Positions 1 to 35,404 of a stretch of 35,404 nucleotides of DNA are shown one piece after another. This stretch comes from Arcicella aurantiaca (lineage in GTDB: Bacteria > Bacteroidota > Bacteroidia > Cytophagales > Spirosomataceae): NCBI RefSeq assembly GCF_003148625.1, contig NZ_QGGO01000043.1:1-35404 (forward strand), written 5' to 3'. Positions within the stretch are counted from its first letter, which is position 1. Each line of letters starts with the position of its first letter. Under the pieces are notes generated by a model. It saw only the letters and a list, made by a program, of their open reading frames with translations. It did not search any database and had not been told where the DNA came from. Both the position numbers and the translations under genes were made by a program.

Positions 1-80
1 GTAGATGACGACCTTGATAGGTTGCAGATGTAAAGGTAGAGATACCAAAGTCGAGCAATACTAATTACCCAATAGCTTAT
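1..80 (+). rRNA. 23S ribosomal RNA, 3' end (partial)
   Basis: The first ~80 bases match the 3'-terminal domain of bacterial 23S rRNA: GATGACGACCTTGATAGG, then a helix, then the near-universal GAGCAATACTAATTACCC and AGCTTA tail. The gene is cut by the window edge. The exact 3' end is approximate, judged from where the conserved tail stops. It is followed by a ~100-base spacer and 5S rRNA, the usual rrn order. I see no tRNA in the spacer. Confidence 0.9.
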
Positions 81-181
81 TAAATTATACTGTCTGATAG
101 TCAAGTATAGCTCTTGCTCTTCAAAATCTTTCACAATATTACATGAACATCCATAAGATATAGAGCTTAAGCTCAAAGAAC

Positions 182-294
182 TTATGGGGTTGATAGGAGT
201 AGTGTTCACCTCTTCCCATCTCGAACAGAGAAGTTAAGCCTACTGCCGTTGATGATACTGCAATCACATGCGGGAAAGTAAATAAACCCCAAAT
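182..294 (+). rRNA. 5S ribosomal RNA
   Basis: The core CACCTCTTCCCATCTCGAAC, followed by AGAGAAGTTAAGCC and later GATGATACTGC and GCGGGAAAGTA, is the conserved 5S signature. The ends GGGGTT and AACCCC pair to form helix I. Length of about 113 bases is normal. Boundaries are set from the closing helix and may be off by a few bases. Confidence 0.92.
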
Positions 295-308
295 ACTATT
301 AGAAATCA

Positions 309-343
309 AGTCTCCTAATTTAATTATTGGGAGACTTTTTTAT
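309..343 (+). terminator. Terminator of the rrn operon
   Basis: An AGTCTCCTAAT arm pairs with ATTGGGAGACT (11 bp, one G-U) around a 6-base loop and is followed by a run of T. It sits about 15 bases after 5S rRNA, so it most likely ends the rRNA operon. Confidence 0.85.
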
Positions 344-361
344 TTATCCAGAATTTTGAGT

Positions 362-754
362 TCAATTATTATATTGAATTAAATCCCACAAATTGCCATA
401 TAAATCTTCAAAGACTGCAACTATGCCATAAGATTCTTTAGAAGGCTCTCTGATAAAATTGATTCCATTTTCTCTGAATCTTTCATAATCTCTCTGAAAA
501 TTGTCTGTTTCTAAGAATAAAAAGACTCTACCTCCTGTTTGATTCCCAATCCTACTTTTTTGTTCTTCATTTACAGCTTTAGCTAATAATATTGTGCAAG
601 AAGAGTTTTTTTGAGGACTAATTACTACCCATCTTTTGGTTGCACTCAAAGTGGAATCTTCTATCAAAATAAAATCTAATTTTTCTATGTAAAATTTTAT
701 TGCTTCGTCGTAGTCATTGACAACTAAGGCAAGATGTACAATTTTGCGGTTCAT
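362..754 (-). CDS. VOC (glyoxalase/bleomycin-resistance fold) protein
   Basis: A 130-residue protein of the vicinal-oxygen-chelate superfamily. It begins MNRKIVHLALVVNDYDEAI, the typical first beta-strand with a metal-type His (H7), and ends with FEDLYGNLWDLIQ, where the family has its last metal-binding acidic residue. The pattern is of a single module with two beta-alpha-beta-beta-beta units. An upstream in-frame start exists (to 799), but the ATG at 754 sits exactly at the domain start, so I chose it. It is divergent from the ABC exporter with only 49 bases between them. The substrate cannot be told; such proteins include lactoylglutathione lyases and antibiotic-binding proteins. Confidence 0.85.
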   Translation of the reverse strand: MNRKIVHLALVVNDYDEAIKFYIEKLDFILIEDSTLSATKRWVVISPQKNSSCTILLAKAVNEEQKSRIGNQTGGRVFLFLETDNFQRDYERFRENGINFIREPSKESYGIVAVFEDLYGNLWDLIQYNN

Positions 755-803
755 GTATTTATTCTTTGTTACTTTGTTAAATATTACTGTTTTAAACAAA
801 TTT

Positions 804-2588
804 ATGCAGAATCCTTATATTTCACTATTAAGAATTGCTTGGAAGTATGCTCGAAAGGAGCGTAAACGATTTATTTTAGTTTATGCTTTATTTGGCATTG
901 CCAATGTGATATTTGCAATGTATCCTATCATTTTTGGTCAATTTATCAATGATATTCAAAAGGATAGTAAAAATGCTCTTTGTCACGCATTAATCTATGC
1001 TCTACTTTATGTTGGGTTAAAGGTATTTGAGTGGACTTTTCATGGTCCAGCTCGTGTTATGGAAAGACAATTAGCATTTAATTTAAGTAGAAATTATTTG
1101 CAAGAAGCGTATCATCAGGCACTGCATCTGCCAGTTAAATGGCATCAAGATCATCATAGTGGGGCAACAATTAACAGAATTAGAAAGGCTTATGAAGCTC
1201 TTAAATATTTCTTCCAGAATGGTTTTATGTACGTTCATGCGTTATCTAAATTCGCATTTTCGTTTATAGCGATGTTTTATTATTCACCCATTTTTGGATT
1301 TGTTGGAGTTGTGATGGGCGTTCTTACTGTTTGGGTGATTTTTAAATTTGATAAGCCATTTGTGAAGACTTTAGAGGAAGTTAATGAGAAAGAACACGTT
1401 ATTTCTTCGACGCTTTTTGATAGTTTATCGAACATTGTTACGGTAATTACGCTGAGATTGGAAAAAAGTATGGAGATTGGATTGTTATCCAAGGTTAATG
1501 AAGTGCTTCCTCCATTTCGAAAAAATGTAATTATCAATGAATGGAAATGGTTTGTTGCAGATGTATTAGTAGCGTTAACCTATGCAATTATTGCCTTTGG
1601 TTATATATATCAAAATTGGCAAGCTAATACCGTTTTTTATGTGGGTGGATTGGTCACTTTATTGGGTTATGTCAATCAATTTACGAGTGTCTTTCATGAT
1701 GTGGCTTGGCAATATACCGAAATTGTAAGGTATAATACTGATGTTCAGACGGCAAAAAGTATTGCAGATGCTTATGCAGAAAGCCATCGTGCTGAAAGTG
1801 ATTTTGAAATTGCTAAAAATTGGCAGAAAATTCAAATAAATAATCTGAGCTTTTCCCACCGAGAAATCTATGATAGTTCTCATGCTCCGCAGGGTTTACA
1901 TGATGTCGCAATTAATATTGAAAGAGGTAAGAAAATTGCTTTTATTGGTGAAAGTGGAAGTGGCAAAAGTACTTTACTTGCCATTTTAAGAGGGCTTTAT
2001 GAACCCGAAAACGGTTTGGAAATGTTGATTGATGGCAAAAATTATGAGGATTTAATTTTGTTGAATAAAACGGTTACTCTTTTTCCTCAAGAACCAGAAA
2101 TTTTTGAAAATAGCATTGAGTATAATATTACTTTAGGCTTGCCTTTTGATGAAGCAGAAATTTTAGTCGTGACAAACTCTGCTCAATTTTCAGAAGTTAT
2201 TAAGCAGTTACCTAATGGATTAGCCTCTAAAATTCAAGAGAAAGGGGTGAATTTATCGGGAGGGCAAAAGCAAAGATTAGCTTTAGCAAGGGGAATTTTG
2301 GCGGCTCGTGAGAGTAATGTTGTGCTTTTGGACGAACCAACGAGTAGCGTTGACCCTAAAACCGAAGCTATGATTTATGAAAACCTCTTCGAGATATTTT
2401 CAGATAAAGCAGTTGTTTCAACTTTACATCGTTTGCATTTGTTGCGATATTTCGATTATGTTTATATTTTGGATAAAGGAATGGTGGTAGATGAAGGCAC
2501 TTTCGCAGAATTAAGAACTAATAGCCCAATTTTTCAAGAATTATGGAAGCATCAAGAAGATGTTAGAGAAGGGATAAATATTTTGTAA
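804..2588 (+). CDS. ABC exporter, fused membrane and ATPase domains
   Basis: A 594-residue half-transporter: an N-terminal domain with about six membrane segments (roughly residues 20-300), then a nucleotide-binding domain. Visible motifs are Walker A GESGSGKST (~382), signature LSGGQKQR (~484), Walker B VVLLDEPTSSVD (~506) and a switch His in STLHRLH. It should act as a dimer in the inner membrane and export a lipid, peptide or drug; the substrate cannot be inferred. The longest frame starts at 717 inside the divergent VOC gene, but the ATG at 804 opens a normal N-terminus (MQNPYISLLRIAWKYARKER), so I use it. A clear terminator follows at 2604. Confidence 0.92.
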   Translation: MQNPYISLLRIAWKYARKERKRFILVYALFGIANVIFAMYPIIFGQFINDIQKDSKNALCHALIYALLYVGLKVFEWTFHGPARVMERQLAFNLSRNYLQEAYHQALHLPVKWHQDHHSGATINRIRKAYEALKYFFQNGFMYVHALSKFAFSFIAMFYYSPIFGFVGVVMGVLTVWVIFKFDKPFVKTLEEVNEKEHVISSTLFDSLSNIVTVITLRLEKSMEIGLLSKVNEVLPPFRKNVIINEWKWFVADVLVALTYAIIAFGYIYQNWQANTVFYVGGLVTLLGYVNQFTSVFHDVAWQYTEIVRYNTDVQTAKSIADAYAESHRAESDFEIAKNWQKIQINNLSFSHREIYDSSHAPQGLHDVAINIERGKKIAFIGESGSGKSTLLAILRGLYEPENGLEMLIDGKNYEDLILLNKTVTLFPQEPEIFENSIEYNITLGLPFDEAEILVVTNSAQFSEVIKQLPNGLASKIQEKGVNLSGGQKQRLALARGILAARESNVVLLDEPTSSVDPKTEAMIYENLFEIFSDKAVVSTLHRLHLLRYFDYVYILDKGMVVDEGTFAELRTNSPIFQELWKHQEDVREGINIL

Positions 2589-2603
2589 AGTGATACACGA
2601 ACT

Positions 2604-2635
2604 AAGGTCAGTAAATTTTGCTGACCTTTTTTATT
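2604..2635 (+). terminator. Rho-independent terminator after the ABC exporter
   Basis: AAGGTCAG and CTGACCTT form a perfect 8-bp stem with a 9-base loop, followed by TTTTTT-ATTT. It lies 16 bases after the exporter stop codon and separates it from the GntR-controlled operon downstream. Confidence 0.85.
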
Positions 2636-2666
2636 TATGCGGATTTAAAAATATTTTCAAATTGAC

Positions 2667-2698
2667 TTGCATTATCGAAAATATGTTATCTATATTTA
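2667..2698 (+). promoter_or_regulatory. Candidate promoter of the ABC-GntR operon
   Basis: A TTG at 2667 and TATATTTA at 2691 resemble the Bacteroidota -33/-7 pair (TTG, TAnnTTTG). The spacing of 21 is slightly long and the final G is absent, so this is a weak call. It gains support from lying directly against the AGTGTA/TACACT operator, which would cover the predicted start of transcription. Confidence 0.45.
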
Positions 2699-2699
2699 T

Positions 2700-2723
2700 A
2701 GTGTACTAATTATCTATTACACT
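2700..2723 (+). promoter_or_regulatory. YtrA-type GntR operator, AGTGTA-N12-TACACT
   Basis: Two perfect inverted 6-bp half-sites, AGTGTA (2700-2705) and TACACT (2718-2723), are separated by 12 bases and end 13 bases before the first gene of the operon. The operon's last gene encodes a YtrA-like GntR repressor. The known Bacillus YtrA operator has the same half-sites in the same orientation with similar spacing. Autorepression of the whole operon is the natural reading. Confidence 0.75.
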
Positions 2724-2736
2724 GAAAATAATAACT

Positions 2737-3570
2737 ATGATACAAATCAAAAATCTTTCTTTTGATTATGGGAAACAAAAAACCGTTTTCCGAAATCTAA
2801 ACCTAACACTGACAGACGGTAATGTTTATGGTCTGTTGGGCAAAAATGGAGCAGGAAAATCAAGTCTTTTACGAAGAATAGCGGGCTTGCTTTTTCCGAC
2901 AGAGGGAACGTGTACGGTGGATAATTTTAGCCCACAAGAGCGTTTACCATCGTTTTTGCAAGAGATGTTTTTTCTTCCAGAAGAGTTTCACACGCCTCCT
3001 GTAAAAATTAGCGAGTATGTAAATACTTATGCTCCGTTTTATCCAAATTTTTCCAGAGAACAGTTTAAAGACTATTTAGAAGAGTTTCAATTGTCTGAAA
3101 ATGAGAAGTTTACGGAGTTGTCGTTGGGGCAAAAGAAAAAAGCCTTAATCGGTTTCGCACTTTCTACGAATACAAAAGTCTTATTGATGGATGAACCAAC
3201 AAACGGTTTGGATATTCCTTCAAAAAGCCAATTTAGAAAAATAATTGCTTCTGTGGCAACTGACGAACGCATTATTGTGATTTCTACGCATCAAGTGCGA
3301 GATTTGGATTCGTTGATTGACCCAATTATTATTTTGGATAATTCAGAAGTGTTGCTTCATGCAAATACAGAGGAAATTGCTGAGAAATTGTGCTTCAAAA
3401 ACGTCACGACGGTAACGAATCACGAACAAGTTTTGTATTCTGAGCATTCGTTGAGAGGTTTTTCTATTGTCACGGAAAATACGGATAAAGAGGTTTCTAA
3501 GACAGATTTAGAATTACTTTTTAATGCAACTTTGGCGAATCCAACTAAGATAAAACAACTTTTTGACTAA
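2737..3570 (+). CDS. ABC transporter ATPase subunit (YtrB-like)
   Basis: A 277-residue stand-alone nucleotide-binding protein. Walker A GKNGAGKSS (residues ~35-43), signature LSLGQKKK (~127-134) and Walker B VLLMDEPTNGLD (~148) are intact, and an H-loop follows in STHQ. The LSLGQ signature (rather than LSGGQ) and the GntR partner place it with the YtrB/antibiotic-responsive ABC-2 group. It is the first gene of a three-gene operon with a permease (3609) and GntR repressor (4430). A C-terminal extension of about 60 residues after the ATPase core is of unknown role. The substrate is unknown; related systems respond to cell-envelope stress. Confidence 0.88.
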   Translation: MIQIKNLSFDYGKQKTVFRNLNLTLTDGNVYGLLGKNGAGKSSLLRRIAGLLFPTEGTCTVDNFSPQERLPSFLQEMFFLPEEFHTPPVKISEYVNTYAPFYPNFSREQFKDYLEEFQLSENEKFTELSLGQKKKALIGFALSTNTKVLLMDEPTNGLDIPSKSQFRKIIASVATDERIIVISTHQVRDLDSLIDPIIILDNSEVLLHANTEEIAEKLCFKNVTTVTNHEQVLYSEHSLRGFSIVTENTDKEVSKTDLELLFNATLANPTKIKQLFD

Positions 3571-3575
3571 AATGT

Positions 3576-3599
3576 AACATAGACTAAAGTCTGTGCTAC
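3576..3599. repeat. REP-like palindrome inside the operon
   Basis: AGACTAAAGTCT is a perfect 12-base palindrome, extended as CATAGACTAAAGTCTGTG and ended by CTAC (GTAG on the minus strand). It occupies nearly the whole 38-base gap between the ATPase and permease genes. The hairpin has no T-tract, so it could tune the transcript level or protect the upstream mRNA rather than fully terminate. Confidence 0.7.
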
Positions 3600-3608
3600 C
3601 CGAAAAAT

Positions 3609-4427
3609 ATGAACAATTCATTTAACTATACACGGTTTTCTTTACTCGTAAAAAGACAATGGGTAGAGAATAAAAAACTTTTTTTGATGGCAAGTTTTGC
3701 CTTGTTTGGACTGGGCGTAATTTTTTATTCATTAAGCACCAATTGGGAGATTGGACAGATTTCTGATGTAACCCGCCCTATGTTTTTAGTTGGAGGACTA
3801 TATATTGCGGGTTCTTTTTTTACTAATTATTTATTGAAGGATTTTGCAGATAAAAATGCTTCTACAAATTTTTTATTGATACCTGCCTCGCATCTTGAAA
3901 AACTATTGAGTGTCTGTGTGTATTCTTTCTTCGCTTTCCCAATTTTGATTTTTATTATATTTTTTGTCACAGACTACTTTTTTGTGCATTTGGCAAATTC
4001 TGTTCATGCAAGTTTGGTTTTAAAAAATCATATTGTTAATGATAAATCTTGGCAGGAGAATGAATTATGGTATAAGCAAATGTTTGAAAAAACGGATGAT
4101 TTCGTCTATGCACTGATAGGTAGCTGGTTTATTACACAAACATTTACAATGGTTGGTTCTATTATGTTTATCAGATGGTCATATATCAAAACGGCATTTA
4201 TTGGTTTTGCAGTAATTTTGACCCTTATTTTATGCTCAAATTTTGTGATGGGCTTATTGATAGGAGAATTTGACAGAATGCCAGAAAGCAGTAAACATGG
4301 ATTTTATCTACAAGTGAAACCGACCAGAGATTTCTTAGAAATGCTTATAAGAATGGCGATGAAATTTGTTTTTACACCCATTTTACTACTGATTGCTTTT
4401 TTAAAACTTAAAGAAAAACAGGTATAA
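3609..4427 (+). CDS. ABC transporter permease, ABC-2 type
   Basis: A 272-residue hydrophobic protein with about six predicted membrane segments, for example LFLMASFALFGLGVIFYSL (~25-43), MFLVGGLYIAGSFF (~63), FAFPILIFIIFFVTDYFF (~105), the segments around 155 and 185, and FVFTPILLLIAFL near the end. There are two soluble stretches at ~125-155 and ~215-240. It is the membrane partner of the upstream ATPase, and its stop codon is 2 bases before the GntR start, so the two are translationally coupled. No substrate can be assigned. Confidence 0.82.
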   Translation: MNNSFNYTRFSLLVKRQWVENKKLFLMASFALFGLGVIFYSLSTNWEIGQISDVTRPMFLVGGLYIAGSFFTNYLLKDFADKNASTNFLLIPASHLEKLLSVCVYSFFAFPILIFIIFFVTDYFFVHLANSVHASLVLKNHIVNDKSWQENELWYKQMFEKTDDFVYALIGSWFITQTFTMVGSIMFIRWSYIKTAFIGFAVILTLILCSNFVMGLLIGEFDRMPESSKHGFYLQVKPTRDFLEMLIRMAMKFVFTPILLLIAFLKLKEKQV

Positions 4428-4429
4428 CG

Positions 4430-4792
4430 ATGGAATTTCGAGATAATAAAGCCATATACCTCCAAATAGCCGAGTTTATTTGCGAGCGTATTCTGCTGAA
4501 AGAATGGGCGGTGGGGGATAAGATTCCGTCGGTTCGAGAATTGGCAGTTCAATTAGAAGTGAATCCCAATACGGTGGCAAGAACCGTTGAATTTCTCCAA
4601 CAAAAGGACATTATTTTTACTAAAAGAGGTATGGGATATTTTGTATCAGACGAAGCCGTTGAAAAAGTTACGGCTTTTAGAAAGGATGAATTTTTGCAAA
4701 ATGATTTGCCTTTATTCTTTAAAAATATTCAATTGTTAGGAATTGATTTTGAGGAACTTCGTAAAAGATTTGAAGAGTTTAAAGATAGATAA
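4430..4792 (+). CDS. GntR-family repressor, YtrA subfamily
   Basis: A 120-residue regulator with an N-terminal winged helix-turn-helix of the GntR type: IYLQIAEFICERIL, then GDKIPSVRELAVQLEVNPNT and a wing. Only ~50 residues remain after the wing, the short dimerisation tail of the YtrA subfamily, which lacks a large ligand domain. It is the last gene of the ABC operon and probably binds the AGTGTA/TACACT site at 2700. The arrangement differs from Bacillus, where the regulator is first. Confidence 0.9.
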   Translation: MEFRDNKAIYLQIAEFICERILLKEWAVGDKIPSVRELAVQLEVNPNTVARTVEFLQQKDIIFTKRGMGYFVSDEAVEKVTAFRKDEFLQNDLPLFFKNIQLLGIDFEELRKRFEEFKDR

Positions 4793-4913
4793 TTAGGGGT
4801 TGGGTTTTAGGTATTAGGATTTTGATTGGAGAGGTGGTATAATCAAATTATCCACTACTAAGCCTTAAAACCTAAACAGAAATATCTACTTTATGCCAGT
4901 TTTAAATATTCGG

Positions 4914-5240
4914 TGCGTATTTTACGGAAGTCTTCGTTTTGAAAGCTACGGTTTATACACAAATTTATAGAATAAAAAAGCCGTAGGCTTGACCGATTTT
5001 GTAGCGGTGGGTTTTAACCCACCGAAAAAGAAAATGACCATTTTTTGAGTTCCGTAGGAACGGGGCATTTAAAATGGGTCGAGCCTATGGCTCTAAAATG
5101 GCTTTTCGCATCATTTTCGGTGGGTTAAAACCCACCGCTACAAAATTTAACCGAGCCTATGGCTCTAAATCGATATTCAAATACTTGTGTATAAACCGTA
5201 GCCTTCAAAAGGACGACTTCCGTTGAGACTCAGATACGCA
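4914..5240. repeat. Large nested imperfect palindrome (~327 bp)
   Basis: This fills most of the 506-base gap between the GntR gene and 5299. Outer arms (4914-4963 and 5185-5240) share ACGGAAGTC, TTTTGAA and GCTACGGTTTATACACAA in inverted order. Inside are GTAGCGGTGGGTTTTAACCC (5001) and its inverse ending CACCGCTAC (5141), each also a palindrome by itself. The centre carries GTTCCGTAGGAAC and GAGCCTATGGCTC, the latter twice. It is a mosaic of at least four REP-like modules folded around one centre near 5077. The remaining ~110 bases before it (4797-4880) hold a weaker inverted pair built on TTTTAGGT/CCTAAAAC-like words. Confidence 0.8.
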
Positions 5241-5298
5241 ATATCTTTTTTAAATTAGTATTACTCAAAATTTTCGGACAATATTTAACAGAAAAAAT

Positions 5299-5985
5299 AT
5301 GAAAACATCTAATAAATTATTAATCGCTCTTGGAATAGGCCTCATTTTGAGCGTTGTTTCATACGCATTTGTTTTGCGTGGAGCGTACCAAAATGCGGTG
5401 AAACACCCAATTGCAGCAGAAATAAGAGTGCCTCTTAAATCAGTTCAATATCTTAATCTTACTTATAACCGAGAAGTTACTTTTAAGTACGGGAGTAAAT
5501 TTGAGATTGAAATTGATAGAAGTTTAGCGGATTCGTTAATCTTAAATTATAAAAATGATACGCTGAATTTAGACGTAAGGAAAATTGGTTTTGTAACGAT
5601 AATTTCACCTAATTTACCAATCACGAAGTTCATTGATAATAGTGATTTAGATAATAATAGAGAGGTAATGACTTATGGAGACAATAACGGCAAGACTATT
5701 AACATTGACAGCAGTTTTGTGTCAGGAAGTTTTGTAGCTACTTTTCCAAAAAATGGAATTTTGAGATTTTATAAATGCCAGTTGGATAAAATTGACGTAA
5801 AAGGGAAAGAAAATTTGCTTGTGGATATTGAAAAAAGTAACGTAAAACAACTGAATTTGGGCTTAACGAAATTCTCTTCATTAACCATTAATCATTCTCA
5901 AATACAGTCAAAAAATGTGGTTTTGGGCGATAGTTGTAACCTGAGTTTATTAGGAAAAGATACAAGAACTATTTTTTTGAAGTAA
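5299..5985 (+). CDS. Membrane-anchored beta-rich protein, GIN-domain-like
   Basis: A 228-residue protein with one N-terminal membrane segment (KLLIALGIGLILSVVSYAFV, residues 6-25) and no lipobox, so it is probably anchored in the inner membrane and faces the periplasm. The rest is built from short alternating beta-strands (YLNLTY, VTFKYG, FEIEID, LNLDV, LVDIE, LNLGL, LTINHSQI), resembling the right-handed beta-solenoid of the Bacteroidota GIN/DUF2807 'adhesin head' domain. That family match is from pattern only. It follows the ABC-GntR operon but is separated by the 327-bp palindrome, so co-transcription is doubtful. Its 3' end overlaps the convergent gene by 17 bases. Confidence 0.65.
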   Translation: MKTSNKLLIALGIGLILSVVSYAFVLRGAYQNAVKHPIAAEIRVPLKSVQYLNLTYNREVTFKYGSKFEIEIDRSLADSLILNYKNDTLNLDVRKIGFVTIISPNLPITKFIDNSDLDNNREVMTYGDNNGKTINIDSSFVSGSFVATFPKNGILRFYKCQLDKIDVKGKENLLVDIEKSNVKQLNLGLTKFSSLTINHSQIQSKNVVLGDSCNLSLLGKDTRTIFLK

Positions 5986-7030
5986 GCACCAACCATTCTG
6001 CAATAAGTGCCAAACTGTGAGCTTCGCAAGTCCATTGAATATGAAAAAGTGACGAAGAAGCAATTTTGTAAAGCAAAGGATTTTCGTAAGCGGTCAGAAA
6101 ACCCGCAATGAAGAAAGGATAATTTGTATTAATGTCGTTGAGGTTCAAATACTCAACGACATTTTTATTTTTTAAACAGATTTCTAAAACGATTTTATCC
6201 ATTAATGGCAAATTCTTTTTCTGTAAATAATACAAAATGTCTTGCTCTAATTTTTTACGACAAATTTCTAAATCTGGAATATGAAATTTATTCATTAGTC
6301 GCATGACATGGTACATAATTAGTGGCGTGCGAGCGTACTGATGAGCAACTCGAAAAGGTTGTTCAAGATATTGATTTGACAGAATTGTTTGTTGAATGTA
6401 TTTTACGGAATCTTGTCCGTGTTCGTCTAATTCTAAATCGTAAGCAAGCAAGCAATAAAGCATATTTGACATGGCACAAACATCAAATTCGATGTACATA
6501 TTTTTGCCAAACCAAGTTGAGTATGCTTTTAGATTTTTATATTCTGAAAAAGTGTTTTTTATTTGTTTTTTGTAAAGATTTGAGTGTTGTATAAGTTTGT
6601 TTTTTAGCCAATTAGCTTCTTCTTGTGGTTGTTGGGTAGTCAAGTAAATCATGGCGGTATCATCAATGTCATCAGGGATTTTGAAGTAATTGAAACGATG
6701 CAAAATATTACCATGCGGAAAATGTTGCGATGGATTGGTTTGGAAGAAATTATAAGTATTTAAACCATCTTTATTTCTGAAAAGTGGATAGGCGTTTTGT
6801 GCTTTTTTGGTAATGTCTTCTACTAATAATTGAGATTTTGGAGATAATTTACCTTTGATATTATTAAGTGTAAAAACGGTAATTGCCGTAAAAAAGACAT
6901 TGGTATCAGGACGATGATAATGCCAAAAATCATTACTCCGATATGATTCGAAAATACCTTTTGGGAAATATTTTCGATTAGCGGAATCTTGTAAAGATGC
7001 AATTTTTTGTATGAGGTCGTCAGTTGTCAT
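5969..7030 (-). CDS. Alpha-toroid protein with DxDDTA motif (terpene cyclase-like?)
   Basis: A 353-residue helical protein with no signal peptide. Residues 118-129 read IPDDIDDTAMIY, which contains DIDDTA, the catalytic acid motif of class II terpene cyclases (DxDDTA in squalene-hopene and copalyl diphosphate synthases). FDVCAMSNMLYCLLAYD (182-198) looks like a second toroid inner helix. QW repeats and the DDxxD and NSE/DTE motifs of class I enzymes are absent, and it is about half the length of a classical class II cyclase. A single alpha/alpha-barrel domain is plausible. The longest frame begins with GTG at 7051 inside a repeat; the ATG at 7030 is preferred. Function is unknown; the cyclase idea is a motif-based hypothesis. 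Confidence 0.6.
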   Translation of the reverse strand: MTTDDLIQKIASLQDSANRKYFPKGIFESYRSNDFWHYHRPDTNVFFTAITVFTLNNIKGKLSPKSQLLVEDITKKAQNAYPLFRNKDGLNTYNFFQTNPSQHFPHGNILHRFNYFKIPDDIDDTAMIYLTTQQPQEEANWLKNKLIQHSNLYKKQIKNTFSEYKNLKAYSTWFGKNMYIEFDVCAMSNMLYCLLAYDLELDEHGQDSVKYIQQTILSNQYLEQPFRVAHQYARTPLIMYHVMRLMNKFHIPDLEICRKKLEQDILYYLQKKNLPLMDKIVLEICLKNKNVVEYLNLNDINTNYPFFIAGFLTAYENPLLYKIASSSLFHIQWTCEAHSLALIAEWLVLTSKK

Positions 7031-7035
7031 GATAT

Positions 7036-7157
7036 TTTGCCACGAAGGCACAAAGGCTCTAAGTTTTGGTGTTTTACTTCGAAGTCATAAAGGCACAAAG
7101 TTTTTTACGGAAGTTTTTAATTTTCTAATCTTAGAGACTTGGTGTCTTTGTGGCAAA
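7036..7157. repeat. Inverted repeat overlapping a gene end
   Basis: Arms 7036-7063 (TTTGCCACGAAGGCACAAAG...) and 7130-7157 (CTTAGAG...TTTGTGGCAAA) are inverted copies differing at about 4 of 28 positions. The centre holds a further partial copy (GGCACAAAG at 7092). The right arm lies inside the 3' end of the GNAT gene at 7131 and encodes its last residues and stop codon. Confidence 0.75.
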
Positions 7158-7649
7158 TAAATACTTCACCATCGAAGCTTCATCAACGTATTCATTTTCT
7201 GCCATTTTAATCGCTTCTTTTTCTAAACTAAAGAGTTCAAAACCTTCTGAAAGATACAGGTTTTTTGCTCTCTGATTGGTTGCGATGAGTGTTAAGTAAA
7301 TTTGTCGTAATCCTTCGCCTTGTTTAGCTCTTTCGATTAACGCTTGTAATAATTTTCTGCCAAGTCCTAAACCTTTTGCTTTTTCAGAAACATACATTCT
7401 AAATACTAAGCCTCTGTGTTTGAGCTTAATAAATGAATCTCTTTTGAAGCCAACCGTCCCTAATAACTCCCCATTTTCTGAAAATGCTCCGAGTGTAAAA
7501 CTCTCAAAAGTATCTTGTGATGGGAAAACTTCTCCTTCTATATCGGTAGGAGTAACTCTAAAAAATTGAGCTTCTTCTGTAATCGCTTTCGTGAGCAAAT
7601 TGTAATAAGCGTTTATTTCGTGGTCTTCGGTTATGGTTTTTATAAGCAT
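7131..7649 (-). CDS. GNAT-family N-acetyltransferase
   Basis: A 172-residue GNAT protein. The acetyl-CoA pyrophosphate loop is clear in SEKAKGLGLGRKLLQALIER (residues ~98-117), preceded by the beta-4 strand LVFRMYV and followed by IYLTLIATNQRAKNLYLSEGF, the typical motif B. The substrate is unknown. The last eight codons (FATKTPSL) and the stop are made by the arm of a dispersed repeat, so the original C-terminus has probably been replaced; the GNAT core is already complete before that point. It is the first of three GNAT genes on this strand, not obviously related closely to each other. Confidence 0.85.
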   Translation of the reverse strand: MLIKTITEDHEINAYYNLLTKAITEEAQFFRVTPTDIEGEVFPSQDTFESFTLGAFSENGELLGTVGFKRDSFIKLKHRGLVFRMYVSEKAKGLGLGRKLLQALIERAKQGEGLRQIYLTLIATNQRAKNLYLSEGFELFSLEKEAIKMAENEYVDEASMVKYLFATKTPSL

Positions 7650-7712
7650 GGTTTCAATAGGAATTAGGATTTAGCGAATAGGATTTCGTTTTTCATATTC
7701 TCAATCACAGAT

Positions 7713-8177
7713 TTATTGCAAGGGATAGTCCATTTTAATGTCTGTGCGTTCATACAAAGTTGCTCCGATTGGCACTTCAACAAAACCAAGATTGGAATAC
7801 ATGGTAATAGCTGGGATTAGTTTACGGTTTGAGAGCAAATATAAACTTTTGGCATTCCTTTTTTTAGCTTCTTCAATAGAGAAAATACATAACTTTTTAC
7901 CTAAGCCTAATCCTTGGGCTTTGGGAGTTACGCCCATTTTGGCAAGTTCATAAATATCGTCTCCGTCATGAATTAGGGCGGAAGTTCCTACAATTTCATC
8001 GCCTAATTTTGCCAAAAATATTTGCCCACCGTTATTGATAATTTCTTCTGGAGCGTCTAATTGCTCTAAATCGTGTGGTTCAATTTTAAAGAATTTTTCA
8101 ATCCATTCAACGTTAATTTTTTTGAAATCTTCTTTGTAAATGGTTTGATATTCAATGATTTGTATTGATTGTTCCAT
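7713..8177 (-). CDS. GNAT-family N-acetyltransferase
   Basis: A 154-residue GNAT protein. Motif A is visible as ELAKMGVTPKAQGLGLGKKL and motif B as LYLLSNRKLIPAITMYSNLGF, which resembles MarR-associated acetyltransferases that act on small amines or arylalkylamines. A longer frame (to 8207) would start inside the palindromic element at 8183, giving a spurious MTGYKPVLQI prefix, so I use the ATG at 8177 (MEQSIQIIEYQ). The 63-base gap to the downstream GNAT gene has no terminator that I can see. Confidence 0.85.
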   Translation of the reverse strand: MEQSIQIIEYQTIYKEDFKKINVEWIEKFFKIEPHDLEQLDAPEEIINNGGQIFLAKLGDEIVGTSALIHDGDDIYELAKMGVTPKAQGLGLGKKLCIFSIEEAKKRNAKSLYLLSNRKLIPAITMYSNLGFVEVPIGATLYERTDIKMDYPLQ

Positions 8178-8182
8178 GATTT

Positions 8183-8242
8183 GTAGGACAGGTTTGTAAC
8201 CTGTCAAAATTATAATAGATACAGGCTGGAAGCCTATCCTAC
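8183..8242. repeat. GTAG...CTAC REP pair between two GNAT genes
   Basis: GTAGGACAGG (8183) is the inverse of CCTATCCTAC (8233-8242) with one mismatch. Each half is also a hairpin: GACAGGTTTGTAACCTGTC on the left and AGGCTGGAAGCCT (8223-8235) on the right. The element fills the gap between the two GNAT genes almost exactly (8178-8248). Confidence 0.8.
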
Positions 8243-8248
8243 TTTATC

Positions 8249-8734
8249 CTAAATTATTTCTTTCTCAAAAAAGTGCGTATCTACCGCCATAATTGGAAAT
8301 ACACTTGGCAAATTTTGTTTTTCAATGAGCGTAAAACCATTTCTTTCATAAAATCTGATAGCGGCTTGCAGTCTTTCGAGTGTACCAAGATAAACATTTG
8401 TTATTTGATTTGCTTGGGCTGATTCAACTAAAATATCTAATAATTTCTGAGCGATTCCGTGTTCTTTTCCTCTAAATTCTTTTTTGACAAACATTTTTCT
8501 GATTGCTCCAATATTTTCACCGCAATCAATTAAAGCGATTGTACCAACGACTGTATTTTCGTGTTTGGCAACCCAAAAATTCCCTTTTTTCTGTTGATAG
8601 AAATTTGGAATATCTAATAAATCTTGTTGCTCATTTATCGTAATGGGTACTTGAAATTCATTTTGTTGAATGTTCAAAATCAAGTTTACTATTTGTTCAG
8701 TGTCTTGATTTTCAAATGGTTGTATTGTAATCAT
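8249..8734 (-). CDS. GNAT-family N-acetyltransferase
   Basis: A 161-residue GNAT protein. AIRKMFVKKEFRGKEHGIAQ is beta-4 plus motif A, with R/G/G in the pyrophosphate loop, and VYLGTLERLQAAIRFYERNG is motif B. The EKNGF-like end resembles the MarR-associated GNAT group. The substrate is unknown. It is transcribed toward the other two GNAT genes and could share their transcript, although a REP pair separates each from the next. Confidence 0.85.
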   Translation of the reverse strand: MITIQPFENQDTEQIVNLILNIQQNEFQVPITINEQQDLLDIPNFYQQKKGNFWVAKHENTVVGTIALIDCGENIGAIRKMFVKKEFRGKEHGIAQKLLDILVESAQANQITNVYLGTLERLQAAIRFYERNGFTLIEKQNLPSVFPIMAVDTHFFEKEII

Positions 8735-8828
8735 AATTTTAAGCGAAAAGCGAATACGATACTTTTAGTAATTTGTGTTGTTGTTCGCAATGGTTATTTC
8801 AAAATATTTTTCATGTTTATAATTTACT

Positions 8829-8872
8829 TACGGACAAGGCTGTCCGTACTACACAAAGGCTGTCCGTACTAC
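8829..8872. repeat. REP hairpin with 20-base tandem duplication
   Basis: TACGGACA and TGTCCGTA (8829-8848) form a hairpin followed by CTAC; the segment AAGGCTGTCCGTACTACACA is then repeated directly. On the minus strand each unit begins GTAGTACGGACAGCC. The CTA at 8869-8871 is the TAG stop codon of the phzF-like gene. A second pair of this family lies at 23089-23156. Confidence 0.8.
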
Positions 8873-9651
8873 ACAAATATTTCTCCAATGAGATATGGGG
8901 CTGCTTTGCCTGCAATTTTTACTCTGTCGCCCACTAATTTACAGGCTAAATTTCCTCTACGTGGCGATATTTGGCGGGCGGATAATGTGTTTTTTTGCAA
9001 AGCTTTTGCCCAATACGCCGTTAAAGTTGTATGAGCAGAACCTGTCACGGGGTCTTCGTCGATACCTGCTTGTGGACCAAAAAATCTTGAAACGAAATCA
9101 ACTTCATCACCTTTTGCCGTTACGATAATGCCACGACAAGCGACTTCACCAATTTTACGAAAATCTGGTTTTAAGCCTTTTACTTGAGCTTCATTTTCCA
9201 TAATTAGTAAATAATCGCTGATGCCTTTGAAGGTTTCCTTTGGGGGAATTCCTAAACCATCAATGAATGCTTGAGGAGTTTCTGCAACTTGCAAATTATC
9301 AACAGGAAAGTCCAATTCTAACAAATCATCTTGTTGCTCAACCGTCAAAATGCCACTTCGAGAATTAAATTCTATTAAGTTTTTGGGATATTTTTCGTAC
9401 TGAAAAAGCGTGTAAGCAGTTGCCAACGTGGCATGACCGCACAAATCAACTTCCACGGCAGGCGTAAACCAACGAATATGAAATTTATCGCCTTCTGGAA
9501 TATAAAAAGCTGTTTCGGCAAGGTTATTTTCTGCGGCAATTTTTTGCATTAATTCATCTGAAAGCCATTCTTTTAGTGGAACAACTGCGGCTGGGTTTCC
9601 TCCAAAAACAGTATCTGAAAATGCGTCTATTTGATATATTTTTAAATTCAT
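8869..9651 (-). CDS. PhzF-family isomerase/epimerase-like protein
   Basis: A 260-residue member of the PhzF/diaminopimelate-epimerase-fold family. MNLKIYQIDAFSDTVFGGNP is the diagnostic N-terminus, NNLAETAFY contains the catalytic Glu (E46), DLCGHATLATAY is the conserved mid motif, and DEDPVTGSAHTTL is the C-terminal motif. It has the usual two-lobed length. Members isomerise small metabolites; the substrate here is unknown. The longest frame to 9714 adds a non-family prefix, so the ATG at 9651 is used. It lies 62 bases after the MarR gene, probably in one operon. The last sense codon and stop lie in a REP element. Confidence 0.92.
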   Translation of the reverse strand: MNLKIYQIDAFSDTVFGGNPAAVVPLKEWLSDELMQKIAAENNLAETAFYIPEGDKFHIRWFTPAVEVDLCGHATLATAYTLFQYEKYPKNLIEFNSRSGILTVEQQDDLLELDFPVDNLQVAETPQAFIDGLGIPPKETFKGISDYLLIMENEAQVKGLKPDFRKIGEVACRGIIVTAKGDEVDFVSRFFGPQAGIDEDPVTGSAHTTLTAYWAKALQKNTLSARQISPRRGNLACKLVGDRVKIAGKAAPYLIGEIFV

Positions 9652-9713
9652 GAGTTGTAAAAAGTAGTTTGTTGAAAATGGTTGCTCGTATAATTTTCGC
9701 TTATCGCCAATCA

Positions 9714-10199
9714 CTATTCGCTTATTTTATGAAATTCTTTGAAGCGTTCTAAGTAATTTTTTTCTGCCCAAACGTCTTCAATTTCTTTAATGGCAATCAT
9801 GATATTATGTTCTCTCGTCTCGATAATTTCATCGTTCATTGCTCTGATTTCAGACCAAATTTTTTGTAAGGTTGGCAATAAAGTCTTCCCTTTTTTTGAG
9901 AGTTTTAAATTTCTTTTACGGGCATCTTCCGCTGATTTTTTTGAAATGATGAAGCCTTTTTTTTCTAAATCTTTCGCAATCTGAATAATGGCGGGATGCG
10001 AAACATTCAAGTTTTCAGCCAATTCCATAATGCTGGCTTCACCTTTTTGAGATAAATAATAGTAAAGCGGGAAAAATCTTGGCTCAAAATCTACATTATA
10101 AAATCTGTAAACATCCAAAGTGCTTTGCATTCCTAAATCGCTTAGGCGTTTCAGTCGGCTGGCAAAAGCTAATGTTCCCAACTCCAATAATAAATCCAT
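9714..10199 (-). CDS. MarR-family transcriptional regulator
   Basis: A 161-residue winged-helix regulator. The helix-turn-helix is in ASIMELAENLNVSHPAIIQI (residues ~55-74) and the wing in KKSAEDARKRNLKLSKKGK, with the family's Asp-x-Arg (EDARKR) at the wing tip. Long flanking helices form the dimer interface. It is upstream of the phzF-like gene on the same strand and probably controls it together with itself, through the palindrome at 10225. Confidence 0.92.
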   Translation of the reverse strand: MDLLLELGTLAFASRLKRLSDLGMQSTLDVYRFYNVDFEPRFFPLYYYLSQKGEASIMELAENLNVSHPAIIQIAKDLEKKGFIISKKSAEDARKRNLKLSKKGKTLLPTLQKIWSEIRAMNDEIIETREHNIMIAIKEIEDVWAEKNYLERFKEFHKISE

Positions 10200-10224
10200 A
10201 AAATAGAAAAGATTGTTTTGAAAT

Positions 10225-10260
10225 ATTTGTGTAAGTAATTACGTAATTGATTACGCAAAT
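10225..10260. promoter_or_regulatory. Palindromic operator upstream of the MarR gene
   Basis: A 36-base symmetric site centred at 10242.5. The core AATTACGTAATT (10237-10248) is a perfect palindrome, and the flanks ATTTGTGTAAGT and GATTACGCAAAT pair at 9 of 12 positions. It begins 26 bases upstream of the MarR start codon, where an autorepressor site is expected. TTACGTAA-like cores suit MarR dimers. Confidence 0.7.
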
Positions 10261-10352
10261 TTTAAATTAATTTATGAATAAACCAAAAAAGTTTTTCAAA
10301 ATTTATTTAAGAAGTGATTTTTGAGAAGTTTATTTATTTGATAATCAATTGA

Positions 10353-11312
10353 TTAACGGTTTGTTGTAAAGTCAATCATTCGATTGTCTCCCCAATAAAG
10401 TTCATTAGGGTTAGGCTGATAAAATCCACAATGTCCACCGTAATTTGGGAATTCTGCAAAGATAAAATCAGACTTTTGGGCAATATCCAACATCACACAA
10501 CTGTCAGATAAAACAGGGTCGTTTTGGGCATTTAGCAGTAAAGTCGGGACACGAATTTTGTCCACTACGTGCATGGCAGCACAGCTATTGTAATAATCTT
10601 TGGCATCTTTAAAACCGTGAAGCGGTGCGATATAATAGTCTGTAAAATCGTCGAGATATTTGAATTTTGGAAATTCTTTAAGCATTTCGGCATCAATTAG
10701 TTCCGCACGATTTTGAAGAAATTTCAATAATTTACTCTTGAAACGTTCGGCATAAAATCCGTTTTTGCCCATTGCATCTACGCTTCCTTGCATATCGGTT
10801 GGAGAAGAAATAGCAACGATTTTCTTGATTTCCGTTGGAATATTTCTGCCTTTTTCGCCTGCATATTTTAGCGAAATATTCCCGCCTTTACTGTACCCAA
10901 CTAATACGATTTCGGTATATTTTTTCAGATTTAAAGCATGATTGATGACGGCTTCTAAATCGTTGGAACTTCCATGAATGGTGATTCTTTCTAAGCGATT
11001 ATTTTCACCGCCTAATCCTCGATGATTCCAAGACAATGCGTCATAATTGGCTAAATTAAAGGCTTTTACACCACCTAATAAATAGGGACGAGTGGAGTTT
11101 CCGAGAAATCCATGCGTAAGAATGGCAAGTTTTGAGTTGTTTTCAGTTGACTTTGACCAATCTAAATCTAAGAAATCTCCGTCTGATAATTCGATTCTTT
11201 CACGTGTGTAATTTATGCCATTTACTTTACGAAAAACACTTGGATAAATAGTTGAAACGTGTTGATTTTTCCAAATATGTGAGGGTTGATAGGTAGATTT
11301 TATGATGGGCAT
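10353..11312 (-). CDS. YheT-like alpha/beta hydrolase
   Basis: A 319-residue hydrolase of the YheT/ABHD1-3 family. The oxyanion region is LTHGFLGNSTRPY, the nucleophile elbow is GYSKGG (S141), the acid is D265 in NAQNDPVLS, and the His is H294 in YGGHCGF. All three are present. The N-terminus (SHIWKNQHVSTIYPSVFR) is typical of the family. No signal peptide, so cytoplasmic. The substrate is probably a lipid or other ester, but this is not known for bacterial members. It is a single gene on the minus strand between the MarR operator region and a strong hairpin at 11419. Confidence 0.9.
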   Translation of the reverse strand: MPIIKSTYQPSHIWKNQHVSTIYPSVFRKVNGINYTRERIELSDGDFLDLDWSKSTENNSKLAILTHGFLGNSTRPYLLGGVKAFNLANYDALSWNHRGLGGENNRLERITIHGSSNDLEAVINHALNLKKYTEIVLVGYSKGGNISLKYAGEKGRNIPTEIKKIVAISSPTDMQGSVDAMGKNGFYAERFKSKLLKFLQNRAELIDAEMLKEFPKFKYLDDFTDYYIAPLHGFKDAKDYYNSCAAMHVVDKIRVPTLLLNAQNDPVLSDSCVMLDIAQKSDFIFAEFPNYGGHCGFYQPNPNELYWGDNRMIDFTTNR

Positions 11313-11418
11313 TTTGAGGATTGGTTTGTGATAATGTTTTTGCGAAATACGAATTAATCACATTTTGAGGTATTTTCCAATTAGTGCTTTTCCAACTTAA
11401 TTTTGATGACGAATTACG

Positions 11419-11451
11419 AACTTCCCGAAAGTTTTTAACTTTCGGGAAGTT
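11419..11451. repeat. Perfect 15-bp hairpin between two minus-strand genes
   Basis: AACTTCCCGAAAGTT and AACTTTCGGGAAGTT are perfect inverses around TTT. It lies 43 bases downstream of the cytochrome peroxidase-like gene stop (minus strand) and upstream of the YheT-like gene. There is no clear T-tract on the minus strand, so a REP-type hairpin or an imperfect terminator are both possible. Confidence 0.75.
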
Positions 11452-11494
11452 AAGGAAATAGCTATTTTTACAATTGCATATTTCCGTAATTCTT

Positions 11495-12679
11495 TTACTT
11501 AATATTTCCTCCTGGATTCAAATTGCTTGGCACACGAGTTGGAACAGTTTTATCGAAACTATTATCAGAAAGAGCATTAATAAAAGCAATGATTTCTTGT
11601 TGTCTTCCTGCAATACGTACCTGACGGATAAGCGGGTCAACTTGACGAATATTGACATTTGGGTTTTGAGAATTTCCGCCCGCAATACGTCCATAAAATC
11701 CAACAACTTGATTCAAATCTTGAAAAACGCCACTGTGCATAAATGGAGCAGTAAATTGCAAATTTCGCAAACTGGCAGTACGGAAAGCATAAGTATTATT
11801 TGCACCTGCGTCACTTGCGGTATTTTTTAGATTATCAGGTACAGAAAGTACGTGCAATTGGTAGTCAGAAAACATATCTCCCGAATGACAAGTAGCACAA
11901 CCAGCATCTCTGAATGATTGCATTCCTTGCACTTGTTGAGGTGTAAGGGCGGTTCTGTCGCCACGCTGAAAACGGTCGTAAGGTGAATTATTGGTAATTA
12001 AAGTTCTTTCAAATGAAGCAATTGCTTTTCCCAAATTAATCGCCGTTATGGCTTGTGTTACGTTGCCAAAAGCTGCTTGGAAAAGTGTTCTGTATTCAGT
12101 AATATTTCTTAGTCGTGCCACCACACTGTCTAAAGCAACAGCTTCAGAGTAAGTTGTGCCACGCATTTCTTCAAGCGTAACGATTGGACCTAAGGATTGA
12201 TTTTCAAGACTTTGCGTGCGGTTATCCCAAAACATCGGAGCCGTTGACGGGTTATAAACGCCTGAGGCATTCATGCCATTGAAACCCGAATTAAGAATTG
12301 TCTGAGCATTTCGCTTTACAAAAGCAATGGTATTTGGCGAAAGAAAATGGCGAGTTGTTCCAAATCCTGTGGCATTTACACCGATTGAAAGGTCTAAACC
12401 ATCGGAATATCCCGTACTTGGGTGGTGACAAGTGGCACAGGCAACGTCTTTTTTGCCCGATAAAATGGGGTCATAAAATAGCATTTTTCCAAGTGCAACC
12501 TTAGCGGTACTCGTTGGATTATCGGCAGGACTATTGGCAAAAGCCGCCAAGCGAGATTGACTTAAAGAATCAACTGAAGGAGTCAGGGTTTCAGTTGTTT
12601 CGTTTTTTTGACAAGCATAAAATATGACAGTGCCTAAAACAAAAAATAGAGCTGAGGATAATCTGTGGTGGTTTTTCAT
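11495..12679 (-). CDS. Di-haem cytochrome c peroxidase/MauG-like lipoprotein
   Basis: A 394-residue protein with a lipoprotein signal (hydrophobic ALFFVLGTVIFYAC, lipid Cys at 23). Two haem-binding CxxCH sites occur, CATCHH at 81-85 and CATCHS at 261-265, the arrangement of bacterial di-haem peroxidases and MauG. The LGKMLFYDPILSG and GCATCHSG contexts are typical. It should sit in the periplasm or outer membrane and reduce peroxide or act in an oxidative modification. The longer frame to 12715 would start with TTG inside the -7 promoter box, so the ATG at 12679 is correct. Confidence 0.92.
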   Translation of the reverse strand: MKNHHRLSSALFFVLGTVIFYACQKNETTETLTPSVDSLSQSRLAAFANSPADNPTSTAKVALGKMLFYDPILSGKKDVACATCHHPSTGYSDGLDLSIGVNATGFGTTRHFLSPNTIAFVKRNAQTILNSGFNGMNASGVYNPSTAPMFWDNRTQSLENQSLGPIVTLEEMRGTTYSEAVALDSVVARLRNITEYRTLFQAAFGNVTQAITAINLGKAIASFERTLITNNSPYDRFQRGDRTALTPQQVQGMQSFRDAGCATCHSGDMFSDYQLHVLSVPDNLKNTASDAGANNTYAFRTASLRNLQFTAPFMHSGVFQDLNQVVGFYGRIAGGNSQNPNVNIRQVDPLIRQVRIAGRQQEIIAFINALSDNSFDKTVPTRVPSNLNPGGNIK

Positions 12680-12712
12680 AATAGATAAAAATTTGCGTGG
12701 AGTGAGCTTGTT

Positions 12713-12743
12713 CAAAGATTATTTTACGTATAATTTTTATCAA
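12713..12743 (-). promoter_or_regulatory. Promoter of the cytochrome peroxidase-like gene
   Basis: Read on the minus strand: TTG (12743-12741), 20 bases, then AATCTTTG (12720-12713), one base off the Bacteroidota TAnnTTTG box. Transcription would start near 12706, giving a ~27-base leader to the ATG at 12679. This also settles the choice of start codon. Confidence 0.6.
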
Positions 12744-12847
12744 ATGTTAAGAGAGTTTAAGTATTGGGAAATTAACGAAGAAACTTAATAGCTTATTAGA
12801 TGAGTCTTGTGAAAAAAACTTGCGGAGGGAAAAAAAATAAATGAAAA

Positions 12848-12943
12848 AAGGTCTTAATTATCTAATAAAAAGATGAATGATAAGTAACAATTGCCGCCAC
12901 AATTGTTATTATTTTCAAACTTTTCATTTGATAATAAGACCTT
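12848..12943. repeat. Long imperfect hairpin with GTCTTA arms
   Basis: Outer arms AAGGTCTTAATTATC and GATAATAAGACCTT and inner arms AACAATTG and CAATTGTT share a centre near 12896, with the loop CCGCCA. Both levels fold together into a ~96-base structure. A short palindrome (CCTTATAAGG) follows directly at 12940. Confidence 0.65.
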
Positions 12944-13115
12944 ATAAGGTTAATTAAATAGGTTTAATATTTTCTAAAGCCTTCAAATTATTGAAAGGCT
13001 ATTTACTTTTGAAAGAAATTAAAAATATCTAATGTGTTGATAATCATTTGAATAACTGAAAAGAGATATTTTGCAAACTTTGAGCTGAAAATTTAAAAGT
13101 CTCTTTGTTTTTTCA

Positions 13116-13144
13116 TTGATTATGGTAAAATATTGCTACTTTTG
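13116..13144 (+). promoter_or_regulatory. Orphan Bacteroidota-type promoter
   Basis: TTG at 13116, 18 bases, then TACTTTTG at 13137 matches the -33/-7 consensus very well. The nearest gene downstream, the AraC regulator, starts 435 bases later. The -7 box overlaps a stem (TTGCAATT 13142-13149 against AATTGCAA 13172-13179) that is followed by TTTTT. It may make a short terminated RNA or a long 5' leader. Confidence 0.5.
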
Positions 13145-13578
13145 CAATTATAACATCGATATTCACTTATAAATTGCAATTTTTGATAAAATTCTACCGA
13201 TTTAGGTTTAAATTCGATTGGCGTACACCTATCTTTATTACTTCACAAAGTTAGCGTCACATTTTTATCATCTAATTGTCTAATAGTATCATTTAAGTTA
13301 TACGTTAATATCATTATAACACATTAAATCTATCTTTTGTCCAAATTTAATGAAAGCAATTTCTTTGTAAAAGGAACATTTTGTTTATGATTTTCAAATA
13401 GATTTTAATGCCATATTTTCTTGCTACCTCAAAAAAATATTTTTTTTAACATGGGCTTAGGCTTCTATTGTGTCTATTTTTTTGGGTGTTTACAATGCTT
13501 TGTAAATGCTTTTAATGTGAGTTGGATATTAAAACCGTGCAGAAAACTATGATTTCTAAATACTGCTAACACATAATT

Positions 13579-14484
13579 ATGGAACGAATTATTTTACCAC
13601 ACGCTCAAGAGAAAAATATAGAAGAGTATGTAGAAAGGCGTATCTCTTTTACTACGGAATATGCTCAATTAAATATCTTTGATACTACAAAAATTGCCAA
13701 AAATGTTACCTATCAGTATGATAAACCCAGTATATTGAGTATGGTTTCGGGAAAAAAAGTGATTTGGAAAAACACCCATGAATCGTATGAATTTGTACCG
13801 GGGGAAACACTAATTATTCCGAGTTCTCAAAAATTAACTTTCGATTTTCCAGACGCAAGCATTGAAAACCCTACTCAGTGTCTAACTTTTTCTATTGACC
13901 CCGACAAATTATTAGAGACTGTTCGCTCTTTTAGCCAAAATACTATTCTTGGAAAAAAATATTGTTGGGATAACAATAATATTCCAATTCATCTAAATTA
14001 TAATGAGAAAGTTCAAAATTTAATCAGAGGTTTAGTTCAGATATTTACAGAGGAACATCCTTCAAAAGAAATGTTTGCGGAGCTGGCACTAAAAGATTTG
14101 ATTCTTAGATTATTACAATCAAATGCACGTATCTTTTTGTTAGAATCTAATAAAATTCTTGGAGAAGAAAATCGTTTAACTTCTATTGTAAAGTATATTC
14201 AAGAGCATCTTACTGGAAATATAACAGTAGATATTTTGGCAGATAAAGCTTGTATGAGCAAGTCTAATTTTTTTAAATGTTTCAAAAATACTTTTGGTAT
14301 AACGCCTTTAGAATATATTTTATCTGAAAGAATAAAATTATCTAAAAAAATGCTTGAACAAAGTAATTTATCATTGGATAGAATTGCACATGATACAGGT
14401 TTTAGTAATGCCGCTTATTTGATAAGGCAATTTAAAAAACATGAACAAACAACTCCGGGAGAATATAGAAATACGTTTAGGTAG
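13579..14484 (+). CDS. AraC-family transcriptional activator
   Basis: A 301-residue regulator. The C-terminal ~100 residues carry the AraC double helix-turn-helix: ITVDILADKACMSKSNFFKC for the first, then SLDRIAHDTGFSNAAYLIRQ and FKKHEQTTPGEYR for the second. The N-terminal half (beta-rich, WKNTHESYEFVPGETLIIPS) is a cupin-like ligand or dimer domain of the AraC_N type. It stands 280 bases upstream of the GH105 gene on the same strand, so control of pectin genes is plausible but not shown. The binding ligand is unknown. Confidence 0.9.
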   Translation: MERIILPHAQEKNIEEYVERRISFTTEYAQLNIFDTTKIAKNVTYQYDKPSILSMVSGKKVIWKNTHESYEFVPGETLIIPSSQKLTFDFPDASIENPTQCLTFSIDPDKLLETVRSFSQNTILGKKYCWDNNNIPIHLNYNEKVQNLIRGLVQIFTEEHPSKEMFAELALKDLILRLLQSNARIFLLESNKILGEENRLTSIVKYIQEHLTGNITVDILADKACMSKSNFFKCFKNTFGITPLEYILSERIKLSKKMLEQSNLSLDRIAHDTGFSNAAYLIRQFKKHEQTTPGEYRNTFR

Positions 14485-14496
14485 TTTTGATTCTTG

Positions 14497-14530
14497 ACCA
14501 CAGACGATGTTTTTAGCCTTCGTTTGCGGT
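14497..14530. repeat. REP-like hairpin after the AraC gene
   Basis: ACCACAGACGATG and CTTCGTTTGCGGT pair at 10 of 13 positions around an 8-base loop. It lies 13 bases after the AraC stop codon. It shares the word GACCACAG with the elements at 25796 and 28515. The rest of the 280-base gap to 14764 is AT-rich with no feature I can name. Confidence 0.5.
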
Positions 14531-14764
14531 TTATTTTGACTGAATATTTACCCAAAAGCGTTGTTTTTTTTAAATACAAATTAGGTCACGTATATACTTA
14601 TATGTAATTGTATTAATTAGATGAAAACATTACTTTTAAGGTAAACTTGGTTGAAATATTGTAGGAGTGCTATTGTTAGAATTTCGTTTATTTCAGAGAA
14701 AATTAGATTATAAAAGTGTTCATTGATGCTTTAATAAGACATAATACTCTTAAAATACAACGTA

Positions 14765-15895
14765 ATGAAAATAACTAAACTTTTCACGGGATTATTCATC
14801 TTAATTTCGCATTTTGGCTATACACAGTCGAAAGATTTATTCTTTAAAAATTGGGGAAAAGGAACTTCTCCCGAAGAAATTGGAAAAATAATTTCCGACC
14901 ATTTTGTAGCTTCGCCACATGGACATGGTGGTGGCTCGAATGACTTTAAGTACATCGCTTATCCAGAAGTTTGTGCATGGTATGGTTCTCTTACTTTTGC
15001 CCAATTAACGAAAAATACGGCTTTGAGAGATAGTTTAGTAAAGCGTTTTGATAAACTGAAAACCGAAGAAACCAGCATGATTAACACACCAAACCATGTT
15101 GACCATAGCGTTTTTGGAACAATTCCGCTTGAAATATCTATGCAAGTACCAAACAGAAAACAAGAACGAGATTTAGGATTATTCTTTGCTGATGCTCAGT
15201 GGGTGTCGCCTTTTAGTACGAACGGAAATCCGCAGTCGCAAAAGTATTATGAACAAGGTTTGTCGTGGCAAACTCGTGTTTGGATTGATGATATGTATAT
15301 GATTACGATGATTCAGACGCAGGCATTTAGAGCTACCAAAGACTTGAAATATCTAAATAGAGCAGCCAAAGAAATGGTTTATTATTTGGATAAAATTCAA
15401 CGCCCGAACGGATTGTTTTATCATGCCCCTGACGTTCCATTTTTTTGGGGAAGAGGCAATGGCTGGATGGCAGCAGGTATGAGCGAATTGTTGAGAGTTT
15501 TGCCAAAAAATAATCCTGATTATAACCGAATTATGACGGGTTATAAAGTGATGATGAATAGTTTGTTGCAATATCAGGCGGAAGATGGAATGTGGAAACA
15601 ATTGGTTGATGACCCACAATCTTGGGCTGAAACTTCAGGAACAGGAATGTTTACTTTTGCAATGATAACAGGGGTGAAAAATGGCTGGCTTGATGCTAAA
15701 ACTTTTGGCCCTGCGGCAAGAAAAGGGTGGTTGGCTCTTATAAAATACATTAACGCCAACGGTGAAATCACAGATGTTTGTGAAGGTACTAACAAAAAGA
15801 ATGACCGTCAGTATTATTATGACCGTAAAAGAAAAACAGGCGATAATCACGGACAAGCCCCTATTTTGTGGTGTGTGTCGGCATTTTTAAGGTAG
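14765..15895 (+). CDS. GH105 unsaturated rhamnogalacturonyl hydrolase
   Basis: A 376-residue protein with a signal peptide (MKITKLFTGLFILISHFGYT). It matches the GH88/GH105 (alpha/alpha)6-barrel family: WIDDMYMI (173-180) carries the catalytic Asp pair region, and FFWGRGNGWMAAGMSELL (227-244) is diagnostic, with DGMWKQLVDDP and ETSGTGMFTFA further on. It removes the unsaturated galacturonyl residue from rhamnogalacturonan-I fragments made by a lyase, in the periplasm. Together with the GH106 enzyme at 18159 it points to use of plant pectin. The stop TAG is provided by the end of the palindromic element at 15892. Confidence 0.9.
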   Translation: MKITKLFTGLFILISHFGYTQSKDLFFKNWGKGTSPEEIGKIISDHFVASPHGHGGGSNDFKYIAYPEVCAWYGSLTFAQLTKNTALRDSLVKRFDKLKTEETSMINTPNHVDHSVFGTIPLEISMQVPNRKQERDLGLFFADAQWVSPFSTNGNPQSQKYYEQGLSWQTRVWIDDMYMITMIQTQAFRATKDLKYLNRAAKEMVYYLDKIQRPNGLFYHAPDVPFFWGRGNGWMAAGMSELLRVLPKNNPDYNRIMTGYKVMMNSLLQYQAEDGMWKQLVDDPQSWAETSGTGMFTFAMITGVKNGWLDAKTFGPAARKGWLALIKYINANGEITDVCEGTNKKNDRQYYYDRKRKTGDNHGQAPILWCVSAFLR

Positions 15896-16005
15896 AGACG
15901 TTGCCTGCAACGTCTTTATGTTACCTGCAACATTAGATTTTACTGATGTGAAAATCTAATGTTGTATCTTGTTTTACCCCAAGACGTTGCAGGCAACGTC
16001 TCTAC
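15892..16005. repeat. 114-bp GTAG...CTAC double palindrome ending two genes
   Basis: Arms 15892-15916 and 15981-16005 (GTAGAGACGTTGCCTGCAAC-GTCTT) are perfect 25-base inverses; each arm also forms its own hairpin (GACGTTGC/GCAACGTC). Nested inside, CAACATTAGATTTT and AAAATCTAATGTTG are perfect 14-base inverses. It spans the whole gap between two convergent genes. TAG at 15893-15895 stops the plus-strand gene and CTA at 16002-16004 stops the minus-strand gene. It should also act as a bidirectional terminator hairpin. Confidence 0.92.
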
Positions 16006-17171
16006 GCAATGATATGACCACAAAATTGTGCTTTGTTATCAATAATTTTTCCGCCACATCTAAAACCTAATCCTGCTCCTTCACCTGCAAAAAATACGCC
16101 CGCTTGGTAGTATTTTCCTGTTTCGTCTTGTAGAAATTCGGTAAATTCTTGATAAATAACGTTCTGTTCGTGATATTCTCCTTCGGTGTTTTCTAATGAA
16201 ATGCCAGATTCAGAAAGGATTTTTACATTTGCACCTTCTCGCCCAAATAAAACTTTTTGTACGCAAGATTTATTGACTATTGGCTTATTATCAGTTTCTA
16301 ACAAAAGAGAGTGGTTCGGGTATAGTTCCCACAAAACCTTCAAAATTCCCTTTGATTGAAACAATAAAGTATAAGTAGGATTCATCACAACGGCTTTTTT
16401 GCTTTGCACAATTTGCGTCAGAATATCCGCCAATTCGGGTTCGTCCCAACCGATGTATTCCCAAGGCACGAGTTTAAACCAAAAATCATATCTTGTAAAA
16501 CTACCGTCTTCAATATTTTGCTTGTAAATCCCTTGTTCTACCGAAAATTCTACGTTTTCGATGTGTTCAAAACTTACCTCAAAACCTGCTTCTTCGGCGG
16601 CTTCACCCAAGAGTTGCATATTGGTATCGTCTTCTGGATAACCTTCCATCGTCGAAATTAAAAGTGTAGGCTCAAACTCGTTATTTTGATTTTTTAGTTC
16701 TCTAAATTGACTTACCAACGACTCATAAAGTGTATTGAATTGTGAACTTTCGTCCAATCCATTAGCTTTCAAAGATGCCCATTGTACGGTGGCAGTTTCT
16801 GGAATACAAGTGGCAGTGTCGGCATTAAATTCAATGAGTTTGATAGGTTTACCATCTAAACCACCCGATAAATCGAAACGTCCGTACAAGTGCCAATTTT
16901 TATCATTCTCCCAAGAAAATTTGACCAATTCTACCAATTCTTCGGGAATGCCTAATTCTGCAAATTTGTCATTATCAATAACATATTGGGCTGCCTCAAT
17001 GAACATTTCGTAAAGTTCGTTGGCAGTTTCGTAATAATTTTCTGCTTCTTTTTTAGTAACTACAACCATTTCGTTAGTTACGTAAGGCAGTGTATTGTCG
17101 CCCAAAAGCCAATCAAATCCAGCATTTTGGAGCGATTGGGTAGGGGAGATATTAAGTTTTTTAAATTTCAT
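16002..17171 (-). CDS. Glutathionylspermidine synthase-like ATP-grasp protein (YgiC-like)
   Basis: A 389-residue protein of the glutathionylspermidine synthase C-terminal (ATP-grasp) family. Characteristic segments are YGRFDLSGGLDGKPIKLIEF-NADT, WEYIGWDEPELADIL, NPTYTLLFQSKGILKVLWEL and CVQKVLFGREGANV. It lacks the amidase half of GspA, like E. coli YgiC and YjfC, which form a C-N bond to an unidentified peptide. The start at 17171 is chosen because the MKFKKLNISP form is normal and the longer frame adds eight non-conserved residues. It is downstream of a YgiB-like lipoprotein. The stop codon lies in the 15892 element. Confidence 0.88.
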   Translation of the reverse strand: MKFKKLNISPTQSLQNAGFDWLLGDNTLPYVTNEMVVVTKKEAENYYETANELYEMFIEAAQYVIDNDKFAELGIPEELVELVKFSWENDKNWHLYGRFDLSGGLDGKPIKLIEFNADTATCIPETATVQWASLKANGLDESSQFNTLYESLVSQFRELKNQNNEFEPTLLISTMEGYPEDDTNMQLLGEAAEEAGFEVSFEHIENVEFSVEQGIYKQNIEDGSFTRYDFWFKLVPWEYIGWDEPELADILTQIVQSKKAVVMNPTYTLLFQSKGILKVLWELYPNHSLLLETDNKPIVNKSCVQKVLFGREGANVKILSESGISLENTEGEYHEQNVIYQEFTEFLQDETGKYYQAGVFFAGEGAGLGFRCGGKIIDNKAQFCGHIIA

Positions 17172-17212
17172 TTTGTGTGTTGGTTTATGGAACACAGATT
17201 TTACAAAGTAAT

Positions 17213-17890
17213 TTACCCCATAAATCCGCCCCTACCTGTGCTTCTGAAAAAGCCACTTCTTCCGCTTGCAGGTCGGCTTGTGATGGTGCGAGAACTTCCA
17301 ATATTTTCGTGAATACCACTTGATTTTTGGAAAGCACTTTGCGAAGAATAATAACGGCTCATCATTGGATAATAGAAAAATCCTCCCGAATGATGTCTTC
17401 TACGATAGGTTGTATCACTTGAATTATTCATTTTAGGGTTTAAGTCTGGGCGATAATTTGCGTAGGTCGGACTCATCGTTTTTGCCAATAAATAGCCCAT
17501 TCCGCCGAATAAAAGAGCATTTGAAAGATTATTGCTTTGCCCGATAGTAGTAGGATGAGCTTTAATGTCATTATCAATCAATGCCTGAACTGCTCTTGGA
17601 GAAAGGCGTTCTTGCTTACCATCCAAATACGTTACAATAGCCACCGAACTATCAGCAGGAACTTCCGTTTCGTCAGTAATTTTGAATTGTCCTTTTGAGG
17701 TTTCAGAAATATAGGTTTTTACCCCTTTGGTATAAACTTCAACTTCTTCATAATCTTCATCGTCGGAAGAATTGCTACTGCCACAACTTTGTAAGAGTAC
17801 AGAATTTCCTAAAATAGCCAATGCCAAAGTTCCACTAATAGAAATATCTTTGACCTGCCGAATAAACGAGTGCTTGCGTATAAGTGCCAT
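17213..17890 (-). CDS. YgiB-like lipoprotein (DUF1190-type analogue)
   Basis: A 225-residue protein with basic N-terminus, hydrophobic stretch and lipobox LLQSC, so it is a lipoprotein. After an acidic linker (SSDDEDYEEVEVY) it has a short hydrophobic patch (NALLFGGMGYLLAKTM) and ends in a Ser/Gly/Arg-rich tail (SGRSGFFRSTGRGGFMG). E. coli YgiB has the same build, with a similar RGGFG tail, and is encoded directly before ygiC. Here too the order is lipoprotein then YgiC-like synthase, 41 bases apart. Sequence identity may be low, so the match rests on architecture plus synteny. The shorter start at 17890 keeps the signal peptide at the N-terminus. Confidence 0.7.
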   Translation of the reverse strand: MALIRKHSFIRQVKDISISGTLALAILGNSVLLQSCGSSNSSDDEDYEEVEVYTKGVKTYISETSKGQFKITDETEVPADSSVAIVTYLDGKQERLSPRAVQALIDNDIKAHPTTIGQSNNLSNALLFGGMGYLLAKTMSPTYANYRPDLNPKMNNSSDTTYRRRHHSGGFFYYPMMSRYYSSQSAFQKSSGIHENIGSSRTITSRPASGRSGFFRSTGRGGFMG

Positions 17891-17984
17891 AATTGTTTTG
17901 GTTTTATGGAAACAAAAGTATTGCAAAAGAGAAATATTTTATAAAAAATGGGAAGAATGGTTTGGTGAATAGACAAAATGATGC

Positions 17985-18034
17985 GTAGTGGCGTATAGCA
18001 TACGCCAACTTGTATGCTGGCTATACGCCACTAC
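17985..18034. repeat. GTAG...CTAC REP pair, GTAGTGGCG family, copy 1
   Basis: GTAGTGGCGTATAGC (17985) and GCTATACGCCACTAC (ending 18034) are perfect 15-base inverses. The left half also folds by itself (GGCGTAT/ATACGCC). Another copy lies at 34142-34202. This copy is in the space between the divergent YgiB-like and GH106 genes. Confidence 0.88.
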
Positions 18035-18158
18035 CAATTTTCAAAATCATTACATTTGTCCATGTGTGTACGGAAAGGCAAAGTTTTAAATCCCCTATAT
18101 TTTTGTAATAGTAGTAAAAACAGGATTTTACCTTTCCTAATTACCAAATAAATTAATT

Positions 18159-20990
18159 ATGACAATCTCAAGATTATTCGTTGCTATTTTTCTGTTTTTT
18201 TCATTCGTCGGAAATAGCCAAACGCTCAAATGGAAGCCGATTACACAACAAACAAAACCTTGGTCACGTTGGTGGTGGGAAGGCAATGCGGTGAATCCTA
18301 AAGACTTGACCTTCAACATGGAAAACTACCAAAAAGTAGGTTTAGGAGGTTTAGAAATTACTCCAATTTATGGCGTAAAAGGAGCTGAAAGCCAGTTTGT
18401 AGATTTTCTTTCGCCAAAATGGGTTTCGTTATTCAAACATACCCTTAATGAAGGAACACGTTTGGGTTTGGGCATCGACTTGGCGAATGCTTCGGGTTGG
18501 CCTTTTGGTGGTCGTTGGGTTGAGCCAGAAGACGCTTGTAGATATGTGGCTCACAAAGTGTATAATTTGAAAGAAGGTGAAAAATTAGCCGAAGCCATCA
18601 CTTTTCAGCAACAAGCCATGATACGTTTTGTGTTGCCTAAAAACGTTGAACCGAAAGATTTAAAGCAACCAATTGGTAAGAATGATAATTTACAAGAATT
18701 AGCTATCGACCAAGTGAAATTTGATAAAATATTACCTTTGGAGACGTTAATGGCATATTCTGATACAGGAGAAAAAGTAAACTTGACGGATAAAGTAGGC
18801 TCAGATGGTCAGTTGAATTGGACGGCAACTCGTGGAAATTGGTCGCTTTACGCTATATTTTCTGGTTGGCATGGCAAAATGGTAGAACGTGCTGGTCCTG
18901 GGGGCGAAGGTGACGTAATCGACCATTTTTCAGATAAAGCAATCAATAATTATTTGAAAGAATTTGACAAGGCTTTTGCAGGAACAGACGTAAGTTCGAT
19001 GCGTGCATTTTTCAATGATTCTTACGAAGTAGATGATGCCAAAGGACAGTCGGACTGGACTCCAGAGCTTTTCAACGAGTTTCAAAAAAGACGTGGCTAT
19101 GACCTCCGTAATTATTTGCCAAACCTTTTTAGCAAAGAAAAAACTGAATTAAATAGCCGTGTTTTGTGTGATTATAGAACGACCATTTCTGATTTAATTT
19201 TGGAAAAATATACGTCTGCTTGGGCAAAATGGGGACATTCTCGTGGCAAAATCGTGAGAAATCAAGCTCATGGTTCACCGGGAAATACTTTGGATTTGTA
19301 TTCTATGGTGGATATTCCAGAAATTGAAGGAACGGATTTATTACGTATCAAATTTGCGTCGTCGGCTTCTAATGTAATGAACAAAAAATTGACATCTTCC
19401 GAATCTGCAACTTGGGATAATGAGCATTTTTTATCCAATTTAGGCGATGTCAAAAAAGACCTTGATTTGTTCTTTTTGGGGGGTGTCAATCACGTTTTTT
19501 ATCACGGAACAAACTACTCGCCACAAAACGAGCCATTCCCGGGTTGGTTATTTTATGCCGCAACGCATTTTACGCCACATAACCCGTTCTGGAAACATTT
19601 TGGAGCTTTAAATCAATATGTGGCTCGCACGCAAACCTTTTTGCAAGACACTAAACCTGACAACGATATTCTTTTGTATTTCCCGATTTACGACCGTTTT
19701 GCTGAACAAACGCCAAAAGGATTATTACAACATTTTGACGGGGTAACGCCAGAATTTAACAATACAGATTTCAAAACAGTTGCTCAGAATATGATTGATA
19801 AATCTTACTCTTTCGACTATGTTTCTGATAGACAAATTGCCAATTTGAACGTTAAAAATCAAAGTATTACAAATGGAGCGACCGCTTGGAAAACCATATT
19901 ACTTTCTGAAAATGAGACGCTTCCATTAGAAACTTTTGAGAAATTAGTACAATTAGCCAAAGAAGGAGCAACGATTGTAATTCACAATAAATTACCACAA
20001 GATGTTCCGGGATTAGGAAATTTAGAAGAGCGTCAGGCGAAATTTAAAGCTTTAATTGCTCAATTGAATTTCACTAAAAATGCAGGCGTAAGTCAGGCAA
20101 ATATTGGTAAAGGACGTTTTATTTTGGGTGAAAATTTAGGCGAAATCTTAGCCGCTGCCAAAGTGCAAAGAGAAACTATGATTGATAAAGGTTTGAGTAA
20201 TATTCGTAAAATTAACGCCAACGGGAAAACCTATTTTATTAATAATACTACCTCAAAAAGTTTTGATGGTTGGGTAAAAATAGAAACGCCATTCCAGTCG
20301 GTGGCTTTATATAACCCAATGACGGAGAAATTGGGTTTAGCCAAATACAATGCAAAAACCAACGAAGTTTATGTGCAATTAATGGCAGGAGAATCTATCA
20401 TTTTAGAAACCCATAACGACGTAGTAAAAGCAGAGAAATATCCATATTTCAAATCAATTGCCAAAGCACAAGAATTAACAGGGAATTGGAAAGTGACATT
20501 TACTGAAGGTGGAGAAGTTTTACCAAAAGCAATTGAAACAAAATCCTTGAACTCTTGGACAAATTTTGAAGGAGAGGATTATAAAAACTTCTCAGGAATT
20601 GCTACGTATTCGCATGATTTTAAATTAGCAAATGCTTCAAAATCAGGATATTGGCTTGATTTAGGCAAGATTGCTGAAAGTGCAAAAGTGAGTGTTAATG
20701 GAAAAGCATTAGGAACATTACTTGGACCAAGCTATCAAGTTTTTATTCCTGCGAATGTCTTAAAATCGCAAAATACATTGACGGTTGAAGTGGCTAATTC
20801 AATGGCAAATAGAGTAATTGCTTTAGAGAAAAAAGGCGTTATTTGGCAGAAATTTTACAACATCAACGTTTCGGCAAGATTGAAAGAAAATTTAGGGAAA
20901 GACGGTTATTTTACCACTAAAAACTGGACTCCCAAAGACTCTGGAATTTTAGGAAAAGTAACTTTGACAGCGGTTGAAGTTTTGAAGTAA
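18159..20990 (+). CDS. GH106-type alpha-L-rhamnosidase
   Basis: A 943-residue exported enzyme with a signal peptide (cleavage near residues 19-22). KPWSRWWWEGNAV (33-45) and GGLEITPIYGVKGAE (~63-77) are hallmarks of glycoside hydrolase family 106, and GIDLANASGWPFGGRWV follows. The C-terminal ~150 residues look like a beta-sandwich (SGYWLDLGKIAESAKVSVNG), common in this family. The family cleaves terminal alpha-L-rhamnose, for instance from rhamnogalacturonan-I or II. With GH105 it forms a small pectin set, although the two genes are split by the ygiB/ygiC-like pair. A TATTTTTG box at 18098 may be its -7 element, but no good -33 is visible. Confidence 0.88.
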   Translation: MTISRLFVAIFLFFSFVGNSQTLKWKPITQQTKPWSRWWWEGNAVNPKDLTFNMENYQKVGLGGLEITPIYGVKGAESQFVDFLSPKWVSLFKHTLNEGTRLGLGIDLANASGWPFGGRWVEPEDACRYVAHKVYNLKEGEKLAEAITFQQQAMIRFVLPKNVEPKDLKQPIGKNDNLQELAIDQVKFDKILPLETLMAYSDTGEKVNLTDKVGSDGQLNWTATRGNWSLYAIFSGWHGKMVERAGPGGEGDVIDHFSDKAINNYLKEFDKAFAGTDVSSMRAFFNDSYEVDDAKGQSDWTPELFNEFQKRRGYDLRNYLPNLFSKEKTELNSRVLCDYRTTISDLILEKYTSAWAKWGHSRGKIVRNQAHGSPGNTLDLYSMVDIPEIEGTDLLRIKFASSASNVMNKKLTSSESATWDNEHFLSNLGDVKKDLDLFFLGGVNHVFYHGTNYSPQNEPFPGWLFYAATHFTPHNPFWKHFGALNQYVARTQTFLQDTKPDNDILLYFPIYDRFAEQTPKGLLQHFDGVTPEFNNTDFKTVAQNMIDKSYSFDYVSDRQIANLNVKNQSITNGATAWKTILLSENETLPLETFEKLVQLAKEGATIVIHNKLPQDVPGLGNLEERQAKFKALIAQLNFTKNAGVSQANIGKGRFILGENLGEILAAAKVQRETMIDKGLSNIRKINANGKTYFINNTTSKSFDGWVKIETPFQSVALYNPMTEKLGLAKYNAKTNEVYVQLMAGESIILETHNDVVKAEKYPYFKSIAKAQELTGNWKVTFTEGGEVLPKAIETKSLNSWTNFEGEDYKNFSGIATYSHDFKLANASKSGYWLDLGKIAESAKVSVNGKALGTLLGPSYQVFIPANVLKSQNTLTVEVANSMANRVIALEKKGVIWQKFYNINVSARLKENLGKDGYFTTKNWTPKDSGILGKVTLTAVEVLK

Positions 20991-21001
20991 ACCATTATTT
21001 C

Positions 21002-21102
21002 AGTCGCTCGCCTCTTGCGAGTGACGACTATTATCAGGCTTCCAGCCTAAGACTTTGGCAAGATGCCAATTAATAGTCGTCACTCGCCAGAGGCAAGCGA
21101 CT
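21002..21102. repeat. 101-bp palindrome between convergent genes
   Basis: The 32-base arms AGTCGCTCGCCTCTTGCGAG... (from 21002) and their inverse (to 21102) differ at two positions. The centre holds the palindromic word AGGCTTCCAGCCT (21036-21048), also found in the element at 8183. Half of the arm (GTCGTCACTCGCC with GCAAGCGACT) recurs at 31380. It lies between the convergent GH106 and DUF2461 genes. Confidence 0.88.
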
Positions 21103-21145
21103 AAGTAAGAAATATCTCCATTTCCTAATTCCCAATAACCAATCT

Positions 21146-21811
21146 CTAATTTAACGCCTCTCCATTTAAGTCTGAAGTAAGTACCTCACTCATAAAATCG
21201 AAAAAAGGTCGCATAGCTAAAAATGTTGCGATTATTTCTTGCTTAAAATTGGATGATATAACTTCTTCGTTAGAAAAAGAACGCATTACGACAAACTGCT
21301 TTTTTCTTATCAAATCAATAGCAGGATGGTTTTTATCAAAGCCTTTTGGAGCAGTTTTTACGGCATCTTCACCTTTCAGTTCTCCAAAGTATTTTACAAA
21401 AGTTTCATTGGATGTAATCTTCTCAATTTCAGAAGTATCCATTTCAAATTCTTTACGAATACGAAGTAAATCTTCATTATTAGGAGCCCAAAATCCACCT
21501 CCTACAAAACTATTATTTGGCTCGATATGACAATAATAGCCACCTCTCAATAAGGGTTTAGTTCGAGAAAAACTAACACCTAAATTATTTTTGTACGGCG
21601 ATTTATCTTTAGAAAAACGAACATCTTTGTAAATTCTAAAAATGTGAATTTTATCTAAGCTATCATGTTTTTGAAGTTCAGCATAAACCTCATTGAAAAA
21701 AACTTTATTTGCTTGTACAATCAAATCGAATTCTGGTTTGTGCAGAGCAAACCATTCACGATTGTTATTTTCTTTTAATTTTTCGAGAAATTTTAAACTA
21801 TTTTCCATCAT
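21146..21811 (-). CDS. DUF2461-family protein (TIGR02453 type)
   Basis: A 221-residue protein of the DUF2461 family, recognisable from LEKLKENNNREWFALHKPEF near the N-terminus, then IFRIYKDVRFSKDKSPYKNN (~57-76) and GGYYCHIEPNNSFVGGGFW. No function is established for the family. No signal peptide. Two ATG codons in a row (21811 and 21808) make the start uncertain by one residue. It is divergent from miaA. Confidence 0.88.
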   Translation of the reverse strand: MMENSLKFLEKLKENNNREWFALHKPEFDLIVQANKVFFNEVYAELQKHDSLDKIHIFRIYKDVRFSKDKSPYKNNLGVSFSRTKPLLRGGYYCHIEPNNSFVGGGFWAPNNEDLLRIRKEFEMDTSEIEKITSNETFVKYFGELKGEDAVKTAPKGFDKNHPAIDLIRKKQFVVMRSFSNEEVISSNFKQEIIATFLAMRPFFDFMSEVLTSDLNGEALN

Positions 21812-21902
21812 TATTTAATACGGTCTTATTCGTGTTTTGTGGGTAAAGTTTTCCCAACAAAGGTGTAAAATAGCTTATTTCTGAATGAGAAGCAACGCTA
21901 AT

Positions 21903-21932
21903 TTGCAAATCGCTAAGACTGCATTAATTTTG
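21903..21932 (+). promoter_or_regulatory. miaA promoter, consistent with leaderless mRNA
   Basis: TTG at 21903, exactly 19 bases, then TAATTTTG at 21925 matches the Bacteroidota consensus fully. The miaA ATG at 21937 begins only four bases after the -7 box, so transcription should start on or next to the start codon. Confidence 0.75.
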
Positions 21933-21936
21933 CACC

Positions 21937-22854
21937 ATGATTTCTTCAAAAACCCTTATTATTATCGTTGGTCCAACCGCAGTTGGCAAAACTGATTTGT
22001 GTGTAAAAATCGCAAAATTGCTTGATACAGAAGTTGTTTCAGCGGATTCTCGTCAGTTTTACCGTGAGCTTGCCATCGGAACGGCAAAACCTACCATTGA
22101 AGAAATGGACGGCGTAAAGCACCATTTTGTGGATTCGCATTCTATTCAGGATTATTATTCTGTGGGAGATTTTGAGCGTGATTGTTTAGCGGTTTTAGAC
22201 GAAATTTTCCAGAGAAAAGACGTGGCAATTCTTACGGGAGGTTCTGGAATGTTCATCAAAATGATAACTGACGGTATTGACGAAATGCCCGAAGCGGATT
22301 TGGAATTGCGTCAAAAATTAGCAGAACGCCTTGAAAATGAAGGTTTAGAACCTTTGGCAAATGAACTAAAACAGCTTGACCCTGTGTATTATGAACAAGT
22401 TGATATTCAGAATACACAACGAGTTTTGAGAGCATTGGAAGTTTGTATTTCAACAGGCTTACCTTTTTCAAGTTTCAGAAAAAATCAAAAAGTAGAGCGA
22501 CCCTTTAAGATGATAAAAGTCGCTCTGGAACGCCCACGTGAGGAATTATACGCACGCATTGACAAACGTATGGATATTATGCTGGCAAGCGGACTCGAAA
22601 AAGAAGCCAAATCTGTGATAGATTTCCGAGAACATTATGCCCTAAAAACCGTTGGATACCGAGAAATTTACGAACATCTCGACGGCGAATATGACCGTGA
22701 CGAAATGGTGAGACTATTAAAGAGAAATTCTCGACGATATGCCAAACGCCAAATGACATGGTTTAAAAATCAAGATGAATTTAATTGGTTTGACGCTAAA
22801 AATGACGAGGAGATTATGGCTTTTGTTCAATCGTCCTTGCAGGATTCTGTTTAG
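21937..22854 (+). CDS. miaA: tRNA dimethylallyltransferase
   Basis: A 305-residue protein. The P-loop is GPTAVGKT (residues 12-19), followed by the substrate signatures SADSRQFYRELAIGTAKP (~35-52) and DFERDCLAVLDE, GGSGMFIKMITDGID, and RRYAKRQMTWFKNQ near the C-terminus. It transfers a dimethylallyl group to A37 of tRNAs that read UNN codons. Length and motif order are standard. The start fits the promoter that abuts it. Its 3' end overlaps the convergent small lipoprotein gene by 41 bases. Confidence 0.97.
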   Translation: MISSKTLIIIVGPTAVGKTDLCVKIAKLLDTEVVSADSRQFYRELAIGTAKPTIEEMDGVKHHFVDSHSIQDYYSVGDFERDCLAVLDEIFQRKDVAILTGGSGMFIKMITDGIDEMPEADLELRQKLAERLENEGLEPLANELKQLDPVYYEQVDIQNTQRVLRALEVCISTGLPFSSFRKNQKVERPFKMIKVALERPREELYARIDKRMDIMLASGLEKEAKSVIDFREHYALKTVGYREIYEHLDGEYDRDEMVRLLKRNSRRYAKRQMTWFKNQDEFNWFDAKNDEEIMAFVQSSLQDSV

Positions 22855-23017
22855 GTAATTTTGATTTTACCATCGTAATTCTTGACTGACCAATTCGATA
22901 ATCACGAGAATCAGCTTTTCTACATTGTAGATTGGTATTAAAGACAATTTTTTTTGGTTTTTCTTCTTGGCAAGAAATGAAACTGATAAGAGTGAATAGG
23001 AAGAAGATATTTTTCAT
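22814..23017 (-). CDS. Small putative lipoprotein
   Basis: A 67-residue product starting MKNIFFLFTLISFISC, a short lipoprotein signal with lipid Cys at 16, then QEEKPKK and a basic mature part of about 50 residues (NTNLQCRKADSRDYRIGQSR). I do not recognise a family. The signal peptide argues for a real gene; the 41-base overlap with the miaA 3' end, convergent, argues mildly against the last part being conserved. Confidence 0.55.
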   Translation of the reverse strand: MKNIFFLFTLISFISCQEEKPKKIVFNTNLQCRKADSRDYRIGQSRITMVKSKLPKQNPARTIEQKP

Positions 23018-23088
23018 GATGATGTATTTGTTTAGTTTAACGAAACTAAAACATAAATCTTACCAAACTGATTTTGAGCTTGTTAAAA

Positions 23089-23156
23089 AATGTTAAACTA
23101 CGGACAAGGCTGTTGGTGTTGCACTAAAAATAATGTTAAACTACGGACAAGGCTGT
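23089..23156. repeat. Tandem copy of ACGGACAAGGCTGT repeat
   Basis: AATGTTAAACTACGGACAAG-GCTGT occurs twice, at 23089-23113 and 23132-23156, a direct repeat with a 43-base period. The second copy forms the full ACGGACA/TGTCCGT hairpin, while in the first the right arm is degraded. It is the same family as 8829-8872. It lies between the two small exported protein genes. Confidence 0.8.
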
Positions 23157-23252
23157 CCGTGTTACACATAACAAATGTAGCGAAACCCAATGAGCTTCGC
23201 TACAAATCATCCTTAAACCAAAACTAAATAGATAATATGTTCTAAAAATGTC

Positions 23253-23486
23253 CTATATCTTATGGGCAAGCACGTACATAAATACCTTTTTGCCTACTTG
23301 ACTAAAACGTCCATCTTTTAACAATATTACTTTTTTAGGAATATTATTATGCACAGTGTGACTTATTTTCTCTTTCTTTACTCCCTTTCTCCCCGCTAAC
23401 AAATTGTGTGGAAAACCCATTGCTAAAGCATTGTTAGTTAGGATAATACACAAAAATAAACTTGCGATAATTGTGAAATTTTTCAT
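23253..23486 (-). CDS. Small secreted protein, unknown
   Basis: A 77-residue product with a clear signal peptide (MKNFTIIASLFLCIILTNNALA, likely cleaved after ALA), leaving a basic ~55-residue mature chain with several Lys and His and no Cys. I do not recognise it. A fair promoter lies upstream. It could be a small periplasmic or secreted peptide. Confidence 0.6.
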   Translation of the reverse strand: MKNFTIIASLFLCIILTNNALAMGFPHNLLAGRKGVKKEKISHTVHNNIPKKVILLKDGRFSQVGKKVFMYVLAHKI

Positions 23487-23593
23487 CGTTTGATGTTTCT
23501 GTTTGAGAGTTTAATTACTGATTTTTATCATTGAAGGTGTAGTAAATATTTGTTTAATTCATTTGTCGCAAAGGCACTTTCTGAATTACAAAA

Positions 23594-23625
23594 CAAAGTT
23601 AAGTGTTTTGTTAGGTACTATGCAA
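23594..23625 (-). promoter_or_regulatory. Candidate promoter of the small secreted protein
   Basis: On the minus strand, TTG (23625-23623), 21 bases, then TAACTTTG (23601-23594) fits TAnnTTTG exactly; spacing is two bases long. It would give a leader of about 100 bases before the ATG at 23486. Confidence 0.5.
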
Positions 23626-23749
23626 TACACAATACCTTAAATTTTCTTAAAATCGGGATAAATGGTTGTTAAATTTGATGAATGGTATAGCTTTTCAATA
23701 AGATGCAGGTTTGGAATAAAAAGTTGCAAAGAAATTTAAAAAATATAAT

Positions 23750-23807
23750 CCGAAGTTTCCGTTTCGTAATTAATTACATTCTATTCGGTCTGAAGCGGAA
23801 GCTTCGG
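23750..23807. repeat. Inverted repeat CCGAAGTTTCCGTTTC
   Basis: CCGAAGTTTCCGTTTC (23750) and GAAGCGGAAGCTTCGG (23792-23807) are inverses with two mismatches of 16. The right arm is itself a partial palindrome (GAAGC/GCTTC). A further family not seen elsewhere in the window. Confidence 0.7.
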
Positions 23808-23867
23808 TTACATAAAAAATGAAAATTTTTGAAATATTTTTTTCCACCAAAAATACTACGTTCCCTA

Positions 23868-23893
23868 ATTTTAGCATAGCCTAAAATTTTTTC
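23868..23893 (+). terminator. Orphan terminator-like hairpin
   Basis: ATTTTAG and CTAAAAT pair around CATAGC and are followed by TTTTT. No gene on the plus strand lies upstream for 1 kb, so it would end either read-through from miaA or an unannotated RNA. The stem is AT-rich and may be chance. Confidence 0.4.
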
Positions 23894-24253
23894 GTCTTCA
23901 AATAGTGATATTTAGGGATATGTTTTGCGTATATAGAAGTACGTTTAAATACTTGCAAATATGAAAAAACAAGCATAGCTTTCGGAAAATCTATTTAATA
24001 CAGCCACAATTTGTTTCAATTAATATTCTTGGAAAAGTGTAAATAAAGGTGATTCTCTTTGAGGTATCTGTTTATTAAAATCTGTATTTCGCAATTAAAA
24101 TTTCCAAGATATATACTCAACTGATTGAGGTTTGCCAAAAAGGTATTGTGTAAGTTGTTGGTTTTTAGTGATTTACTAATTCGCTTTCTCGCAAATCGCT
24201 TTTCGCTTAGTATAATTCATCAATTTTCTTTAAATATATAGGACTATTACATC

Positions 24254-25783
24254 ATGCAAAACCTTCTTTCACGTTTAAATATTTCTGCCGTCAATCACGG
24301 AACAAGTACAGGATTAAAGTCTTGGTCGGTAGAAGGGGCAACTTTGTTAGAATCTCATTCTCCTGTTGATGGTAAATTAATTGCGAAAGTTTCCGTAACA
24401 ACGCATGACGATTATCAGCAAGTAATGGATTTGGCAACGGAAGCCTTCAAAACTTGGCGAAATGTACCTGCTCCTCGACGTGGCGAAATCGTCCGTCAAA
24501 TGGGAGAAGCTTTTCGACACAATAAAGAGGCTTTGGGGCAATTGGTTTCTTATGAGATGGGTAAAAGCCTGCAAGAAGGCTTGGGCGAAGTGCAAGAAAT
24601 TATTGACATTTGCGATTTTGCGGTTGGACTTTCTCGCCAATTGTATGGACTCACGATGCACTCAGAACGTCCCGAACACAGAATGTACGAACAATATCAT
24701 CCTTTGGGGGTGGTTGGTATTATTTCAGCGTTTAATTTTCCAGTAGCCGTGTGGTCGTGGAATGCCATGATTGCTTGGGTTTGTGGCGATGTCTGTGTTT
24801 GGAAACCTTCCGAAAAAACACCACTGACGGCATTGGCTTGTCAGAATATTATTCAAGATGTTTTACAGAAAAATGAAATTTCAGAAGGCATATCTTGTTT
24901 AATTTCGGGAGATTATCAAGTAGGAGAGTGGCTCACATCTGATAAGCGAATTCCTTTGATTTCAGCAACGGGTTCGACACGCATGGGGAAAATTGTGGGA
25001 GCAACGGTAGCTTCACGCATGGGACGTAGTTTGTTGGAATTGGGCGGAAATAATGCCATTATTATTACCGAAAATGCCGATTTAAATATTGCCATTCCTG
25101 CCGTAGTTTTTGGAGCAGTCGGTACGGCTGGGCAACGTTGTACTTCTACCCGACGATTAATTATTCATGAATCTATTTATGAAACCGTAAAAGAACGTTT
25201 GGTTAAAGCCTACGGACAATTACGCATCGGAAATCCGTTGGACGAAACCAATCATGTTGGCCCTTTAATTGACCATAAAGCAGTAATTGCGTATGTTTCG
25301 GCTGCCCATGAAGTAAAAGAAGAAGGGGGTAAAATGTTGGTTGAAGAAGAGATTTTGGCAGGAAAAGGCTTTGAATCGGGTTGTTATGTAAAACCTTGCA
25401 TAGGCGAAGTTGAACCCAATTTCAAGATTGTGAAACATGAAACCTTCGCCCCGATTTTGTATATGATGAAGTACAAAACGGTGGAAGAAGCCATTAAAAT
25501 TCAGAATAATGTACCACAAGGTTTGTCTTCGTCCATTTTTACGTTAAATATGAGAGAAGCGGAGCAATTTTTATCTGTCAATGGTTCAGATTGTGGCATT
25601 GCCAATGTAAATATTGGAACATCAGGAGCAGAAATTGGCGGAGCATTTGGAGGAGAAAAAGAAACAGGCGGAGGAAGAGAATCTGGCTCAGACGCATGGA
25701 AAGCCTATATGCGACGACAAACCAATACAATAAATTATGGTAAACAACTGCCTTTGGCTCAGGGAATTAAGTTTGATTTTTAA
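24254..25783 (+). CDS. ALDH7-type aminoadipate-semialdehyde dehydrogenase
   Basis: A 509-residue aldehyde dehydrogenase. Catalytic residues are visible: N161 in [11 protein letters not shown]262 in LLELGGNN, and Cys296 in [12 protein letters not shown]. The QRCTSTRRL and [20 protein letters not shown] sequences are characteristic of the antiquitin/ALDH7 branch (piperideine-6-carboxylate or L-2-aminoadipate-6-semialdehyde dehydrogenase). It would oxidise aminoadipate semialdehyde to 2-aminoadipate with NAD(P)+. The neighbours hglS and a saccharopine/lysine dehydrogenase fit this role in lysine breakdown. Confidence 0.93.
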
Positions 25784-25795
25784 TTGACAAAAATA

Positions 25796-25944
25796 TTAGA
25801 CCACAGATTTAACGGATTGGACAGAATTGCACAGATTTTATATGTTTTAAAGGAATTTTAAATAGTTTTGGGTAAGACAAATCGTTTGTATTTCAATAAT
25901 TATATCTGTGTAAATCTGCTAAATCCGTATAATCCGTGGTCTAA
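25796..25944. repeat. 149-bp inverted repeat of the GACCACAG family
   Basis: Arms TTAGACCACAGATTTAACGG... (25796) and ...CCGTATAATCCGTGGTCTAA (25944) are imperfect inverses over about 45 bases. Within the arms the word CACAGATTT is itself inverted (ATCTGTGTAAATCTG). It fills the gap between the aldehyde dehydrogenase and hglS. Confidence 0.82.
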
Positions 25945-25985
25945 TTTCAAGATTCATAATCTTTATTATAATCCATTATCAACAA

Positions 25986-26903
25986 ATGAAAACACAAGAA
26001 ACCATCACAAAAACACTCATGGAAAGGCTCTGGGAGGGCTATTGCCAACGAGTAACTTATGCTAAACAATATTCAGAAATGGTACTTGCACAAGGTGGAA
26101 ATGTTGTAAATGACCATTGTGCTTTCCGAACATTTAACACTCATACGGGTGGACAACCTGCGGGTATTCGTGCTATCGAGGAAGTTTTGGAGGCTTTGGG
26201 TTATGAGAAAATTTCACCGTATAGTTTTCCCTCAAAACACTTAAACTCTTTTCATTATCAACACCCGACTAACATCAATTTTCCGAAATTTTTTGTAACT
26301 CAATTGGAAGTAAAAGAATTGTCGGAAGAAGCACAAAGTTTGATAAATGAAGCCGTAAAAGATACGCCTGATTTATTAGCTGGCGAGCCTCGACAATTAT
26401 TAGCAACGCTCAAACAAAATAAGGAACTCATCAGTGCGGAGGCTGACAGACTGGTGGAAGCTTTGGTGAAATTCTTTGCTCGTCCGTGGAAACCTGCCAA
26501 AAAAGAAACCATTTTGGCTTTAAATAGTGAGTCGCAGTTTGCTTCGTGGACTTTGTTGCACGGGAATTCTGTCAACCATTTTACGGCATACATCAATTAT
26601 CAAAATGTACCTGCTTGGGGTGATATTGAGCAAACTATGGCAGTTTTGAAAGAGGCAGGAATTCCGATAAAACCCGAAATTGAAGGTCTGAAAGGTAGTA
26701 AACTTCGCCAAAGTTCTACCCAAGCTATTGATGAAGATTGCCCTGTCATTGATGCAGATGGTTCAGAAACTACTCTTCGTTGGTCGTATGCTTATTATGA
26801 ATTGGCTGAACGTGGTTATCTTGAAACTGACGGAAAGAAAATTTGGTTTGACGGCTTTTTAGGCGAACAAGCAACCAATCTTTTTGAAATGACTAAAAGG
26901 TAG
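25986..26903 (+). CDS. hglS: 2-oxoadipate dioxygenase/decarboxylase (DUF1338, HglS)
   Basis: A 305-residue DUF1338 protein. VVNDHCAFRTFNTHTGGQPA carries the first metal His, and FTAYINYQN and the region VIDADGSETTLRWSYAYYELAERG near the C-terminus match the family. HglS converts 2-oxoadipate to D-2-hydroxyglutarate in lysine degradation. It fits the adjacent ALDH7 enzyme, whose product 2-aminoadipate becomes 2-oxoadipate after transamination; no aminotransferase gene is in the window. The stop codon TAG is part of the GTAG end of the element at 26900. Confidence 0.9.
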   Translation: MKTQETITKTLMERLWEGYCQRVTYAKQYSEMVLAQGGNVVNDHCAFRTFNTHTGGQPAGIRAIEEVLEALGYEKISPYSFPSKHLNSFHYQHPTNINFPKFFVTQLEVKELSEEAQSLINEAVKDTPDLLAGEPRQLLATLKQNKELISAEADRLVEALVKFFARPWKPAKKETILALNSESQFASWTLLHGNSVNHFTAYINYQNVPAWGDIEQTMAVLKEAGIPIKPEIEGLKGSKLRQSSTQAIDEDCPVIDADGSETTLRWSYAYYELAERGYLETDGKKIWFDGFLGEQATNLFEMTKR

Positions 26904-26989
26904 GGATTTAGGGGTTTAGGGATTATGGGATTTAGGAATTTGTGGAATAATTCATTAATATTTCTTTAACTACTAAACCCCTAAATCCC
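26900..26989. repeat. TTTAGGG-rich inverted repeat
   Basis: GGGATTTAGGGGTTTAG (26903-26919) and CTAAACCCCTAAATCCC (26973-26989) are perfect 17-base inverses. The left end reads GTAG and its TAG is the hglS stop codon. CCTAAATCCC-type sequence also occurs downstream of the next gene (27412-27450), so the four-helix-bundle gene is bracketed by this family. Confidence 0.85.
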
Positions 26990-27012
26990 ATTAACCCCCA
27001 AATAACACCACA

Positions 27013-27405
27013 ATGCAAAGATTTTATGATTTAGAAGCTTGGAAATTAGCAAGAGAATTAAAAAATGAGGTTGCAAGAATTGCTAAAAGATTTCCTACTG
27101 AAGAGCGTTATGCCTTAATCTCTCAAATAATTCGTTCTTCAAGGTCGGTTACTGCGAATATTTCAGAAGGTTATGGAAGAAATAATTATAAAGAAACGAT
27201 ACACTTTTGCCGTATAGCAAGAGGTTCATTGGAAGAGACGCTAAATCACTTGATTGATGCTTTTGACGAAGAATACATTACGAATGAAGAGTTAAAGATT
27301 CTTAAAGAAAAAGTTGATGTTTGTCTCAAAGTTTTAAATGGATATATAGGTTATTTAAGAAAAAATCAAAAGAACAAAGGAAAAAAAGATGATGATGATT
27401 TATAA
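27013..27405 (+). CDS. Four-helix-bundle protein (S23 / 23S rRNA intervening-sequence type)
   Basis: A 130-residue helical protein. The N-terminus (FYDLEAWKLARELKNEV), then SLISQIIRSS-like packing (ALISQIIRSSRSVTANISEG), FCRIARGSLEETLNHL and a C-terminal helix are the four-helix-bundle pattern of the family first seen in 23S rRNA intervening sequences and related to the Avd proteins of retroelements. It ends in a charged tail (KKDDDDL). The gene stands alone in a metabolic operon, bracketed by CCCTAAATCCC repeats, and is not near rRNA. Function unknown. Confidence 0.92.
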   Translation: MQRFYDLEAWKLARELKNEVARIAKRFPTEERYALISQIIRSSRSVTANISEGYGRNNYKETIHFCRIARGSLEETLNHLIDAFDEEYITNEELKILKEKVDVCLKVLNGYIGYLRKNQKNKGKKDDDDL

Positions 27406-27411
27406 CACAGA

Positions 27412-27450
27412 AGTCCTAAATCCCCCAACCCCTTAACCCCATAAATCCCT
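27412..27450. repeat. C-rich copy of the CCTAAATCCC repeat
   Basis: CCTAAATCCCCCAACCCCTTAACCCCATAAATCCCT resembles the right arm of the 26900 element in the same orientation (CCTAAATCCCATTAACCCCC, then AAT). It fills the gap before the dehydrogenase gene and reaches within four bases of its ATG. Confidence 0.65.
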
Positions 27451-27453
27451 AAA

Positions 27454-28509
27454 ATGAAATCAATCTTAGTAATTGGAATGGGCAAAGTAGGCTCATTGGT
27501 AGCTACGCTTTTGTCTAAACGTTTTGAAGTTAAAGGTTTAGACAAACAAAACCCTACCACAGAATTGCCTTTTGAGGTTATCAAAGGTGATGTTTCGGAT
27601 AAAATTTTATTGGAAAAACTGATTCCTCAATTCGATGCCGTCGTGTCGTGTATGCCTTATAATTTGAATTTGACGATTGCTCAAATTGCTTACGAATCGG
27701 GAAAACATTATTTCGATTTAACGGAAGATGTACCTACAACCACCGCTATCAGAGAAATGGCTGCCAAAGGAAGTAAAGCCGTTTTAGCTCCACAATGTGG
27801 ACTTGCTCCCGGATTAATTGGTATTGTTGGGGCGGATTTAGCCAATCGTTTTACCAAAATCAGAGACATTGAGTTGCGAGTTGGAGCATTGCCAAAATAT
27901 CCGAACGGGCTTTTGGGATATTCCTTCACATGGTCGCCAGCGGGAGTAATTAACGAATATTTGAACGACTGCGAGGTGATTCATAACGGTGAAAAGAAAT
28001 TAGTTTCTGCTCTCGACGGACTCGAACACATCAATATTGAAGGCAATGAATTTGAGGCTTTTAGCACTTCCGGCGGACTTGGAACCATGTGTGAAACTTA
28101 CGAAGGACGAGTGGATACGCTCAATTACAAAACCATTCGTTACCCCGGACATGGCAAATTGATGAAGTTTCTCTTATACGAGTTAATCTTAAAAAATCGC
28201 CGAGAATTGATTGAAGAAATTTTGACCGAAGCCAAACCACCTGTACAAGAAGACGTTGTGTATGTGTATGCAGTGGTGGAAGGTTGGAAAAATCAGTCTT
28301 TGGAAAGGGAAGAATTCTATCGTGCCTATTCACCCAAAATTATTGATGGTAAACATTGGCGAGCTATTTCTTGGACAACGGCAGCATCTATCGTAGCTGT
28401 GGTTGAAATGGTAGCAGATGGGAAATTACCGCAAAATGGATTTATTAAGCAAGAAGAAATAGATTTTACTAAGTTTTTGGAAACGGAAACGGGTAAGTTT
28501 TTCTTGTGA
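27454..28509 (+). CDS. Saccharopine dehydrogenase / L-lysine 6-dehydrogenase family
   Basis: A 351-residue NAD(P)-dependent protein. The N-terminal Rossmann start is SILVIGMGKVGSLVATLL, then CMPYNLNLTIAQIAYESGKH and LAPQCGLAPGLIGIVGADLA, which are typical of the family. The segment FEAFSTSGGLGTMCETYEG followed by KTIRYPGHGK recalls L-lysine 6-dehydrogenases, which are about this size and make aminoadipate semialdehyde directly from lysine; the C-terminal half of bifunctional LKR/SDH is the alternative. Either product feeds the ALDH7 enzyme upstream. Start follows a repeat by four bases. Confidence 0.82.
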   Translation: MKSILVIGMGKVGSLVATLLSKRFEVKGLDKQNPTTELPFEVIKGDVSDKILLEKLIPQFDAVVSCMPYNLNLTIAQIAYESGKHYFDLTEDVPTTTAIREMAAKGSKAVLAPQCGLAPGLIGIVGADLANRFTKIRDIELRVGALPKYPNGLLGYSFTWSPAGVINEYLNDCEVIHNGEKKLVSALDGLEHINIEGNEFEAFSTSGGLGTMCETYEGRVDTLNYKTIRYPGHGKLMKFLLYELILKNRRELIEEILTEAKPPVQEDVVYVYAVVEGWKNQSLEREEFYRAYSPKIIDGKHWRAISWTTAASIVAVVEMVADGKLPQNGFIKQEEIDFTKFLETETGKFFL

Positions 28510-28514
28510 TGATG

Positions 28515-28577
28515 GATAGACCACAGGTTAAGCAGATGTTATTCTTTAATGTTAACTCTATTTAACTGTGGTCTATC
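28515..28577. repeat. GACCACAG-family palindrome between convergent genes
   Basis: GATAGACCACAGGTTAA (28515) and TTTAACTGTGGTCTATC (28577) are inverses with about two differences. It occupies the entire space between the dehydrogenase gene and the convergent PQQ-type gene. It shares the GACCACAG word with 25796 and 14497. Confidence 0.8.
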
Positions 28578-28580
28578 ATT

Positions 28581-29921
28581 TTATTGCATAACAAGATTCC
28601 CACTCATTTTCAATAGCTTTTGATTTTCTATAATTAGTTTAGAATTTTTGGGAATATTAACCTGCGTATTGACCACACATTCACCGCCCGAAATGGGTTT
28701 TATCGTGATAATGGTATTCAGCAAAGAACTTGATGGCGGAACGGTATTATTGCTCCAATTGCTTGGGTCTGTCCAATTTCCATTCCCGATGAAAGTATAT
28801 AAAACGGTATCATCAGACTGTACTCGGTAAATATTGCCGTTAAGAGATGTCACAAATAATTCTCCATCTTCTGTTTCTCCAAAATCCGAAATGGTATTTG
28901 GCGATATTATTTGCGAGGAAATATTATAGCTATAAGTCAACGAATCAAACTTGATTTTGAACAATTTTCCCGAGTAAAAATCAACCCCAAAATAGTATCC
29001 TTTCATCGAATTAAATATTTCGCCACGATATACCGTACCGCCAATAATTGACGAACCTACACTTGGATTTGGATACGCCACAACGGGAAATCTGTAATTT
29101 GAAATAGCTCCACATCCCGTTGTATTGTAAGGATTATTGCCTTCATAACATCGCCAGCCGTAATTTGTGGCTAAAGAATCTCGGTGACTTCGGTTGATTT
29201 CCTCAAAAGCATTTTGCCCCACATCGCCAATCCACATATCGCCTGTAAGTCGGTCAAAATTCCAACGAAAGGGATTTCTCAGTCCATACGCCAAAATTTC
29301 ATTGCCAAAAGGATTACCCGACGGAATACTGTAAAATGGCGGATTTTCGGAAATATTTACGTTGAAACGGAGAATTTTTCCGAGCAGTACATTCGTGTTT
29401 TGAGCATTATTGTTGGGGTCGCCACCGCCACCACCGTCGCCCGTAGAAAGATACAAATAGCCATCTTTCCCAAAGCGTAAAGTTCCGCCATTGTGATTGC
29501 TATTGGTAGGGTGAGGAATCGTAATGACGATTTTTTTAGAAGCTACATTAGCCACGTTTACATCATTACTTACTTGATAACGAGCTACTTCCAAATCTCC
29601 CGAAATATTGGTATAATAAACAAAGAAAAGTCCATTGGTTTTATATTGCGGATGAAAACACATACTGAGTAAGCCTTGTTCTCCGCCAGATTGGATATTT
29701 GTTACCGTTAAGAAAGTGCCTAAATTATTGAAATTTTTATCAAAAACTTTGATAACTCCCGCTTTTTGAGGAATAAAAATCCTACTTGTTCCATCACCTG
29801 CATTGATAAATTGCATGGGTTGAGATAGCCCCGTAATGACCGATTTTAAGGAGATATTAGGTTGAGCAAAAAAAGAGAAACTCAACAATAGTAAAGCAAA
29901 AAGAAGGAAAATCTTTTTCAT
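28581..29921 (-). CDS. PQQ-dependent sugar dehydrogenase-like secreted protein
   Basis: A 446-residue protein with signal peptide MKKIFLLFALLLLSFSFFAQ. The bulk is a soluble glucose/sorbosone dehydrogenase-type beta-propeller: GLSMCFHPQY-like blade (EQGLLSMCFHPQY), HNGGTLRFGKDGYLYLSTGD, GLRNPFRWNFD and GDVGQNAFEEIN. NYGWRCYEGN supports the family. A C-terminal ~75-residue beta module (SNNTVPPSSS to KLLKMSGNLVMQ) follows. I do not see a type IX secretion tail. The start at 29921 is chosen because the signal peptide begins there; the longer frame to 29972 adds a non-signal prefix. Confidence 0.88.
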   Translation of the reverse strand: MKKIFLLFALLLLSFSFFAQPNISLKSVITGLSQPMQFINAGDGTSRIFIPQKAGVIKVFDKNFNNLGTFLTVTNIQSGGEQGLLSMCFHPQYKTNGLFFVYYTNISGDLEVARYQVSNDVNVANVASKKIVITIPHPTNSNHNGGTLRFGKDGYLYLSTGDGGGGGDPNNNAQNTNVLLGKILRFNVNISENPPFYSIPSGNPFGNEILAYGLRNPFRWNFDRLTGDMWIGDVGQNAFEEINRSHRDSLATNYGWRCYEGNNPYNTTGCGAISNYRFPVVAYPNPSVGSSIIGGTVYRGEIFNSMKGYYFGVDFYSGKLFKIKFDSLTYSYNISSQIISPNTISDFGETEDGELFVTSLNGNIYRVQSDDTVLYTFIGNGNWTDPSNWSNNTVPPSSSLLNTIITIKPISGGECVVNTQVNIPKNSKLIIENQKLLKMSGNLVMQ

Positions 29922-30007
29922 GTCAATGATGTGTTTTGAAATACAATCAAATATACGAAGCATGATTGGCAATAGATTTTCCGATTACTCATTGTGAAAT
30001 ATTGATT

Positions 30008-30910
30008 CTATAAATTCTTCTCCGCAAAAGAAATGATATGGTCTATGGTTTCTGTCCAAGCAGACCAATCGTGGGTTTGGTCAGGGTAAAAATAATGTTC
30101 GTTACAAGCCAATTTTTTAGTTACGGTTAGTTTGGCGGTCATTGATTGCTCAGTTGTAATAATATTGTCTTTTCCACCGTAAAATAAAATGGTTGGAATT
30201 TTTCCCAAATTTGCATGATAAATGGGACTTGCATTTTGATATTCTTCAGGAGCTTGACTGTACGGTTTGCCAATAACTTGCTGAATATCAGCTCCAATAA
30301 TGCCTGTTCTGATTTCGGGGCTGGTAAGATTTAGTGGAGGGACAATGCCCGCAATGCCTGATACTAAATGGTCGTCATCGGCAGAACTGGTGTATAAAAG
30401 AGCCAAATGTCCGCCCGAACTTAAGCCAACTAAATAAAATTCATTGCCAATTCCCAATGACTTTGCATCGTTTTGAAGTTTGTGTAATAAAGTACCAATA
30501 TCAGCCACTTGTTCACGAAACGTTACGCCCGAACCGACACTTGCTAAACGATAATTAGCATTAACAATGGCACAATTTACACGTCGATTTTTCAAATCTG
30601 TTACCAAAAAATTGAGCGTATTTTTATCACTATATCGCCAAGCTCCACCATGAAGAAGCACAATAACAGGACTTTGAGAATTGCAGGTACTTGGTAGCGA
30701 AATATCGTATTTTTGGTATGGACTTGTGCCATAAGACAAATTAGTTTTGTCTTCGTAAGATAAATTTGATGTGGTAATATCCGTTGTTTTTTCAGGAATA
30801 ATTAAGGTCAAGGGGTCTTTACTACAACCCGAAAAAAAGAAACTTATAAAGATTCCTAAAATGGAAATTACGCCACTTTTGCGGATAGAAAATATAGAAG
30901 ATTTCTGCAT
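30008..30910 (-). CDS. Alpha/beta-hydrolase lipoprotein (carbohydrate esterase-like)
   Basis: A 300-residue protein with a lipoprotein signal (VISILGIFISFFFSGC, lipid Cys 29). It belongs to the BD-FAE/kynurenine formamidase-like group: HGGAW (87-91) for the oxyanion hole, nucleophile S164 in GLSSGG, Asp248 in YGGKDN and His280 in DQTHDW complete the triad. Such enzymes deacylate or defeluoylate polysaccharides or small esters. It lies upstream of the sugar-dehydrogenase-like gene on the same strand with an 86-base gap, so they may be co-transcribed. Confidence 0.85.
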   Translation of the reverse strand: MQKSSIFSIRKSGVISILGIFISFFFSGCSKDPLTLIIPEKTTDITTSNLSYEDKTNLSYGTSPYQKYDISLPSTCNSQSPVIVLLHGGAWRYSDKNTLNFLVTDLKNRRVNCAIVNANYRLASVGSGVTFREQVADIGTLLHKLQNDAKSLGIGNEFYLVGLSSGGHLALLYTSSADDDHLVSGIAGIVPPLNLTSPEIRTGIIGADIQQVIGKPYSQAPEEYQNASPIYHANLGKIPTILFYGGKDNIITTEQSMTAKLTVTKKLACNEHYFYPDQTHDWSAWTETIDHIISFAEKNL

Positions 30911-31058
30911 TAGTCTGTTGTGATTGATGTGTTTAAATTATCTACACAAAATTGAGGTAGATAACACATAATCACAATCACATCTTTGGGTAGTTAAGCT
31001 CGTTTTCCTATACCCTAATGATGTGATAAGCCTTCTGGTTTTTTAGAAAATACTTGAT

Positions 31059-31593
31059 TGGTTCAAGCGTCCACGCTTGAATCATTGGGGTTAGAAAATA
31101 CCTTTCCAACTTTCTTCCAATCTGTAGCCACAATGGCGATTAGTATTTCAAGAATTGCTTCCATGATGAGGTTGATTCTGGCTGGTTCAAGCGTGGACTG
31201 ATTGGTTCGAGCGTCCACGCTTGAACCAGTGGTGATAATAGCTTACGAATTCTCGTGTGGTTCAGCGTCTTCTTACTGGTTCGAGCGTCCACGCTTGAAC
31301 CAGTAGGGTTGGCACTTGTCAATAAGGGTTCAAGCGAGGACGCTTGAACCAGTGGGTGAGGACGCTTGAACCAGTGGGGTAGTCGTCACTCGCCTTTAAG
31401 CAAGCGACTGATGAAAAAACTTATTCTTTAATTACAATCGTTTCCCATCCAACTTACTGGTTCAAGCGTCCACGCTTGAACCAGTGGTGATAATAGTTTA
31501 CGAATTCTCGTGTGGTTCAGCGTCTTCTTACTGGTTCAAGCGTCCACGCTTGAACCAGTAGGGGCGGGGGATTCAAGCGAGGACGCTTGAACC
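31059..31593. repeat. Cluster of GGTTCAAGCG palindromes with a duplicated block
   Basis: The 700-base gap between the esterase and HNH genes holds about nine copies, seven of them complete, of palindromes GGTTCAAGCG-TCC-ACGCTTGAACC (or with GAGGACGC in the centre). A 106-base block containing two palindromes and the spacer TGGTGATAATAGCTTACGAA is repeated directly at 31203-31308 and 31458-31563, differing at about three positions. A half copy of the 21002 family (AGTCGTCACTCGCC) sits at 31380. There is no gene; a 60-codon frame here is a by-product. Confidence 0.92.
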
Positions 31594-31610
31594 ATTGGAT
31601 TTTTATAATA

Positions 31611-32618
31611 TTAGTCAAATTTCAGTGGTAAATAATCTTCACTAACTCCTGTCCCCCAATTAATATCACGGTTGTCTCTAATTTCCATAAATTTGCGAAG
31701 TCCTGGATAAGGAAAAACCAATATTTCTTCATGTCTATATTCGACTCTGTATGTCCGCCAAGACATATCCATAAAAGGGCCAACTTCAATTAATAAAACA
31801 CCCTCTTTAATTCTAAAACTTGGTACTAATTGTTGTCTGACTTTGTCGAAAAGATAATTGGTAGCTCTTGTTAACTCTAATGTTAAGTCGTAAATAAGTT
31901 CAATATGATACATATATTTTCCTAACAAATGATTATAAAGTTCATCATCCCACCTATCAATTTTGTAAAATTTGTTTGTGCAGATTTGTTCACTATTTCT
32001 AACATCTTCTACATATTTGTCAAATACATTAAGTAGGTCATTTAAAACATTTTTTAAATTAAATAATGCGTTTTCAAGTTCAGGATAACGCTTATACCAA
32101 ACTCTTGAAATGATATAATTGATTAGTTCTCGAAGTTTGTTATATTGCTCCTTTAATATTTTAGGGTTGTCACTACTTAACAACCAAGATGTCCAAGCTT
32201 TATAATTTTCTATATCCGCAAGTTTCAAAAATTCGTCAATGTATGAAGCATAAACTTCATCTTCTCTTTGTTTAGTATTATCAAATATTAAATTTTGTTT
32301 AACCCAATTCTCATGATTTCTTTTGGTGTCAAGCAATAGTTTAATTGGAAATCTATCTGGGTAGTCGTCTATGACTTTGTGATGAACACTACACATTAAA
32401 ATTAGATTGTCATATTTATCCCGTTGCTCAGGTGTCAGAGGCGAAATGCCTCTTGGTCCATCTTTTTCTCTTGCGACTATATGTGCTTCCTCACCAACAA
32501 CAGAAATGTCATCAGTTTCGGAAATGTCCATAACAAGTTCTTTTTTGCAGCCTGGGAAAGCACAGATGTTTCCCGAACGTCCCCAAAGCATTTTATGTGT
32601 TCTAAGCTGAATACCCAT
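31611..32618 (-). CDS. Stand-alone HNH nuclease with unknown helical C-terminus
   Basis: A 335-residue protein. The N-terminal HNH fold has a Cys pair C19 and C24 (CAFPGC), the first His in EEAHIVARE (H46), then DNLILMCSVHHKVID with N71, C76, H79, H80: a zinc-stabilised beta-beta-alpha-metal nuclease core. Residues ~120-335 are mostly helical and unlike any family I can name. Nucleases with this CxxxxC, AHI, CxxHH pattern serve as effectors in several anti-phage systems and as fusion partners; here it is alone. It lies directly after the palindrome cluster. The role is open. Confidence 0.8.
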   Translation of the reverse strand: MGIQLRTHKMLWGRSGNICAFPGCKKELVMDISETDDISVVGEEAHIVAREKDGPRGISPLTPEQRDKYDNLILMCSVHHKVIDDYPDRFPIKLLLDTKRNHENWVKQNLIFDNTKQREDEVYASYIDEFLKLADIENYKAWTSWLLSSDNPKILKEQYNKLRELINYIISRVWYKRYPELENALFNLKNVLNDLLNVFDKYVEDVRNSEQICTNKFYKIDRWDDELYNHLLGKYMYHIELIYDLTLELTRATNYLFDKVRQQLVPSFRIKEGVLLIEVGPFMDMSWRTYRVEYRHEEILVFPYPGLRKFMEIRDNRDINWGTGVSEDYLPLKFD

Positions 32619-32976
32619 TTTCTGTTAATTGTAAGTTGCTGGTGTCTGTTAGCATAGTATGTAACTCCTAAATTTACGAAAGTTTTGTTGTATTCTTCTT
32701 GTCGTACTTTTTGTATTATTAAAAGCTTGATAGATTTTTTATATAAGATTCCTATAACAAACATACCAATTTCCCCAACATCCCCAATTCCAATTTATCA
32801 AACGGTAAAAACACAACCTATCAAAATCTTGCCTAACTTAGAGCAAATAAATATGGGCTTTTTGTGAGATAGAGATTCGCCAATTCTTCAAGAGTTGGCG
32901 AATCTCTGTCCACCGTCTAAACTATAAATAATTGGGAGGTAAAACCTAATCCCAAATCACTAAAACCTTTGCCAAA
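32619..32976. other. 358-bp non-coding gap upstream of HNH gene
   Basis: The gap holds the hairpin at 32871 and otherwise no gene or promoter that I can defend. A 60-codon frame at 32685 has biased, low-complexity content (PISPTSPIPIYQTVKT) and no start signal. Confidence 0.55.
32871..32907. repeat. Perfect 13-bp hairpin
   Basis: AGAGATTCGCCAA and TTGGCGAATCTCT are perfect inverses around an 11-base loop whose inner bases (CTT/AAG) can extend the fold. It lies 70 bases before the dipeptide epimerase gene. It lacks a T-run, so it is REP-like rather than a standard terminator. Confidence 0.75.
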
Positions 32977-33996
32977 ATGCAGTTAATCCTTCATCAATTC
33001 AATTTAAAACTTCGTCATACTTTTACCATTACGCACGAGTCTCGTGATGTTCAACCTACGCTTATCGTTGAGCTTCGAGATGGTGATTTTCGTGGTTTTG
33101 GGGAGGCTACCGAAACGCCTTATTATGGCGTAACGATGGCAAAAATGATGGCTCAATTAGAGGCTATCCGTCCGCTTATTGAAAATTATGACCTCCAAAG
33201 TCCAGAACAATTTTGGGCAGATATGCACCCGCACCTCAAAGACGACCATCCTTTTGCTTTGTGTGCGTTAGACATTGCCGCTAATGACCTTTGGGCAAAA
33301 AAACAAGGACAACCTTTGTATAAATTATGGGGTTTAGATGCTTCTAAAAATCCTATTACTGATTATACCATTGGCATTGATACCGTTGAGAAAATGGCTG
33401 AAAAAATGCAGGAGGTGCCGTTTCCACTGTATAAAATCAAATTAGGGACAAAAGACGATATTAAAATTGTTCAAGAACTCCGTAAACATACTGATGCCGT
33501 TTTTAGAGTAGATGCCAACACGGCTTGGGGCGTGGAGGAGACTTTACAAAACGCCATTGCTCTGAAAGAATTGGGTGTAGAATTTATCGAACAACCCATG
33601 AAAGCCGATAATTGGGAAGGCATGAAACGAGTTTTTGCGGAGTCGGTTTTGCCTATTATGGCGGATGAAAGTTGTATCGTGGAGGAAGACGTGGCTCGTT
33701 GTTACGGATTTTTTCATATTATCAACATCAAATTAATGAAATGCGGAGGACTTACACCCGCTCGTCGGATGATTGCACACGCTCATAAATTGGGTTTGAA
33801 AGTAATGGTTGGTTGCATGACGGAATCGAATGTGGGTTGCTCTGCCATTGCCCAATTATTACCACTTTTAGACTATGTGGATATGGACGGAATCCTTTTG
33901 GTGGACGACCAAGTTTCTACGGGTATTACCATTGATTACGGAAAAGTGATTTATGCGGAAGAGAACGGAACGGGAGCTTCTTTAATTGATAGGTGA
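32977..33996 (+). CDS. Dipeptide epimerase, L-Ala-D/L-Glu type
   Basis: A 339-residue enolase-superfamily enzyme. The catalytic lysine pair is KIK (K153, K155), metal ligands are D179 (RVDAN), E205 (FIEQP) and D230 (MADES), the second-face lysine is in INIKLMK (K252), and the specificity Asp lies in DMDG (residues 302-305). These suit the L-Ala-D/L-Glu epimerase (YcjG/YkfB) subgroup, which helps recycle murein peptides. It is the first of two genes (with DUF4846) on the plus strand; the gap between them holds two repeats, so they may be separate units. Confidence 0.92.
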   Translation: MQLILHQFNLKLRHTFTITHESRDVQPTLIVELRDGDFRGFGEATETPYYGVTMAKMMAQLEAIRPLIENYDLQSPEQFWADMHPHLKDDHPFALCALDIAANDLWAKKQGQPLYKLWGLDASKNPITDYTIGIDTVEKMAEKMQEVPFPLYKIKLGTKDDIKIVQELRKHTDAVFRVDANTAWGVEETLQNAIALKELGVEFIEQPMKADNWEGMKRVFAESVLPIMADESCIVEEDVARCYGFFHIINIKLMKCGGLTPARRMIAHAHKLGLKVMVGCMTESNVGCSAIAQLLPLLDYVDMDGILLVDDQVSTGITIDYGKVIYAEENGTGASLIDR

Positions 33997-34036
33997 TAAT
34001 TAATAATTGATAGTTATTGAATGCTAATTTTATCCA

Positions 34037-34123
34037 TCTGAACTATGATTTTTATGATTATTTGATTGTAGGATTCTTGCTTAAAACCCTATCATCTTTA
34101 AATTTTATCAATCATAGTTCAGA
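34037..34123. repeat. Inverted repeat TCTGAACTATGATT
   Basis: TCTGAACTATGATT (34037) and its inverse AATCATAGTTCAGA (34110-34123) flank a less regular AT-rich centre that includes a second ATGATT word. A different family again, in the gap after the epimerase gene. Confidence 0.8.
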
Positions 34124-34141
34124 CAAAATGTAATTCATTAC

Positions 34142-34202
34142 GTAGTGGCGTATGGCATACGCCAATGCTTTGGCAATTTTGACGTATGCTATACGTCACT
34201 AC
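34142..34202. repeat. GTAG...CTAC REP pair, GTAGTGGCG family, copy 2
   Basis: GTAGTGGCGTATGGCATACG (34142) pairs with GTATGCTATACGTCACTAC ending 34202. It has the same end words as the copy at 17985 but a longer, different centre, and lies 28 bases before the DUF4846 start. Confidence 0.85.
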
Positions 34203-34230
34203 CTGATATTAAATATTCAGACATTTACCC

Positions 34231-35007
34231 ATGACCCATTTACTCATAACGGCTTTCCTCTTTTTCCAAACCATCAATCCAGCAGGTAAAACCGTTGAAA
34301 CTCGTTTTAATTTGCCTGTTGGTTATCAGCGTGTGAGTGTTGTAAAAGACTCATTTGGAGCATATTTGCGTGATTTTCCTTTGAAAGAAGATAAATCAAA
34401 GGTCTATTTTTATAATGGACAGGAAAAAACAAATGCTCAACAAGTGGCGGTTTTGAATATTGACCGAGGAACGCAAGACCTCCAACAATGTGCTGATGCC
34501 GTCATGCGTTTGCGAAGTGAATATTTGTATGCAAAGAAACAGTTTGCAGATATTTCTTTCAAAACGTTTGGCGGAATTGCTATGACTTATGACAAGTATA
34601 AAAGCGGTTATCGGATTACCAATAAAGGGTTTGTGAAGGCGAAATCGGCGGATAATTCTAAGGCAGGTTTTAGGAAATATCAAGACATGGTTTTTAATTA
34701 CGCTAATACCTATACGCTTGAACGTGAAATGAAGACGGTCAAAAATTTAGCAGATTTACAAATTGGCGATGTTTTTATTGTGTCAAATCCAAAGTCGTAT
34801 GGACACGCCATGATTGTGATGGACGTGGCTGAAAACCCGAAAACCAAAGACAAAATTTTCCTGTTGGCTCAAAGTTATATGCCTGCTCAGGATATTCACA
34901 TTGTTAAAAATCCCAAAGGTGGAGCTTGGTATAGTCTGAAAGATTTGGACTCGCAACTTTACACACCAGAATGGACATTCCCATTAACTTCATTGCATAG
35001 ATTTTAA
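34231..35007 (+). CDS. DUF4846-family exported protein
   Basis: A 258-residue protein with a short N-terminal hydrophobic start (THLLITAFLFFQTI), probably a signal peptide. It matches the DUF4846 pattern: LPVGYQRV, FGAYLRDFPLKEDKSKVYFY, AVLNIDRGTQDLQQCADAVMRLRSE, and SYGHAMIVMDVAENP near the C-terminus. The SYGHAMI motif hints at an NlpC/P60- or CHAP-like His, which would suit the murein-peptide epimerase next door, but that is a weak resemblance. The start is not certain because the N-terminal stretch is short. Confidence 0.85.
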   Translation: MTHLLITAFLFFQTINPAGKTVETRFNLPVGYQRVSVVKDSFGAYLRDFPLKEDKSKVYFYNGQEKTNAQQVAVLNIDRGTQDLQQCADAVMRLRSEYLYAKKQFADISFKTFGGIAMTYDKYKSGYRITNKGFVKAKSADNSKAGFRKYQDMVFNYANTYTLEREMKTVKNLADLQIGDVFIVSNPKSYGHAMIVMDVAENPKTKDKIFLLAQSYMPAQDIHIVKNPKGGAWYSLKDLDSQLYTPEWTFPLTSLHRF

Positions 35008-35019
35008 ATAGAATGATGA

Positions 35020-35071
35020 GTTATGAATGATAAATGATAAGAGGGTCTTCTTTTAACTCATCATTCATAAC
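35020..35071. repeat. Inverted repeat GTTATGAATGAT
   Basis: GTTATGAATGAT (35020) and ATCATTCATAAC (ending 35071) form arms, extended with partial pairing inward (ATAAGAGG / CTTCTTTTA). It lies directly before the left end of the insertion sequence. Confidence 0.65.
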
Positions 35072-35112
35072 CAATACTTCGCTACGATTTTGAGTATCAT
35101 TTAAAAAAATAA

Positions 35113-35157
35113 GGGTAAAGTTTTAGTTTTGTTTTGCGAACTAACCAAACTTTACCC
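35113..35157 (+). promoter_or_regulatory. Inverted repeat and -7 box in front of the transposase
   Basis: GGGTAAAGTTT (35113-35123) and AAACTTTACCC (35147-35157) are perfect 11-base inverses. TAGTTTTG (35124-35131), between them, fits TAnnTTTG. The second arm ends one base before the ATG at 35159. Confidence 0.6.
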
Positions 35158-35158
35158 C

Positions 35159-35404
35159 ATGAGCGTAGAAACACTCACGAGTGCAATATTGAGAAAAATG
35201 TCATTGATTGGCAAGTGGCAAGCCAAGTTTTTTTTAGAGTTAGTACAAACCTGGTTGTCTTTGAAGGGTCGATATACTTTTGAGAATCTATCTCGTCAAG
35301 GAGAAATGAGTTCAGAAAGTTATCGTTCTAATTTTTCCAATTCATTTGATTTTAAGACGTTTAACAGATATTTGTTTGAGTATGTTGGTTCAGAAAAAGT
35401 ATGG
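35159..35404 (+). CDS. Transposase, N-terminal part (IS4-like DDE family), truncated by window
   Basis: The frame is open from ATG 35159 to the window edge, 82 codons, and starts MSVETLTSAILRKMSLIGKW. Residues 25-67 include FLELVQTWLSLKGRYTFENL, and then RSNFSNSFDFKTFNRYLFEY, the typical N-terminal region of IS4/IS701-like DDE transposases, before the catalytic core. The family is a likely but not certain assignment from the N-terminus alone. No earlier start is plausible. Confidence 0.75.
   Translation, partial: MSVETLTSAILRKMSLIGKWQAKFFLELVQTWLSLKGRYTFENLSRQGEMSSESYRSNFSNSFDFKTFNRYLFEYVGSEKVW

What the first reader, a model, noticed from the sequence alone, without database searches (positions are those of the whole stretch)
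3576..34202. Many unrelated REP families share GTAG...CTAC ends
Elements at 3596 (CTAC end), 5001-5141, 8183-8242, 8829-8872, 15892-16005, 17985-18034, 34142-34202 and the left end at 26900 carry GTAG at the start and/or CTAC at the end, while the sequences between are unrelated. In proteobacteria a GTAG-type tetranucleotide 5' of a hairpin is what RAYT (TnpA_REP) transposases recognise. The same signature on at least six families here suggests several RAYT-like Y1 transposases, each with its own hairpin, at work in one Bacteroidota genome.
Basis: partly seen in the sequence, partly recalled or inferred. Interest (0 to 1): 0.72.

Follow-up and report, generated by a model that had tools for sequence, protein, structure and literature searches.

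The report
Hairpin repeats with matching transposase genes
Short mobile-looking hairpin repeats of at least six different sequences, each marked by the letters GTAG or GTAA, are scattered through this bacterium, and for several of them the single-strand transposase gene that probably spread them can be pointed out, including one enzyme class that was reported to have no such repeats.

Summary
The elements are real. Seven of the eight listed are REPs or inverted REP pairs (REPINs) of six unrelated families; the one at 26900 is not. In 1.24 Mb of the genome GTAG stands 5' of hairpins 44 times against 2.3 expected, and GTAAC is as enriched, so the tag is GTAR. The genome has 12 Y1-transposase-like genes of several lineages; GTAR families R1, R6 and R7 flank three RAYTs of one clade. 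For R2, R3 and R4 no enzyme was found in this genome; matching or sibling REPs flank RAYTs of congeners. So 'several RAYTs, each with its own hairpin' holds, 'at work' is not shown, and orphans are common. This is known biology (REPtrons; subclasses 2.4 and 2.6 in Bacteroidetes) in a new genome. One part looks new: the element at 4978-5167 is a two-hairpin unit tied to an IS200-like TnpA of subclass 1.2, listed in print as having no REP. Round 30 homologues, hairpins with a CC-NNN-GG core are 20-25 times commoner than chance (three or more in 20 loci, none in 5), with GTAR at a fixed 9 or 10 nt after many of them.

The parts
3574..3599 (+). R1 REP, one hairpin with both feet (GTAAC...GCTAC)
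   Evidence: congener G006 has a full GTAAC...GTTAC inverted pair at the same site; the window copy looks like it without the middle. RAYT C1:185432 has 8 R1 hairpins within 300 nt.
4978..5167 (.). R5 element: two-hairpin modules facing inwards (small hairpin, 14-15 nt ending in GTAG, 9-bp hairpin), GTAG at 5001 and CTAC ending at 5141
   Evidence: same module arrayed upstream of the subclass-1.2 TnpA C15:70011.
4924..5223 (.). outer inverted repeat (arms 4924-4962, 5185-5223) round R5; arms resemble palindromes beside congener YHIYNR-lineage Y1 genes
   Evidence: I2; L194, L168; R16.
8183..8242 (.). R2 REPIN, GTAG...CTAC
   Evidence: orthologous pair with stem changes in G002; R2-type hairpins flank RAYT L164 of G002.
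8829..8872 (-). R7 REP plus partial duplication
   Evidence: RAYT C10:13277 with three copies.
11419..11451 (.). R12 long palindrome without GTAG
   Evidence: similar copies beside Y1 gene C35:20042.
15892..16005 (.). R4 REPIN; its two TAGs are the stop codons of the two convergent ORFs
   Evidence: 17 forward and 18 reverse tagged units in the genome.
17985..18034 (.). R3 REPIN, site shared with G002, G005 and G006
21002..21102 (.). R13 palindrome pair, no GTAG
   Evidence: same sequence type in the 57-nt inverted repeat upstream of RAYT C5:198950.
23085..23168 (-). two R7 units, one degenerate, one GTAAC-tagged
23177..23203 (.). 27-nt double-foot element GTAGCGAA...TTCGCTAC
   Evidence: also in G005 (L218:14946); only copy in the 1.24-Mb sample.
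31055..31603 (.). R10 array (TGGTTCAAG...CTTGAACCA), mostly untagged; an R13-like unit at about 31378-31410
   Evidence: R10 units near RAYT C19:23962.
34142..34202 (.). R3 REPIN

Best explanation
These are REPs and REPINs: non-autonomous single-strand elements, each a GTAR foot plus a hairpin, alone or as an inverted pair, multiplied in the past by Y1 (HUH, one-tyrosine) transposases that know them by foot and hairpin. Several enzyme lineages with different palindromes coexist in this genus (probably Spirosomataceae): (a) a 2.7-like RAYT clade with GTAR hairpins (R1, R6, R7 here; R2 in a congener); (b) a 2.4-like lineage, not found in this genome, with GTAG REPs of R3 and R4 type; (c) 2.6-like RAYTs with palindromes lacking GTAG (R10, R13); (d) YHIYNR proteins with long palindromes (R12); (e) an IS200-like subclass 1.2 TnpA with the two-hairpin R5/R8 unit. 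Shown: sequences, copy numbers, orientation, neighbourhoods, tree, conserved residues, differing occupancy of the same sites. Inferred: that the neighbouring enzyme moved the repeats, by ssDNA cleavage guided by the foot; that orphan families are relics; the subclass names, which rest on Table 1 motifs of PMC6006769.
For: GTAR enrichment. Whole-genome R4 search: 35 tagged units, of which 28 form 14 pairs, all feet-out; 0 in the reversed-pattern control. Same-family neighbours within 450 nt with a tag on both: 38 feet-out, 4 feet-in, 12 tandem, of 54; 26 further pairs lacked a clear tag. 144 of 157 units lie outside ORFs. RAYT neighbourhoods; Runella and Persicitalea RAYTs have hairpins similar to R7. 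The nine RAYTs labelled as GTAR-associated form one clade, support 83/97, below the tool's starred level. Residues W, Q and R104 type in 8 of 9 (the ninth has W-E and the R) and in L175; none of 16 WQ-bearing short-lineage proteins has the R. Site occupancy differs between species at 3574, 7050, 8183 and 15892.
Against: Six of nine GTAR families have no RAYT within 1.2 kb in this assembly (one of them, R5, has the IS200-type TnpA). No clean empty site at high identity: the nearest congener is 83-91% identical in the aligned pieces. CT, the known TnpAREP cleavage site (PMC8266576, passages), is not enriched next to the tags. Only 3 of 11 NF047646 matches pass the curated cut-off. L175, the R3 link, rests on one gene in one congener and is a long branch of unsure place. 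R4 has only sibling stems beside enzymes.
Confidence: 0.85

Rival explanations
1. The palindromes are transcription terminators or mRNA stabilisers kept by selection, and the GTAR foot is kept because it offers a stop codon to genes running in.
For: 40 of 134 tags lie within -4 to +6 nt of the stop of the ORF running into them; random placing gives a mean of 3.5 and a maximum of 10 in 300 draws, other noncoding GTAR 306 of 3541; 18 tags are that stop.
Against: Does not explain identical stems at dozens of loci, arrays round Y1 genes, differing families at one site in related species, or the shared residues of the enzymes. As selection on where copies survive it is compatible with the best explanation.
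Confidence: 0.07
2. One or a few RAYTs move all GTAR families regardless of the stem; the six window families need no enzyme of their own.
For: Three GTAR-clade RAYTs against nine GTAR families in this genome; units share the geometry.
Against: The GTAR-clade RAYTs here and in congeners are each flanked by one stem type, different for most; R2 and R3 stems recur beside RAYTs of congeners.
Confidence: 0.2
3. R5/R8 are ordinary MITE-like relics of an IS200/IS605 insertion sequence, not REPs of a resident enzyme.
For: The TnpA beside R5 is IS200-type (NF033573 79.5 bits over a cut-off of 55); R8 copies are about 180 bp and share a shell with R5.
Against: This genome has two such TnpA genes, the second 42% identical, not identical IS copies; arrays of units, not one pair of ends, stand beside the first; 20 of 30 homologue loci have three or more of the small hairpins.
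Confidence: 0.25

Closest known systems
GTAG-tagged REPs and REPtrons (Di Nocera 2013 PMC3733652; Nunvar 2010 PMC2817692)
   Same: GTAG foot, 6-13 bp stem, inverted dimers, several families per genome, REP-specific RAYT genes, location at gene ends, TAG used as a stop.
   Different: PMC3733652 names Bacteroidetes for CGTC but not for GTAG repeats; here GTAA is as common as GTAG and several families have no enzyme found in the genome.
TnpAREP subclasses 2.4, 2.6, 2.7 (Quentin 2018 PMC6006769)
   Same: 2.4: Cyanobacteria and Bacteroidetes, double-foot REPs, REPs inside the tnpA gene, all seen among L240-L259. 2.6: Bacteroidetes, atypical palindromes, as for C19 and C5. 2.7: Y motif and D100/R101/R104, as for the R1/R6/R7 RAYTs.
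   Different: Subclass names are my assignment from Table 1 motifs, not from their HMMs.
TnpA subclass 1.2 (PMC6006769)
   Same: Y---Q--HH, DH[IV]H, WQ, about 150 aa, low copy, Bacteroidetes.
   Different: Listed there with REP 'no'; here most homologue loci hold specific short hairpins, half of them with GTAR at a fixed distance.
IS200/IS605 ends
   Same: Hairpin plus a tetranucleotide at a fixed distance; read on the other strand the unit is YTAC, 9-10 nt, hairpin (that IS608 cleaves at TTAC is recalled, from no call).
   Different: Units are in arrays and dispersed; I did not find a complete IS.

Membership tests
GTAG REP/REPIN | GTAG (GT[AG]G) foot directly 5' of a hairpin, many copies | tested here: met
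   R3 17 of 19, R4 7 of 7 units GTAG in the sample; 35 tagged R4 units in the genome.
GTAG REP/REPIN | same foot in the largest family R1 | tested here: not met
   52 of 61 R1 units have GTAA, 3 GTAG, 6 none; R1 is REP-like with a GTAA foot.
GTAG REP/REPIN | flanks a RAYT gene (REPtron) | tested here: met
   R1, R6, R7 in this genome; R2 and R3 in congeners; R4 only by sibling stems; R8 not met.
GTAG REP/REPIN | ssDNA binding and cleavage by the cognate enzyme | not testable with these tools
   Needs protein.
RAYT/TnpAREP | HUH and catalytic Y | tested here: met
   H-x-H in 53 of 54, Y in 53 of 54 aligned proteins; C40:9949, not in that set, lacks HUH by eye.
RAYT/TnpAREP | GTAG-recognition residues W94, Q95, R104 (E. 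coli numbers) | tested here: met
   8 of 9 GTAR-clade proteins, ninth W-E with R; L175 too. Placed by motif, not by structure.
TnpA subclass 2.4 | REP inserted in frame in tnpA; double-foot REPs | tested here: met
   L240, L244, L250, in a congener and relatives; the lineage gave no match in this genome at E 1e-10.
TnpA subclass 1.2 | Y---Q--HH, DH[IV]H, WQ, about 148 aa | tested here: met
   YIQNQEEHH, DHVH, WQ, 153 aa.
TnpA subclass 1.2 | reported as without REP (an observation, not a definition) | tested here: not met
   One or more CC-core hairpins in 25 of 30 loci, three or more in 20; GTAR peak.
IS200/IS605 insertion sequence | identical mobile copies with precise ends | tested here: not met
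   Two TnpA matches in the genome, 100 and 42% identical to the query.

The most novel reading that the evidence does not exclude
Subclass 1.2 TnpA, a low-copy IS200-like protein of Bacteroidetes and Cyanobacteria with no reported repeat, has its own REP type: a 5-bp hairpin N3CC-NNN-GGN3 followed, often after exactly 9 (or, in the clade of this genome, 10) nt, by GTAR, in arrays on one or both sides of the gene and, in this genome, dispersed. Here the GTAR also serves as foot of a second hairpin, giving the R5 and R8 families, which share one shell but carry interchangeable inner stems.
Probability: 0.65. Interest if true: 0.62.

Novelty: new variant of a known kind. Interest (0 to 1): 0.5.

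Why it matters
It gives a clear case of many REP systems in one Bacteroidota genus, where enzymes and repeats can be paired, and shows orphan REP families whose likely enzymes are found in sister species. That makes REP turnover and loss directly testable. If the subclass 1.2 link holds, a group of transposases so far without a substrate gets one, with a built-in test (GTAA or GTAG, fixed spacing), and it sits between IS200 ends and REPs, which bears on how REPs arose from insertion sequences.

Tried and rejected
The 26900 element as a REP: rejected. Rfam at gathering thresholds: only 5S rRNA. Cleavage-site search: CT next to tags is not enriched; flanks are A/T rich, with TT at -4 in 44% of 50 distinct GTAG flanks. 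R8 as a simple REP: the repeat reaches beyond the hairpins and shares its shell with R5; the two R8 sites searched in congeners gave no two-sided match, so no empty-site comparison. R8's exact core occurs 24 times here and in none of 7 congeners, with no Y1 gene known beside it. R9, R11 and R14-R16 were not followed to whole-genome counts. CGTC tag for R13: considered, left open. The stem-pair counts (11 of 14 pairs changed on both sides) are partly circular: the second hairpin and four of five pairs of the first were required when the 20 units were picked; only the outermost pair of the first hairpin was free, and it paired in 19 of 19 distinct rows. A Fisher test used 17 proteins where one search lists 16 and is not used. 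Against the subclass 1.2 reading: five of 30 loci have no such hairpin and five have one only, which may be chance; the second subclass-1.2-like gene of this very genome (C2:91293) has none in 20 kb round it; GTAR at 7-10 nt was seen in 15 of 30 loci. Family counts rest on loose patterns; genes are ORFs of 80 aa or more, not annotations. I did not fold any protein.
Full report
What the window is. The window is the whole of contig C43 of a 5.93 Mb, 70-contig genome. One relative placed in the same family by the genome search (G024) has a contig of the same length, 2,459,477, as one of Persicitalea jodogahamensis, which is in Spirosomataceae, Cytophagales; so the genome is very probably of that family. 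Its species was not identified.

Observation. Seven of the eight listed elements are GTAR-footed hairpins or inverted pairs of them; they fall into six families (R1 3574, R5 5001, R2 8183, R7 8829, R4 15892, R3 17985 and 34142). The eighth, at 26900, is a low-complexity inverted repeat. A survey of all exact hairpins (stem 7 or more, loop 2-5, at least two G or C in an arm) in 1,235,404 bases gave 483 hairpins, 966 sides; the tetramer 5' of the stem was GTAG 44 times (2.3 expected) and TAAC, that is mostly GTAAC, 68 times (3.7 expected), the two highest ratios (18.9 and 18.1; next TAGC 5.4, among tetramers seen 8 times or more). In the 49 stretches not chosen for a RAYT or the window: GTAG 23 and TAAC 45 of 726.

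Families. In the same sample 157 units of R1-R9 were found by loose patterns, 135 with a tag; R1 is GTAA (52 of 61), R3 and R4 GTAG (17 of 19, 7 of 7), R5-R7 mixed; R10 has none in 11 of 14. Where two same-family neighbours both had a clear tag (54 pairs), 38 had both feet outside, 4 inside, 12 were tandem. R4 has 17 forward and 18 reverse tagged matches (up to one mismatch) in the whole genome, 28 of them in 14 pairs, all feet-out; G005 has 11 matches, G002 has 6, the other five congeners 0; in G026, of the same order, it is a 28-nt double-foot palindrome.

Enzymes. PF01797 finds 7 genes and NF047646 finds 11; together 12 distinct genes. Three pass the REP_Tyr_transpos cut-off and one misses it narrowly; two are IS200-type; one (C40) has lost HUH. 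Neighbourhoods: R1 with C1:185432 (8 hairpins within 300 nt), R6 with C15:103110 (3), R7 with C10:13277 (3), R10 with C19:23962 (2), R13 with C5:198950, R12 with C35:20042, a GTGG family with C22:94372, which the contig end cuts. At C2:91392, C2:72597, C21:12082 and C40:9949 I recognised no repeat family, only single hairpins or none.

Congeners. Of the 39 genomes searched, 35 have NF047646 matches, among them all seven congeners, with 2 to 19 each. I fetched 40 stretches round listed congener matches, not all of them. RAYTs of the R1/R6/R7 clade have other GTAR stems there: R2-type beside L164 (G002), a near variant beside L179 (G004), and stems of their own in G001, G003, G004 and G005. A separate lineage, L175, has R3-type stems in G006. 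Of 20 loci fetched for this lineage from 59 relatives (L240 is L175 itself), I count by eye 17 with GTAG- or GTAA-footed palindromes, many of the form GTAGAGAC...GTCTCTAC like R4, and several with the palindrome inside the gene, in frame. This genome gave no match to that lineage at E 1e-10. So R2, R3 and R4 look like orphans here. A tree of 54 proteins puts the nine GTAR-hairpin RAYTs in one clade (83/97, not starred); L175 is a long branch of unsure place. The residues reported for GTAG recognition in E. coli (PMC6006769, section 12 read) are kept in these and in L175 (one has E for Q); of 28 short-lineage proteins 16 have the WQ, and none of the 16 has the arginine.

History at single sites. 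Against G005 (83-91% identical in aligned pieces), G002, G004, G006 and G001: the 17985 R3 pair is old and shared, with stem changes; at 8183 G002 has the same pair, G005 a different REP, G004 none; at 15892 G005 has R4 and G002 does not; at 7050 only G004 has an R2 pair; at 3574 G006 has a full R1 pair while the window copy looks as if it had lost the middle, leaving a double-foot hairpin, the origin suggested for double-foot REPs in PMC6006769. These are comparisons at moderate identity and do not fix insertion boundaries to the base.

Stop codons. Of 134 tags, 40 lie within -4 to +6 nt of the stop of the ORF running into them (random placing 3.5, maximum 10 of 300; all noncoding GTAR 306 of 3541), and in 18 the tag is the stop. 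PMC3733652 (first part and passages seen) already says that REP ends often provide the TAG stop.

The part that looks new. The same two-hairpin module is arrayed directly upstream of the IS200-type gene C15:70011 and, with other stems, beside its homologues in five other genomes (6 of 6 loci of 60% identity or more; 8 of all 30). Other Y1 loci have 1 in 165 kb, 0 in 69 kb and 1 in 95 kb; 49 random stretches of this genome have 13 in 980 kb, most of them R5 or R8 copies. In 30 loci of homologues (of 67 listed matches; one locus a genome) the small hairpin occurs 118 times: three or more in 20 loci, one in 5, none in 5; 5.6 are expected from first-order Markov copies, and CC is by far the commonest of the 16 possible cores. 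Controls: 3 in 165 kb, 9 in 95 kb, 2 in 69 kb, 27 in 980 kb. GTAR follows at exactly 9 nt in 31 of 155 distinct hairpin sides of the 24 more distant loci (next highest 6), and at exactly 10 nt in 12 of 52 in the six close ones (next highest 2); every hairpin was counted from both sides; 15 of 30 loci have it at 7-10 nt. The protein has the subclass 1.2 signature Y---Q--HH. The second such gene of this genome, 42% identical, has no such hairpin within its 20-kb stretch. PMC6006769 (sections read) lists REP 'no' for the subclass; searches for later work (listings only, an open-licence library) showed no other paper on subclass 1.2. The link is by neighbourhood and spacing; no activity is shown.

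Papers. PMC6006769: outline, passages, sections 12, 17, 18. PMC3733652: first of eight parts and passages. PMC8266576 and PMC2817692: passages. Others: listings only.

Judgement. The finding is right in kind and mostly known biology; the enzyme census and orphan families are a new instance; the subclass 1.2 unit is, as far as I could check, new.

Noticed in passing
window 15892-16005: Both convergent ORFs end with the TAG of the two REP feet; in G002, without the REP, the second gene ends with its own stop a codon or two further on (read by eye).
   Followed up: partly
window 31055-31603: Dense array of TGGTTCAAG...CTTGAACCA palindromes with a 112-nt direct duplication; the same palindromes lie near RAYT C19:23962.
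   Followed up: partly
G000 C40:9949-10299 (L004): IS200-like protein of 122 aa without HUH motif, perhaps a decayed or repurposed TnpA.
   Followed up: no
window 27013-27405: Small ORF (130 aa) between inverted GGGATTTAGGGG-type repeats; looks like a four-helix-bundle protein (recalled, not searched).
   Followed up: no
G000, 24 exact cores: R8 (CCCCGAAATnnATTTCGGGG) is confined to this species among eight genomes of the genus and has no Y1 gene known beside it, although it shares its shell with R5.
   Followed up: partly
L244, L250: REPs of the 2.4-like lineage are translated in frame within their own transposase gene between HUH and Y, giving peptides such as VETGHALSL and VETRHCLVS.
   Followed up: partly
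L039, L166, L169, L194, L195: Several YHIYNR-type Y1 genes also have long palindromes on one or both sides; by Table 1 motifs they resemble subclass 2.1, which is listed without REPs.
   Followed up: partly
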